NCBI GenBank assembly: GCA_028554795.2
Contig: JAPYKE020000037.1
Location: 2,854,501 to 2,918,500, forward strand
Length of the DNA: 64,000 nucleotides
Reading direction: 5' to 3'
From: Sinohyriopsis cumingii
Taxonomy: Eukaryota; Mollusca; Bivalvia; Unionida; Unionidae
Under the pieces are notes generated by a model. That model was not told the DNA's origin, did no database searches, and worked only from the letters and a program-made list of their open reading frames with translations. Within the stretch, counting starts at the first letter, position 1. Each line of letters begins with the position of its first letter. Shown one piece after another: positions 1 to 64,000 of this stretch. The translations under genes and the position numbers were made by a program.

Positions 1-1204
1 GACAGGGTGTCATACATTAAACAGAAGTTTCAAATGACAGAATATCCTGTAGTTAAACAGAATTAACATCTGACAGGGTGGTATACAATTACACTGAAAG
101 ATCATTGAATTTTTCCTTTCCTGTGTTATACAAAGTATTTCTTGTAATTTGTAATAGTAAGCACGTTGTTTTGTTTGTTTATTGTTTTTCTTTTTGGTTC
201 TTGGTGGGTTGGGGTGTTGTTTATGAAATAACTGGAATATTATATAAGTTAGATTAGTATCCGCGACTAGAACATGAACAGACAGAATGCGAAACAACGG
301 CAAGAGTTATCCGTCTTTCAAGAAACGTAATTTCTTGTGTCATCACCGAATCTCCGTGCATAAAGTAAGGTATATGACTTACTTTATTTAGCAGTAGGAA
401 CTCTAGTGTTTCAATGCCATCTCTCTACGATTCGCCATTAACTATATACACAGGTATTTTAGAGAAGAAAGTCTTGGAGGACAAAATATATCACAACTAT
501 TGAAAGAGCATATAGACCTTGTACGTGCTTTATACAAAAAACAAACTTCTTATCTCTTGTTCGAATGTTTTCAGAGACAGTGATGACGTTGCAAGGCTAA
601 CAATTCAATTATTTTAGCATTCTATGTATCTCTAAAAACCACTCACAATTCTCCGTTAGTTCTCTCAGGGGACGAAATTTGAAGGAATGCACAGAGCAGT
701 ATTGCATCTGGTTAAAAGCAAAGATTTGTAGAAAGGGTAATATTTTCGATTGAACTCAACTTTTTCACCAAAGAACATACCACTAGAGTTTTAGATTGTG
801 TCGAGGAGCACACGTAAGTCTTTCTTAGGAGAAAATAAAATTCCTTCCACAGTTTTCCTACGTGTAGCTCAGGAAACCACGCCCAACACAATTCGAAAAT
901 GAAATTCGGAGGTTTATCTGTCAAAGCGTATTTTCTTTATAAGATCTCATTAGATCGAAAACGAAATTAATATCTACCTAATACAAACAGGTTTCTTAGC
1001 GTTTTTCATCAGGAAAGTAAACTTTACAAATAGTGTTTGACACCATATTCAGTTTAATTAAGGAACCCATTTGCCATTATCTACGCAGTCGGACGTCTGT
1101 TGTTAATAGATAGGTAATACCGTTTGCTAAAAAAGTACATCCGTATCGACTCCATATAAGAATAAAACGGTACTAAACAAGATTTCTTAGATAGATGACC
1201 TCTC
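1..1204. other. Intergenic, no recognisable feature
   Basis: AT-rich sequence with only short chance ORFs. No domain, repeat array or RNA gene was recognised here. Confidence 0.6.
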
Positions 1205-1503
1205 CGGTGGTTTACTTGGTTAGAGCGTCAGTCTCAAGTGCGTGAGGTCGCGGGTTCGAATCCCGGGAGAATCTTACCAAATACTAATAAAATGGTACTA
1301 GCAGCTCGCGAAGCGCTCAGCATTAAGATGTTAGTGTTACGACTGGTTGGCCTGGTGTCAGGATAATGTGACTGGGTGAGACTTGATGCTACACTTTTGC
1401 GGCACGATGCTCCAGTGCTGAACATCGTTAAAGTTAACGTCCGCACTGCAGACTTCGTAGCGATACGACTGTAAAATTGTTAAAGCTAAGCTACAAATCC
1501 AAA

Positions 1504-1504
<1 letters not shown>
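1205..1504 (+). repeat. tRNA-derived SINE, family B, copy 1
   Basis: The 5' part looks like a tRNA gene: an A-box-like stretch near TTAGAGCGTCAG, and a B box GGTTCGAATCC at about 1,253. A family-specific body follows (TGGTGTCAGGATAATGTGAC) and the copy ends in a CA tract. The same body recurs at 12,231-12,529 (minus), 22,683-22,885 and 22,945-23,240, which defines a dispersed family. An internal pol III promoter is expected for such elements. The tRNA part is degenerate, so this is not a working tRNA gene. Confidence 0.8.

Positions 1505-1544
<40 letters not shown>
1505..1544. repeat. (CA)n microsatellite, SINE B tail
   Basis: Pure CA dinucleotide run directly after SINE family B copy 1. Other copies of the family also abut CA/GT runs. 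Confidence 0.95.
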
Positions 1545-1546
<2 letters not shown>

Positions 1547-2079
1547 TAGATTTTAACAGGTTGGTGAAGTGCTGTTTAGTGAACATAGCTACTGAATAAT
1601 AAGGACCTCAGCCAATTGTAAAACGTTTAGTTACCTAACATAGCCATTTTGAAAGAGGGACAGCTAGCGGTTCTCAAACCATGGTACGCTGAAACCCGGT
1701 AGTCCACGAGCTCCACTCAGGCGATACGCTGAACAGTGGTGGTCCACGAGCTCCACTCAGGTGGTACGCAGAACAGTTTTAGAATATTCAGCGGCCTGAA
1801 CTTTTATTTAAAAGTAGAACAAAAAACAGGTTTTTCTATCTCGCTAGAAAGGAAAGACTACTGATATGAAAAATTTGAGATGTGTGCTTTTATTTATTGA
1901 ATAAATAATTTAATTATTACGTTTTTATAAGCAGAACTTTTATGCAAAGAACTTTACAATAGTTAGGTAACGGTATATTCAATATTTAGAAAGATTATTA
2001 AGTGGTGCGCTAAAACCCTCAGCAACGTTCCAATGGTTCGTGAGAAAAAGATAGTTTGAGACACACTGACACAGTGAAC
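1545..2079. other. Intergenic; short imperfect direct repeat
   Basis: No gene seen. A block containing GTCCACGAGCTCCACTCAGG occurs twice, at about 1,701 and 1,740, flanked by similar GGTACGC(T/A)GAA stretches. This is a small tandem duplication. Confidence 0.6.
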
Positions 2080-2086
2080 AGTGATG

Positions 2087-2126
<40 letters not shown>

Positions 2127-2134
2127 TGATGATG

Positions 2135-2208
<74 letters not shown>

Positions 2209-2210
2209 AG
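2080..2210. repeat. (ATA/ATG)n-(AGA)n microsatellite
   Basis: Trinucleotide run passing from ATA through ATG units to AGA. It keeps frames open on both strands, giving spurious poly-Ile/Arg and poly-Tyr/Ser ORFs. Confidence 0.95.
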
Positions 2211-2870
2211 TGCAATATTCTAAGAGTAAACCGTTATGTATCTGTAATTTATATTGTGTACTTGACTTGATTGAGGGTTGTGGATGGAGTTTTCGTACTT
2301 GAATTTTGCCAGTGATTGAAAGTAGCTAATAAGATGTTGACTAAAATTTCAGTGTATGTGTGTGTTTGCTAGGTTTTGATAAATAAATAATTGTCATAAA
2401 TAATTAAATCTTGTTTGATACCATTCTGTGGGAATACATGAGCAGACATTGCAGTTGTGTTTAGATTTAATTCAAGAGAAATTATTCATTTAAATTTGTC
2501 ATTGTTATTATTAAGTCTTAATTGACTGCGGATTAACACAGTACTTTGGTGTTATTTATATATATGTTGTGTGCTTCACATTTATCCATGAGTGTAGGCC
2601 GTAGTTTATACTAACGGTTATTTGTAAACAAATGCTTAGATAGCCTACGTTTGTCCATGGTTGTGGGTTGTACTTCAAGATAATATTTGTAAACATGCTG
2701 ATGTGGCCCTTTGACCTTAGAAAGTTCTGGAAGCGAACTTATGACCCACATCCTGGTCATCTTGCCGTGTCTTAGATTAGTATTTTAAGTTCTGATAAGC
2801 ATAATTAATTAATTCCTACTTTCCGTTCAGTGTCAAGAATAGTTGCTAGTTATATTCCGATATAATTTCA
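2211..2870. other. Intergenic, nothing recognised
   Basis: AT-rich sequence with no coding signal or repeat that I could place. Confidence 0.5.
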
Positions 2871-2879
2871 GAGGAATAT

Positions 2880-3480
2880 TTTATTAACAATTATGGACAA
2901 AATCACTATTTTGAGATTATTGTGAATTCATTCAAAAGAGTTGTGGATTACATCATTGTGATGCACCAAGACTATTGGTACATCGGCACATTCAAGACTG
3001 TTCGTACATCAGCAGATTCAAGATTTAAATATATTCGGAATACAATAGGAATCCATTCGACCACTATATTATTGAACTTTGATATGACGTTTCGTATTGT
3101 CTAGATTTAATTCACAATACTTTAAGTTCTTTTTAAATTTTCCCTTTGAATTCTTGGGAAATAAATTATTTGTTGAATTTTCCTAAACTTGGTTTTGCTT
3201 CTTTAACTACTTAGTTTAAGACCATAGAGTCGTAACATTGGAATTTTTGTGAATTCGTTCAAGGATATTTTGGATTGCGTCATTGGTATATCAGGACATT
3301 TAAAACTATTGGTATCCTAAAACATTCAAGACCTTCGTAATTCATTCGGACTTGTGATAGGACATTAAGGACTATTTGGTATTTAATTTTGAAAGTGTCT
3401 CTTGAATTTTCACTTTGGATGCTAGGGACATAAATTGTTTGTTGGATTTTGCTAAACTGGTAGTATTACATATAATTATT
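2880..3480 (+). repeat. Dispersed repeat family C, two adjacent partial copies
   Basis: Two neighbouring related segments (about 2,915-3,240 and 3,241-3,480). Each contains a variant of the sequence running from GAATTCATTCAA to GGGAAATAAATTATTTGTTG. Related segments lie near 9,040, 11,505, 38,385 and 40,085, and longer relatives at 6,091 and 16,741. No protein is encoded. It looks like a non-autonomous mobile repeat; boundaries are approximate. Confidence 0.5.
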
Positions 3481-4705
3481 TCTTTACAAGTTCATATCAG
3501 AGCTGGTAGATCAGAGTTAAATTACACAGGACTACTTAAGTGTCTGTCAAGGACACTCATAATTTGCTATCATCGTATCACGTCAAACATTCACTTCCGT
3601 TAATGAAAACAAGTGAATTTTTACATGATATCTGAGTCAATCATACATTCAACGAAGAGTTCAATTCTATGTTTTCAGCTTAGAAAGTGTGCATCTATAA
3701 GAACAACCATCTTCCTATTTTGCAATTGTTTAAATAGCGATAAGAATCGACAACGGAATACGCAGAAATAATTTATTAAAAGTAATGTTAAACCCGATCC
3801 ACGCATCGATTTCCGCGCAAACAAACTAACATTGGGCCACTTTTGGAAATGATATTCAAAGAGTCGTGATATAACGTTCACTTATAATTCCAGAACAGCC
3901 GATTGGAAGTAATAGACGTTGTGGCAAAATAATACTTTCCCCATCACCTCTTCCTTGGGCAACCGGGGGTGTATTTCAAATACAATCCAATTAACAAATA
4001 TTTTTACAGCGTAAGTACACAGTCAAGTTTTAATCCATGGATGAAGACACAAACATTTAGTAGATGTTAGCAGATGTGCAAACGGATGTAATTAGAAAAT
4101 AACAATATATTGTATTCCTCGAGAAAATATTTGATAAATAATGCATTTTATTCTCTGCTTTTCCACTGATACCCTGATTAGAATCGTTTGCTAATAATCC
4201 ATAACTTTAGGCATAAAATTAAATTTTAATTGCATTCAAGAGGAATTCCAAATACGATTTTAACTCTCAGAGAGATTTACATCAGAGAAGAGTTTCAAAC
4301 GCGAAATTAAATCTCAGACCAGGTGATAGTGAAATCTGTTGGACAGCGCGATGGATTTATATTTACATCGATTCCAAATAAGACTTCAAATCGTAAACAT
4401 TTAAGCAGATGCAACAAAGGCAAACGGACAGAGAAACTTGCACGCATACCCAAGTAATGATGCAAAACGTACCGGTAGTTTCCATTCAGTCTATTTCTAT
4501 ATTTATTATATCATTTTGCATTGTACGGGTTTATAACTTTATAAATGTAATGTAAACATTTATTGCTAGCTTGAAACATATGTAGGAAAGTATAAATTAC
4601 CTTCTTCCAATGAGTCAGATAACTTTACGTTTTAGCAATGCAAGGGTAAACAACTCCTCAAAGGAATTTATATGACCACCTGAATTATCTCCCTGCATCT
4701 TCCAG
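3481..4705. other. Intergenic, nothing recognised
   Basis: AT-rich sequence with no supported gene. Confidence 0.5.
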
Positions 4706-4709
4706 GTTA

Positions 4710-4950
4710 TTTTTTTTTTCAGTGCCATTTTTTCAGCACATGATAAGTTTTAAATGGTGGACAGTATACCTCCTGGAGGACGAACCCGAGTAAATCCCGG
4801 TAAGAACCACCAACCCAAGGGAAGCTACTAGTAAACTTTGTCACAAATCGACGTTAACCAGGCCCTCGACTCGAACTCATGCGAACAGAGGTGAGATAGC
4901 AGTGAACGGTGTGTGCGACCGTATAAGACTACTGGACCACTCAGGGCGCC
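4710..4950 (-). repeat. tRNA-derived SINE, family A, diverged copy
   Basis: Minus-strand copy of the family seen at 27,914, 30,459 and 37,078. At its tRNA-like head (right end) it shows diverged A-box (reverse of ACTGGACCACTC) and B-box (reverse of CGACTCGAACTC) positions. The left end is a T run. It is clearly more mutated than the other copies. Confidence 0.65.
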
Positions 4951-5518
4951 ACATCCAGATACAAATTTAAACTTGCCTCTGTTCTAAAGTTGCCCGTTTC
5001 TTTTTCTCAATTGCTGTTTTAGTGTAATTGGACTGGTTCCTGTAATTGGACTGGTACTTCTAACTCAAATTTCAAAGCTAGACAAATTGTCTCATGAGGC
5101 TCAAGTTTTATTTTGTGCATATAAATTGTATCACACGTTTGAAATGTCCGAAATTCCTAGTCACTTTCAGTGTAAAGTAATGAGTTATGCGTTGAATATT
5201 GATGGAGTTTGAAAACAATTCTGATAAGTGTTTCCATAGTCTGTTGGTTTAACATTTTACTACTTTAGGCCTCTATTTTTCTTGGAGATTTTGTTGGTCT
5301 TTACACAAATTATATTACTTGATAGGCGTGAGTTATTTTGATCTCATGACGGAGAATCGAGGACCTTCTGTGTTAGAGGATAGAGATGGTTGGCATTGGA
5401 TCTAGCGAAGATTCTGAGTACTATTCCGTTAATGATCTGCATTTTAGTAATCAAATCGAACGATGAATCATTCTCACTCCATGCTTGTATACCAGCATAT
5501 AAAGGCTGAAAATGAATT
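4951..5518. other. Intergenic, nothing recognised
   Basis: AT-rich single-copy-looking sequence leading up to the satellite. Confidence 0.5.
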
Positions 5519-6090
5519 TAAATAGGTCCAAGCAGTTGTGTTACAGTCATATTAACTAGGTCCAAGCAGTTGTGTTACAGTCATATTAACTAGGTCCAAG
5601 CTGTTGTGTTACAGTCATATTAACTAGGTCCAAGCAGTTGTGTTACAGTCATATTAACTAGGTCCAAGCTGTTGTGTTACAGCCATATTAACTAGGTCCA
5701 AGCTGTTGTGTTACAGTCATATTAACTAGGCCCAAGCTGTTGTGTTACAGTCATATTAACTAGGTCCAAGCTGTTGTGTTACAGTCATATTAACTAGGCC
5801 CAAGCTGTTGTGTTACAGTTATATTAACTAGGTCCATCTAATTGATTACAGCCATATTAACAAGGTCCATCTCATTGATTATTGATATTATAACCAGGAG
5901 CATCTCATTGATTATAGCCATATTAACTAGATCAATCTCATTGATTACCGCTATATTGAGAAGGTCCATCGCATTGATTATAACCATATTAACTAGGTGC
6001 ATCTAGGTCCATCTCACTGATTATAGCTATATCAACAAGGTCGATCTCAATGATTATAGTCATATTAACTAGGTCTGTCTCATTGATTAA
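5519..6090. repeat. 34-bp then 33-bp tandem repeat array, left part
   Basis: About nine 34-bp units of the type AACTAGGTCCAAGCTGTTGT+GTTACAGTCATATT, changing after about 5,825 into related 33-bp units containing CATCTCATTGATTATAGCC. The array resumes at 7,048, so the element at 6,091-7,047 appears inserted in it. A stretch around 5,788-5,920 is repeated nearly word for word at about 7,862-8,000. Confidence 0.9.
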
Positions 6091-7047
6091 AGTGTTATGT
6101 ATATTTGATTTAATTATATCTGATTTGAGATATATTTATTTCGATTTAATTGTTTGTCAGTTTTTTTAAAAAAATTATTTTTCATTACATAATATTGTAT
6201 AGTAAATTTATTCACTAGAGATGATACTTTTTTTAAAAAATAGTTTGACCTTAACTGTTAGTGTATAAACACCAGGTGTTGATCTAAATCGTGACCGTGT
6301 TGCAGAATTTGTATCAACCTTCGTAAACAAGTTCTATTTTATTTTTAAATGATTGGTTGTTTCCAAGGTTATGATGGGACATTGTCTTTAAGAAATAAAC
6401 AATTTGTTTTTGTTTCTGAGAGTAAAAATGATTGGTTTTCGTCAGGGTCACACTTGGTAAACGTGATATGTAACACGTTTGTTTCTATAAACTTCCAGAA
6501 GATGATCAAGCCAATATAACCCATGTTTTGGAGAATTAATCTCAGTAGAAGTTGGGGTGTTAAACTGTTAGTTGGATGTTGTGCTGTTTGGAGTTATTTC
6601 AGATTACTTGGATTCCAAAGAATTAGTTCTGTTATTTTTCTGGAAATACGTGCGCTCATGTAATATTGTGGAACAAGGAGAGTTGCTTATAAAAAAATGT
6701 ATTCAGCTATCAGAAACCGGAGTGATAATTCTTATTTCTACAAGGAAATGTAAACTTCAACACTACATACTGTAGCATAAGTTATCGTCTTCCATCTTGG
6801 ATTCTTCGTCGCGATTCGAACGTGAAATCAGTAGAACATTTTGTTATTAGGACTACTAAAAGTTTATTCTCGGATTATTTTTGGATCATTTTTGGATTTG
6901 ATTCTATAAAACCGTAAGTTCGTAATTTTTTTCATTTTTACAGAATTTTTCCAGGGAAATAAATTATTGTATTTTTTTTTAAAAGCTTGTTGTTTTCACT
7001 CTTTCTTGTGTTACTGTTTATTCGAGCCAAAACAAGTGACATAGGAA
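6091..7047 (+). repeat. Dispersed repeat family C, long copy inside the satellite
   Basis: Begins about GTTATGTATATTTGATTT and ends near AAACAAGTGACATA, and splits the tandem array. It is homologous along most of its length to the minus-strand segment 16,741-17,645; shared blocks include CACTCTTTCTTGTGTTACTG and ATCACTCCGGTTT on matching strands. The only ORF (6,572-6,775, 67 codons) is not conserved in the other copy. Probably a non-autonomous transposable element. Confidence 0.6.
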
Positions 7048-8900
7048 CAGCTATATTAACTAGGTCCTAGGTCCATATCTTTGATTATAGCCATATTAAC
7101 TAGATCAATCTCATTGATTAATGCCATGTTAACTAAGTCAATCTCTTTGACTATAGCATATTAACTAGGTCTATGTCATTGATTATAGCTATATTAACTA
7201 GGTCTGTCTCATTGATTATAACTATATTAACTAGCTCCATCTCATTGATTGTTGCCATATTAACTCGGTGCATCTCATTGATTGTTGCCATATTAACTAG
7301 GTCCATCTCATTGATTATAACTATATTAACTAGCTCCATCTCATTGATTGTTGCCATATTAACTCGGTGCATCTCATTGATTGTTGCCATATTAACTAGG
7401 TCCATCTCATTGATTATAACTATATTAACTAGCTCCATCTCATTGATTGTTGCCATATTAACTCGGTGCATCTCATTGATTGTTGCCATATTAACTAGGT
7501 CCATCTCATTGATTATAACTATATTAACTAGCTCCATCTCATTGATTGTTGCCATATTAACTCGGTGCATCTCATTGATTGTTGCCATATTAACTAGGTC
7601 CATATCTTTGATTATAGCCATATTAACTAGATCAATTTCATTAATTACTGTCATGTTAACTAAGTCAATCTCATTGATTATAGCCATATTATCTAGGTCT
7701 ATGTCATTTATTATAGCCATATTATCTAGGTCTATGTCATTTATTATAGCCGTATTAACTAGGTCCAAGCTGTTGTGTTACAGTCATATTAACTAGGCCC
7801 AAGCTGTTGTGTTACAATCATATTAACTAGGTCCAAGCTGTTGTGTTACAGTCATATTAACTAGGCCCAAGCTGTTGTGTTACAGTTATATTAACTAGGT
7901 CCATCTAATTGATTACAGCCATATTAACAAGGTCCATCTCATTGATTATTGATATTATAACCAGGAGCATCTCATTAATTATAGCCGTATTAACTAGATC
8001 AATCTCATTGATTATAGCCGTATTAACTAGGTCCATCTCATTGATTATAGCCATATTAACTAGGTCCATCTCATTGATTATAGCCATATTAACTAGGTCC
8101 ATCTCATGGATTATGGCTATATTAACTAGGTCCGTGTCATTGATAATAGCCATCCATCTCATGCATTATAATCATATTAACTAGGTCTATCTCATTGATT
8201 ATAGCAGCCATGTTAACTCGGTCCATCTCATGGATTGCGAACATAATAACTAGGTCCGTCTCACTGATTATGACCATATTAACTCTGTCAGTCTCATGTA
8301 TTATAGTCATCTTAACTATGTCCAAGCTGTTTCATTATTGCCATATTCAATAGGTCCAGTATATTGCATTACAGGCAGATTACCAGGTCAATCTCGTGCA
8401 TTATAGTAAAAACCCGGTCCAAGCTGGTGCATTATAACCATGGCAACTAGATCAATCTCGTGCATTATAACTATAATAACTTGGTCAACAGGATGCATTA
8501 TAGTTATATTCACTAGGTCAGTCCCATAGGTTATAACCATGTTATCTAGGTCAATTTCATGGAATTATAACTATATTAATCAGGTCCGATTTGATGCCGT
8601 TTTACCTTGTTAGCTTGGGATAATCGCCTGCATTATAACCGAATTCTAGATATCTAATCTATTGCATTACAGCCGTATTAACTAAGTTAACCTCGTGTAT
8701 TACAGCCATTTTAACTACGTCAATCTCGTGCAATATACCCATATTAACTATATCTGATCTCATGTATTATAAGCGTCTTAACTAGGTCCACTTTGTTGCT
8801 TTATAATCAAGATTATTAGGTCCAGTCTTATGCATTATAACCAGGTTAACTAGATACAAACTAAGGTTTTAATAGGAATATTAACTAGGTCCAATCCAAT
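7048..8900. repeat. 33-bp satellite array with a 99-bp higher-order unit
   Basis: Roughly 55 units of about 33 bp (core CATATTAACTAGGTCCATCT). Between about 7,215 and 7,610 three variants alternate in a regular 99-bp higher-order unit repeated four times. 34-bp units recur at 7,755-7,890. Units decay toward the right end. Because 33 is a multiple of three, long ORFs are open on both strands (for example 7,151-7,796 and 7,905-8,184); they are by-products of the repeat. Confidence 0.92.
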
Positions 8901-9039
8901 GCTTTAAGACTCTGGTCACTATTTCCAGCTTCATGCAGCTGAATTATTAATTTTTGAATTAAACCTTGGACTTTGAATTTCGCATCCATGTGAAGAATAA
9001 ATTAAGAATTGAATGGTTGCTATCGATCAAAGGGTGTAG
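8901..9039. other. Spacer, nothing recognised
   Basis: Short AT-rich spacer between the satellite and the next family C copy. Confidence 0.4.
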
Positions 9040-9690
9040 AGGTACGAGTATATGGTATTAAACTAATTAACCAAAAGAAGCGAAACCAGCAAGCTTAGTA
9101 AAGTCAGCAAATAAATGTATTTCTCTAAGTTACAAAGTGGAAATTTAAAAGGGTCTTACAGTGTCGAGAAAGAAATCTTAATGTTCCAACACAAGTCAAA
9201 ACGTATGAAAAGTTCTGAATGAATTCTAATACTGAATGAGCTGATACGCCAATAGTCTTGAGCAGGATGACGTACCAACAGTAGTGATATATCACAATGA
9301 TATAATCCACAACGTTTTATAAGAAATTCACAGCGATCCCAAAATAGAGTTTTAGTCGTCAAAGTGAATGAGCACTTTGTAATTCCAATGCACCATTTAA
9401 ATAAATAATTCTTTTCAAGTATTAGATGAAATCAACTGAAAATGGTTTCAAAGACTGATTTTAAAATGGCAATAAAATATCTCGTTTACCACAGCCTTTT
9501 GTAAAAATATTAGACACACTAATAAGACTAGGAAGTAGGTCAAAAGTTATCGTTCTTAGTTTATACATAAGGCTTATATATACCTCAATCATTACAAAAA
9601 CATAAAAATATTCAGGTAGGCCAAATCTCTACCCTCAATCCTGGACAAGTACATACCATAAATTAAATATACATAACAGTAGCATGGTTC
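9040..9690 (-). repeat. Dispersed repeat family C, minus-strand copy
   Basis: Reads as the reverse complement of the family C segment at 3,240 (TTAAACTAATTAACCAAAAG, then AATAAATGTATTTCTC) and ends at about 9,685 in ATATACATAACAGTAG. The similar copy at 11,505-12,215 ends in the same motif. No coding capacity. Confidence 0.5.
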
Positions 9691-10935
9691 TATACTATTT
9701 CTTTTTTCATTTTTAGTGAGTTTATGGCTACTCGTACCAAGTGAAATCCTCTTTATAATGTTTTTGTCGAAATTTAATTTTGTTTTTGTATATGTAAAAC
9801 ATGTTAATTCAGTATTTTGAGAGTCATTTGAAATAAATTTGAGAATTGTGTGTCAAATTCGATATACGTCTATGCCCAGGATATCAGAGATTATAGACGT
9901 TTTAGATTAAAAAGAATAATTGTAACGTCTTACCAGTAAAGTCACACCTACCTCTATAACTGAACATAACAAAACTAAAGACGACATGAAAATTCAGTTT
10001 AAGCATACTTAGAGATATCTAAGTATGAAAGGGTGAGATAACCTCTGTCAGCTTAATAAACGTGAATATCACGAGTTCTGGTGAAATCGATTTCAGATTT
10101 CAAAACGTTTGCCATCTCTTATGACACAAATTATTGGTAATTGTTTCGCACTTTTAAAGTCCTATCACCTCTTACACCACAAAGTATTGAAAATAGTGTC
10201 GCACGTTTCAAGTTTCATCATCTATTTCAACACAGATTATTGGCAATAGTGTCGCAGGTTTGAAGCGAAATGATCTGACAGATCCTGCCACAAATGTGCA
10301 TAGTTATTTGGATGCTTTTAGCAACATTGACAACAACGGGAATGTACAATTTAAATGATGCCAAATCGCAGCTTTATATGTATTAATATGTCTCCATTCA
10401 CTTTCTAAATAGCATCATTCTTTTTATTTAGTAAAAGCTACATATCAAATTCAGTTTTATTATTAATATAAATACATGTAGTATCAACTCCTACTGATTT
10501 ACAAACATGTTGATTCGAAGAAGGAAAGTAATTTAAATCTGTTGTATGGAAAAACGAAGTGTATAAAAGTCTGTTTAAAATTACTCAAATTATTTCAATT
10601 TGCTTTCCTCATATGTGTTGTCAACAAAATCATGAAGCTGTAATATGAATGCAACGAGTAACTTCCACTGAAATATACTGAAATGGCGTAAAACTGAAAT
10701 ATTATTTGATTAGTTTTGACTACGTATGTTACAGTTGCTCATGTTGAGATGACCTCTTTATTTTTTCTTTGGGTGTTCTACGCTTTAAGAATTAAATGAC
10801 TTAAAAGACCTTGAACTACAGGAAAAATACAAATGGTTCAACCTGTAAAAATATTCCATGGCCAGATTCAATTTAATTTGCAAAACTTGGATTAGACTTT
10901 ATTAAAATAAATATTTTTTTAAACTCACTCTTTTC
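9691..10935. other. Intergenic, nothing recognised
   Basis: AT-rich. A motif like TTATTGGCAATAGTGTCGCA with a following pyrimidine stretch occurs three times around 10,130-10,265, a weak tandem repeat. No gene. Confidence 0.5.
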
Positions 10936-11300
10936 TAAGAGGTCTTTAAAGGTCGGACTAGTTTCATTTTCCTATGACATGTTTAAATGTCGGACTAGTT
11001 TCGTTTTTCTATGACATGTTTTAAGATCGGACTAGTTTCATTTTTCTATGAGGTATTTTAAAGTCTGACTAGTTTCATTTCTCTATGACATGTTTAAAGG
11101 TCGGACCAGTTTTATTTTTCTATGACATGCTTAAAGGTCGGACTGGTTTCATTTTTATATAACAAGTTTAAAGGTCGGACTAGTTTTTTTTATATGACAT
11201 GTTTAAAAGTCAGAGTCCTATCATTTTTCTATGACGTGTTTAAAGGTCAGACTAATTTCCTTTATCATGGACGTTTCTTGTGTATGATTTGTTTAAAGCT
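10936..11300. repeat. 37-bp minisatellite
   Basis: About nine units of roughly 37 bp with the core TTTCTATGACATGTTTAAAG followed by GTCGGACTAGTTTCATT. The ORF that spans it (11,122-11,505) is repeat-derived and ends in poly-Arg/Glu from the GA run. Confidence 0.85.
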
Positions 11301-11357
11301 TGAACTCGTTTCATCAAATAATTTTCCAAAGTTTTGTCTACTTAATATTAACAATGT

Positions 11358-11360
<3 letters not shown>

Positions 11361-11413
<53 letters not shown>

Positions 11414-11480
11414 TAGAGAGAGAAAGAGAGAAAGAGAGAGAGACAGAGAGAGTGATAGAGAGGGTGAGAAAGAGAGAGAT
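11361..11480. repeat. (GA)n microsatellite
   Basis: Long GA run, pure at first and then interrupted (GATAGAGAG, GACAGAG). Confidence 0.95.
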
Positions 11481-11504
11481 ATACGACAAAATGGTCTTTT
11501 TTTA

Positions 11505-12215
11505 AACTAAGTAATAGCCAGAATTGAAGCCAATAAGTATCTAAACTTCAACAAATAAATGTATTTCTCAAACTTACGAAGTAAACATTTTAAAAGAACT
11601 TAAAGTAACCATAAACGTAATATGACAAGTCCAAAGGAATTCAGTTCGGAATGAATTCTAATGTTGAATGTACTGATGCATTAATAGCCTTAAATATGTT
11701 GATGCGCCAGAGGTCTTGATGCATCACGATGATATAACCAAGACTGCGATGGAATGAATTGACAATAACCCACAATGGTGATTTTGAGAAAATTATCATT
11801 GAGTATTTTGTAATTCCAAAGAATAATTTAAATAAATGATTTCTCTCAAATTACATCTGAAAACAACTAAAGAGATAACACAAAATTATATTATAATAGG
11901 AATACATAAGATTGTTTACTTCTTTTTTATACATCACCACTTGGCCTATGTCGCAAAAGCATTCTCTGAAGAAGAAAAAACAAAAACAAAAAAAACACCT
12001 CAATCATCTTAATGGAAAATTACATCTAACAGTATACATGGTTAAATTCAAGTAAAATTCAGGTAAACAATATAGTTTCCACGGTACAGACCAAGGTTCT
12101 GAATTCGGATCTAATGAAAAATATTCTTAGAAATAACATCAGTCATGTAAGCCCAAATTCCTACTGCCATTTGTGAACGAAGATCAAGTACACAATACAA
12201 CCTAAATACACATAA
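11505..12215 (-). repeat. Dispersed repeat family C, minus-strand copy
   Basis: Starts TAAACTAAGTAATAGCC and carries AATAAATGTATTTCTCAAAC as in the copy at 9,040. It ends at about 12,212 in ACACATAACAGTAAC. Limits are approximate. Confidence 0.45.
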
Positions 12216-12230
12216 CAGTAACATATTGAC

Positions 12231-12529
12231 GTGTGTGTGTGATTAGGATTTTTAAAGTAGCTTTAACAATTTTTCAGTCATATTGCTACGATGTCTGCAG
12301 TGTTGACAGTTTATAGTGATGTCTAGCACTGGGGCATCATGCCGCAGACATGTAGCATGATGTCCCACCCAGTCACATTATCCTGACACCAGGCCGACCA
12401 GTCCTAACACTAACCTCTTAATGCTGAGCGCCAAGCGAGGCAGCTGTTAGTACCATTTTTGTAAGTCTTTGGGATGACTCGGCGAGGGATCGAACCCACG
12501 ACCTTTCGCTTCCGTGGCGGATGGTCTAA
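12231..12529 (-). repeat. tRNA-derived SINE, family B, copy 2
   Basis: Minus-strand copy running from a short GT run at the left (the tail) to the tRNA-like head at the right, which shows the reverse of a B box (GATCGAACCCACG). The family body is present as the reverse of TGTCAGGATAATGTGAC. Confidence 0.8.
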
Positions 12530-12603
12530 CACATTTTGACATGCTTAGATGCATATATACATGTACACATTTTATATATGTACATATACCTTTAAAGACA
12601 CAC

Positions 12604-12637
12604 ATATGCACACACACAAACACACACACACACACAC

Positions 12638-12678
<41 letters not shown>

Positions 12679-12680
12679 TG
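12604..12680. repeat. (CA)n(TA)n(TG)n microsatellite
   Basis: CA run, short TA run and TG run forming a near-palindrome that could fold into a cruciform or hairpin. Confidence 0.9.
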
Positions 12681-12794
12681 CGTGTGTGAGCATTATTCAA
12701 TATGCCTAGCTTAGAAGTAAGTAATAATATTCTATTAAAGATCAATCATAGTAATAAATAAACAACGAAACAGAACCCAATGAAATTAAACAGG

Positions 12795-13016
12795 CAACGT
12801 AACAATAATAATAAAATAATAATAATAATAAATATAATGATAATAATAATAATACTAATAATAATAACAAGAAAAATAATAATAACAATAAAAATAGTAA
12901 TAATAATAATAAAGTTAAATCATTTATGTAGTAGCATTAGGATCATTAGTTATTTTCATTTTCGACATTATACTTTGCATTATTGTTCTTATTATTATTA
13001 TTATTATTATTATTTA
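12795..13016. repeat. (AAT)n and (ATT)n microsatellites
   Basis: Imperfect AAT-type run at 12,795-12,915 and an ATT run at 12,989-13,015, in opposite sense and separated by about 70 bp. Confidence 0.85.
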
Positions 13017-13474
13017 ACAAACCTCCACTTTCGTCGATCATAAATGGGTTCATTAAAGCTATGGAGAGCATAATATCCAATGTGCTAACACGCATTTGGC
13101 ATTAGGAATTGAGGATAATTGTCTGCCTTCAAATAAAACAATTCAAACTTTTCTCAATTGAAATGTATTTTCCGTAGTTTTTACTTCATCAGTGTAGCAA
13201 TGTCTGCAATTTGCATGAAGAAGACATTGTTGGTAAGGCAACGAGAAGCTAAGACCTGGTAACAGATCAATATTGTCAGCAACAAGTAGACTGTATAATG
13301 AAAGTGAGTAAAGCCGATATAACACGTGGGGGAAAAAATGAAGACAGGAGTAGAAACCATGTAAGTGCCAGTTCATTCGGATAATCTGTAGACATGTCTT
13401 TGGGAATATTCCTATGCACTAACAATTACTTGACAGCAAAGGATGTCGTGAGTACTTCTAACTTTAAAACTTTA

Positions 13475-13523
<49 letters not shown>

Positions 13524-14075
13524 AGGGGAGGATGTGGGTGGGTTGGTTAATAGTGAGAGATAGATTGTTTCCAAGATAGTAAGGAATTTCGTAGATGGAT
13601 GTGATTGAATCTATTTCAATGGTCATACAATACGTTCAGTACAATAAAGGGTTTAGTAAGAAAAATCTGCATAAGACTACCGTCCATGTTTTATTGTTTC
13701 AGAAATTTCCAAAGTAATCTCAGCTTCTGAACGGTTAACAGAGAATTGTTGTCTTTTCCTTCTATATGATTTTGACAAGCATATGGTGTGACCCAACACC
13801 TATCACTCTCATATACATTTTTAGGATCACTTTGAAATACGCTGCCTCATTTTATAATATTCAACTATTTTCAAACCTTTCCCCGTGTCTGAATTCGCAC
13901 GAAACCGCACAGCTTAGAATAATGAAATTCGCGTTTTATTCTGTCATGTTGGTCGATTACCAATAGTTTGGATCTCTCTAAAATATCCCCTGTAGCCTTA
14001 TTCAGTTTGCAAAGTTGCAGCCTAAACTCATGATCCGAAAGATTCAGGAAAATTTGGGTGACAAACCATTGAATT
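13017..14075. other. Intergenic with short microsatellites
   Basis: Contains an AC run at about 13,482-13,511 followed by a TA run. No supported gene. Confidence 0.5.
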
Positions 14076-14079
14076 TGAT

Positions 14080-14080
<1 letters not shown>

Positions 14081-14137
<57 letters not shown>

Positions 14138-14138
14138 C
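14081..14138. repeat. (GATA)n microsatellite
   Basis: Pure GATA run of about 14 units. A short GA run follows at 14,192-14,214. Confidence 0.95.
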
Positions 14139-14382
14139 CTAATGCACATAGGACTCCCCATAAGATGCTTTATTTCTAATCGCTCATGTAACGAGAGAGA
14201 GAGAGAGAGAGAGAGCATCTTCGGGAATCCTTTCCTTTGTATGTCCTGTACCCGACTTAATATCTAATACTGTGTAGAATATTATTTCAGCTGAACGTTC
14301 ATATTATCATTGCTCTTTACAAAACCATCTATAGTGTTCAATAGTACATTCATATAGGGAAAGGAACAAAGAAATTTAGAAT

Positions 14383-14482
14383 ACATACATACATACATGC
14401 ATACATACATACATACATACATACATACATACATACATACATACATACATACATACATACATACGTAAATACATACATACTT
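14383..14482. repeat. (CATA)n microsatellite
   Basis: About 24 CATA units with single variants near the ends. Confidence 0.95.
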
Positions 14483-14599
14483 AATAACATATTTCTTTTA
14501 AAAAGAAGACAAATTTATATGTTGTAGTCCTTCTTTAACTTTGATACCATCCATCTATTCTTTCACGCGAAGGATGTCAGGCGACGCCATCACTGACAG

Positions 14600-14805
14600 C
14601 GAAAAATCTAACTCTGATAGCAGAGTTCAGATTAAACTTGGGAACGATAACTCTGATAGCAGAGTTCAGATCAAACTTGGGAACGATAACTCTGATAGCA
14701 GAGTTCAGATCAAACTTGGGAACGATAACTCTGATAGCAGAGTTCAGATCAAACTTGGAAACGATAACTCTGATAGCAGAGTTCAGATCAAACTTGGGAA
14801 CCATA
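14600..14805. repeat. 39-bp minisatellite, open on both strands
   Basis: Five copies of a 39-bp unit beginning GATAACTCTGATAGCAGAGT, which itself contains the palindrome CTCTGATAGCAGAG. Copies differ at only one or two positions. As 39 = 13 codons, open frames run through it on both strands; no start context or domain supports a real protein. Confidence 0.9.
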
Positions 14806-14879
14806 ACCTTTTTATTGATCTTTATAGCGATGGGTATAAAATAATATTGTATACACAAACGTAATATTATCGCATTTCC

Positions 14880-16740
14880 CTCCCCAATTTTAATTATTTA
14901 TATTTTCATGGCGAGATTTGTAATTTATATAATAACTCACCATTCTAGGTCAAAAGCATGAAAATTACTTCCGGTCTTTGGGTGGTAGGTTTATGTTGTT
15001 GTCAATGGCTACTAGCAGTCAAAGACAGGTGTGAAGAAATAAAAACTGCTCATAGAAAATAAATGAGATCCCAAACAAAACAACAAGTACCCAATAAAAC
15101 CAGCGAAAAAGAACACCTTTTTCTGTGTCCATTGTAGCCTTCGGTGAGCATGGTATGCTACATCGGTTCTCTAATCGTTGGTACAACTAAGGGCACAACC
15201 TTGCTTCAAATCGGATATGCATTCTAACCGATCTCGCTCAATTAGAGTTGATCTTCTTGCTTTTAAGTTTGCTTTTAGCAGTGTTTTATGGATACGACGC
15301 ATCACATGCCTTTCATTAAAGTTGTTGTTATGGATCTCACCTCTTTGGGGATGGGGGTGGGGTTTGGGGAAGTGGGTTAGTGGGGTGGGGATGTTTGTTT
15401 TTTTTTTATCCAATGTTCGCAATCTGGTCGGTGTTTAATTATAATCCTGAAATGCCTGAAATTTTCCAGAATCTCAGTGACTCGTGCTGGGAGATTGATC
15501 TACAAGTCAAGCAGGCGCCTAAGTATAGAGAAAACCATCAAAGTGTAAACGGTTCATACCTTTTGTAAATCACAATGTGTAGTTTTAAGGTCTGTAGATC
15601 TTGCAGAATTATTCCAACGAAATTCCAGAAATAAGCCGGTAAAATTAATGAAGAGTTAGATTGTGCGGTAAATTACTGACGATAATACCTTTCTTGACTA
15701 GAGCTATATTTGCTGAATAATATGTTTCTTAGAAAGAACCTACCACCGACTACTGTCCTAGCTCACTGATTGTACATTTTCTTCTTCAAATAAAAGGCTT
15801 TAATTTTTTAACCAGATGCGGTTAAAGTCTTCTGCCGTTGTTTTAGGTGACGTTGCCGTTACCAATCCAGTTGCATAGGCAGATATGTGAACATCTTGTT
15901 ATTGAAGTGTTGCGTACACTTCAGCTTTCATCAACGCGGCAAGCACGAACTATGTTCACTTCTTTTAGAAGTACCCTTCTTAGTCTATGAAGCGCTTGTC
16001 ATTAACATTTACTGACAGTAACCAACCGACGTGGCGCTGATGTGGATCTGAGCAACAAAGCAGATTATACTGAGTTCAATAGTCACGTTGTTGTTGACCT
16101 TGACCCTGACAAGATACTGAACAACTGCCAACATCAAACCTGGTTTTCAAGTTGTTGCTGTGAAGCTACAAGGCACCGTCGCAAGAATCTGGCCTAAATC
16201 AGCAAAACCGGGGGAATCACAAAATATGGTGTGTCGAGGGTCTCAATTAAAGAGTATGTTGATCATACCAATGCTGAGATAGCAATATGCGGATCTTAAG
16301 GCTGCTCAGGCGCCATCAACCATACCCTCACGACCACGTGTAGTATCTTTATGAAGCCAAAATCAAGGAACGAAGAAGAGGCAAACTTTAGCTTTCGCCC
16401 TTAGCAAATGGCTTACATCTCCTTCAATCTCTTGACAATGGATGTAATAACCTAAAGCTCACATTTTAAAGGTGCCCGGATCACTCTTGTCTGTCTTAAT
16501 CGAAATAAAAGTCTAGATGGGAGAATGATAATATTGATAAATAATCGTGAACATTTTGACTTGTTGTCACCAGTAACACGTCTTGACAGAATGGATGATG
16601 TTTCATAACGTTTTGTCTTTACAGTACAAGTATTATTAGTCGCTGGGGTTGAAAGTGATTTTGAAGGACACAATGTTTATCCCGAATGGTACTAAGCTAT
16701 ATTTGGCGTCTGTGTTTACGATTAAATGAATAATTATATT
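14880..16740. other. Intergenic, G-rich tract, no gene supported
   Basis: Mostly featureless. A G-run cluster at 15,347-15,390 (seven runs of three to five G) could form a G-quadruplex. Sequence around 15,900-16,450 is less AT-rich than its surroundings and may be an old decayed coding or mobile fragment, but I could not identify it. Confidence 0.45.
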
Positions 16741-17645
16741 GTTACGTGTTTAGGCTGGAATAAACAGGAACACAAGAAAGAGTGAAAACAACAAGCTTGA
16801 CAAATTTAACAAATTATATATTTCCCTGGCAAAATAATGTAAACATGAAAAAATAATAACTTATGTTTTAAGAATCAAATCCGAAAGCAATCCAAGAATA
16901 ATCCACAAATAATTTTTTGAAGTCCTAACAATAAAATGTTCTAATGAATTCAAGTTCGAATCACGACGAACAATTCAAGATGGAAGGCGATGACGTATGC
17001 TGTATCCTGTAAAGTGTGGTTTTCTACAGTTCTTTGTAGAAACACAAGAAATATCACTCCGGTTTTGGAAATCCGAATAAATGTTTTAAGAAATGTCTTT
17101 GTTCAAGAATTTTGTATGAGCACTCAAAATATTTCCGGAGAAATAAAAAATTAGTCCTTTAGAATCAAAATAATTCGAATAAAGGTTAAAATGTCATTCC
17201 CAAAATAGATGACCGGATAAGGGTCACGTGATCATGTTTACATATAAACAATCACGTAACCCCTGTATCTCTTTCATAAGAACCAATCATTTTACTTAGA
17301 GAATATACGTTGTTTACCTCACTAAAACCTATTTTATAGTCGAGGGTCACGTATCCAACACAGCCTCGATCTCAACCTTATTTTTCCCACAATATAAATA
17401 AATTAAATATAACGTGTTCACGTGGCTGTTAATATTTTTGAATTAAGGTCGGGAACCAGGTCAGTCTTATGTTTACAAAAATGAACAGGCACGGTCGAAT
17501 TTTTTTCTGGAATAAGTATGAGTTCCTAGTAAAGAGAACTATAGTATTTTTACATATAATGCAATTTTAAAACTTACAACGATTTTTAAACTTACAAACA
17601 ATTAAATCAGATATAAATTAAATCAAATATACATAACAATATATA
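16741..17645 (-). repeat. Dispersed repeat family C, long minus-strand copy
   Basis: Inverted relative of 6,091-7,047. Shared blocks include AACACAAGAAAGAGTGAAAA near its start and AAATCAAATATACATAAC near its end. The outer ends read GTTACGTG and, on the other strand, GTTATGTA, a short imperfect terminal inverted repeat. Confidence 0.6.
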
Positions 17646-18089
17646 ACTGATGCATTCTGGTTGCGGTAATGAGGTTCCGGAATCTGCCGATGGATTTTGG
17701 TTACGGATGACCAGTAATTCTAATACTGAAAGGGAACAGATTTATTGAATACAACTCGTGCGTCAGCTTTTATGTTGGTCATACTTTTAAACACAATTAT
17801 TCCTCAATAATACAACTGAAATTTATAAATACAACGGTTATGCAATTGCAGGAATGGAAGAGTCAAAATTGTGTTTAAACATTAACTTCTGTATTGGACA
17901 TTTAACCATTAATCTACGATGAAGACAACTTTCTCCAATACTATTCCAAGAAGCAGCCTCCTCGACCGGTTGCCTCACTTCAATATAAGCAATACTTTGA
18001 CACAGGCTGTTCGCTGTACAATTTGACAGCAACAGGTAAAATATAAAAATGTTACAGATCTTATCGGAACTTAAACATCTGGTTAGTAT
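17646..18089. other. Intergenic, nothing recognised
   Basis: No gene or repeat placed here. Confidence 0.45.
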
Positions 18090-18308
18090 ATACGGCATGT
18101 ATATCGAGACAATATATCTGACAAGTATGTCGACACTGTATATGTTGCATGCATATAGACACAGTATATCTGACATGTATATCGACACAGTATATCTGGC
18201 ATGTAAATAGACACAGCATGTCTAACATGTATATAGACAGTATATCTGGCATGAATATCGACACCGTATAGCTGGCAAGTATATCGACGCAGTATATACG
18301 GCATATTA
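18090..18308. repeat. 26-bp minisatellite, left part
   Basis: Units of about 26 bp, core CAGTATATCTGGCATGTATA+TCGACA. The array continues after the DNA transposon at 20,712, so the element inserted into it. ORFs such as 18,061-18,321 are repeat by-products. Confidence 0.88.
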
Positions 18309-18465
18309 CACTGGACAACAAATTTTTACAAAAGTCATGTTACTGAAATAAAATTAGTCAATTCTTATCAATTTTTATGTGCTGAACACGAATATGACAG
18401 TCAAATTGCAAAATTGGCTCTAGTTTTTTTGTAATCTGCAAGAAATTAATGTTTACATAACGAAA
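18309..18465 (+). repeat. Left terminal inverted repeat of the CACTGG transposon
   Basis: Imperfect inverted match to about 20,590-20,708: CACTGG(A/T)CAACA at the tip, then GTGC(T/C)GAACACGAATAT and ATTGGCTCT(A/C)GTTTT further in, with a diverged stretch between. Confidence 0.75.
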
Positions 18466-18525
18466 TGCATTCCAATAGTAAAAGGTCAACTGTAATAGCC
18501 TACCTATAAAAAATCAAGTCATTGA

Positions 18526-20214
18526 CTACATCTTAGATTTCTTTGCCTGTCTCTTGTACAGCTGTTCGGGAGCATCTCTGAGGAATGTCCAGCAGTAGTC
18601 AGCCAGCATTGTAGTGGACCATTTTCCCTGGTATCTTTGTTCCATTGTTGCGATATCTTGATGAAAACGTTCGCCGTGTTCATCACTAACAATACCACAG
18701 TTGCTAGGAAAGAAATCCAAATGGGAATGAAGGAAGTGAATCTTTAGAGACATATTGCAGCCAAGTTTCTTATACTTCATCAACATGTCTTCTACTAGTT
18801 CCTTATAGTTTTCTGCCCTAACATTTCCGAGGAAGTTTGTAGAAACTAGGCGAAAAGCATTCCATGCTTGCTTCGCGTCACCTTCCAGCAAGTTGTTGAA
18901 CCGGTCATCTTTGAAAAGCTCTCGAATCTGAGGACCCACAAAAACTCCCTCTTTAATCTTTGCTTCGCTGAGTCGAGGGAATTTTTCATGCAGGTATCGG
19001 AATGCTGGCAAAGTCCGGTCAATGGCTTTCACGAAGTTCTTCATCAAACCTAGTTTGATGTGAAGGGGTGGTAGCAAGATTTTCTGAGCCTCAACCAGAG
19101 CTGGGTGTTGGATATTCTTCTCTCCAATGGCTACATTCTGCCTGTGAGTCCATTCCTTCCTCATGTAGTGCATTTCCCTTGCTCGGCTATCCCACTCGCA
19201 TAAGAAACACATGTATTTTGTATATCCTTGCTGCAGTCCCATTAAAAGGGCAACTACCTTCAAATCACCACAGAGGTGCCAGCTGTACTTGTTATACTCA
19301 ATGGAATTCAGTAGCTGCCTTAAGTTATCGTATGTCTCTTTCATGTGGACAGCATACGCTACTGGAATAGATGGAAGAATGTTTCCATTGTGCAAAAGCA
19401 CAGCCTTGAGACTCAGTTTCGAAGAGTCCACAAATAGTCTCCATTCTTGTGGGTCATGAGTGATTTTTAAAGCATTCATGAGGCCCTCAATATCGGAACA
19501 GAATATCAGATTACTTTCCTTTCTGAAGAAAGGCTCCAATTGCTGGTGGCGCTTTCGATATGCAGTAATTGTGACATCTTCTTCTAGAAGATTCCATTGT
19601 TGGAGTCTTGATCCTAGCAATTCTGCCTTGTTCTTTGATAAGTCCAAATCACGAATCAGGTCATTTAGTTCTTCCTGTGTTATTCTGTGTGGGGTTGATG
19701 ATGCACCACAGTGAAAATCTGGATCACTGCATGCTGATGGACCAGGAGAAGAACAGGTCGACTCACCTTTGTCTTCGTCAGATGAATCAAGAGAATATTC
19801 TGCTGGAGGTTCTGGAATAGGAAGTCCCTCACCATGTGGAACTGGTCTCAATGCAGACGGAATGTTTGGGTAGACTATTCTCGACTTCTTTCGCTTCGTT
19901 ATTCCGCCGGAAAGAGGAGGAACCAAGCAGAAGTAACAGTCATTTAGGTGGTTGCTTGGCTCTCTCCACACCATTGGGATTGCAAACGGCATTGATGACC
20001 TTTTGCAATTCAACCACTGTGAAAGCTGTGTTGTACATGTAGCACAGCATATATGCGGAGCCCAAGGCTTGTCTTGGTCACCAACCTTGCATCCGAAGTA
20101 AAGATGATATGCCTTCTTCACTTGAGAATTGATACTTTTCTTCTGGTTGGCAAATGTCACTTCCCCACAAATATAGCAAAAATTGTCCGCGGTATTAACA
20201 CACTTTCGAGGCAT
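18526..20214 (-). CDS. Transposase-like protein of the CACTGG element
   Basis: A single open frame of 562 codons starting MPRKCVNTADNFCYICG. The N-terminal 120 residues hold several Cys pairs (CYIC, HICCATC, CYFC), as in a zinc-binding DNA-recognition module. A Ser/Asp/Glu-rich linker follows. The rest has FVDSSK, CGDLKVV, a CFLCEW motif and, near the end, EHGERFHQ. These would fit the D, D and E of a DDE nuclease fold with a Cys-x-x-Cys insertion, but the catalytic assignment is my inference. I recognise the protein as a type found in many copies in arthropod and cnidarian genomes, usually unannotated. No frameshift or stop, so the copy may be competent. Host domestication is less likely given the intact ends. 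Confidence 0.7.
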   Translation of the reverse strand: MPRKCVNTADNFCYICGEVTFANQKKSINSQVKKAYHLYFGCKVGDQDKPWAPHICCATCTTQLSQWLNCKRSSMPFAIPMVWREPSNHLNDCYFCLVPPLSGGITKRKKSRIVYPNIPSALRPVPHGEGLPIPEPPAEYSLDSSDEDKGESTCSSPGPSACSDPDFHCGASSTPHRITQEELNDLIRDLDLSKNKAELLGSRLQQWNLLEEDVTITAYRKRHQQLEPFFRKESNLIFCSDIEGLMNALKITHDPQEWRLFVDSSKLSLKAVLLHNGNILPSIPVAYAVHMKETYDNLRQLLNSIEYNKYSWHLCGDLKVVALLMGLQQGYTKYMCFLCEWDSRAREMHYMRKEWTHRQNVAIGEKNIQHPALVEAQKILLPPLHIKLGLMKNFVKAIDRTLPAFRYLHEKFPRLSEAKIKEGVFVGPQIRELFKDDRFNNLLEGDAKQAWNAFRLVSTNFLGNVRAENYKELVEDMLMKYKKLGCNMSLKIHFLHSHLDFFPSNCGIVSDEHGERFHQDIATMEQRYQGKWSTTMLADYCWTFLRDAPEQLYKRQAKKSKM

Positions 20215-20324
20215 TACTGTTCTTTATTGTACGTAAATGGATAAAATAATAAGTTTTATGTAACAGTAGCTTGAACTGTCTCGCACAACGTCTAAAATAT
20301 TTTAAATGCTGAACCTATCTGATT

Positions 20325-20452
20325 GGGCTTTATATAGTACACTGCTTACGTCAGCTTCAGCAGCCGCCTGGCATTAGTATAATAGGCCTACACATGTATA
20401 GTACACTGCTGACGTCAACTTACTTCAGCAGCCGCATGGCATTAGTATTGCA
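20325..20452. repeat. Subterminal direct repeats of the CACTGG transposon
   Basis: Two copies of a block of about 50 bp (TATAGTACACTGC, then CAGCAGCCGC and TGGCATTAGTAT) at about 20,333 and 20,398. The second contains TGACGTCA, a CRE-like palindrome. They lie upstream of the transposase start, so may act as promoter or as transposase binding sites. Confidence 0.65.
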
Positions 20453-20589
20453 TTGCATCAGAAAATGATGCAATCAACTGTGGATGATGTGAGCATGATG
20501 GTATTATGCAATGTTACATCATTATTCCGGATGTTGCTGCAGTCCTACTGGAGAAATTTACACAGTGAAACATAGAAAATGAGGTATAT

Positions 20590-20708
20590 GAATATCTTCA
20601 AAACGAGAGCCAATACAAATTTTTCACGGTTATATTCGTGTTCGGCACACCAAAATACTACAGATTAGGGCCTTTTCAAGTCAGTAATGATTTCACTGTT
20701 GACCAGTG
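20590..20708 (-). repeat. Right terminal inverted repeat of the CACTGG transposon
   Basis: Inverted partner of 18,309-18,465; its tip is TTGACCAGTG. Directly followed by the target duplication TTA. Confidence 0.75.
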
Positions 20709-20711
20709 TTA

Positions 20712-20875
20712 TCGACACAGTTATGTCTGGCAAGTATATCGACACAGAATATTTAGCATGTATATCGACACTGTATATCTAGCATATTTATCGATGCAGT
20801 ATATCTGACATGTATATCGACACAGTATATCTGGCATGTATATCGATTCAGTATATCCGGTATCTATATCGATAC
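20712..20875. repeat. 26-bp minisatellite, right part
   Basis: About six units like CAGTATATCTGGCATGTATA+TCGACA, continuous in sequence with the array at 18,090 once the transposon is taken out. Confidence 0.85.
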
Positions 20876-22682
20876 AATTAATTTAAGTATTTTAGAAGTC
20901 AGGAGCTTGGAATATTTGACTGCAAGGATTCTTTTCCTAAGAGAAACTTAATATTTACTCACCAATAAGCAACAAACAATATTCCGTGTGATTAAACCAG
21001 ATAATTTAATAATGTTTCAATCCCTGATAACTGATTTTTAAACGGAATGACATTTATATTGATGAATCTATAGTTGAATGGATTGTTGTCCTCTGGGTGT
21101 GGGTAAATTACTGTTTAAATACAAAGATGAGCAAACATATTTTTTTGATAAATTTAAAAATATTTTAAATAAACTCGAACACCCTGGATGCATCATTACT
21201 TGCAGAGTTATGTTTTTTTTAAAAACTGTATTTGTAATCTATAATATCAGTGACTCGCCAGATTCTATCATAATTCTTTTAATTGTTTTGTTTTTTATTT
21301 CTGTGTTTATTGTGGTTAGTTGGTTGTTTGGTTGATTTGTCTTTTGGTCTGTTTGCCTATTTCTGTATTTGTTTATTCGATGTCCCTTCTAAGGACAATG
21401 TCAGGTTATGGCTTCTAAGCCAAGATGCCGCCTAAAGACATATGAATTGAACGTAATGAGCCATAACCTCACAAATCGATGGTCTCTTGATGGGTTGAGC
21501 TGTAATAAAACGAAAATTACCACCTTGGCATGCATATGCTTCGCTTTATATTGGATCAAAATAAAACAAGCATAGTTGTTTTTGCTGCTTTAAAGTACAG
21601 GTGTGCCATAACAATAATACCAATATTCAATGCAATTAGGGATGATTACCAGAAAGAATGTTTCTCACACTATATTCATATGGTAAATAAAGTACATCTT
21701 TCAGGAGACAGACAGTGAAGTAAGTTCTGGACGTCTGTAGACGAGAAAATGGAAATAAATTGTAAAAATCGAAAACGTTGGAAAAAAAACTAACCACTCG
21801 TGGAGAAACCTGTATTTACAATCATATGCAATTATATTTCACGTACACATAATGGAGCAGCTATGACTGTATGATAATAGACGTAACCTTATATGAAAAA
21901 AAGCATCGTATAAATCTGACTTTGGAATGGATTTAAACACTGACTTGTCGAATAATGTCGACAATATAAACTATTAGGTATTATCTGACCGATTTTGGCC
22001 TAAGGTAAATTTTGAAATAGTGAATCAATGACACGTCAATACAGCAATTATATGTTTGTGCTTCATCATTTCTTATATGCAATCGAGAAAATAAAACATC
22101 ATTGTTACAAGACCAGACAGACTGAAGGGTATATTTTACAAACTAAATCAATGTTACAAAAGCATCACAATTCAATACCGACTTGACGGTATATTTTACA
22201 AATTAAAAGATGATTAAAACTGCTTATTGCATATTCGAATGAAGTATTTGAAAATATATATTCTAATGACCTGTTTCCAAATATTCCGATATTAGAGATT
22301 TAATATTCGAGACTAGGGTCTTGACTGATTAAAGCTCAATATGTTTCAATTAGGAATTTAAATGTATAAATATTGTTGATTGATGGATTCAAATTTTCTG
22401 ATTTTCGTATTATTTGGATGTTGGAGATTAGAACGTCAAATTTCTATGTACCTGTATGGGAATACCGGATATTGAAAACTTTGATGATCCATGTAAAATG
22501 TTTATATATCGAAGGAGAAATAAGTAAAATATAAACAAAATATTATGATATTAAACAACACAGATTTGAATACCAAATTTCCAAACAGTGGCTAACTGGA
22601 GAATTAAATACCCAGTATATAAAATTTTCAAAGTTGGAGGTTCAGACTTCATTATCAGAATACATTCATACTGATATATAGC
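20876..22682. other. Intergenic, nothing recognised
   Basis: AT-rich. Short ORFs only (such as 21,078-21,335 with a hydrophobic end), none supported. Confidence 0.5.
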
Positions 22683-22885
22683 TCGCTCCGGTGGCTTAGA
22701 GGTTAGAGCGTCCGCCTCGAATGCGGGAGGTCGTATGTTCGATCCCTGGCCAAGTCATACGAAAGACCTACGAAAATGATACTAACAGCTGCCTCGCTTG
22801 GTACTCAGCATTAAGAGGTTAGTGTTAGGACTGGTCGGTCTGGTGTCAGGATAATGTGGCTGGGTGGGATATCACAGGTGATATA
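22683..22885 (+). repeat. tRNA-derived SINE, family B, 3'-truncated copy
   Basis: Starts CTCCGGTGGCTTAGAGGTTA with a good A-box-like head, a B-box-like GTTCGATCCC and the family body up to GGCTGGGTGGGAT, where it stops short of the usual tail. Confidence 0.8.
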
Positions 22886-22944
22886 TGTTATAAATTCAAT
22901 GCGTCTATCCAGTATTTGCAAATATATAACTGACTGACTTACTT

Positions 22945-23245
22945 CTGACCGCTCGAGTTAGAGCGTCCGCCTCGCATGCGGGAGCTAGTGGGTTCGAACC
23001 CCGGCTGAGTGGTAACGAAGACTACAAAAATGGTATTGGCATATTCGATTGGCGCTCAACATTAAGGAGTTAGTTTTATGACTGCTCGGTCTAGTGTCAT
23101 GTGACTGGTTGGGACATGATGCTACATGTCTGGGACAGGATGCACCAGTGATAGGCATCACTATAAACTGCCACACTACAGACGTAGCGATATGACTGAA
23201 CAATTTTTAAAGCTACTTTAAAAATCCAAAACACACACACACACA
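22945..23245 (+). repeat. tRNA-derived SINE, family B, copy 4
   Basis: Head GACCGCTCGAGTTAGAGCGT, B box GGTTCGAACCC, family body and a CA tail at about 23,231-23,246. It lies 60 bp after the truncated copy, in the same direction. Confidence 0.8.
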
Positions 23246-23264
23246 CCGATATGTATTGATATGG

Positions 23265-23480
23265 AAATTGTATATTTCAACAACCACCATCTAATATGTA
23301 AAATGTATGGCATATGCTCATTCGAATATCAACAATCCAATATCCAAATATGTGGAACATGTTCTCACGAATATACTCCATCCAATACCCAAATGCATGG
23401 AAATATTTTACTGGAATATTCACTATCCGATATCCAAATATTTGGAAACTGTTAATTTGAATATCAGCTTTTTACTATCC
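23265..23480. repeat. Degenerate minisatellite of about 40-50 bp
   Basis: Units built on (T/C)GAATAT....CAATCCAATATCCAAATA. They drift too much for a firm unit length. Short ORFs across it follow the repeat. Confidence 0.6.
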
Positions 23481-23664
23481 AAAATGAGTACCCCATAATC
23501 AAAGGCTTTAAAACTGAACGTAATTCAAACGTTGATGGAACATACAAATCTCTAATCTCGCCATTTATTAAAATTTGTAGATTTCGATTCTCCATTGTGG
23601 ATTACTAGCATATTTTACATTCTGATCTTCTAGTCCAAAATATTTGGATTAATTTTATATGTTC

Positions 23665-23795
23665 TGTGATAGTCAACATCATATCTGGATTTTCATTATA
23701 TCTGCTTTAATAGTCAACGTATCTGGATTTTCATTATATCTGCTTTAATAGTCAACGTATCTGGATTTTCATTATATCTGCTTCAATATTCAACA
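23665..23795. repeat. 38-bp minisatellite, three copies
   Basis: Three copies of TCTGGATTTTCATTATATCT followed by GCTTTAATAGTCAACGTA. Confidence 0.9.
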
Positions 23796-24129
23796 AACAA
23801 TTTACAGCAGAGATTGTTTGTTCTTCCTTTCGTGAATGTTCCGATGTTTTCGGAGGTTCGCTACTATAAAATGGAAATAATGTGAGATATTACATGTACT
23901 GTGGAATTCATGACGAAAGAATGACAATATAAGATTGCAATGATATAATATGATTTCCCTCATCATCAAACTGTGTTTAAAAGTTTGCAAAAGGTTCAGG
24001 CCAAACTTACCTATTTACTTTTATACTAAATGGATTATCCTGCCAAATATATTAATTTTTCTCTTTTTCACCATTTTCTACGTATCTTTTACTCGGTTTT
24101 ATATATCCTGAACAATGAGGATGTGCGAT

Positions 24130-24358
24130 TATACATACATGCATACATACAGACAGACAGACAGACAGACAGACACACATACATACATACATACCCACAC
24201 CCACACCCACACCCACACATGCATACATACATACATACATACATACAGACAGACATACATACATACAAACATACATACATACATACATACATACATACAT
24301 ACATACATACATACATACATACATACATAGATACATAGATACATACATACATACATAC
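24130..24358. repeat. (CATA)n/(CAGA)n/(CCACAC)n microsatellite
   Basis: Tetranucleotide CATA run with CAGA and CCACAC blocks. It opens long Tyr/Ile/His/Thr-type and Cys/Val/Met-type frames on both strands, which are not genes. It lies about 200 bp upstream of the guanylate cyclase start. Confidence 0.95.
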
Positions 24359-24552
24359 TCATTTAATATTCTTGTCATTGTCTCTATTTTAGAACCGTCA
24401 GGATAATCAAACGATACGCAAAGGGAATGTCCAGAAGATACAATGGTCTTGCAAGCGATTTCTGACATCCAGTACATTTTCAGTCTAAACCTGGGTTTGA
24501 AATCAGATTAGTTTATATCATGTCGTGCACATAATTCGCATGGATAAAAGCT

Positions 24553-25869
24553 ATGGCTAAGTGGATTTGGACCAAAATCATCAAGATTACAATGGAAGGA
24601 TCCTTTATCTCGAATGAAAAATCGGTTTTCAAACGTAACATTGTATCCCCAATTCTGTCAGTTGCTTCTGTACGAGATATACAGGAAACTACAAGTCGAT
24701 GCTCTTCTGATCTCGCAACGAAGGCCGGTGGCAAAGCACAAATACTTAAAGTCATTGCTTTCTGTGGCATTTTCTTTGTCATTATGGTTTCCGTACTTAT
24801 TCATGACATTCACACTGATCTTGTTCAACTGGATGCACAGAAATTTCTGGAACCTCGATATGTTATTTACCGTAAGCATGTACAAGAACTTACCATGGTA
24901 ATGGTAGACTTTTACGGACATTACATCAAATTTGTGATTGACAATCAAACTCAATCTTGTGAAAATATTTCCTTTGGCTTCAGTAATAATATAGAAGAAG
25001 ATACTAACAGAACATGTGAAGATCTTGAGTTCGTCTCCGTAGTACTGTGCAATGTTTTATTCGGTACCCTTGGAGGAGATGTTGCCAATAATTTGAACTC
25101 AGTAATAAAGGTTATTCAATTTCAATTTGAAAATTTATGGGACGTGGTCCACTATAGTTTTCAGACTCTGGATCCTGAGTCTAATTTCGCCTTTTTAGAT
25201 CACGCATATGGCATCGGAATTCAAAAACTTCTGCAAGAAATTATGCAATTTTATGCAATTATGCGATCAAAGAATTACACATTGTTCATGCCTGGATATT
25301 TGGAAGCAAGGTTTGCCGTTCTAGCAATACTGAAGACATTTGTTCCAAGCATCAATTCCAGTATAAATCTGTCTGAAGATAAATTACGTAATTATATGGA
25401 ATTCAAATTTCAATCTCAAAGCAAAGGAGATAGCAATGAAATTGAACACTGTGAATATGTATCGTCAGTAATAAGTTTACTTCAGTTTCTCCAGACCTCA
25501 ATCAACGACGAAGCCAGTTACAAACTTCAAACATTTGATCGTGAACGAAATGAAAGTGCGACACGGATTTCCATCAAAAGTGTCACATGTGCTTTGGTCT
25601 TTATTCACGTGCTTCTGGTGGTACTAATCGTACATCGAATGAACAAATGGATATTTAGTTATTCTTCACAACTACGACAGAGGACGTCCGAATACAAGAG
25701 TGAAAAGATACGCGCCGAGCATCTCTTGTATCAAATGCTACCGAAGTCGGTGGCCAATCAATTGAAATTAAAGAAATCTGTTCTGGCAGAAAGTTTCGAC
25801 TGTGTCACGATTTTCTTCAGTGATATTGTCGGGTTTACGGCTATATCTGCGTCATGTTCACCAATGCAG
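24553..25869 (+). CDS. NIT-type membrane guanylate cyclase, exon 1 (partial gene)
   Basis: Encodes the N-terminal 439 residues of a membrane guanylate cyclase, which makes cGMP from GTP. An in-frame stop lies just upstream of the chosen ATG. Layout: about 63 cytosolic residues; membrane segment at about 64-84; an extracellular or sensor region to about 342 that is helical and contains glycosylation-type sites, consistent with a nitrate/nitrite-sensing (NIT) domain; second membrane segment at about 343-364; a coiled-coil linker with HLLYQMLPKSVANQL; then the start of the catalytic domain, FFSDIVGFTAI, with a metal-binding Asp at about 424. There is no kinase-homology domain. The exon ends at SPMQ with a GT donor at 25,870, phase 0. 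The NIT assignment is by architecture, not by a search. Confidence 0.85.
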
Positions 25870-27046
25870 GTAACTAAAGTTTAACTTGATTTTTTTAACG
25901 TACGTCGCGTAAATTCTGTCTATTTATTAATCTTGGGGGCAAATGAATAACACCGGAGAACCCATTTGAACTCCCGGCTTTGAATGAGAAATGACGTACC
26001 CAAACATTTATTCTCAGAACCGGAACCGGAAATGGAACACTTAATTCTAGCTGTGAAAGCAAATGCATGAACGCTGCTATATTCAGATCATGTTATCTTT
26101 ATTGGTAGAGATACATATAACTTTCACTAGTATCTGTAGTCCTCTTGTTACGGCTATGTCGTGTCAACTGCATTATGTATGCAATGATGAACATGACACT
26201 ACGATGAGATTATCTGATTCCAGTTTTTCATAAGCAAGAATGACAGTGTGATGTAAACCTATAAGATCCCCCCCACACACATTCCCTAGATTCATGTTCT
26301 GGTGCAATTAGTACATTTGTTGGAAAATTGTTTTCAAAACATGCTTATGCGTCACATTGAGATGGTGAAGAGATTTTAAATTGCTACCGGTAATTTCATG
26401 AAACTTGGTAAGTAAGAAAATATTTCGCAGAAAGAATTGGGGTTCAGTGTAGGTTTTATATTTGGGAAAAGTGGTCTGTATCAAATCGTCATCTATTATC
26501 AATATTTGTTTAAATAAATGCTTTTATTTGTAAGACGTTACTTTCAAATATAAATATGAGAATTAGAATTTAGGCCATTTGTAGGAATGGGTGCTTCAAA
26601 TACGTGACGAGTAATTTTTAGTCTGAATACGATTTTTCATGGATGCTCGTTCAGTTCACTACCGCTAGTATGTATCGTATAAACATCATATAGACCAGAA
26701 TTTACGACTAAAATTTACATTTTTAACCTGCATCCGTAATTATGAACGTCACAATATATTTAGAAATAAATTTACCAATGCTAATGTTTTTCTCGGAAAC
26801 AAACTGAGAAACATTAATTGATTTGATTTTCTTTCTATTCACAATGCCATGAAGTAACATTGATGTTTTGTGTAAACGAGCACTGTACAATTGATAATAC
26901 ATAATTTTCATGCACATCAACTAATTAACAATTTTGACAACATACTTAAGGGACATAACCCATTCCACAAAATGAGTATTTACCCAAAGTTTGTTGAAAA
27001 AAACTTCTAAGAATTCAGTTAAACGAACTGAACTCTCTTATTTCAG
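25870..27046 (+). other. Guanylate cyclase intron 1
   Basis: Begins GTAACT and ends TTATTTCAG. AT-rich; no other feature recognised. Confidence 0.85.
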
Positions 27047-27178
27047 GTTGTCGAGCTCTTGAATTCTGTGTACTCTATATTTGATATACGAATTGACACA
27101 TATGATGTGTATAAAGTGGAAACCATTGGGGACGCATATATGGTAGCCAGTGGTGTACCGGAGAGGAACGGCGACAAG
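27047..27178 (+). CDS. NIT-type membrane guanylate cyclase, exon 2
   Basis: Forty-four codons, phase 0 at both ends (TTTCAG acceptor, GTAATT donor). It encodes the centre of the catalytic domain, with [15 protein letters not shown]: the Glu is the usual guanine-recognition residue and the Asp the second metal ligand, so the cyclase half is of the guanylate type and looks functional. Confidence 0.92.
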
Positions 27179-27179
27179 G

Positions 27180-27913
27180 TAATTAATATTGTTTCTAATT
27201 TTGACTTATCCTTGACTGTAAAACGTTACCATTGAGATTTGTTTTATATGAAGTTGACCTTTCATGCGCCAGACAAAGCCACACATAACAATCTCTACCG
27301 ACCCACCCTCAAAATATATATTTTCACTGGGGAATGGGAAAAGGTCTCAGAAAACAAAGTAATGGAGGTAACTCATATTCCAAAATCAAAGGCTGAGACT
27401 TTTGGTCTGGCGGAATTATTCTGTTGAAGCGGTATTGGTATCTTTGTGGATATAGAATCGCTTCATCTGAAATAGTTTTCACCAAAAATATGTTACCTTT
27501 AGACATAGAAATAATCAGAATAAATGCAAAATTAAGAGGAAGAAGAAGGTGAGGGGAAATGATCTTGATGACCATGGTAATGATGATGAGGGAAATAGCA
27601 GAAGCGTTCAAAACAAATAGTATGTGCAAAGGAAATTCCTGAAATAATGCTGGTTATTTCTACCACACAATCTTGAATTAGAATTAAAGTTGGAACTAAA
27701 TTTAGAAAAAGATATGCTGTCAATATAATATTTGACAGTTAAACGTTAGTTAAATGACAAGTATCAATGATCTTCTGATAGAACCATACAGTAATTACAA
27801 AACATTAAAATTACTTAACCATTCAGATTGCCTTTAAAACATATCGTAATAAAGTAGTTCAGTCATTCTTGAGTATTTCATAAATTGCATAACTACTATA
27901 CCAGTCTGTCAAT
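27180..27913. other. Intron sequence, nothing recognised
   Basis: No repeat or gene identified apart from short chance ORFs. Confidence 0.5.
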
Positions 27914-28010
27914 GGGGTCCCGAGTGGCCGAGTGGTCTAAAGCGCTCTCCGTTACGGATCACTGCCATCTCACCTCTGTCTGCGCCGGTTCGAGTCAATG
28001 GAGGCTACTT
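27914..28010 (+). repeat. tRNA-derived SINE, family A, 5' fragment
   Basis: Begins GGGGTCCCGAGTGGCCGAGT, with the A box TGGCCGAGTGG and the B box GGTTCGAGTC. This is the Ser/Leu-type tRNA head shared with the minus-strand copies at 30,459 and 37,078, but only about 95 bp remain. Confidence 0.8.
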
Positions 28011-28655
28011 ACACAATTATTTGAAAAAAAATAGTTAAACACAAGGAAACCATTAAAAAGTAGTTTTCTACAAAGAAGGCTTACAAGAGGAATATTTACA
28101 ATGTTCTAGACTTGTTAAAACTAAAAGAGTCTGTAGCGGAACTGTTTAACAGAACCCTGAAGGATATGTGGATACCTTTAACTCAAAATGAAACTAGAAA
28201 ACATGATGTTGTTTTATCAAGTCTAATTGTTGGGTACATTAAAATCATAATAGATAACTCCAATAGAAGCATGGCACGAAGAAAACATAAAATGTATCGA
28301 TAGATGTATTAGGTTTCCTGATAACAGATATGTTTGGAACTCTTAAGTCAAAAACTATGATTGATGCCGCATTTTCAAATTACAAAACAACTTTTGAGGG
28401 TGCTTAATTTACCGAGACCATATTAAAATGAGCGGATCCAATCATTTACAAGTAGGAAACTTTTAAGGGATCGGATACAGTGAAGATAAAAACAATTATA
28501 GATTATTCATGAGTTTGGAGTCGTCTGAGAATGGTATACCTTTAAATAAATGACATATCAACCTGGAAGTAAAATATCAGTATTAATGAGGTGAAATCTG
28601 CTCAGCTTTTTCTTGACAAACTAGTTTCAGAACATTAAAAAAACGCTGACTAGAT

Positions 28656-28730
28656 CATGACTGAACTAAACCATGCACATCATGACTGAACTAAACCATG
28701 CACATCATGACTGAACTAAACCATGCACAT
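28656..28730. repeat. 25-bp tandem repeat, three copies
   Basis: Three identical copies of CATGACTGAACTAAACCATG+CACAT. Confidence 0.95.
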
Positions 28731-28789
28731 CTTTCTAATTTATATTGACCTCAATTCCACAAACAACATCGGTATACACCAACGTATTG

Positions 28790-29945
28790 CGCATGAAGAA
28801 CGTGATAAGGCCATTAATATGTTAGCATGGTGAACGTAATAAGGCCATTAATATGTTGGCATGGTGAACGTGATAACGCCATTAATATGTTAGCATGGTG
28901 AACGTGATAAGGCCATTAATATGTTAGCATGGTGAATGTGATAAGGCCATTAATATGTTAGCATGGTGAACGTGATAAGACCATTAATAGCATGGCATGG
29001 TGAACGTGATAAGGCCATTAATATGTTGGCATGGTGAACGTGATAAGACCATTAATAGCATGGCATGGTGAACGTGATAACGCCATTAATATGTTAGCAT
29101 GGTGAACGTGATAAGGCCATTAATATGTTGGCATGGTGAACGTGATAACGCCATTAATATGTTAGCATGGTGAACGTGATAAGGCCATTAATATGTTAGC
29201 ATGGTGAACGTGATAAGACCATTAATAGCATGGCATGGTGAACGTGATAAGGCCATTAATATGTTAGCATGGTGAATGTGATAAGGCCATTAATATGTTA
29301 GCATGGTGAACGTGATAAGGCCATTAATATGTCAGCATGGTGAATGTGATAAGGCCATTAATATGTTGGCATGGTGAACGTGATGAGGCCATTAATATGT
29401 TAGCATGGTGATATGGCCATGAATATGTTAGCATGGTGAACGTGATAAGGCCATTAATATGTTAGCATGGTTAACGTGATAAGGCCATTAATATGTTAGC
29501 ATGGTGAACGTGATAAAGCCATTAATATGTCAGCATGGTGAATGTGATAAGGCCATTAATATGTTGGCATGATGAACGTGATAACGCCATTAATATGTTA
29601 GCATGGTGACGTGATAAGATCTTTATTATGTTAGCATGGTGAACGTGATAAGGCGATTAATATGTTAGCATGGTGAACGTAATGAAAACAATAATATGTT
29701 AGAATGGTGAACGTGATAACCCCATTAATATGTTGGCATGGTTAACGTGATAAGGCCATTAATATGTTAGCATAGTGATAAGGCCATTCATATGTTGGCA
29801 TGGTGAACGTGATATTGTCATTAATATGTTAGCATGGTGAAAGTAATAAGGCCATTCATATGTTAGCATGGTGAACTTGATAAGGCCATTTATATGTTGG
29901 CATGGTGAACGTGATAAGGCCGATAATATGTTGGCAACGCCTTAG
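28790..29945. repeat. 34-bp minisatellite, about 33 copies
   Basis: Unit GGTGAACGTGATAAGGCCAT+TAATATGTTAGCAT. Variants with AGACCATTAATAGCATGGCAT recur at intervals, so part of the array spread as larger blocks. Units decay toward the right end. Confidence 0.93.
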
Positions 29946-30458
29946 AAGTGGAAAGAATGATATTACTGAAATTTTGAAATGTGCATATTATTCTAACTAC
30001 ATCTTAGAAAGCTAAAAAAGGAACCGCAGAAACTTCTACATCTCTAAATACATGTGTACGACGTTCTGAACTGGTAAAAAATAAAGAAATTCTGACAAAC
30101 ATAATGTTAATTATTATGACATTTTTTCCCTGTAAATTTGTAGTTTATGTAGGTATAAAAACGCTTCGCACAATTTATCTAGCATGTGTATACTTTTGTG
30201 GAAAACGTTCTGTCACAATGAATGAGTACACAAAGAACCAAATTCAGTTAACTTTGGAGGAGTGAACATTATAGTAGAATTCAGTACATTTTCTGCAGTA
30301 TATGGATATGTATATTTTAAAGAAACAGTCTTTATCGGAACTTTAATATTTAAATTAAAATGGTGCAGTCGGTTGTATAATATTACAAAGGTAATGAAGG
30401 AAAACTTACAGGGTACCTGGAAAAAAAGAAAATGCACAAAAGCAGATATGTAAAGAAT
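29946..30458. other. Intron sequence, nothing recognised
   Basis: AT-rich with no supported feature. Confidence 0.5.
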
Positions 30459-30700
30459 GTTGTTGTTGTTGTTGTGGGGTTAACGCCATTTTTCAGTACA
30501 CGATAGGCTATACATGGCGGCCAGTATTAAAGATGGAGGAAGAACTCTGGAAAGAACCACCGACCCACGAGAAGCTACTGGCAAGCTTTCTCACATACCC
30601 ACATTGGCCGAATCCGAGACTCGAACCCACGCATACAGACGTGAGATAGCAGTAATCCGTAACGGAGTGCGCTTTAGACCACTCGGCCACACAAGGCCCT
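30459..30700 (-). repeat. tRNA-derived SINE, family A, full copy
   Basis: Minus-strand copy. The left end is a GTT-repeat tail with GTGGGGTTAACGCC, and the right end is the tRNA-like head (reverse of GGCCGAGTGG, with reverse B box GAGACTCGAACC). Closely similar to 37,078-37,326. Confidence 0.85.
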
Positions 30701-31410
30701 GTAATGAATGTGTACAGTTTACGAGATTAAAATGATATCAGACTGGAATTAAAAAGTAATCAATAAATAATTACACGTAAATACGGACAAAACAGTAAAT
30801 ATAAACTCATTATAGTTACATAAGGAAGCATAACAGCTGTAATTACTCAATAATAAAGGACATCCGATTCAAATAACATGACAACTATAACACTTTACTT
30901 TGTCCTTTAATTCCATCTAATACGGATAACTAATTAACACACCTTAAACAAGTTAACACGTCAGATGCATTTGATGGGATTAAACGTTTCAACATTTAAC
31001 TATTCTTTTAAACTTAAAATTGAACATTATGAACAGTACAGTGAAGCGGGAATGAGCAAAGAATTACAGTCTACAATGGACTATGCAGAGTGCAACAGAT
31101 GGGGTCCAATGGTATTTAACATATCAAAGAGTTGGAGAGTTACTTAAATCGTTTTGGATGATAAACGTTTATATTCATTGTAAAAATATGCATCCGAACG
31201 TAAAATACCCACTAAACAAGATAATTATATTTCTAATAAAACGGCATTGTTTCAAATAAATTTAATTTGATTTGCAATAAATGAAACATCACGCCACATC
31301 ATCATTGAGATGCATACTCAGACATGAAAAAATGGAATGCATTATTAAGAACCCTATGAACAAATTTCTTGTTTTAAAAAAAATATATTAAGAGGGATGA
31401 AAAAGTTCAT
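30701..31410. other. Intron sequence, nothing recognised
   Basis: No supported feature; ORF 30,965-31,147 shows no domain. Confidence 0.5.
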
Positions 31411-31525
31411 TTATTTGGTTGGTAATACTGGACTTCTAAATCTACATTTTATTTGGTTGGTAATACTGGACTTCTAAATCTACATTTTATTTGGTTGGTA
31501 ATACTGTACTTCTAAATCTACATTC
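31411..31525. repeat. 38-bp tandem repeat, three copies
   Basis: Unit ATTTGGTTGGTAATACTGGA+CTTCTAAATCTACATTTT, just before the LINE fragment. Confidence 0.9.
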
Positions 31526-31559
31526 GTCTATCTTAAGGCTAGCATTAGCAATAGAAACA

Positions 31560-33323
31560 GCACCGACGTCAAGTACGAACTGAATAGCGACAATACTGCA
31601 GCTGGAGGTCAGATGAGCTAGATCAAAATACCCTAGAGGCATTTACAACAGCAGAACTTGTAAAATATATGAAAAACATCCTGCCTGAGTTCTTGAATCA
31701 TCGTGGCCCGAAAGCAAAGAAATGGCTCACCGCTTTTTACACCCGGGTTGTTAGTGAAAAGTGCATGCCGACTTTATGGCGGCAGGCAAAGAGTATTGCG
31801 ATTTCAAAGCCTGGCAAAGATCCCTACAATGCGGCGAGGAATCGGCCGATCTCCTTGCTTTCGTCTGTTTAAGGTACTAGAGCGACTGATTCTCCGAAGA
31901 ACTGGTCCATACTTGCAGAATATTATAAATGTTGAGCAGGCGGGTTTTGAGCATAGACATCACACTTGCGATCAAGTCATTGCCCTGACTATATTGTTGA
32001 TAACGGTTTTCAGAAGAACCTTAAACCTGGAGTTGTTTTTCTTCATCTAACAGCAGCATATGACACGGTTTGGCATGCAGGGCTGTTATTGAAACTTTCC
32101 AAGGCATTGTCGCGCTGGATAGTTGAGAATATCGAACTTGTTCCTTCGCGACAGGCACTTTAGCGTGCACACCAGAGAGAGAGATGTAGCTCGTGGAGGA
32201 GTCAGTCTAACGGATTACCACAAGGGTCTGTTCTTATGCCAAGTTTCTTTTTCAATATCTAAATCAATAACGTGCTTGTAACACAGTTGCGTAAGTTCAT
32301 ATATGCAGATGACCTAGCTCTCGGGACCCAAAATCTCTCATTTACTGAGTTTGAGGAGGTACTGAACAAGGACCTGAAGGATTTGTCCGACTTATTCAAG
32401 AAATGGCGTCTACAGCAAAACGCAACAAAGACAGTCTGCAGAGTCTTCGACCTTAATAATGCAAATGGGAACAGTGAGTTTTGCATGCTCCTCAATGGGC
32501 AGCACACAAAAATCCACTACCCGACACCACCATCATCTGGTGTAACTCTGGACAGACTTACAGTCTACAACCACCTGAAGAAAACAACAGCAAAACCTAG
32601 CACTAGAAACATCCTACTCCGTAAGCTGAATGGTTCCAATCTGGGGTGCTAGTGCTCAGACATTCCAGACAACCAGCACTGGCCCTCTGTTATTCGACAG
32701 CCAAGTATTGCGCTCCTGTCTTGGCTCGATCATTCCACACCAAGTAAATTGATTTCCAGCTCACCACAACAATGCGCATAATGGCTGGAACACTACGTCC
32801 TACTCCTTTACCATGGCTTCCAGTACCGAACAACATTCCCCCTCCACATCTGCGTCGCCAGTAAGCAGCCGCAAAAGTGTTGGCTAAGGTCTATGCCAAT
32901 GAGAAATTTCCACTGTACATTGACATCACATCAAGCAGTCCGCTTTACTTCGGGACGTCTAATCTGTTAAGGTTCGTTGCCGGAGGATATGACAGCTGTT
33001 TTGGCATGGGGCGTCGAGTGGTCTTCAACAGATGTTGTAAACCACTACCTCGTAGCCGAGCCATCTGTCATCCTGGCTTCAACCTTACGCGTCATCTTTG
33101 GACAACACTGAACTGCTTCCGGACAGGACAGGTCTTTTTGCAGTCAACCTTGTCAGATGGGGCCAGGCCATTAACTTTTCTTGTTGCTGTGGAGCTCTAC
33201 AGACCATGTCACACATTGTGAACATCTGTCCACTGTTGACTGCAGGCTCTGCACATTGCTGATGATGACGCTGTTAAATGGCTGAGCACGCGCTGCTCAC
33301 GATAAATAAATAAATAAATAAAT
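31560..33323 (+). pseudogene. Decayed jockey-like non-LTR retrotransposon (reverse transcriptase)
   Basis: Pieces of one reverse transcriptase in shifting frames: SIAISKPGKD and RPISLLSSV near 31,800; KVLERLILRR, EQAGFEHRHHTCDQV and LHLTAAYDTVWH to 32,090; IYADDLAL (the YADD catalytic box) at about 32,300; and NATKTVCRVFDLNN with GVTLDRL to 32,560. Several frameshifts and stops break it and the 5' part is missing. The 3' end is a TAAA-type tail at 33,303-33,323. These motifs match the jockey-type LINE family. It is on the plus strand inside intron 2 and has no coding ability left. Confidence 0.8.
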
Positions 33324-34118
33324 CAGGGTAGAAGGTTAACAACAAATTGACTGACAAAGGATTGCAAGTTTAAATAAAATTATCAAATCATATTTGAATA
33401 GTTGGAAAAGTAAACTCATTATGTTTCAAGCGTACAGGATATTGTTGAAAAGTTAACAGAGTCTTTAGTTTATGGCATCGAAGACGCGATCTGAGATCAA
33501 ATCATCGTAGCCAAATTTCACCTTCAAATTAGCTTCAATGGCAAAAATGGACTACGTTGTCGGGGGTGACAATAACTTATCGTTATCGAATGACACAGTT
33601 ATCAAAACTAACAGAAATATTGAATAAAGCAAATAACTTAAAAATAAATGCACATTCTCGTTTAAAATTGGACTAAACTTCCCTTTAATAAAAATGTAAT
33701 AAGTGATTGCATTCCAAATACTACTGCACACTGCTAGACAGATAAGAAGGCGAAAAGACTGGACAAGAAGTCATTGAATGGTCTAAAACAGATGAACAAA
33801 TGCGTGAAGCAAGAGCGGTTAAAAGTAGTGACATAAACTGTAAACTTTACAAGCTACACAAAAGCATGACACGTATAAAATACGATTTTACTGATTTAGA
33901 ACAAACGTGAAGAACAGAAATAGATGCAGCTAAAAGTGACATACATTAAATGACTTTTATTTTGGCGTATTATCGGTCATACAGTTAAAATCGAAGTAAG
34001 CAAACAAAGAGAGAGTAAAACTGAAATGAAGACGAAAATAGGCTGCTATTGCCTTACACTGGTTTCAACATGTGTAGATGGAACCGTATTTACCATTTAA
34101 TGTGGACAAGTTACATCA
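33324..34118. other. Intron sequence, nothing recognised
   Basis: AT-rich; no supported feature. Confidence 0.5.
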
Positions 34119-34305
34119 GATGATTATTAGTAATATGGCATTCTAATGTTATTAGTAATATGGCATTATAATGTTATTAGTAATTTGGCATTCTAATGTT
34201 ATTAGTAATATGGCATTCTAATGTTATTAGTAATCTGGCATTACAATGTTATTAGTAATATGGCATTATAATGTTATTAGTAATACGGTATTTTAATGTA
34301 ATATT
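34119..34305. repeat. 25-bp tandem repeat, about seven copies
   Basis: Unit ATTAGTAATATGGCATTCTA+ATGTT with point variants. Confidence 0.92.
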
Positions 34306-37077
34306 CCTTGTCATTTTATTGATTTTTATTGGAGGCAAAAAATTATAGTGCAATAAAGACTCTGAAAAAAATACATGTATACTATATAGAATAAAACGAT
34401 GTGTAGATAACTGGATTGAAAGATTAACAAAGTACTGGTAAGTGAAGATGCAAAAAAATGTGCTACCCTTAAATAAAAACTAAAAAATTAGCTATGGCAG
34501 CAGCAGGGATAATTATTTAGGGAGCTAACAGTATCTACAAAAAATAACCGCCTACTCATTTGTTTTTTCTTTCTTTTTTCTTGTTTTTGTGTTTTTGTTG
34601 TTAGTTTTGTATCTTGTTGTTTCATTTTTAAATCTAGATCGGGCTGAAAAAGAAGCAACTATATATAATCATATTCATGGACGATTTACAGTGTACAACT
34701 GCTCAGGCCAAAACAAACAGCATTATGGCACAAAAGTGTTTGAATGAAAGATAAAGAGAACAAAGTTTGTTGAGTCCGAATTGACACAACCCAGACGTTG
34801 CTTTTGTCTATATGCGTCATGTCATCCCGATGGATCTATAAATTTGAATCTGGAAAACAAGTTAAAACCATCAGACCCAATTCGAATTAAAGTTAATGAT
34901 TTATATAAGCCTTCTGATAAACATATAATGCGAGAACGATTCATTTCCTTTGAGGTTTGTTTTACCATATGTTTTGTGTAGCATATAGATTACACAGTAA
35001 TAGTTTTCTCCGAGCACAGGTTGTCTCATACATTATTCAAGCGCAATAAATGCTGAATAAGGCAAAGTTAACTCTCCTACATGGAGGACAAATACTTCAA
35101 TGAGTTAAATCCAAGTCGCCATTGTGTCACATATGATCCAAGCTACAGTACGCCTCATCTAACCTTGCATCTTTCTATTTCAAGATTACATTCAAACATA
35201 ATGACTAAGCATAACGTTTTTTTTTTGTGTCGTTTCATATAAAGGCAGAAGGGTGTATTAATAAAGCAGTGGCAACAATTTAGGTAGAATGCTGGGGAAA
35301 GGCGTCGCATTTACTAGGGAAGCAATGGTCGTTTAAGGCTAAGTACAAAAACAAAAAACATTTTTAATATGCAGCAGTTGTGTCTCCCTGATAAACAAAA
35401 ACAAAAAGAACATAGGACACAAACATGATTCCTATGAGAACACTCGCGAAAGTTGTTATTAGGGAAGGATATGATCATGCTTCTCACATTAAAGCTAAGG
35501 AGTTTGTAGTTAGTGGAAAATGTTATAGAACATCACTTAACTTCCATACTGTCCTTTCACAGAATTTCAAATGTAGCATGACACTTGCGTGAAGTGTCTG
35601 GTGTATGAAACAAATCATTTAAAATCATTTCCACTTTCGGTTATATGACCAATGCCGAAATAGAACACTTTGGAGAAAATCATTTACATAGACGCCAGTA
35701 CTTCTTAAATCAAAACCTTGATTGTCCCTGAATGTTTTAAAAGATCTTTTAAGATCTTTTCAATACAAAAGATGGAAATTTGATCACAAAAAGTTATATA
35801 GGACCGAAATAAATGACGAAACAAGGTCTGCAAATTATGCTTAGTACTATGGCTCGTAACTATGGTTATGTTTTACAAAGGACATGTTTGATGAACCACG
35901 CAAGCGCAGCATGCATTGTGGCCATGTTTACTCTGACAATCAGTGTATTTTGCATCATTGCAAATTGCATGGCAGTGGTCGGGAATTAATGTTCAGCGAT
36001 GTATCTAACTAAAAATATGAACAGAAAATGAATAAGTTCAGAAATTATTTATTCATTTTGAGTCTAAGAAAAGAAATCCTTTCTTTATTTTGAGTATATG
36101 GCTCGTGTAAATATTCGAAACAATCGATTGAATGTTCAGGGCATGTTTTCTTTGCAACCACTGTTTATCACAATAAATAAACAAAGCAGATACGTACCAA
36201 CAAATAAATATATGCGTACGAACCTCGTCATTCAAAAGGTTGTGGATTGACAAATTGTGGAGATAAATTATACCCTGTGCAAATTACTGAGAAAAGTTTT
36301 GAAACTAAAATTGAATTACACTTGATTTTGTTAACATGGCGCTCTGAGAAATGTTGTTTCCGGCAAAGTTTGCATATCGTAAGGTAATGTGTTCGCATTT
36401 TCAAAGAAACAAAACGCGTGTCGATATATAGTGAGACAAAGTAAATGTTTTGTTTTAACGTTATTGATCTCGTGACTTTAGTATATACTGAGTAATAAGT
36501 TTTGTACTTATTTTCATTGTTATTGAAAAAATAATCTTGCACATCATCGTCTTTGTCATCACACAAATTCCTATTATTTCACAAAACTCATTTCATATGC
36601 TTTTACAAATGTGTTTTCGTCTTTATTAGACCTGAATGACAGTTCTTGTTTCTTTTTTGTCCCTCTTTTAAACTTAACCACAGATGTTATAAAGCTATCA
36701 TTTCATAATTCATTAGCTTTGATTTCAACTGGGAAATTATTGACCTTTAACTTGATATTATCTTTTTCTGTCTCGGTATAGATTTATAACGAATCTATAT
36801 CAGACATGGATAATCTCATTGTAACACCATATTTGGTTGTTAAATCGTTGTAATACGACTCATACAATACATTGGTCACTGGATTTTCTTCTTTGCACAG
36901 TGACTCAGTGGTGAGTCAATAACAACAACTGTGCTACTTGCATATGATAAATCTTTCTGCTTGTCTGGAGAAACACGCATGATATCTGTACATATTTTGA
37001 CTATTGGGTGTTTTCTATTAACTTTTTGGGCCTAGGTTCCAAACACACTTGTATTCTTCAATTTTGAAAATTATTTC
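34306..37077. other. Intron sequence, nothing recognised
   Basis: AT-rich with small chance ORFs (34,781-34,981, 36,053-36,566) that show no domain, signal or repeat structure. Confidence 0.5.
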
Positions 37078-37326
37078 ACGTTGTTGTTGTGGGGTTTAAC
37101 GCCATTTTTCAGCACACGATAGGCTATACATGGCGGCCAGTATTAATGGTGGAGGAAGAACCAGGGAAAACCACGGAAAGAACCACCGACCCTCGAGAAG
37201 CTACTGGCAAGCTTTCTCACATACTCACATTGGCCGAATCCGAGACTCGAACCTACGCAGACAGAGGTGAGATAGCAGTGATCCGTAACGGAGAGCGCTT
37301 TAGACCACTCGGCCACTCGGGGCCCC
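37078..37326 (-). repeat. tRNA-derived SINE, family A, full copy
   Basis: Best-preserved copy: GTTGTTGTTGTGGGGTTTAA at its 3' side (left), and a tRNA-like head at the right with reverse A box CCACTCGGCCA and reverse B box GAGACTCGAACC. Confidence 0.87.
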
Positions 37327-37504
37327 TAAATTATTTCATCAACATCATTCGTGCAAATTTCATTTCAGTTATATGTCGGAATTAAGGCAACATTATCGTT
37401 ACAATGGTGTTGAGTTCTGATTGTATCTGAGGTTTGCCTTTCTGAAATTAATTACATATTTCTCTTTGTTTTGCAATGTTCAATAAGTTTTTGGTAAAGA
37501 TATA

Positions 37505-37701
37505 TTCGGCTTGGTCTGGTTTGGTGCATTACGGCATAGCAGCACCAGTAGGCTAGTTAACGCTGAGGCAATTGGAGTAACGTGCTTTGCACAAGGACAC
37601 GCTACGGTAGCTGACCCAGGCTAATCCCATGGTAGGATTCGATCATGCATCTTTTAAATCATAAATCCGGCTTGCTAAGCGCTGAGCAACCGCGGCTCCC
37701 A
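37505..37701 (-). repeat. Second tRNA-derived SINE type
   Basis: Read on the minus strand it starts GGGAGCCGCGGTTGCTCAGC, has the B box GATCGAATCC and then a body with GTCCTTGTGCAAAGCACGTT, a motif common in tRNA-derived SINEs of aquatic invertebrates. One copy only in this window. Confidence 0.6.
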
Positions 37702-38384
37702 TGAGGTTGTTTTTGGCCTTGGAATAAAAAAAAAACTTGTTATGTAAGGAAGATCGGTCTCTGTTCGATACGAATTACTAGTGTAGCTATTGTATGGTTC
37801 ATCAAACGGGCATATGAATGTTAAGGAATCTACATGCATGCTATTAATATACAACAATTTAATTTTGTTAAGATATTTTGAACAAATGTTATATTGCCGT
37901 ACGATCCACGCATACAGATTGTTAGCTTTTAGGTACATAATGAATGACCATGATGTATTCATTTTGTTCATTTTACTTGAGACATGTATCGTGTTTTGGC
38001 ATTCTCTATCTCGGTGGAATTCATGTCTTCTTTAGATATCTATGTAATATCTTGCTTCATCTTGTATGTGTTTTGTTCTCAATAATCAAATGATTTCAGG
38101 ACACGAGTTAATGAAAGTCCAGACAGACTTAACTCCTAATTTGCTAGTGTGACCCATCTGATCTGGTTTATAGTAAAGATTATATATTAATTGTTTATAG
38201 TCAAGATTATCAAGTGCGACGCTTTCCATATGTTTTGGATTCACTGATAATTTTCCAAATATGTGAAATTAAAATATCAGGGTTTAATTTCAAACCAAAG
38301 CTAAATTTAAATTTTCAAAAACTATAATCTCTCTGAAATATTCAAATCCGAGCTCCCCATATCTTATTACGATTCTAGGGTCTT
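37702..38384. other. Intron sequence, nothing recognised
   Basis: No supported feature. Confidence 0.45.
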
Positions 38385-38800
38385 AAAATAGCGAAGACCA
38401 ACAGACTTTGAAACACTATAAAATATAATTTATTCCTCGAAAATGCCAAGTAAAATAGTAACATTAACTTACGGTATGGCGAATGAAATCTTAATTAGTC
38501 CTAAATGTTTTATCAAGTACAATAGTATTGAGTAATCTAAATAAGATCAAGTGGCATTCTGAATGATGTTCGCTAATGTACTGGTGTACCATTAGTAATG
38601 AATGAATGACACTGATATAATCCCAAACTGTCTTTAAAATAACTCACAGAAATGCCGTAATAACAATAATTCTAAATAGTCTGATTATTTGAGCACGTTG
38701 TAATTCCAATGGATGATTGAAAAAAATAAATGAATCCGTCAATTACAAACAACTAAATATCCTCAGAGACATGTGTTTACTACTCAGAATGGCTAATTTT
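38385..38800 (-). repeat. Dispersed repeat family C, minus-strand copy
   Basis: Carries GGTCTTAAAATAGCGAAG and TATAATTTATTCCTCGAAAA in the order expected for a minus-strand copy. Diverged; limits approximate. Confidence 0.4.
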
Positions 38801-40084
38801 CGAGTACGTATATCTTATATACAAAGCTACGTGGTAGTACAGAAAGCGCCGCAATTGATAATCTCAACTGCAAACGAGGTCATGTGGGTTATACTAACAA
38901 ATCAATTTAGAAAATAGGCCTCGAAAACAAACAGGATATCTCAGGATCTTGTTCCTGTGAGACAACTAGTGATGATATTGTATCGCCCTTATTAGATGTA
39001 AGAGACTGAGTAGATAAAAGTGATTCACTGTGAACACTACTCTTCATTCATCCATACTAAGAGTAAATGTGACCTCATTAACAAACTGGCTCAAAAGTGT
39101 GTCAGCTAAAGGAATAACTTTATGATCAACATTATTCTCAAGAGCTCTCTCTTCCATATTTCTTGTTACCGCACAAGCTTGGTATAAACCAGGGATTTCA
39201 ATCTTAATAAAATTAATGTGTTGATCCAATCAAAGCTTGTCGGTTGCAAATGGATTAACCTAAGCCTTATCTGCGACTAAGTCAATGCCTACTAGAAAAT
39301 GAAAACACTGATGGGCAAAAAAGTTACTGCATCACTAGTCGCGAGTGTTGGGACTACGTATGATGAAAAACCAAGAAAAAGGAGAGTGATATTAATAAAG
39401 CAACATTCTCTCCATGAATACGACCACTCTCACTAGAAGAAGGCTTCTTGGAAGAAAAGAAAAGTACATGACAATACCAGACTCTGAGAAGCTCCTGTTA
39501 GGTCTGTAGAACTAGTGTAAATACATTGTTGGACCTTTTCCTTCAAGGTAAGCTCCACAAGGGTTTTGTTCTTGTGCGCTCTTCGTAGTATGAATGTTGT
39601 TATGATGTTGTTCTAGTATTGATTACGTAAGTTGGCATTAATTGCAAAGCTTCCTGTCTAATAACTAGTATTGTTTGAAGGAGATATGAGTCGAGGCAAG
39701 GCTACAGACTTTCTACACGTCATTGTTGTGATATGCATATTTAATTTGCATTATCTATTTGACTTTATCCAAAATCAAGTTAATGATGAACCTGACAAAT
39801 CACATCTATTTAGTAAACAATATAATACGTAGCTAACATTTCTCTAAAATGATAAATTAAATATTCAGAAAAGTTTAATGCACGTAATCATGTGTATTTC
39901 AATCTTTGTCTAGGACATCAGTTTTCCTCTTGTAAAATACTAAACTGGTTCACAACTTTGTTGTTTTTTTTTTGAGGAAACTGACATTCATCCTGGCTCT
40001 ATAATTGTGTCAAGGCTGTTTATATCAATGTTGTTTACTTGAAAAATTGACGTCTTAAGCAGAATCAGTTTTATTGTTGTGTTC
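38801..40084. other. Intron sequence, nothing recognised
   Basis: No supported feature. Confidence 0.45.
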
Positions 40085-40515
40085 AGGTTTTGATTTGGGT
40101 GGGTTTATTTATTCAAATTATTCTTCAGAGTGCTGAAAAATATTCTTGCACTAAAACATTAATTTGGAGTTATAGTTAATTCAGACAATGACAGTTTGAA
40201 GTATATTATTGTGATACATAAATAAACACAATGCTGACATTTAGCACATTAGTACATTCGAGCCTACATGCACATCAACACATTCAATATCGGAATTTAT
40301 TTAGAATACCATTGCAATTCAATTTGAACTTCTTACATTGAACTTTTGATAGAACGTTTAAGACTATTTGGGACTTAAATTGAAATACCGTAAGTTGTTT
40401 TTTAATTTTCACTTTGTATCATAGCGAAATAAATTATTTCCTGAGTTATACAGAATTTGATCGTGGTCGTTTTTTTTGTGTTACTTGGCTTAAAACCATA
40501 AAACCTTAAAACCAT
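40085..40515 (+). repeat. Dispersed repeat family C, plus-strand copy
   Basis: Contains AGAACGTTTAAGACTATTTG, GCGAAATAAATTATTTCCTG and CTTGGCTTAAAACCATAAAA, parallel to the copies near 3,000-3,480. Confidence 0.5.
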
Positions 40516-41045
40516 AAAACCAATGTATATCAATGAACGCGCATCATTGGGGGGGGGGTTTAAAAAAAAGATTTGTTGCTTGAAACTCGTGTCATTAATG
40601 TATTCTCAGGGGTAAATGTTAAGGGATCTACTATTCTTTAGATACATTATTTTATACCCGTGTAAGCGTTCCCTCTTTAAACTTCTTCAAGAATCGGCGT
40701 GACATTAAAACTAATCCGATATGTTTTCTGCGATATAGTTCCTCGCATTTCAAAATTGGCCTTTTAGTCCATAGGTTTGCTAGTAATCCACACGGAGTGT
40801 ACTAGACAAGACAGGAAATTGATATGACCCAATCCGAGCCAGATGTAGATGTCTTCATGATCTACTGACCTTTTAGTCGAATCAAGGACATTTATATATC
40901 TTAAAAATAGTAACACACATTTGATTTTAGGTATGTATATGAAATGATGGCGGATGGATTTACATGGTCGCAATTATATAAATACTTAAAAAAGATTACG
41001 AGTAGATTTTTATAACAAGTACGTACATCTACTATTACATACATC
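40516..41045. other. Intron sequence, nothing recognised
   Basis: Contains a G9 run at about 40,549-40,558. No gene. Confidence 0.45.
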
Positions 41046-41356
41046 TTATTATCACATTCGTATCCGACAGTTAACATGTACGTGTGTGTCATTATCACAT
41101 TCGTATCCGACAGTTAACATGTACGTGTGTGTCATTATCACATTCGTATCCGACAGTTAACATGTACGTGTGTGTCATTATCACATTCGTATCCGACAGT
41201 TAACATGTACGTGTGTGTCATTATCACATTCGTATCCGACAGTTAACATGTACGTGTGTGTCATTATCACATTCGTATCCGACAGTTAACATGTACGTGT
41301 GTGTCACTATCACATTCGTATCCGACAGTTAACACGTGCGTGTGTGTCACTATCAC
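41046..41356. repeat. 43-bp minisatellite, seven copies
   Basis: Nearly identical units CATTCGTATCCGACAGTTAA+CATGTACGTGTGTGTCATTATCA. The last two carry C and CG changes. Confidence 0.95.
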
Positions 41357-41459
41357 GTAAGAACATAAATTGTATCAGTAAAAAATATTTAAGGCTAAAT
41401 ATTATCTGAAGAAAGACAGATGCCAATACTTGTTTTTAATCTCCTATAAATATTAACAC

Positions 41460-42802
41460 ATTCCTTATTTCTTTCTCGTATGCATACTAATTATTTCCTT
41501 ATTCTTATAGAGATACAAATTCTTCCTTATTTTTCGAATACAGTCATACTTTTTTGTTTTGTTTATAAATATCAATTTGTCCTTTTTTCTTGCATAAATA
41601 CTCATTCTTTCCTTGTTTCTTTTATAAGTGCTAATTCCTTTCCTGTTTCTGTTATAAGTATTAATTTTTTCCTTATTTCTTTTCTAGATACTAATTCTTT
41701 ACTTGTTTCTTGAATAAGTGAAATGTTGCTTAGAATCATGGTTTGACTAGCCTAAGGTGGCGTAGTACAAATAATCCCTTGTGTTATGCGGTTGATTTGT
41801 ATTTGTTCACGGCGTGAAATATTGGCTATACGTTACGGGAATGTAATGAGGAGAAACCATTCAGTCGTGACGTTGACAGGCAGTTGGGAAGTTGTGAGAT
41901 TTGTGGTCATGCATTAATTAGAGTAAAATTATTTATAGTTTGGGCGCGTTGGTATTTCCAGTTTACAACATTTGATGCATGGAAGTCTTTGGAATCAGTG
42001 GTAACATGTGACTTCTAGCAGGATTCACGCCAGGGTTGAAATCGCTTGGTAAAACAAAAACCATGTGGCGTGCTTCACTACTAATTCTTTCTTTGTTTCT
42101 TGTATAAATACTAATTATTTCCTTGTTTTTTGAATGCGTGCTAATTCCTTCTTTATTTCTTGCAGAAATCTACTTCTCTTCTTGTTTCTTGCATAAGTAC
42201 TAATTCCTTCCTGATTTTATTTACAAATTCTAATTCTTTTCTTGTTTCTTTAATAAATACTAATTCTTTTCTTCTTTCTTGTATAAAACATCATTCTTTA
42301 CTTGTTTTATTTTTATAAATACTAATTCTTTCATTGTTTCTTTTATAAGTACTAGTTATTTCCTTGTTTTTAGTATAAATGCTATTTTTTATACTTGATT
42401 TGTTTTATAAATGCTAATTCTTTCCTTCTTTCTCGTATAAATACTACGTCTTTTCTTGGTTCTTTTATAAATCGTAATTCTTTTCTTGTTTCTTACATAG
42501 GTACTAATTCCTACATCATTTCTTAAATAAATATAATTTCTTTCCTTGTGTTCTTGTATAAGTATTAATTCCTTCCTTGTTTCTTGTATAAATATTAATT
42601 CTTTCCTTGTTTCTTTTATAAGTACTACTTATTTCCTGGTTTATTTTATAAATATTAATTCTTTCCTTGTTTCTATCATAAGTACTGATGCCCCCTTTAT
42701 TTCTTTAATACATGCTACTTCTTTCCTTGTTTCACGTATAAATACTAATTCTTTCCATGTTAATTGTTTAATACTAATACCGCATAATCTTTAAATACTA
42801 AT
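41460..42802. repeat. 30-bp pyrimidine-rich array, left part, with one insertion
   Basis: Degenerate units of about 30 bp such as TACTAATTCTTTCCTTGTTT+CTTTTATAAA. The array is interrupted at about 41,738-42,065 by a different 330-bp segment ending in CATGGTTT and its inverse, possibly a small mobile element. It is cut by the Polinton at 42,803 and resumes at 62,721. The last 6 bp (42,797-42,802, ACTAAT) are the left copy of the Polinton target duplication. Confidence 0.85.
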
Positions 42803-43088
42803 AGTAGTGAAGGGGGGCACTCTACGGACAATGGGAATTACCATTAAAAACACCCGTGGGTCACTCTACGGACAATGGAAATTTAACATGGCGAAAAATC
42901 GTGGGTCACTCTACGGACAAGGGGAATTTAACATGGGAATAAATCGTGGGTCACTCTACGGACAAAGGGAATTTAACATGGGATTTTTTTTAAATTTTAA
43001 AAAAAATTTTTTAAAAAAGGGGTAGGCAATTCAAAGGCTATCTCTTTTCGAGAAATATGGCTGGCCCTGAAAAGGGCCTTTGGGTTTT
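42803..43088 (+). repeat. Polinton left terminal inverted repeat
   Basis: 286 bp, matching 62,429-62,714 in reverse. It contains four tandem sub-repeats with the core GGGTCACTCTACGGACAA (spaced about 45-48 bp), an A/T-run segment at 42,984-43,018 and, on the minus strand, a histone-type 3' stem-loop at 43,063-43,078. A 72-codon frame from about 42,807 through the sub-repeats is a repeat by-product. Confidence 0.97.
43063..43078 (-). terminator. Histone-type mRNA 3' stem-loop, left TIR
   Basis: On the minus strand reads GGCCCTTTTCAGGGCC followed by AGCCA and, about 10 nt later, CTCGAAAAGAGATA. It lies 25 bp after the stop of the minus-strand ORF 43,104-43,337 and would end an outward-reading transcript. 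Confidence 0.75.
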
Positions 43089-43103
43089 ATGTTAATGTAT
43101 TCA

Positions 43104-43337
43104 TTAACATAAATGGCACCGCATTGGTCTTCTTCTTGTCCTTAGGCTGCGTCTTACTGTTGGTCCGTACATCAGCACTCTTTTCAGGCATCCTTGTCTT
43201 TCGACGTAGATCCTACGTATCCACAGGCTGGTGTTTGTCCTGTGGACAACGGTCCACTTCGATCGGACATACATGAGCAAGTCTGTCCGAAACATCATGG
43301 AAGACACAAGGGTGGATGACTCAACTGTAGTCCACAT
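43104..43337 (-). CDS. Small basic protein of the Polinton left end (candidate)
   Basis: 77 codons, not similar to anything I know. The C-terminal third is strongly basic (RRSLRTRRR) and ends CHLC. Evidence that it is real is contextual: a TATA box (TATAAATAA on the minus strand, 43,381-43,389) sits about 45 bp upstream of the ATG, the spacing used by other genes of the element, and a histone-type stem-loop follows the stop by 25 bp. A shorter overlapping frame from 43,191 (34 codons, MPEKSADV start) is possible instead. Confidence 0.45.
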   Translation of the reverse strand: MWTTVESSTLVSSMMFRTDLLMYVRSKWTVVHRTNTSLWIRRIYVERQGCLKRVLMYGPTVRRSLRTRRRPMRCHLC

Positions 43338-43380
43338 CTTGAAGCGACGAGAACAGGTGAATCAATGCATTGAACGGCGC

Positions 43381-43389
43381 TTATTTATA
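43381..43389 (-). promoter_or_regulatory. TATA box for the left-end minus-strand gene
   Basis: TATAAATAA on the minus strand, about 45 bp before the ATG at 43,337. On the plus strand the same site reads TTATTTATA, so weak bidirectional use is possible. Confidence 0.55.
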
Positions 43390-43422
43390 GGCGGAGGAAG
43401 GATTGAAACGGATTGAGTTCAT

Positions 43423-43510
43423 TTACCAATCCGAACACGCGTTACAGAATTCAGTCAGCTCGCATCCAATCCGAAGAGAGCAGTCTGTGACGTCACGTAG
43501 TCAATATAGA
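43423..43510 (+). promoter_or_regulatory. Promoter region of the 43,557 gene: CCAAT, CRE and TATA-like sites
   Basis: CCAAT occurs at about 43,424 and 43,466, the palindrome TGACGTCA (CRE/ATF type) at 43,488-43,495, and TATAGA at 43,505-43,510, about 50 bp before the ATG. Confidence 0.5.
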
Positions 43511-43556
43511 TTCGCTAGCGCTTGTGTGCAGTCAATCTATGCGACAGTGATTCAAC

Positions 43557-44132
43557 ATGACGGAAACTCAGAAAACGATCCAGTGGGGTGCACCAGCAGG
43601 GGAGACTGCCCAAGGGAACCCGGACTTACTTTCAGAAGAGGTGAATTGGGATTTTGTGGATTTTCTCTCCTCGCAAGAATTTGTTCCGGAACCTTCGTTA
43701 CTTTCTTCATTACCGCAAGTGGAGAATTTTAGACAGAGACAGAAAGAAGAATTGGAGAAATTTATACAACGACAAAAGGAAGCGGAACAGGCTTTTCTCC
43801 TACAGCAACAGCAACAAGAAGAAGAGGTAAGAAAAAAACAACAGCAACAACAGCAAGAAGAAGTAGCAGCAAAGGAACAAGAGGGTGAAAATCAAACGGT
43901 CACGGTACTGTTGGACATTTTAGCGGAGTTAAGAAGTCTGAAACAAATGTATCAGACTTCTTTATCACGACCGAAGAGAATACGACCTTCCCGAGCCAAA
44001 CACGTCAACCCTGTGACTAAGCCTACCGTACCACCCTTAGTGATTTCAACCCAATCATTATCATCATTACGCAGTCCAGAAGTAGGCCTTGGCCGTGGCA
44101 AAGGCTTAAGGCAGTTAAAATTGATTGCTTAA
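43557..44132 (+). CDS. Gln/Glu-rich coiled-coil protein, histone-type 3' end
   Basis: 191 codons. An acidic N-terminal 60 residues (NWDFVDFLSSQEF) is followed by a long coiled coil with Gln and Glu runs (about 63-105), a leucine-rich helix VTVLLDILAELRSLKQMY, and a basic tail. No family recognised. The gene is next to the left TIR, transcribed inward, and its stop is followed 28 bp later by the best histone-type stem-loop in the element. Upstream are CCAAT, CRE-like and TATA-like sites. The set of promoter, coiled-coil protein and stem-loop resembles the cassettes at the right end, so it may belong to the same early or S-phase class; that is inference. Confidence 0.7.
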   Translation: MTETQKTIQWGAPAGETAQGNPDLLSEEVNWDFVDFLSSQEFVPEPSLLSSLPQVENFRQRQKEELEKFIQRQKEAEQAFLLQQQQQEEEVRKKQQQQQQEEVAAKEQEGENQTVTVLLDILAELRSLKQMYQTSLSRPKRIRPSRAKHVNPVTKPTVPPLVISTQSLSSLRSPEVGLGRGKGLRQLKLIA

Positions 44133-44160
44133 ACTCACCCCTACACCATAAAGAAAAAAA

Positions 44161-44200
44161 GGCCCTTTTCAGGGCCACCCACATTTCTCGAAAAGAAATA
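44161..44200 (+). terminator. Histone-type mRNA 3' end (stem-loop, ACCCA, purine element)
   Basis: GGCCCTTTTCAGGGCC at 44,161-44,176, then ACCCA at 44,177-44,181, then CTCGAAAAGAAATA. This is exactly the metazoan replication-dependent histone pattern: a 6-bp stem with a 4-nt pyrimidine-rich loop, ACCCA, and a purine-rich U7-type downstream element. An A-rich stretch precedes it, as in histone mRNAs. Confidence 0.85.
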
Positions 44201-44333
44201 CAATTTCAATTTGCCAATAACTCAAAAATAACTCACCCATGTTACCCTTATAGTACGTGTCTGTGTATGAGTGCGTGAGTGTAGCTTCTTATTTTAAAAT
44301 CACAACTCAAAGACACTTACCTTATATCATTCA

Positions 44334-44339
44334 TTTATT
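44334..44339 (-). terminator. Poly(A) signal for the zinc-knuckle gene
   Basis: AATAAA on the minus strand about 90 bp after the stop at 44,426. No stem-loop is present there, so this gene appears to be conventionally polyadenylated. Confidence 0.55.
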
Positions 44340-44425
44340 CTTTTCTCCATTTTTTACAATCCAATTCACAATTTATAACACAACACTTTAATTAAAAGTT
44401 CATTAATTTCTTCTTTTCTCCTTGT

Positions 44426-44896
44426 TTAGTCTCTCTTTTTTTTGAATTTCTTCACCGTCACACTCTTTTCCTCTTCTTCCTCCTCGCTTTCTTCCCTTCT
44501 TCTTTTTTTCTCCTGTTTCTTTTTCTTCACCTGTCTTCTTTCTTCCTCAGAAGAATCCCTCTCTTCCTCTGAAGAATCCCTCTCTTCTTCTGAAGAATTC
44601 CTCTTTTCTTCCGACTCCTCTTGTTTCTTTTTTGGGCAATCTGGAGACCAATGTCCTTTTTCTTGACAATAATAACAGGTATCTTGACTTTTGTCTTTTT
44701 TATCCCCTGTTTTTTTTCTTTTTTGACGGTCTGGACATTCTGAAGACCAATGCCCTTTCTTCTGACAGATATAGCAAGTATCTTGACTTTTATCTCTAAA
44801 GGAAGGAGAGTAGTCCGTAGGCTGGTCTGAAGAGAATTTTCTAATGACCCCTCGCAAAGCTCTGACGAAACGTTCCATCTGGTTAGTCTCTTCCAT
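44426..44896 (-). CDS. Two-zinc-knuckle (CCHC) protein with charged repeats
   Basis: 156 codons from the ATG at 44,896, chosen because the TATA box at 44,951-44,957 lies only 8 bp above the longer frame's first ATG but 55 bp above this one. It contains two CCHC knuckles of the type C-x2-C-x4-H-x4-C (CYICQKKGHWSSEC and CYYCQEKGHWSPDC), as in retroviral nucleocapsid and other single-stranded nucleic-acid-binding proteins. Three EERDSSEE-type repeats and a Lys/Glu-rich tail follow. The charged SSEE repeats look like casein-kinase-2 targets. It is transcribed divergently from the DNA polymerase, suggesting a role in replication or in handling viral RNA or DNA; the exact role is unknown. Confidence 0.8.
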   Translation of the reverse strand: MEETNQMERFVRALRGVIRKFSSDQPTDYSPSFRDKSQDTCYICQKKGHWSSECPDRQKRKKTGDKKDKSQDTCYYCQEKGHWSPDCPKKKQEESEEKRNSSEEERDSSEEERDSSEEERRQVKKKKQEKKRRREESEEEEEEKSVTVKKFKKKRD

Positions 44897-44950
44897 CGTT
44901 GTGCTCGGCTTGAGAGTGAAATGAATAGTGAAAGGACAAGACACACACCC

Positions 44951-44982
44951 TTTTATATACGCTGGTCTGCCATGACTATAAA
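44951..44982. promoter_or_regulatory. Divergent promoter pair: zinc-knuckle gene and polymerase
   Basis: TATAAAA on the minus strand (44,951-44,957) and TATAAA on the plus strand (44,977-44,982), 55 and 54 bp from their respective ATGs. Confidence 0.75.
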
Positions 44983-45030
44983 GTAGTTTATGGTGTTTGA
45001 ACTTGAGTCATTTGACTTTTTGCTTTCAAG

Positions 45031-48000
45031 ATGAAACGATCCCATTCATTCGAGAAGAAAAAAGAAGAAGAAAGTAAGAGGCAGAAACGTGATCTCTCGC
45101 CTCGAACCAGGGCTGAAATCTTGGCACAAATTCATGCCAGTGATTTTGAAGAGGACATGAGTGAACCAGAATCCCAGCCCTCTAAACCAAGTTCACCACC
45201 CTTAGTCAACCCTGAAAAGTACTATTCCATTCGAGAGACAGAAAAGCGCTCCTCTAGAAAATTTAGAACCACGGCTTACAAATACACGGTGAAGTTTAAA
45301 GATTTCAAGGCTGAAGTGCCGTTAGAGAAAGCAGAAGTGTTCATCACCGAGGTGTGGGATTCTTTGCTCACTGCACTCAAGCGACAATGTCAACCCAAAG
45401 AAGACGATCGCTTGAGACTTTCCATACAACACGACGGTTTGAAATCCCCTGTTTGGATCGAGTTTAGCACCCCTGCAGAATTGACTGCTTCCAAAGTCAT
45501 GGACAAGATTCAACACGTACAACAATCTAACGATCAGTTTGACATCACCGATGGTAAAGCCACACTGGACATGACCCACGTCTCTCCTCCTCAAGGGACA
45601 GGACGCAAAAAGATGTTATTGGTGGACGACCTTCGCAACACCAAAACGAGTCTCGTCCGAATTAACAACCCTCATGACCAGATGTGTTTAGCCCGTGCCA
45701 TCGTGGTGGGACGAACCTATGCCAACAAGAACGACACGGTAGAATGGAAAAGAACCTGGGACACTATTCAACGTTCCGACCGAGCCAAACAACGAAACGA
45801 AGCAGAACTCTTGTTACAACAAGCCGGACTGCCCAAAGACACACCCTGTGGCATTCCCGAGATGCAAAAATTGCAAGATGCCCTAGCTCCACGCTACACC
45901 TTGAAAGTGCACCCTCAAGAAGTGCGCGGACCTCTGTTGTTTCGAGGCCAAGACTTTAAGGATGGAAAATACATTCACCTTTATCATCACGATGAACATT
46001 TCGATACCATTACCAGTATCACTGGATTCCTGAGATATGTTTATTATTGTGAGAAATGTGACCATGGTTATAATAATCGAGAGCAACACAAGCATTGTGG
46101 ATCGAAATGCTTAGGATGTTTGGCCTCTCCACCCTGTCTGAGCGAAGAACCAGTGCCTTGTTCCACTTGTCTGCGCACGTTTGTCAGCCCTACCTGTTAC
46201 CAACAACATCTGAAAACGCAAGGTTCACAGAAGAAATGTGCTTGTCAACTCCTGAGATTGTGCCCTACGTGTGAACAAGTCATACGTACCAATAATGCCA
46301 AGGCACACGTATGTCGAGGAAAGAAAAAATGTCACATTTGTCACCACATCGTGGACTTGGAACACCAGTGTTACGTGCAAAAATACCAACCCCCACCAGA
46401 GAAAGACGACGGTCACAAGAAGAAAGGCAATTTCATCTTTTTCGATTTCGAATGCATGCAAGAGACCGGCATTCACATTCCTAATTTCTGCGTGGCTCAT
46501 CGAGCGTGCGAGAAGTGCATTCAAGAACCTATCTTCAGTCATTGCCCTCACTGCAGCAAGATTCCCGGAGGGCGTGAAAAAATCTTTCGGGGACCGAACA
46601 CGTTAGCCGATTTTGCCCAATGGGTCTTAGACCCCGTCGACAAGACGTGGAGCCAAGAGGACATCGAACGTTACGGAGATTGTCATCGTCATGCCACGGT
46701 GATGGCTCACAATTTCTCCGGATACGATGGACAGTTTCTTCTCAGATACTATACGGAACAAGGCACCGAACGTCCTAAAGTGACTTTGAACGGAGCCAAA
46801 ATCATTTTCATGCAAGTGGGACAAGTACAGTTTAAAGATTCAATGAGTTACTTGGCCATGCCTTTGAGTCGAATGCCTAAAACGTTTGGAATGACAGAAA
46901 TGGCTAAAGGGTACTTTCCACACTTTTTCAATACGGAAGCCAATCAACACGCCGTTCTACCCCATTTGCCCGAGGCTCACTATTACGACCCCGACAACAT
47001 GCGTACCGAACAACGAGAAGCTTTCTACGCTTGGTACCAGGCTCACGCCTCGGACCCTTTCGACTTTCAGGAAGAAATGTTAAAGTATTGTCGTTCCGAC
47101 GTGGACATTTTACGACGTTGCTGTGGAAAATTTCGAGAACTGTTCATGGAACACGGAGGGGTGGATCCTTTGAAAGAAGCTTGCACCATTGCCAAAGCGT
47201 GTTCCTTAGTGTACCGCCAACGATTCATGCCTGAAAACACCGTAGCTGTCATCAGCCCTCAAACGACCCACTTTGTCAAGCGTCAATACTCGGTCAAAGC
47301 CCTACGTTGGTTACATTACTTGTGCGACAAGGAAGACAAGTGGATTCAGCATGCCCGCAACGGAGGGGGCGAAAAGACCATCGGAACGTATTCGGTCGAT
47401 GGCTGGGACTTAGAAAACCCCAAGATCGTGTACGAGTTTAACGGTTGCTTATTTCACGGATGTCCCGTCTGTTACCCTGACCGTGGCACTAAAAATCAGT
47501 TTTTGCAACGAACCATGGAAGACTTGTACCAGGACACTTGTCAGCGACGCCTAAAGTTGGAACAGGAAGGATACCAAGTGGTGGAAATGTGGGAACACGA
47601 GTACGATCACCGTATGAAAACCGATCCCGAGTTTAAACGCCTCGTGGAAAGTTACCAGTTCATGGACCCGCTGAACCCGAGGGATAGTTTGTACGGAGGA
47701 AGGACCAATGCCACCTGTTTGCTGTACCAAGCCGACGAAGAGAAAGGAGAAGAAATCAAATACTTGGACGTGTGTTCGCTGTATCCCTACGTGTGCAAAT
47801 ATTGTCGCTTTCCTGTAGGGCACCCACAATTGCTGACGGAACACATCGACCTGAAAAACATTCGACAATACGAAGGCTTGATCAAGTGCAAAGTTTTGCC
47901 TCCCACGAACCTATACCATCCCGTCTTACCTCACCATTGTCAAGGCAAACTGATGTTTCCCTTGTGCCGTACTTGTGCCGAAACGTGCAACCAAGATCAG

Positions 48001-49083
48001 CTTTGTCAGCACACCCAGGAAGAACGGGCCTTGACGGGAACCTGGGTCAGCGTAGAATTGTTCAAAGCTCTGGACATGGGATACCAACTGTTAGAAGTGT
48101 ACGAAATTTGTCACTTTCCCAAGACACAACAATACCACAAGGGTGACCCTACTCAGAAAGGCATTTTCGCAGACTACGTGGATGCCTTTTTGAAACTGAA
48201 GCAAGAAGCCAGCGGCTATCCTTCCTGGTGTCACACTCCCGAAGACCAAATACAATTCAAAGAGAAATACCGGGAACAAGAAGGCATCACTTTAGACCAC
48301 ATCGAGAAAAACGAAGGCAGGCGATCGTTTGCCAAAGTGATGTTAAATTGCTTGTGGGGTAAAATGGCACAACGACCGTGTTTACCCAAGACGGAATATT
48401 TGACAGAACCTTCCCGCTACTTCCAGATGATTCACGACAAAACCAAATACATGAAACACGTGGACGTCGTTCGAGAGAATTTAATCTTGGTCAATTACGA
48501 AGAAGATCTGGACTTTGTACAAGACGACCCTTTTGGAAATGTCATCATTGCGGCTTACGTGACAGCCCATGCTCGCTTAAAATTGTACGAAGCTTTAGAA
48601 CTGTTAGGGGAACGCGTCCTGTACTTTGACACGGACAGTTGCATTTACATCCATCACCCGATTCAACATCACCCTAACATCGAAGGAGACCGTTTAGGAG
48701 CCTGGACAGACGAACATCCCGACGACAAGATTCTAAGTTTCGTCAGTGGCGGTCCCAAAAATTACGGCTACGAATACCGTGACAAACAAGGAGAAGTGCA
48801 CACGACGTGCAAAGTGAAAGGACTGACTCTGAATTATCGTACCAGTCGAGTGGTCAACTTTGGGGTATTGAAAGAAGCCTTGCAATCGGGAGAGGATGGA
48901 AACTTTAAAGTGACCACCTACCAACCGAACAAAATTGTACGTTTACCCACTCACCACATCGTCAGTCGGCCCTTGGAAAAAGTCTATCAAATTGTATACC
49001 AGAAGCGAGTTCGACTTCCCAATCATTTCACCTTACCGTACGGTCACGTCGGTATTGGTCTGTATATAAAAAAGGAACCCTAG
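45031..49083 (+). CDS. POLB: Protein-primed family B DNA polymerase
   Basis: 1,350 codons, full length. It replicates the linear element using a terminal protein primer. An N-terminal region of about 330 residues is followed by a Cys/His-rich zinc-finger zone (about 340-460). The proofreading exonuclease has FFDFE (Asp472, Glu474), NFSGYD (Asn561, Asp566) and YCRSD (Tyr686, Asp690). The polymerase motifs are DVCSLYP (Asp913), KVMLNCLWG (Lys1102, Asn1106, Gly1110) and YFDTDS (Asp1200, Asp1202). VYEFNGCLFHGC between the two halves is the TPR-type insertion zone of protein-primed enzymes. All catalytic residues are present. A TATA box lies 54 bp before the ATG, and the last codons overlap the TATA of the next gene. 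Confidence 0.98.
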   Translation: MKRSHSFEKKKEEESKRQKRDLSPRTRAEILAQIHASDFEEDMSEPESQPSKPSSPPLVNPEKYYSIRETEKRSSRKFRTTAYKYTVKFKDFKAEVPLEKAEVFITEVWDSLLTALKRQCQPKEDDRLRLSIQHDGLKSPVWIEFSTPAELTASKVMDKIQHVQQSNDQFDITDGKATLDMTHVSPPQGTGRKKMLLVDDLRNTKTSLVRINNPHDQMCLARAIVVGRTYANKNDTVEWKRTWDTIQRSDRAKQRNEAELLLQQAGLPKDTPCGIPEMQKLQDALAPRYTLKVHPQEVRGPLLFRGQDFKDGKYIHLYHHDEHFDTITSITGFLRYVYYCEKCDHGYNNREQHKHCGSKCLGCLASPPCLSEEPVPCSTCLRTFVSPTCYQQHLKTQGSQKKCACQLLRLCPTCEQVIRTNNAKAHVCRGKKKCHICHHIVDLEHQCYVQKYQPPPEKDDGHKKKGNFIFFDFECMQETGIHIPNFCVAHRACEKCIQEPIFSHCPHCSKIPGGREKIFRGPNTLADFAQWVLDPVDKTWSQEDIERYGDCHRHATVMAHNFSGYDGQFLLRYYTEQGTERPKVTLNGAKIIFMQVGQVQFKDSMSYLAMPLSRMPKTFGMTEMAKGYFPHFFNTEANQHAVLPHLPEAHYYDPDNMRTEQREAFYAWYQAHASDPFDFQEEMLKYCRSDVDILRRCCGKFRELFMEHGGVDPLKEACTIAKACSLVYRQRFMPENTVAVISPQTTHFVKRQYSVKALRWLHYLCDKEDKWIQHARNGGGEKTIGTYSVDGWDLENPKIVYEFNGCLFHGCPVCYPDRGTKNQFLQRTMEDLYQDTCQRRLKLEQEGYQVVEMWEHEYDHRMKTDPEFKRLVESYQFMDPLNPRDSLYGGRTNATCLLYQADEEKGEEIKYLDVCSLYPYVCKYCRFPVGHPQLLTEHIDLKNIRQYEGLIKCKVLPPTNLYHPVLPHHCQGKLMFPLCRTCAETCNQDQLCQHTQEERALTGTWVSVELFKALDMGYQLLEVYEICHFPKTQQYHKGDPTQKGIFADYVDAFLKLKQEASGYPSWCHTPEDQIQFKEKYREQEGITLDHIEKNEGRRSFAKVMLNCLWGKMAQRPCLPKTEYLTEPSRYFQMIHDKTKYMKHVDVVRENLILVNYEEDLDFVQDDPFGNVIIAAYVTAHARLKLYEALELLGERVLYFDTDSCIYIHHPIQHHPNIEGDRLGAWTDEHPDDKILSFVSGGPKNYGYEYRDKQGEVHTTCKVKGLTLNYRTSRVVNFGVLKEALQSGEDGNFKVTTYQPNKIVRLPTHHIVSRPLEKVYQIVYQKRVRLPNHFTLPYGHVGIGLYIKKEP
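49063..49070 (+). promoter_or_regulatory. TATA box of the BIR gene, inside the polymerase 3' end
   Basis: TATATAAA within the last codons of POLB, about 60 bp before the ATG at 49,129. Confidence 0.65.
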
Positions 49084-49128
49084 GCAAGATCGATAGTTCA
49101 TTGTGACTACCAAGACCGAGCAAACAAG

Positions 49129-49872
49129 ATGAATACTTTGAAAGAGACATCGTTCCAGTTTGGGGATTGTAAAAAAGTTGTATCTTCCTCTAGTGTGACT
49201 AATATTGGATGGATAAGACCCATGCATTGCGACGGAAAATGTCCGGAAGGAAACTGCGATTGTCCATGTGGTTACCATTGTAATTGCGTAACGGAGTTTG
49301 CAGACGAGTGCGATTGTGAGCCTTGTGATGGGACCGATGCTGTACCTTGTGACCTGAGCGATGCCGTAAAGCATCATGGGAACTTTAGTGCCCCTACCCC
49401 TGTCATGGAAAGTGATGCTGTGCGTGTCAAACCTGTGGGATGCGAAAGCGATGCTGCTCGTCCTCTTGGACATTTTACTGGGTTTCGTTTTAAAGGGGAA
49501 TGTCGACCTTCACGTTTACCTCCCTACGGATGTCATCCAGCCCTGAGCAAACTCCTACCCATTTCACTCAACCCTCATCGAAACGAACCTGTGAAAAACG
49601 AATATTCGTTTCCTGTGCGTTCGTCGGAATACTGCGACTTTGAAAATCGTCTTCAATCGTTCAAAGGAAAATGGCCAAAGTATCTGGGAGGACCGACCCC
49701 CGAAGAATTAGCCAGAGCCGGATTTTTCTACTTGGGCGAAGGAGATAAAGTCAAGTGCTTCAGTTGCGGTGTGTCACTTCACCACTGGGAACCGCAAGAT
49801 TCGGCCTACGTAGAACATGCTCGATGGTCACCGAATTGTCATTACTTACCTTTAGTGGAACCGAGACATTGA
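49129..49872 (+). CDS. BIR-domain (IAP-like) protein with Cys-rich N-terminus
   Basis: 247 codons. The C-terminal 85 residues form one BIR domain: zinc ligands Cys210, Cys213, His230 and Cys237 in exact C-x2-C-x16-H-x6-C spacing, preceded by LARAGFFYLGEGDKVKCFSC and followed by a short end. BIR domains bind caspases or IAP-binding motifs; baculoviruses and entomopoxviruses carry IAPs that block host cell death. There is no RING domain, so ubiquitin-ligase activity is not expected. Residues about 35-70 are extremely Cys-rich and metallothionein-like, which is unusual. The likely role is keeping the infected cell alive; this is inferred from the family. It is probably a host-derived gene captured by the element. 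Confidence 0.9.
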   Translation: MNTLKETSFQFGDCKKVVSSSSVTNIGWIRPMHCDGKCPEGNCDCPCGYHCNCVTEFADECDCEPCDGTDAVPCDLSDAVKHHGNFSAPTPVMESDAVRVKPVGCESDAARPLGHFTGFRFKGECRPSRLPPYGCHPALSKLLPISLNPHRNEPVKNEYSFPVRSSEYCDFENRLQSFKGKWPKYLGGPTPEELARAGFFYLGEGDKVKCFSCGVSLHHWEPQDSAYVEHARWSPNCHYLPLVEPRH

Positions 49873-49900
49873 AGTAACTTCTTACCATAATCATCTGTTC

Positions 49901-50356
49901 ATGGATACTTTACAAGAGAACATTTGTGCTTTGCCTGTGGAGTTGAGAGAACGCATTTACCGAGAGCTGGTCAAAATACAAGTGAAACGTAAAGAACAAT
50001 TGCATCCGATACGTCACCGGTGTTTGAACCACTGGTACCTGAAGGCTATACAAGGACTGATTCAATTGAAAGTGTTCCATTGGACAGACATTGATCAACG
50101 ACCTCCTGGTTATAAAAAGGAATGGTTTGGTATTGACGATTCTATTTACTACATTGTAAACGTATTGCATCGAATTCCAGAGGAAGAGTTAACGAATTAC
50201 CAACATCTTTCACACAATGTCAACTTGGTGAAAGAGGAAACTTCTGAACGAATTGTAATGTGTAGATTAGTGACTCAACGATTTAAATTCGACACTGAAG
50301 TGAAACCATGTTTGTGCAAAGAGTACATTTCTTGTGTCAGACCAAAGAGGATTTAG
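49901..50356 (+). CDS. Tandem paralogue 1, F-box-like N-terminus
   Basis: 151 codons. It starts MDTLQENICALPVELRERIY; the LPVELRERIYREL stretch resembles the first helices of an F-box, although the motif is short and not decisive. The remainder is basic and helical, of unknown function, ending in a Cys-containing tail. The first 42 or so codons are almost identical to those of the gene that follows, while the rest has diverged strongly. If the F-box reading is right, the protein could link a target to an SCF ubiquitin ligase, as poxvirus and other viral F-box proteins do. Confidence 0.7.
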   Translation: MDTLQENICALPVELRERIYRELVKIQVKRKEQLHPIRHRCLNHWYLKAIQGLIQLKVFHWTDIDQRPPGYKKEWFGIDDSIYYIVNVLHRIPEEELTNYQHLSHNVNLVKEETSERIVMCRLVTQRFKFDTEVKPCLCKEYISCVRPKRI

Positions 50357-50368
50357 TATGACCTATTC

Positions 50369-50887
50369 ATGGATACTTTACAAGAGAACATTCGTGCTTT
50401 GCCTGTGGAATTGAGAGAACGCATTTACCGAGAGCTGGTGAAAATACAAGTGAAACGTAAAGAACAATTGCATCCGATACGTCACCAGATCTTTAACCAC
50501 TGGTACTTGAATGGTATAAGAGAACTGATTCGTCAGAAATTCTTTCAATGGTCAGACATTGTTCAAAACTTTGAGGTCGCTAATGATCGACATGTTCATG
50601 ATTATGGTTACTTCGAGATTCACCTACAGCAATACATTGAGGAAGACAAGTTAAAGGATTACCAACATATTTTACGTGGAATCTACTTAGAGGAAGAGGA
50701 AACACCTAAACGAACTCTGACGTTTCGGTTACAGTATGCAAGATTTAGATTCCCTACTGGAGAACGAAGATCTCTGGCTAGAAAGTACGTCTATTGCATC
50801 CGAAAAAAAGAGAATATAAAAACAGGCTGCCATGCCACGGTTTATGTCACATGTCATCCAACAGATTCCGTGGAAGGAACTCAATGA
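50369..50887 (+). CDS. Tandem paralogue 2, F-box-like N-terminus
   Basis: 172 codons, starting 13 bp after the previous gene stops. The N-terminus (MDTLQENIRALPVELRERIY) and about 125 bp of DNA are nearly identical to paralogue 1; beyond HPIRHQ only scattered residues match (for example the YQH and EE-T patterns). The 3' end overlaps the TATA box and start of the next small ORF. Confidence 0.7.
   Translation: MDTLQENIRALPVELRERIYRELVKIQVKRKEQLHPIRHQIFNHWYLNGIRELIRQKFFQWSDIVQNFEVANDRHVHDYGYFEIHLQQYIEEDKLKDYQHILRGIYLEEEETPKRTLTFRLQYARFRFPTGERRSLARKYVYCIRKKENIKTGCHATVYVTCHPTDSVEGTQ
50815..50820 (+). promoter_or_regulatory. TATA box within paralogue 2
   Basis: TATAAA shortly before the small ORF at 50,844. 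Confidence 0.45.
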
Positions 50888-51056
50888 CCATATTCAAACC
50901 GTGGATCATTACCATCAATTATTACAAGAACTGTATCCATTCAATTTTGGACGACAAGTGGTGTGTGTCTTAGTGACTTGTTTTCTGGGATTTCGTTTAC
51001 CAGCCGATTCTTTGTGGACTCTTTACGATCAGTACTTACCACCTCCATGGCCTTAA
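50844..51056 (+). CDS. Small ORF, possible Bcl-2-like N-terminal part
   Basis: 70 codons. Contains ELYPFNFGRQVVCVLV, which by eye resembles the BH1 motif (hallmark Asn-Trp-Gly-Arg) of Bcl-2 proteins, with Phe in place of Trp. It overlaps the following ORF by 10 bp in another frame. It may be a separate small protein, or the first part of one gene whose frame is broken. Low confidence in function. Confidence 0.4.
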   Translation: MSHVIQQIPWKELNDHIQTVDHYHQLLQELYPFNFGRQVVCVLVTCFLGFRLPADSLWTLYDQYLPPPWP

Positions 51057-51388
51057 ATGGTCACGAAAAACTCCTTTTGCTCAAAGCCTTGCGTTTTCAT
51101 CTGGATACTTCTCGACCTCAACAGGAAAAAAAGATTCGTCAACTTTTAGCGACCCAAGACGTGTATGACGATGTGTGTGTAGCTTGTGACTTACACCCTC
51201 ATTGGACAGATGTTCGTGATTGGAAAAAGGGGGGTTTTGAGGCTTGGACCCAAGAAGTGGCCCAGTATGCACAAGAGTTGTTCAAGGAAAAAAGTTACTT
51301 TTCAACCTGTGTTAGTGACAGTGCCAGAAGAACCCGTCACCGAGAACAACCACTCGCTTCAGGACAGGACTGTCATGGACATTCCTGA
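51047..51388 (+). CDS. Small ORF, possible BH2-like motif
   Basis: 113 codons from the ATG at 51,047. Contains DWKKGGFEAWTQEV, resembling the BH2 motif (Trp, then Gly-Gly-Trp, then an aromatic) of Bcl-2 family members. Its last 30 or so codons overlap a frame (to 51,596) that ends in a membrane segment; an A run at 51,287-51,292 is where the frames would separate. Either two overlapping genes or one frameshifted gene. I leave it as broken. Confidence 0.4.
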   Translation: MALNGHEKLLLLKALRFHLDTSRPQQEKKIRQLLATQDVYDDVCVACDLHPHWTDVRDWKKGGFEAWTQEVAQYAQELFKEKSYFSTCVSDSARRTRHREQPLASGQDCHGHS

Positions 51389-51596
51389 AAGGTCATTCCG
51401 GGAGGACACTTGTGTGACAATACCTCATGTAGAGACTGTAAGAACATTACACACTGTCCCTAGGACATCTTGGTTACCCAAAACATGTTGTACAGACACT
51501 TGTTTATATTTCACTTTGATCGCTTTGCTGTGTTTTATATTCCTGTACATCACTATTTGGGTTGTATGTATTTTTGTCTTTCGTATTCATGTTTGA
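51186..51596 (+). CDS. ORF with C-terminal membrane anchor
   Basis: Open frame whose final 27 or so residues (YFTLIALLCFIFLYITIWVV) form one strong membrane helix with a short tail, the layout of a tail-anchored protein, and tail anchors are normal in Bcl-2 proteins. The upstream half overlaps the BH2-like ORF in another frame, so only the part after about 51,290 is likely to be coding. It is followed by a poly(A) signal. Confidence 0.45.
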   Translation: MTYTLIGQMFVIGKRGVLRLGPKKWPSMHKSCSRKKVTFQPVLVTVPEEPVTENNHSLQDRTVMDIPERSFREDTCVTIPHVETVRTLHTVPRTSWLPKTCCTDTCLYFTLIALLCFIFLYITIWVVCIFVFRIHV

Positions 51597-51608
51597 AAAA
51601 AAACATTC

Positions 51609-51614
51609 AATAAA
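51609..51614 (+). terminator. Poly(A) signal
   Basis: AATAAA 13 bp after the stop at 51,596 and just before the TATA box of the ATPase gene. Confidence 0.65.
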
Positions 51615-51631
51615 CGTGTTCTGAAAAAGTA

Positions 51632-51637
51632 TATAAA
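51632..51637 (+). promoter_or_regulatory. TATA box of the packaging ATPase gene
   Basis: TATAAA 54 bp before the ATG at 51,686. It decides the start, because the longer frame's ATG at 51,641 is too close to the TATA. Confidence 0.7.
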
Positions 51638-51685
51638 CTCTTGTCTTGTTTGTTTTTTCGTGTCACAAGTGACATTTCTCATACC

Positions 51686-52429
51686 ATGGCTACCTCTACT
51701 GTCTCTGCTCCCTCTTATTCTACTGTCAAAGTCATCGACGAACACTTAGATCGTGCCAGTTGGGAGGCTTTGTATCTTCGCCATCCCTTTAACATGCTCA
51801 TTGCTGGACCTAGCGGTTCAGGCAAAACCGAATTCGTCAAACGTTTGATCGAACATAAACATCATTTGATCGATCGGCCCCCTCAACGGATCGTGTGGTG
51901 TTACAAAGAGTGGCAATCGGCGTACAACCTCTTGCGAGAAAGTCAAGGCGATTCCATCGTGTTTGTGGAAGGCATTCCTAAAGAAGACGACGGCATCGTC
52001 TCTGACTCCCGTCTAACCCATTTGGTCATTTTCGACGACATGTTAGGAGAAGACGAAGAAGAAATTAAATTGTGGTTCACGCGCAAAGGGCATCACCGTA
52101 ATGCCAGTGTCGTTTACATCACCCAAAATTTGTTTCAACAAAGTAAAGCCCATCGCACCATCAGTCTCAATGCGCATTACGTGGTCTTGTTTAAAAGCCC
52201 TCGAGATAAATCGCAAGTGCAAGTCTTAGCCAAACAGTTAGGAACGCCTTGGCTGACTCAGGCGTACGACGATGCCACTCAAACGCCACACGCCTATTTA
52301 CTCGTCGATTTGAAACCTACGACCCCCGAGGATTTGCGATTTCGTACCCACTTGTTTCACCACTGGTGCCAAGACGGAGGGCCTGTCCTGTACACGTCTC
52401 CGTCCTCGACTTCATTTCACTCCCCATGA
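51686..52429 (+). CDS. ATPase: Genome-packaging ATPase (FtsK/HerA type)
   Basis: 247 codons from the TATA-supported ATG. It is the motor that would drive genome packaging into capsids. Walker A is GPSGSGKT at residues 41-48 and Walker B is LVIFDDM at about 113-119. A later YITQNLF fits the sensor segment. The size is normal for Polinton ATPases and all key residues are present. Confidence 0.95.
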   Translation: MATSTVSAPSYSTVKVIDEHLDRASWEALYLRHPFNMLIAGPSGSGKTEFVKRLIEHKHHLIDRPPQRIVWCYKEWQSAYNLLRESQGDSIVFVEGIPKEDDGIVSDSRLTHLVIFDDMLGEDEEEIKLWFTRKGHHRNASVVYITQNLFQQSKAHRTISLNAHYVVLFKSPRDKSQVQVLAKQLGTPWLTQAYDDATQTPHAYLLVDLKPTTPEDLRFRTHLFHHWCQDGGPVLYTSPSSTSFHSP

Positions 52430-52437
52430 AAAAAATC

Positions 52438-52445
52438 TATAAAAA
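52438..52445 (+). promoter_or_regulatory. TATA box of the 52,484 gene
   Basis: TATAAAAA 46 bp before the ATG, just after the ATPase stop. Confidence 0.65.
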
Positions 52446-52483
52446 CCTCAGACCCTTTTTCGTCTGTCTCACACAGTGTGAAC

Positions 52484-53440
52484 ATGACGTCCCTTCAGTC
52501 TCATCTTCCCGTCAAATTGATTCGTGCCTTGTATGGCATCAGCCGAGAAAAAGATCCACAAACACGAGCCCGTGTCTTAGAAGCTAGTCTCAAAGAAGTC
52601 TTACGATGGTTCACGGTGACGGCACGTCAATTACTCCAAGGAATCATTCAGATTCCTCATCAAACCCAACGCTTTTTCGATCGAAACAAAGTTGCTTTGG
52701 TCCAACTGGCCGATCCCCGCATCGACACTCAAACCAAAAAACAAATCATTTTGAAACCTGGAGGGAGCGGTACTCTAGGAGGGGTCATCATTCGCTCACT
52801 CTTAAGATGGGATCCTAATGCCCCCAAAGTTATCCCCAAGACAAAAGTTCAACGAAGCCCCAAGAAAAAAAAGAAAAAGACCAAGTCCCCAAGAAGAATA
52901 ACTTCTCCAGTGGCAGGACCCTCCTCTTACCAGACACCACCACCCCGGAAAAAGAAAAGAAGCCCCCAGAAAAGGAAACAGAGAAAAAGTCCTCAGAAAA
53001 AGAAAAGTCCACAGAAGAAAACTAGTCGCAAGAGAGGCACTTCGGCCAGGACGCAACCTTACACTCGCAAACCACGACCTGCCACGGCAGTGACTGCGTC
53101 TCCGGCATCCTCACGTTCATCCACTTCTCCGTTGATGTCACCAGGAACTGAAGAGTACTTGGAGACGTTGATCACACCAAGAACTTCTCCGTTGATGACC
53201 CCCAAAAGAACTTCCCCAGTGGCAGGACCTTCCAATTTAGCAGCAGTGGCTGCTGCTCACAAAGTACCTTCTCCCAAAATCAAAGTTCAAGAAAGATCGG
53301 GCATGTTACAAAGTTTACTGGATTTGTCCAAGCAAGAACTGGCTCGATTTAGTCCGTTACGTACCCCTGCACGACGTGTCATGCCTGTCCTCAAACTGAT
53401 AAAACGTAAAGACAATCAGTGGCGACGCGTTCCAGTATAA
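52484..53440 (+). CDS. Lys/Ser/Pro-rich basic protein, probable virion core protein
   Basis: 318 codons from the first ATG (MTSLQSHLPVKL). The N-terminal 110 residues include LVQLADPRIDTQTKKQIILK and a Gly-rich patch, reminiscent of the hydrophobic/Gly-rich motif in the protein at 53,499. The middle is a long Lys/Ser/Pro-rich stretch (about 120-180) typical of DNA-condensing proteins, followed by repeated TSPLM and SPVAGPS segments. It sits between the packaging ATPase and other virion genes. A role in binding packaged DNA is inferred from composition; no enzyme domain is visible. Confidence 0.75.
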   Translation: MTSLQSHLPVKLIRALYGISREKDPQTRARVLEASLKEVLRWFTVTARQLLQGIIQIPHQTQRFFDRNKVALVQLADPRIDTQTKKQIILKPGGSGTLGGVIIRSLLRWDPNAPKVIPKTKVQRSPKKKKKKTKSPRRITSPVAGPSSYQTPPPRKKKRSPQKRKQRKSPQKKKSPQKKTSRKRGTSARTQPYTRKPRPATAVTASPASSRSSTSPLMSPGTEEYLETLITPRTSPLMTPKRTSPVAGPSNLAAVAAAHKVPSPKIKVQERSGMLQSLLDLSKQELARFSPLRTPARRVMPVLKLIKRKDNQWRRVPV

Positions 53441-53442
53441 AA
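53437..53442 (+). promoter_or_regulatory. TATA box of the 53,499 gene
   Basis: TATAAA overlapping the stop of the upstream gene, 62 bp before the ATG. Confidence 0.6.
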
Positions 53443-53498
53443 AAGGCCTGTGACCGAGTAGGGTATCAGTGTTTTTAGGTGCTCCTAAAGACTCAAAG

Positions 53499-53885
53499 AT
53501 GTCACCCTCCAGAAAACCCCAAGGAAAGAAAAGGAAAGGACTACCACCACGTTTAGCCAAACATGGGGACCTGTTATCTGTCCTGTCCAAAGCTTCTCCA
53601 CCCCTACGAAAAAAACTCATTCAAACGGCCTCCAAAGAGGTCATCGATACCGTGTGCGAATGTTGTTTGAACGTTTTGAAAGGCACGATCCCTTTGTCCA
53701 AACACCAGAAACAATGCTTAGGCAAACATCGTCACGTTCTTCGGAAAATGGTTCAAAAGAAAATTCCCATTCGTCAAAAAAAGAAGATGTTGGTCCAACG
53801 TGGAGGCATTTTACCTCTCTTGTTAGGCCCCATACTGAAAGGAGTCTTGGGAACCATGTTGGGAGGACTGATGGGAGCAAGATAA
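53499..53885 (+). CDS. Small basic protein with Gly/Leu-rich C-terminus
   Basis: 128 codons. Basic start (SRKPQGKKRKG), a central CECCLNVLKG helix, then KKKMLVQRGGILPLLLGPIL and a Gly/Met-rich end. Such a basic plus amphipathic/Gly-rich protein occurs in Polintons and adintoviruses near the capsid genes and has been compared with adenovirus core or membrane-active peptides. Assignment by character only. Confidence 0.7.
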   Translation: MSPSRKPQGKKRKGLPPRLAKHGDLLSVLSKASPPLRKKLIQTASKEVIDTVCECCLNVLKGTIPLSKHQKQCLGKHRHVLRKMVQKKIPIRQKKKMLVQRGGILPLLLGPILKGVLGTMLGGLMGAR

Positions 53886-53934
53886 AAAGGCCTTCGGAAG
53901 TCCCAAGATCTCAGAATTCACCCCTGACAACCCC

Positions 53935-54576
53935 ATGGAAGGACGAAAACTAGCTTTAGTGCCTTACAAACGATGGATGGAATACCATCGGTGGCAAGAA
54001 CAACGCACCCCGCATTTACCTCCCAATCCCAATTTGAGCGAGATGTCCCAGTTACAACACGAATTGCAATCCTTGATGGATCGCCAAGATTTGTCCGAAA
54101 CAGAAAAATCGCAAAAGTACGGTCAACTCTTGCAAAGACTGCAACTCTTTCACCAGAAAGCTTTAGACGAAACAGCTCTACCCACTCTGAAAGATTTTAA
54201 GACCTTGATGAAAAGTCCAGCACCATCACCAGTACCAGTACCAGTACCACCAGTACCCGTGACCAAGACAGAAAAAGGAAAAGAAGAAGAAGAAGGGTTT
54301 CAAACTCCACCAGAAAAAGTACGCAAGTTAACAACACCACCTACCTCCAGAATTGGATGGATTAAAAAGATGATGGCCACCCCTTCTTCCTCACAAGAGA
54401 AAAAGAAAGTGAAGACAGGAGTGAAGACAGAAGTGAAACAAGAACCGATATCCCCCGCTCAGACATCCTCCTCCTCTTCGACACCTATTGCTGGCCGCAC
54501 ACGCAAAGTCTTGCAATCCAAGAAAATACCCCAAGAGAAAAAGAGTAGCCTCTTCCAAGAGTGGGTGCCTTATTAA
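53935..54576 (+). CDS. Conserved-type Polinton protein upstream of integrase
   Basis: 213 codons. It starts MEGRKLALVPYKRWMEYHRW; a start of this LVPY type is common in adintovirus and Polinton proteins of unknown role. A coiled-coil helix (about 40-85), a PVPVPV linker and a basic Ser/Thr-rich tail follow. A TATA-like GATAAAAAGG at 53,881 lies 54 bp upstream. Function unknown; probably virion-associated. Confidence 0.7.
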   Translation: MEGRKLALVPYKRWMEYHRWQEQRTPHLPPNPNLSEMSQLQHELQSLMDRQDLSETEKSQKYGQLLQRLQLFHQKALDETALPTLKDFKTLMKSPAPSPVPVPVPPVPVTKTEKGKEEEEGFQTPPEKVRKLTTPPTSRIGWIKKMMATPSSSQEKKKVKTGVKTEVKQEPISPAQTSSSSSTPIAGRTRKVLQSKKIPQEKKSSLFQEWVPY

Positions 54577-54596
54577 GACACCAATCAACACAAAAA

Positions 54597-55709
54597 ATGG
54601 AAAAAGTCTTAGCCAGCATTTACTACGATCCCTCGCATCCTGCAGGTTACGCAGGAGTTCAAAAATTGTATCGTGCTGCCAAAACGCGACTGAAAAGTCT
54701 CCGTTTACCTCAAGTGCAACGATGGTTACAAGAACAAGCTACCTACACTTTACACAAACCCATTCGACGCAAGTTTGCCAGAAGTCGCACCCGAGTGGAA
54801 GGCATCGATCATCAATGGCAAGCCGATTTAGCCGATGTCTCTCATTTGGCCAGCTACAATCGTGGTTACAAATATTTGTTTTGTGTCATCGACGTCTTTT
54901 CCAAATTTGCCTGGGTCGTGCCCTTGACTTCCAAATCGAGCAGCGAGTTAGTGCGAGCCCTGCAACGGGTGTTGAAACAAAGCGGTCGTCGCCCTCTTCG
55001 ATGGCAAACGGACAAAGGCACCGAATTTCTGAACCAAGCTTTCCAGAAAGAATTAAAGAAACGTGACATTCATTTTTTTACCACCGAGAATCCCGAAACC
55101 AAAGCCAGCATCGTGGAACGTTTTCAACGCACTTTGAAAGAACGCATGTGGAAATATTTTACGCATCACCACACTCTGAAGTACATCGACATCTTACCGC
55201 ACCTGGTGCAAGCGTACAACCAATCTTACCATCGAAGCATCGGACGTGCCCCGCAAGACGTGACTCCCGAGAACGAAGTGCTGGTGTTTGAGCGCCTGTT
55301 CGGTACGTCCCCGACGAGGGCTGTCCCCAAGAAAAGTGGAGAGTTGGCCGTAGGAGATTGGGTGCGCATTGGCAAAACCAAACGCACTTTCGACAAAGGT
55401 TACTTACCTAACTGGACGACCGAATTGTTTCGCGTCACTGGACGAGTACATGGCCGTCATCCTGTCGTCTATAAATTGGAAGACATGAACGGAGAAGTAC
55501 TCAAAGGAACGTTTTATTTGCCCGAGTTACAACGTGTCACCAAAAAAGAAGACGACGTGTACGACATCGAAAGCATTCTCGAACGCAGAACCCGTAAAGT
55601 GGGCAAACGACGTGTCAAAGAAGTCAAAGTACGTTGGAAAGGATATCCACCCAGTTTCGATTCTTGGATCGACGCTTCGCAAGTCATCGACTATAAAAAG
55701 AAGAAGTGA
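54597..55709 (+). CDS. INT: Retroviral-type integrase with chromodomain
   Basis: 370 codons from the ATG at 54,597 (the longer frame begins at a GTG). It joins the element's ends to host DNA. The catalytic core has Asp77 (WQADLADV), Asp139 (WQTDKGTEF) and Glu174 (ASIVERFQRT), so the D,D-35-E-type triad is complete. The C-terminal 50 or so residues, with VRWKGYPPSFDSWI, are a chromodomain, which may direct integration to particular chromatin. Standard Polinton INT, intact. Confidence 0.97.
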   Translation: MEKVLASIYYDPSHPAGYAGVQKLYRAAKTRLKSLRLPQVQRWLQEQATYTLHKPIRRKFARSRTRVEGIDHQWQADLADVSHLASYNRGYKYLFCVIDVFSKFAWVVPLTSKSSSELVRALQRVLKQSGRRPLRWQTDKGTEFLNQAFQKELKKRDIHFFTTENPETKASIVERFQRTLKERMWKYFTHHHTLKYIDILPHLVQAYNQSYHRSIGRAPQDVTPENEVLVFERLFGTSPTRAVPKKSGELAVGDWVRIGKTKRTFDKGYLPNWTTELFRVTGRVHGRHPVVYKLEDMNGEVLKGTFYLPELQRVTKKEDDVYDIESILERRTRKVGKRRVKEVKVRWKGYPPSFDSWIDASQVIDYKKKK

Positions 55710-55714
55710 CCATC

Positions 55715-56137
55715 ATGCCCTTTCACACAGCAGCAGACGCAGCTACGTCGACCACTCCTTCTTCACCTAGTTCTTCTGTGCAAGATTTACAAAAACAACC
55801 CTTGTGGGTGTGGTGTGGAGAACGTGTGCCTAAAACGCAAATCGTCTTTTTCTGCCAAATCTTCGTGGTGTATTGTGTCATCGGGGCAGCCATTGCCAAT
55901 TTGAGTTTGCAACAAGGAGACAAACAATTGTGGACCATTTTATTGAGCAGTTGCATCGGTTACCTGCTTCCCAATCCCTCCCTGAAATTCTCCTCGAACG
56001 GGAACCCCGGGAACCTTGTGTCCAGTGCCAGTGTCAGTCACCAGTCCAACAACTACAACCAGAACCCCATTTTGGACGGAGACACGCCTCTGACGTCCAC
56101 TAACCCCTCGGACAGCCACAGAACTCTAGAATTATGA
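55715..56137 (+). CDS. Two-membrane-segment protein
   Basis: 140 codons. The central part VPKTQIVFFCQIFVVYCVIG and LWTILLSSCIGYLLPNP contains two hydrophobic segments, with a polar Ser/Thr/Asn-rich tail. This ERVPK...LSSCIGYLLPNP pattern is a recurring small protein of Polintons and adintoviruses; its job is not known to me, perhaps a virion or envelope-associated membrane protein. Its stop overlaps the next start (ATGA). Confidence 0.8.
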   Translation: MPFHTAADAATSTTPSSPSSSVQDLQKQPLWVWCGERVPKTQIVFFCQIFVVYCVIGAAIANLSLQQGDKQLWTILLSSCIGYLLPNPSLKFSSNGNPGNLVSSASVSHQSNNYNQNPILDGDTPLTSTNPSDSHRTLEL

Positions 56138-57069
56138 GTCACCAAAACCAATTTTACTTAACCTTACCCAGTGACAGTTCCATGGAGGTGTTTCCCAACA
56201 ACACGTTGTGCTGTTACACGGCCAAATTACCTCAAGCCATCCCCTTAGATCACGAAGCCCATTGGGAAGTGGCTTTAGTAGAAATGATTCACCCGACCCA
56301 AGTCCTCAATGTCCTTCCCAATCAAAATAAATTTGATGTGGAAGTTCTTGACGAGCAATTGCAACAGGAGTTGGATAAGAGAGTTACCATATCTGACATT
56401 AAAACCTATAATGAGAAAACTCAAAAGTCGACCTACCACTTGTCCATTCTCCCAGGCTATTATTTCAGTGGTCAACATTTGGTCAACACCATAGCTACCA
56501 AGTTTAATGGCGTGTTTGGGAAAGCTTTTGACAATGTCAAGAACAAAAGTGTCACCATGGAGTACCACAAAGTAGCTCGTCGCTTCTTGATGAAATTTGA
56601 GCGGAGTAAAATCATGTCCATTTTATTTTGTCCTGAATTGTATGACATGTTGGGCGGAGACATGAACATGAGAACGATCATACTCAATAACAACGAATTA
56701 CCCATCGTTTACGACAACGAGTCTTTTAGCAAGTTATTTCGTACCCCGGTAGAACTGAACCAAGGACTGAATTTGATGTTTGTGTATTCCGATGTGGTGG
56801 AGTACAACGTGGTGGGACACACCTCCGTACCGTTACTGCGTGTCATTCCTTTCAAAGTGGATTCTGCCGCGAACGCTGACGAGGAAGGTGGAAACACTTA
56901 CCACGTCCACCGCGAATTTGTCCATCCTCACTATTTGCCGGTCAGCAAGTCGTATTTGGACACGGTCAACATTACTATAAAAGGAGATTTGGGACAAAAT
57001 ATTCCATTCACCAAAGGAAAAGTCACGGTGAAACTCCATTTTCGAAAACGGTTCTCTCACGATTCGTAA
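56134..57069 (+). CDS. mCP: Minor capsid (penton-type, single jelly-roll) protein
   Basis: 311 codons. The N-terminus FYLTLPSDSSMEVFPNNTLC leading into HWEVALVEMIHP is the usual signature of the Polinton penton homologue, expected to form a single jelly-roll and sit at capsid vertices. Full length, no breaks. It precedes the other virion genes, as in most Polintons. Confidence 0.9.
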   Translation: MSHQNQFYLTLPSDSSMEVFPNNTLCCYTAKLPQAIPLDHEAHWEVALVEMIHPTQVLNVLPNQNKFDVEVLDEQLQQELDKRVTISDIKTYNEKTQKSTYHLSILPGYYFSGQHLVNTIATKFNGVFGKAFDNVKNKSVTMEYHKVARRFLMKFERSKIMSILFCPELYDMLGGDMNMRTIILNNNELPIVYDNESFSKLFRTPVELNQGLNLMFVYSDVVEYNVVGHTSVPLLRVIPFKVDSAANADEEGGNTYHVHREFVHPHYLPVSKSYLDTVNITIKGDLGQNIPFTKGKVTVKLHFRKRFSHDS

Positions 57070-57076
57070 GTAAGTC

Positions 57077-57493
57077 ATGTATCCAGTGTACCGAGGGGTT
57101 GCTCGACAGCGAGGACACGGTTTAGGAGACATGTTAAAATCGGCCTTTCGTTCGGTGGCCCCGGTGTTGAAACCGATGGTGACACGCGGATTGCACGCCT
57201 TGAAAGATGCGGCACTGACGCAAGGCAAAGAATTTCTCCAAAATGTCATCATCGACAAACAAAACCCTAAAGAAGCCTTCATGAGGGCAGGCAAAAATGT
57301 CTTGCTGCAAACGGGTAAAGACATTTTAGGTCGACGAGACACACCTATAAATGCCCTGCACGCTACCGAGTCAGGCATTCAACAAGGACAAGGCAGAAAG
57401 AGACGACGAAGAAAACACCCTTTCACCAGACTTCAAGCGAGAAAGGCCAAGAAAAGAAGAACCGTTCGAGACTTAGACGTTTTCGATTATTGA
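57077..57493 (+). CDS. Basic pVI/pX-like virion protein
   Basis: 138 codons, starting 7 bp after the minor capsid gene. An amphipathic GLGDMLKSAFRSVAPVLKPM helix region is followed by a very basic end (RKRRRRKHPF and RKAKKRRTV). By position between the capsid genes and by composition it resembles adenovirus pVI/pX-type proteins, which bind DNA, disrupt membranes or serve as protease cofactors. The match is by character only. Confidence 0.7.
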   Translation: MYPVYRGVARQRGHGLGDMLKSAFRSVAPVLKPMVTRGLHALKDAALTQGKEFLQNVIIDKQNPKEAFMRAGKNVLLQTGKDILGRRDTPINALHATESGIQQGQGRKRRRRKHPFTRLQARKAKKRRTVRDLDVFDY

Positions 57494-57509
57494 GAAAGAA
57501 CAGAACAAA

Positions 57510-58808
57510 ATGATGCACCGAGAGTCTTGCGCTTGTTCCAAAACGGAACTGGATCTGTTTGCCATGCCCCCCACCATGATGACGATGCAAGAATCCCAGT
57601 GGGTGGAATTTCACCCAGTCTCCTCATTGACCGATTCCGCTCCCATCGAGTTTGAAATCAAAGGACAGCCCGAAGATTACATCGATCTGAATAGCAGTTA
57701 TTTGTACTTAAAAGTCAAAGTTCTAGATAAGGATGATGGTGGAATAGATGACACTGAGAATATAGCTCCCGTCAACAATTTCATGCATTCCTTGTTCAGC
57801 TCAGTGGACTTGTACTTGAATAACAAACTGGTCAGCAGCAGCATGGATACTTACCCTTACCGTGCCTACCTGGAGAATCTCTTGACGTACGGAATAGATG
57901 CCAAGGATACTCATCTCAATGCCTGTGTGCTGTGGGAACCTGACGAAGCGGGCAAGTTCGACCTTGTAGATGGAACCAATAGCGGCTTTGAGCAAAGAGA
58001 AATCAAAATCTTAGACAAGAGGAGTTTAGAACTGATGGATCGTTTGCATTTGGACATGTGGTTGCAAGAGAAGTATTTGCTGAACGGGGTCAATGTCCGC
58101 CTCAGACTGAATCGCAGCAGTACCGCTTTCCATTTGTTGGCTGATGCTACTAAGGCTCCTAAAAGCAAAATCGAAGAGGCCAAACTCTACGTACGACGTG
58201 TGGAAGTGTTACCCAAAGTAGGTAACGACATCAGTCAAACGTTGAGCAGAACAACCGCCAAGTATCCCATACGACGTGTGGAAGTGAAAACGTTCACCAT
58301 TCCCGCTAACCATCATTCCATGATCGAAGATCATCTGTTTCAAGGACAGTTAACCAAACGTTTAATCCTTGGCATGGTCGAGAATTCAACCTTCAACGGA
58401 CACTTCGCTAAAAATCCTTTCAACTTTCAGCACTTCAACGTGAAGAAAATCGAAGTCAGTCGCGATGGCAAGACCTTGTGTACCAGACCTTTCGAACCCG
58501 ACTTTGCCAAGAACAATTACTTGAGATCGTACTTGTCCTTGTACGAAGCCACGGGCCAGTTAGGAACCAACACCAGTCACGGCATTACGTACGACGATTA
58601 TGCAGGAGGCTATGCTTTGTGGGCTTTTGATTTCACTCCAGACCAGGGCAGCGACGAGGGACATTTCCACCCTATAAAATCAGGCCAGATTCGTGTGGAA
58701 CTTCAGTTTGCAAAGCCACTGGACGAGACAGTGAACGTCATCCTGTATGCAGAATTTGATAATACCATAGAAATCAACAGTTTGAGAGAAGTCATCCTAG
58801 ATTACTAG
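57510..58808 (+). CDS. MCP: Major capsid protein (double jelly-roll)
   Basis: 432 codons. Recognised by PIEFEIKGQPEDYIDL and VNNFMHSLFSSVDLYLNNKL with YPYRAYLENLLTYG, the usual N-terminal jelly-roll segments of the Polinton/adintovirus hexon. A second block (FQGQLTKRLILGMVENSTFN and PFNFQHFNVKKIEVSRDG) matches the other jelly-roll. Trimers of this fold form the capsid faces. Complete, with no stop or frameshift. Confidence 0.95.
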   Translation: MMHRESCACSKTELDLFAMPPTMMTMQESQWVEFHPVSSLTDSAPIEFEIKGQPEDYIDLNSSYLYLKVKVLDKDDGGIDDTENIAPVNNFMHSLFSSVDLYLNNKLVSSSMDTYPYRAYLENLLTYGIDAKDTHLNACVLWEPDEAGKFDLVDGTNSGFEQREIKILDKRSLELMDRLHLDMWLQEKYLLNGVNVRLRLNRSSTAFHLLADATKAPKSKIEEAKLYVRRVEVLPKVGNDISQTLSRTTAKYPIRRVEVKTFTIPANHHSMIEDHLFQGQLTKRLILGMVENSTFNGHFAKNPFNFQHFNVKKIEVSRDGKTLCTRPFEPDFAKNNYLRSYLSLYEATGQLGTNTSHGITYDDYAGGYALWAFDFTPDQGSDEGHFHPIKSGQIRVELQFAKPLDETVNVILYAEFDNTIEINSLREVILDY

Positions 58809-58813
58809 AAACC

Positions 58814-59302
58814 ATGGAAGACTGTTATCTCTCTTTACCTAGTGGAGAAATTTTGGAGATGGAATGTAAGGAGACCGTAGAAAAAGAAGAAGAAGTGATC
58901 ATGATGAAGTCGAGATGGCCAGAACAAGAAGCCCATTTAGTCTCCTGTTTTGCCAAACACTTGGTCGACAAAATGACGGAATTGATCAAGAAAAATTGCT
59001 ATGGATGTCAAAACGATCATCCCAGTCAAATTCAACACGATAAATGCCTGATGTTGAGTCAAGAAGAAAAATTGGACGAGTATCTGGACGAAGCTTGGAG
59101 TCTCATCTCGAACAAAGACGTGTTGCACCAGTGGTATAAAGACTTGCGTGAACATTCTTGTCCACCATTAACCACTCAAGAGATCCATCGTATCGAAGCT
59201 CTCCTGAATCAGAGTGAGGAAACAGAACGAATAACCGTTTATTCGTCAGACATTTTCAAGCAAAAAGTCAGGATCGAATTGACAACGTATTATTACCTGT
59301 AA
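58814..59302 (+). CDS. Small Cys/His protein after the capsid gene
   Basis: 162 codons. Contains CYGCQNDHPSQIQHDKCLM, a probable zinc site that recurs in small proteins encoded near the capsid genes of many Polintons and adintoviruses. The rest is helical and acidic. Function unknown; conserved position suggests a role in assembly or late gene expression. Confidence 0.75.
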   Translation: MEDCYLSLPSGEILEMECKETVEKEEEVIMMKSRWPEQEAHLVSCFAKHLVDKMTELIKKNCYGCQNDHPSQIQHDKCLMLSQEEKLDEYLDEAWSLISNKDVLHQWYKDLREHSCPPLTTQEIHRIEALLNQSEETERITVYSSDIFKQKVRIELTTYYYL

Positions 59303-59323
59303 AGAAGAAAAAAAACCACACAA

Positions 59324-59884
59324 ATGGATACCTGGGAACTTTATTACCTTTTGAACCACAGTTCGTATACGGCTTCTTGGAATCCTGTTGTCTGTGCTAA
59401 AGATGAACTCCCTCATCGCAAACCTAAAGACCATCAAGCTTACGTGATCAACACGGACGACAGTCATCTCCCAGGAACCCACTGGGTAGCCGTCTACTTT
59501 CCTCAAGAAGGATGTGTGGAATATTTCGATTCGTACGGATTGCCCCCTTTGGAAGACGATATCATTGACTTTATGAGAAGAAATGCTCAAACCACCCGAT
59601 TCAATAATGTGAAATTACAAGGCACAGATTCCTTGGTGTGTGGACAGTACTGTGTGTATTTTCTGCATCATCGCAGCCTGGGCTATTCCTTAGAACATTT
59701 AGTGACTCATTTCGATCCTCGTTCTTCTGCTAGAAATGATGTGAAAGTAGATCGATGGTTTTGTGACCATTATGCTTATCTTTTGTCTCAAGCTAGGAAA
59801 CGTAGTGTCCATCAATGGCCTAATGATTTCCAACAGTGGAAATCACAATTTCATTCACAACGTTGTCAGCCCTGTTTAAAGTAG
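59324..59884 (+). CDS. PRO: Adenovirus-type maturation cysteine protease
   Basis: 186 codons. Catalytic residues in adenain/ULP1 order: His53 (GTHWVAVYF), Asp69 (EYFDSYG), Gln99 and Cys106 (LQGTDSLVCGQYC); the Gln-to-Cys distance of seven equals that in adenain. Expected to cleave virion precursor proteins during maturation. Complete. Confidence 0.95.
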   Translation: MDTWELYYLLNHSSYTASWNPVVCAKDELPHRKPKDHQAYVINTDDSHLPGTHWVAVYFPQEGCVEYFDSYGLPPLEDDIIDFMRRNAQTTRFNNVKLQGTDSLVCGQYCVYFLHHRSLGYSLEHLVTHFDPRSSARNDVKVDRWFCDHYAYLLSQARKRSVHQWPNDFQQWKSQFHSQRCQPCLK

Positions 59885-60127
59885 ATTGTCCATTGAGAAA
59901 AAATGTTGTGTTTTGAAAAAAAATGGTTTGATGTTATAGTGTTGGATTATTGTTAAAAATGTTAGAGTTGTTGTTTAGTGTTAAGTGATTTTTGAATAAA
60001 AAATGTTGTGTTTTGAAAAAAATGCCTTTGTCTTTTGTTTAGCTATAAGAATGTTGGATTGATGCTCTTTCATTTCTTACTATCCCTCTCATGACACTCA
60101 CTGAACGTTGCGGCTCGAAAACCGTGT
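59885..60127. other. 3' region of the virion gene block with poly(A) signal
   Basis: AATAAA at 59,995-60,000. A 25-bp block built on AAAATGTTGTGTTTTGAAAA occurs twice (about 59,899 and 60,000). No stem-loop here, unlike the genes that follow. Confidence 0.65.
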
Positions 60128-60157
60128 GGGGGATGTTTTCCTTCACGTCCGCGCTTT
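60128..60157 (+). promoter_or_regulatory. Shared upstream box, cassette 1
   Basis: Block with the core TTTTCCTTCACGTCCGCG, shared with 61,014-61,043 and 61,744-61,772. The ATG follows 64 bp later. No clear TATA here (TTTAAGA). Confidence 0.8.
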
Positions 60158-60220
60158 AACTTTAAGAACCGGGGTTGTTTCCAGTCTAACCATCCATTGT
60201 CGACTCATCCTTCTACGAAG

Positions 60221-60601
60221 ATGTGCTCCAAACTAGCTAAGCTCAACGAAGCCTACGTGAATCTGCATAGGGTCAGACACAGTCTGATACCGAAGCCAGA
60301 AGAAATAGAGAATGTGAGAATGTTAAAAATCACTGAAGACCTGATAGAAGAGCTCTTCAGAGAAGAAATGAACAGGGAAAAAGAAGAATGGACAGAGAAG
60401 TACAGACTTCAGAGACAGCAGCAACAGCAGCAGCAACAGCAGCAGCAACAGCAGCAGCAGCAGCAGCAGCAGCAACCTGAAGCTGACAGAGGCTTTGTCG
60501 ATTGTCGTATCGACACCAAAGAATTCTTCTTCTCTTTCCGAAGAAGCAGACCTATCGCCAGAAAGTCTATCCTCAGAGGACATCGCATTCTTAGAAACTA
60601 A
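60221..60601 (+). CDS. Right-end cassette protein 1, coiled coil with Gln run
   Basis: 126 codons from the ATG at 60,221. The N-terminal helix KLAKLNEAYVNLHRVRHSLI is matched by cassette protein 2 (LEKLLELHVHLEYARRIL). A Glu/Lys-rich coiled coil follows, then a CAG/CAA run of about 20 Gln and a basic tail (RRSRPIARK). The stop is 29 bp before a histone-type stem-loop. Unknown function; one of three related cassettes. Confidence 0.7.
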   Translation: MCSKLAKLNEAYVNLHRVRHSLIPKPEEIENVRMLKITEDLIEELFREEMNREKEEWTEKYRLQRQQQQQQQQQQQQQQQQQQQQPEADRGFVDCRIDTKEFFFSFRRSRPIARKSILRGHRILRN

Positions 60602-60630
60602 AAAAGAATGCCATAGCAAAACAAAAAAAC

Positions 60631-60670
60631 AGCCCTTTTCAGGGCTACCCAATACTCTAGAAAAGAAATA
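60631..60670 (+). terminator. Histone-type mRNA 3' end, cassette 1
   Basis: AGCCCTTTTCAGGGCT at 60,631-60,646, ACCCA at 60,647-60,651, then CTAGAAAAGAAATA. The outer pair has changed from G-C to A-T with pairing kept, compared with the other copies. Confidence 0.85.
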
Positions 60671-61013
60671 ACCATCAATTTGCCAATGTGTAGGTAGAGT
60701 AGTGTGAAAATAAACACTAACTCTTTTATAAAAATGTGAGGGTATGTGTTGGTGTGTTTGTGTTTGTAAGAGCTCAAGTAAGTTGGTGTGAATAGTAGAT
60801 TAAAATGATATCTTTTTTAGGACTGTTTGAGGTGTATATTTGGGGTTAGATTGGATTGCCTTGCGTATGTGGATAGTCTATTGAAGTGATTGATAAAAAA
60901 TTTTACAATAGTGATGGGTAGCATAAAAAGTGAGTGAGTGTTTCTTTTAGGTCCGCGCGTTGTTGTTGTTGTTTTATGGTCATGATCTAGGTAAGATGAA
61001 TTTTATGTTTTTA
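60671..61013. other. Spacer between cassettes 1 and 2
   Basis: Noncoding. The first 150 bp are matched after cassette 2 (TGTAGGTAGAGTAGTGTGAA and following), showing duplication of the cassette. A partial box GGTCCGCGCG occurs at about 60,950. Confidence 0.7.
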
Positions 61014-61052
61014 GGGGGATGTTTTCCTTCACGTCCGCGCTTTCAGTATAAA
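61014..61052 (+). promoter_or_regulatory. Shared upstream box and TATA, cassette 2
   Basis: Box at 61,014-61,043 directly followed by TATAAA at 61,047-61,052; the ATG lies 54 bp after the TATA. Confidence 0.85.
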
Positions 61053-61105
61053 TTGAAACTCGTTCGGCAGTCCAGCTACCCTTGTTGATTGATCAACACC
61101 AAAAA

Positions 61106-61468
61106 ATGAACACGAGACTTGAGAAACTGTTGGAGCTTCATGTGCATCTGGAATATGCCAGGCGCATATTAAACGAACTGGCCGCGGAAGCCATTGTCGA
61201 GGAGGGAAGGATAAGAGAGGAGGAAAGAAGAAACAAAGAAGAGGAGGAGAAAAGATATAAAGAAGAAGAAGAAAGAAGATATAAAGAGGAAAGAAGAAAC
61301 AAAGAAGAGGAGGAGGAAAAGGAGAGAAGAAATTTCAAAATCCCAGAGAGCGAAAATTGGGATTCTGAAGCGACATATCCTGCCTCTGCTCTCTCCCCCC
61401 AAAAGGTAAAAAGTAACTGGGGGATAAGATGTGTATGCGGCGCCAGGCCTGGAAGGTGCCACCATTAA
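61106..61468 (+). CDS. Right-end cassette protein 2, Glu/Arg coiled coil
   Basis: 120 codons. Helix LEKLLELHVHLEYARRILNE, then an uninterrupted charged coiled coil of RYKEEEE/RRNKEEEE repeats (about 45-85) and a tail ending CVCGARPGRCHH, with Cys and His that might bind metal. The stop is 29 bp before the stem-loop. Paralogous to cassette 1. Confidence 0.7.
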   Translation: MNTRLEKLLELHVHLEYARRILNELAAEAIVEEGRIREEERRNKEEEEKRYKEEEERRYKEERRNKEEEEEKERRNFKIPESENWDSEATYPASALSPQKVKSNWGIRCVCGARPGRCHH

Positions 61469-61497
61469 CCAGGTGTCCATGAAGTTCCAAACAAAAC

Positions 61498-61537
61498 AGC
61501 CCTTTTCAGGGCTACCCAATACTCTAGAAAAGAAATA
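61498..61537 (+). terminator. Histone-type mRNA 3' end, cassette 2
   Basis: AGCCCTTTTCAGGGCT at 61,498-61,513, ACCCA at 61,514-61,518, then CTAGAAAAGAAATA. Identical to the cassette 1 copy through this part. Confidence 0.85.
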
Positions 61538-61743
61538 ACGATAGATTTGCCAATGTGTGTAGGTAGAGTAGTGTGAAAATAAACACTAACTCTTTATTAA
61601 TAGTGGAAGTGTATGTGTTTGTATGTTTGTGTTTGTAAGAGCTCTGGTATGTTAGTGTGAATAGTAGATTATAGGTTTTTTTATTGTTTCTTAGCGCATG
61701 TGGAGAGTATAGTTGTGGTTATATTATATGAAATGAGAAAGTA

Positions 61744-61781
61744 GGGGATGTTTTCCTTCACGTCCGCGCTTTCACTATAAT
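61744..61781 (+). promoter_or_regulatory. Shared upstream box and TATA, cassette 3
   Basis: Box at 61,744-61,772 and TATAAT at 61,776-61,781; the ATG lies 57 bp downstream. Confidence 0.82.
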
Positions 61782-61832
61782 AACCCACTACGTTCGTCGT
61801 TCGAACCATTCTACGGAATAATAAAAACGAAG

Positions 61833-62282
61833 ATGGTGGTTGCAAGTGACTTGTTCAACAATTTGGTACATATATACAACTGGATAATAGATGGTATCTA
61901 TGTAGTGGAGAGACTGGAAAAAGAATGGAAGATAGCAGAGTACCTGGACTACGCTAAATGTCTAAACATAGCCAAAGAAGTGATAGCAGGAATGATTGAA
62001 GAGGAGGAAAAAAGATTGAGAGGTATGATAAATCCCACCTATGTCAGAGTGGGAAGCCTAAAGGAAGCACTTGACAATGCAAGCAAAGTCAGGTGCTTTC
62101 TTGAAAAAATGTCACATGGGACAGAGTGCTCTTATGTGGAGAGAGGCCAGGAAAGACTGAGGAAAGGAGAGGAGTTGATGAGAAAAGTGATGGAGGTAGA
62201 AGTCAAGAAGATTAAAGAGAGATGGTATAAAGAAAGAAAAGAAGAAGAAAATAGAAAAAAAGGGATGAATTTGAAAAACTGA
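61833..62282 (+). CDS. Right-end cassette protein 3, coiled coil, possibly frameshifted
   Basis: 149 codons. Helical, with MIEEEEKRLRGM and a Lys/Glu-rich end; related in style to cassettes 1 and 2 but less close in sequence. The frame closes at 62,282 shortly after an A7 run at about 62,254-62,260. Another frame stays open from there to a stop at 62,416, just before the stem-loop, with charged and Trp-rich composition like a continuation. So a 1-base slip in the A run has either broken the gene or is a sequence error. The last part of the transcript lies in the right TIR. Confidence 0.65.
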   Translation: MVVASDLFNNLVHIYNWIIDGIYVVERLEKEWKIAEYLDYAKCLNIAKEVIAGMIEEEEKRLRGMINPTYVRVGSLKEALDNASKVRCFLEKMSHGTECSYVERGQERLRKGEELMRKVMEVEVKKIKERWYKERKEEENRKKGMNLKN

Positions 62283-62428
62283 ACACAAACTGGATGAAAA
62301 TCCAAGAGAAGTTCAGGGCCATGGGCCACCCGGACTGGCTGCCGGAAACAGAAAAGAAAAAGAAGAAAGGAATGATGAACAAAATAAGAGGATGGTGGAA
62401 GAAGTTAAGAAGTTAAAAAGAAGAAGAA

Positions 62429-62714
62429 AAAACCCAAAGGCCCTTTTCAGGGCCAGCCATATTTCTCGAAAAGAGATAGCCTTTGAATTGCCTACCCCTT
62501 TTTTAAAAAATTTTTTTTAAAATTTAAAAAAAATCCCATGTTAAATTCCCTTTGTCCGTAGAGTGACCCACGATTTATTCCCATGTTAAATTCCCCTTGT
62601 CCGTAGAGTGACCCACGATTTTTCGCCATGTTAAATTTCCATTGTCCGTAGAGTGACCCACGGGTGTTTTTAATGGTAATTCCCATTGTCCGTAGAGTGC
62701 CCCCCTTCACTACT
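62429..62714 (-). repeat. Polinton right terminal inverted repeat
   Basis: Inverse of 42,803-43,088, same length, no difference seen. Contains the cassette 3 stem-loop and the four sub-repeats. Followed by the target duplication ACTAAT at 62,715-62,720. Confidence 0.97.
62439..62475 (+). terminator. Histone-type mRNA 3' end, right TIR
   Basis: GGCCCTTTTCAGGGCC at 62,439-62,454, preceded by CCAAA, followed by AGCCA and CTCGAAAAGAGATA. Serves cassette 3. Its mirror copy lies in the left TIR. Confidence 0.8.
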
Positions 62715-63240
62715 ACTAATTCTTTCATGCTAGTGATTTCCTTATCTATTGTATAAATACTCTACTTTCCTTCTTTCATGTATACAGAATAATATGTTCC
62801 CGTTTTCATGTATACGTATTAATACTTTCATTATTTCATGTGTACAGATTAATAATTTCATTATTCATGTATACGGATAAAAACTTTCCTTATTTCATGT
62901 ATACAGGTTAATAATTTCCTTATTGATATATAAATAATATAGATATCCTTGCCGTACTTCATTTATTAATACTAATATTATCCCTAATTCTCGCACACAG
63001 ATTAATACTACCGCTATATTAATACTAATATTTTCCCAAATTCTTTCACACAGATTGATGCTATCTCTATAAAAAAAAATACTAATATTTTTCCTAATTC
63101 TCGCACACAGAATAACACTTTCTCTATTGTTCCTATAAATTCTGCCACTTTTATTGTTTCTCATGCAAATACTGCTTCTTTTATTTATTTCCCAAATGTA
63201 TACCAATATTTATCTCATTTCTCGTATAAGTCGTAATAAC
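62715..63240. repeat. 30-bp pyrimidine-rich array, right part
   Basis: Starts with the right target duplication ACTAAT and continues the array cut at 42,802, with drifting units such as TTTCATGTATACAGATTAAT and ATTCTCGCACACAGATTAAT. Many units carry a pyrimidine tract followed by CAG, so they look like 3' splice sites. The true acceptor is about 50 bp further on. Confidence 0.8.
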
Positions 63241-63291
63241 TTTATTAATTTATAGACCAAATAATAACACATTTCTGTTTTTCTCGTACAG

Positions 63292-63403
63292 CATGTAGAA
63301 GAAATTGCAACCATGGCAATAGATCTTCTCTCTGCGATTAAACAAGTGAAATGTCCAGGAAAAGAGGAGGAAAGCATACAAATACGAATTGGAATTCATA
63401 CAG
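63292..63403 (+). CDS. NIT-type membrane guanylate cyclase, exon 3
   Basis: 112 bp following TTCTCGTACAG, in phase with exon 2. Encodes HVEEIATMAIDLLSAI and IQIRIGIHTG, the catalytic-domain segment that follows GDAYMVASG in all class III guanylate cyclases. Donor GTGATT at 63,404, phase 1. The rest of the gene lies beyond the window. Confidence 0.93.
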
Positions 63404-63480
63404 GTGATTCAAATCAGCTATATTGCTTAACAGACGCGAACACACACACACACATATCTATATTGATCTATATATTTATA
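63404..63480 (+). other. Start of guanylate cyclase intron 3 with (CA)n
   Basis: Short intron stretch with a CA run at about 63,440-63,453. Confidence 0.7.
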
Positions 63481-64000
63481 AAATAATGAGGACTTTGTAT
63501 AGCGCCTAATCTTTAGAAGCTCTAAGCGCTTTACAACATTAGACAACACCTATAAGATAAAAAGCGTATATAATGATTTTATTACAAACACAAACGCCAT
63601 GAAATTAGAAAACAGAGGGGAAAAACATGCTGAGAATATTTAAGGTAGGAAACATTATTAGGTCTTTAAGTTTGTTCTTGCCGTTGATATGAGTGAGTTT
63701 TGAGAGCACTCTTGAATGTGATCACTGTGTCTGTGTGTCTAAGTTCAGTGGGCAATTCATTACACGTTGCTGGGCCCTGGTATGCAAAAAAACGCTGTCC
63801 ATATGACTTTGTCTTCATAGTGAGAATAAACAGTATACGATTGTCAGAAGAGGAGCGTAAGTATCTTGCTGGTGTGTACACATGGGTGAGGTCGGATAGG
63901 TATGCGTATCAGCTCAAGATATGCAGCCTTGCATATGTTCATGACATGCTGATGCAATGTGGGAGTACTGTCCAGAGTAACACCTAGGTTTCGTACTGAC
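63481..64000 (-). pseudogene. 3' end of a CR1/L2-like LINE
   Basis: On the minus strand, the frame at 63,666-63,881 ends in GPATCNELPTELRHTDTV...FKSALKTH, the usual C-terminal tail of LINE reverse transcriptases. Just upstream, another piece reads LGVTLDSTPTLHQHV in a frame not joined to it, so there is an internal deletion. The 3' end TAAAGCGCTTAGAGCTTCTA and GGCGCTATACAAAGTCC is the typical CR1/L2 tail. It continues past the window. Confidence 0.8.

Follow-up and report, generated by a model that had tools for sequence, protein, structure and literature searches.

The question raised by this locus is why a virus-like mobile element would end five of its genes with the stem-loop and histone downstream element (HDE) found at the 3' ends of animal histone messages. 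The element, 19.9 kb long, lies at 42,803 to 62,714 of the window (the whole 64,000-nt stretch of Sinohyriopsis cumingii DNA that was analyzed), and these end points proved exact, with a 6-bp TSD, ACTAAT, adjoining both ends. Its left and right terminal inverted repeats (TIRs; 42,803 to 43,093 on the plus strand and 62,424 to 62,714 on the minus strand) are 291 nt long, show 2 mismatches between the arms, and each contain a stem-loop and an HDE. A DNA polymerase B of the organellar/viral type (45,031 to 49,083, plus; PF03175, 1.4e-42) occurs together with an rve integrase with a chromodomain (54,597 to 55,709, plus; PF00665, 2.2e-14), and an A32-like packaging ATPase is present as well (51,686 to 52,429, plus; PF04665, 1.3e-7, 31.8 bits against a cut-off of 22.8). 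These genes, the TIRs, and the TSD identify a Polinton/Maverick and are shared with animal Polintons/Mavericks and adintoviruses, as are capsid and protease genes, which are probable here. The product of 57,510 to 58,808 (plus), presumably the major capsid protein, has 1193 relatives in the protein database, and the named ones among those listed are mostly bivalve; that of 56,134 to 57,069 (plus) is, from its gene position, probably a minor capsid protein. A Pfam search gave no match for either capsid candidate. The probable adenovirus-type protease (59,324 to 59,884, plus; AATAAA 111 nt past the stop) matched the adenovirus-type cysteine protease family PF00770 weakly, at 16.2 bits against a cut-off of 21.3. 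Also present are a BIR (IAP-like) gene found by Pfam search (49,129 to 49,872, plus) and a zinc-knuckle (CCHC) gene (44,426 to 44,896, minus), which lacks a stem-loop and has ATTAAA at 34 nt and AATAAA at 87 nt 3' of its stop. This element differs from Polintons/Mavericks in general in the histone-type 3' signals of its end genes and in its H4-type promoter boxes. Its core replication and capsid genes are without such signals.

The sequence-only reading had reported five 16-nt stem-loops, each shortly after a stop codon, and had proposed a histone-type layout; five exact copies were confirmed at these positions and strands, with measured gaps of 22 to 29 nt. At the left end, gene L1 (77 aa, basic; 43,104 to 43,337, minus; taken from the ORF list, with related sequences in other host loci) is followed after 25 nt by a stem-loop at 43,063 to 43,078 (minus; RF00032, 35.6 bits), and L2 (191 aa; 43,557 to 44,132, plus) after 28 nt by one at 44,161 to 44,176 (plus; 41.2 bits). 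The predicted structure of L2 is a single long helix (residues 53 to 136; pTM 0.25) without a fold usable for structure search. At the right end, R3 (126 aa; 60,221 to 60,601, plus) and R2 (120 aa, charged and coiled-coil-like; 61,106 to 61,468, plus) are each followed after 29 nt by a stem-loop with an A-U closing pair (60,631 to 60,646 and 61,498 to 61,513, plus; 31.0 bits each). The frame of R1 (61,833 to 62,416, plus) is interrupted in the window copy: its long ORF, 61,833 to 62,282, stops 156 nt short of the stem-loop at 62,439 to 62,454 (plus; 35.6 bits), and a second frame, running to 62,416, stops 22 nt short of it. Rfam cmscan placed three of the five copies (matches at 44,156, at 43,083 to 43,038 on the minus strand, and at 62,434) over the RF00032 (Histone3) gathering score of 34 bits; the other two, at 60,626 and 61,493, fell slightly under it (E 2.2e-5). 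The covariance check proposed by the sequence-only reading came out in its favor. Allowing up to 3 mismatches, the stem-loop matched six times in the window, where 0.58 matches were expected and none of 100 shuffles reached six. A structure-based scan of the entire window returned the five stem-loops and no further one. The five copies are not independent occurrences. The pair at 43,063 and 62,439 sits in opposite arms of a single TIR, and those at 60,631 and 61,498 lie within a duplication (94% over 69 nt), so the five represent three stem-loop lineages.

The region past each stem-loop was likewise of histone type. An HDE of sequence GAAAAGAGATA follows L1 (43,039 to 43,049, minus; 13 nt past the stem-loop) and R1 (62,468 to 62,478, plus), and GAAAAGAAATA follows L2 (44,190 to 44,200), R3 (60,660 to 60,670), and R2 (61,527 to 61,537), all plus. 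The host H3, H4, and H2B 3' ends carry CTAGAAAAGA, with GAAAAG beginning 13 nt past the stem-loop as in the Polinton; this spacing is common to the three host genes and three Polinton types. The stem-loop 16-mer of host H2B is identical to the Polinton's, and those of H3 and H4 differ by one loop base with the same stem. Stop-to-stem-loop gaps in the host are 28 nt (H3), 27 nt (H4), and 34 nt (H2B), similar to those in the window Polinton, and most copies also share AAA before the stem. The predicted correspondence of the downstream element to host histone genes thus held in both sequence and spacing. The Polinton ends resemble the metazoan replication-dependent histone 3' end described by RF00032 (stem-loop, cleavage region, and HDE) in stem-loop sequence, UUUC loop, and HDE; they differ in that the genes before them belong to a virus-like mobile element and do not encode histones. 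For the host U7 snRNA, a search of the genome with RF00066 gave no match over the cut-off. A candidate U7 array on C10 combines CTTTT with a U7-type Sm site; taken whole, this pattern was not commoner than its reversed control.

A palindrome with two copies inside the TIRs of an element that must replicate its own ends could instead work as DNA, for instance by forming a hairpin or binding a protein during replication of the terminal repeats or during packaging, the likeness to histone ends being incidental. We find this very unlikely, as three copies are internal, all five lie sense to a gene and just past its stop, the histone-type UUUC loop is kept, and an HDE at the spacing of the host histone genes would be superfluous for a DNA site.

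Other copies of the element, all from the single host genome, allowed us to ask which of these positions are held constant. The best 30 of 75 scored RF00032 places in the genome all matched a window end gene, and none of these 30 carried a histone peptide motif. All 150 scored L2 copies were open. Of these 150 loci, picked with the L2 protein, 30 were examined; the TIR stem-loop was exact in 30/30 and the L2 stem-loop in 29/30, the remaining one being paired via G-U. The ORF-stop-to-stem-loop gap was 18 to 28 nt in 94 of 101 cases. For R1, R2, and L2, the longest matches by tblastn ranged from 43 to 95% identity. We compared alignment columns in 11 R2-type and 11 L2-type copies, using stem-loops that had played no part in the ranking (the L2-type set leaves out the terminal-repeat copies L018, L019, and L038). 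Stem-loop and HDE columns were invariant at 22 of 24 positions. By comparison, the 5' flank was invariant at 2/24 columns in R2-type copies (p 5e-9) and at 14/24 in L2-type copies (p 0.017), a clear contrast in the former and a modest one in the latter. The 3' flank was invariant at 20/59 columns in L2-type copies (p 1e-6) and was fairly conserved in R2-type copies (39/59; p 0.026).

The outer base pair of the stem had been read as a sign of selection on structure. Pairing was indeed kept in 66/66 cells across 11 distinct sequences, including those of 3 host histone genes, with the outer pair being G-C, A-U, or G-U. However, only one stem pair changed on both sides, and 403 of 500 shuffles reached as many, so covariation does not exceed chance. 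Selection is better supported by the near-fixed columns of the stem-loop and HDE.

Polyadenylation signals bear on how these messages might finish. AATAAA lies 62 to 64 nt past the stem-loops of R2 and R3 in the window, and poly(A) ends are therefore possible for these two genes. This lends some weight to the idea that normal infection yields polyadenylated messages, with the stem-loop serving as an optional additional 3' end like that of dual-ended H2A.X. Within 110 nt past the stem-loop, however, AATAAA was found in only 2/11 R2-type copies (both of them the window copies) and 0/11 L2-type copies, and neither AATAAA nor ATTAAA occurred in the 9 other R2-type or any of the 11 L2-type copies. 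We consider the dual-ended arrangement possible but unlikely. The missing AATAAA is itself weak evidence for the end genes, since most core ORFs of the window Polinton also lack a nearby AATAAA or ATTAAA.

The likeness to histone genes extends upstream of the right-hand genes. A box of sequence GTCCGCGC precedes R3 (60,147 to 60,154, then TTTAAG), R2 (61,033 to 61,040, then TATAAA), and R1 (61,762 to 61,769, then CTATAA), and a distal box at 60,941 to 60,961 is identical over 21 nt to the host H4 promoter; all four are on the plus strand. The host H4 promoter has one copy of GTCCGCGC, ahead of TATAAT and 70 nt from the ATG, and the distance in R1 to R3 is 71 to 74 nt. In sequence and position, then, the box corresponds to the one in the host H4 promoter. 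In related loci, the box was present at 12/12 right ends, with 31 sense and 0 antisense occurrences, pair spacings of 65 to 74 nt, and a TATA within the next 14 nt for 15 of the 31. These boxes were not among the observations of the sequence-only reading. A box upstream of a TATA-like site also resembles the HiNF-P/subtype-specific element of histone H4 promoters. The Polinton box is a putative HiNF-P site; among the papers listed by a literature search, none gave the sequence of that site. HiNF-P is described as binding H4 promoter elements (PMC5706932).

Shared H4 promoter sequence and an identical H2B stem-loop might also be left over from captured host histone genes, now without function. 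We give this little credence. The tested end proteins (L2, R3, R2, and R1) had nothing over Pfam cut-offs and no histone match. Relics would moreover decay, whereas the 3' elements are near-fixed despite 5' flank identities of 0.54 (R2-type) and 0.75 (L2-type), and the boxes retain their sense orientation and pair spacing.

The 3' elements match those of the host histone genes and are conserved in diverged copies, and from these sequences we conclude that the five end genes very probably carry true replication-dependent-histone 3' ends and the right-hand genes an H4-type promoter; histone-type processing would couple the messages to S phase. In the end-gene messages, host SLBP would bind the stem-loop while the GAAAAGA element base-pairs with U7 snRNP, and a cut by CPSF73 directly past the stem-loop would leave messages that finish there without poly(A) and persist in S phase only. 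Transcription of the right-hand genes would be driven by the GTCCGCGC box and TATA-like site, presumably through a factor that binds the box. With both signals on the right-hand genes, transcription and mRNA fate would come under the histone program. We somewhat favor the broader proposal that the Polinton took over this whole program, with H4-type promoters on right-end genes and SLBP/U7-type ends on all five, such that early or regulatory genes would be expressed histone-like in S phase and perhaps at the histone locus body. Both signals would have been kept by selection while the proteins diverged.

The number of open L2 copies per genome suits a different purpose, in which abundant stem-loop RNAs act as decoys that titrate host SLBP/U7, leaving less histone and nucleosome-free viral DNA, with the element's own 3' processing secondary. 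Such a decoy would need the same elements. We regard it as improbable, given that the signal lies exactly behind coding genes that have their own promoter-like sequences. The decoy and histone-type processing are mutually compatible.

The sequence-only reading knew of no description of such ends in Polintons or adintoviruses. This needs amending, as six matches to Rfam Histone3 were counted among 8,300 Polinton-like virus/virophage genomes, none of them in cryptophyte PLVs (PMC12220804; Rfam 14.8, gathering cut-offs). The main text of that paper does not take the six up further: it describes neither the genes beside them nor an HDE, makes no comparison with the host, and proposes no function. 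A stem-loop pattern scan of IMG/VR yielded six stretches, which we attribute to chance, as none passed RF00032 or had a histone-like 3' end. Viral contigs scanned with MCP and PolB gave no relatives. Two contaminant Polinton pieces from a scan of genome contigs, L007 and L008, had no stem-loop; neither covers the end genes, their ends being hardly covered, so they are not evidence of absence.

If takeover of the whole program is true, this Polinton would provide the first demonstration of nonpolyadenylated histone-type messages made by a virus-like element, and the six uncommented matches counted in PMC12220804 may be further cases. The histone pathway would then have a natural reporter in it, and its many copies could compete with the histone genes for SLBP, U7, or NPAT. 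It would also offer an explanation for the way in which gene expression from an integrated DNA virus might be timed to host replication.

The end genes of the Polinton at window positions 42,803-62,714 finish in conserved cis-elements, a histone-type stem-loop (SL) and a histone downstream element (HDE), that match those of the host histone genes. The Polinton has TIRs of 291 nt, which differ by 2 mismatches, and its 6-bp TSD is perfect. Its gene set comprises PolB, an rve integrase with a chromodomain, an A32-like ATPase, a BIR protein, and a zinc-knuckle protein. Capsid and protease genes, assigned partly by position, are probably present as well. The MCP-like protein has 1193 relatives; among 120 listed, the named ones were mostly bivalve (Mercenaria, Crassostrea, Ostrea, and Saccostrea), which makes a bivalve the probable host. 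Within the Polinton, the adjoining ORFs 49,901 and 50,369 form a tandem duplication (window 49890-50566, 87% over 209 nt), and a degenerate minisatellite of ~30 bp per unit surrounds the Polinton (window 41519-42792 and 62727-63229). Elsewhere in the window, a host ORF at 24553-25884 matches guanylate cyclase and HNOBA in part and is likely a host receptor exon. Polinton genes were also found on two contigs filed as bacterial MAGs (tubeworm symbiont and Breoghania; QGON01000029.1 and NZ_JASJAV010000039.1), which are evidently eukaryotic contamination.

The sequence-only reading placed five 16-nt SLs behind the end genes, at 43,063 (minus strand), 44,161, 60,631, 61,498, and 62,439, and all five are present there. 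Scanning the 64-kb window by structure recovered the same five and no others, and fewer than one match is expected in the window by chance, even with three mismatches permitted. Within the window, the SLs are restricted to the end genes L1 (minus strand) and L2 on the left and R3, R2, and R1 on the right, at 25, 28, 29, 29, and 22 nt past a stop codon. The R1 reading frame is interrupted in the window copy; at related right-end loci, an ORF of at least 40 aa stops 15-21 nt before the terminal SL in 9 of 12 cases. The suggested covariance check bore the reading out. Three of the five SLs pass the gathering score of 34 for the Rfam Histone3 model (RF00032), but those at 60,631 and 61,498 fall below it, at 31.0 bits (E 2.2e-5). 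Because two of the SLs are mutual TIR arms and two belong to a duplication, the window holds three SL lineages (TIR, L2, and R2/R3).

Host histone genes lie in tandem arrays with a period of ~8.27 kb, and the 3' ends compared were those of H3, H4, and H2B. In H3, the SL GGCCCTTTTTAGGGCC lies 28 nt past the stop and precedes ACACAAATGTCTAGAAAAGAGCTAA; the SL of H4 does not differ from it, lies 27 nt past the stop, and precedes ACAAAAAGAACTAGAAAAGATAATAAA. The H2B SL, GGCCCTTTTCAGGGCC, lies 34 nt past the stop, precedes ATACATATCTCTAGAAAAGATGTAA, and agrees at every base with the TIR and L2 copies of the Polinton. The likeness of the downstream element to that of histone genes, proposed from the sequence, held up against the host: GAAAAG begins exactly 13 nt after the stem in H3, H4, and H2B and in the three Polinton types. 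For the bivalve Lucina pectinata, PMC6210712 describes an SL on all histone mRNAs found there and a purine-rich element near the SL for some. As candidate host tandem U7 snRNA genes, we note eight matches to CTTTTAAAGAATTTGTCTAG on one strand of a single contig (C10:118969412-119022033), with 5 of the 7 gaps exactly 2,588 bp. Since the reversed control of the U7 search pattern gave more matches than the pattern itself (76 versus 56), the tandem arrangement is the one feature in favour of U7.

All copies discussed here come from one host genome (2.9 Gb, 1138 contigs). RF00032 gave at least 75 scored places from 589,472 first-look candidates, all 75 above the cut-off. Among the best 30 of these 75, tblastn aligned every one with at least one end gene of the window (best gene E ≤2e-21), although 7 loci match R2 alone, a low-complexity protein searched unmasked. 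A histone peptide motif was found in none of the 30. The longest matches to window R1, R2, and L2 in these loci ranged from 43 to 95% identity. Of 34,262 candidates for the L2 protein, 150 copies were scored, and no stop interrupts any of them; for a divergent MCP query, 97 of 27,652 were scored, with 95 of the 97 free of stops. By these counts, the Polinton family is high-copy and many copies are open.

Thirty of the 150 L2-protein copies were fetched, picked by protein to avoid SL ascertainment. Their TIR SLs were exact in 30/30 and their L2 SLs in 29/30, the one exception having a single change that retains a G-U pair. As the L2-picked copies are close relatives, we took a wider set, consisting of further SLs within 1.5 kb of a ranked SL. 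Such SLs were found in 23 of the 30 RF00032 loci; in the other 7, no further SL was found by the criteria used, being either lost or outside the fetched piece. In the R2-type set (nine copies plus window R2 and R3), mean pairwise identity was 0.99 for the SL, 0.97 for the HDE, 0.90 for the spacer, 0.54 for the 5' flank, and 0.86 for the far 3' flank. The corresponding values in the L2-type set (ten copies plus window L2) were 0.99, 0.94, 0.84, 0.75, and 0.70. Invariant columns made up 22/24 of SL plus HDE in both sets, against 2/24 upstream (p 5e-9) and 39/59 downstream (p 0.026) in the R2-type flanks and 14/24 (p 0.017) and 20/59 (p 1e-6) in the L2-type flanks, so that each set offers one strong and one weak contrast. 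Across 60 loci, an ORF of at least 60 aa closes no more than 150 nt upstream of 101 of the 113 SLs. For 94 of the 101, the gap between ORF and SL is 18-28 nt, half of the loci being near-identical L2 copies.

The proposal of selection on structure stands as regards pairing, which is kept in 66/66 cells over 11 distinct sequences, including host genes; G-C, A-U, and G-U all occur at the outer pair, and G-C and G-U at the second. Covariation alone, however, is modest, because two-sided change occurs in one pair only and is matched by 403/500 shuffles. One relative (L032) has the loop UUUA, the Rfam consensus base. At 29-35 nt past the SL, 11/11 R2-type and 10/11 L2-type copies carry a TTGCC element, in most cases ATTTGCCAAT (window 44206-44215 and 60679-60688); we know of no histone element expected at this site.

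As for poly(A) signals, AATAAA or ATTAAA lies within ~110 nt after the ORF ending at 51,596, the putative protease gene, and the zinc-knuckle gene, and is absent within 400 nt of most other core ORFs. AATAAA within 110 nt beyond the SL is present for window R2 and R3 and in 0/9 other R2-type and 0/11 L2-type copies.

A second histone-like signal, missed by the sequence-only reading, is the 21-nt TTTCTTTTAGGTCCGCGCGTT (60,941 in the Polinton), which is shared with the host H4 promoter and is the longest string common to the Polinton and a 3.4-kb host H3-H4 piece. In controls, the longest common string was at most 16 nt in 50 shuffles (blocks of two) and 15 and 14 nt in two stretches of host DNA from the window, 20 kb each. 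In host H4, the GTCCGCGC of the shared string precedes TATAAT by 8 nt and the start codon by 70 nt. R1, R2, and R3 each carry GTCCGCGC 71-74 nt upstream of ATG, followed by CTATAA, TATAAA, or TTTAAG; one antisense box occurs in the window, at 45,931 within PolB. All 12 related right-end pieces hold the box (31 sense, 0 antisense); TATA follows within 14 nt in 15 of the 31, and 11 box pairs are spaced 65-74 nt apart. Among the remaining 18 of the 30 RF00032 pieces there are 2 boxes, both at one locus (L024). L1 and L2 are without this box, as none was found in the 30 L2-protein pieces. Their intergenic region (window 43338-43556) has a TGACGTCA site, CCAAT boxes, and a TATA box on the L1 side, and is likely a two-way promoter. 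The HiNF-P motif contains CGTCCGC. In mammals, H4 promoters have a subtype-specific element to which HiNF-P binds, recruiting NPAT (PMC5706932).

Among the open-access papers searched, no title or abstract dealt with histone-type 3' ends of Polintons. The earlier claim that nothing of the kind had been described needs narrowing, as bare matches in Polinton-like genomes are already listed: PMC12220804 gives six Histone3 matches, its main text naming "stem-loop" once, "histone" once, and the six never again, and its matches in cryptophyte Polinton-like viruses are tRNAs and group I introns only. As far as the same searches show, the layout at the gene ends, the HDE, the match to the host, the conservation, and the promoter were not on record.

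The L2 protein (gene 43557-44132) ends in a well-conserved C-terminal tail, VGLGRGKGLRQLK, whose GRGKG is common to the histone H4 N-terminal tail. For the H4 tail, repression of histone promoters by way of NPAT has been proposed (PMC12819152), and our guess is that the L2 tail mimics it.

On the model we propose, host SLBP would bind the SL loop of the Polinton messages and the U7 snRNP would pair with their HDE. Cleavage would come after the ACCCA/AGCCA region, poly(A) would not be added, and the messages would be stable only as long as SLBP is present, in S phase. R1-R3 would in addition be transcribed in S phase through an H4-type activator. The Polinton end genes would then act early, by analogy to other linear DNA viruses with early genes at their ends, such as adenoviruses.
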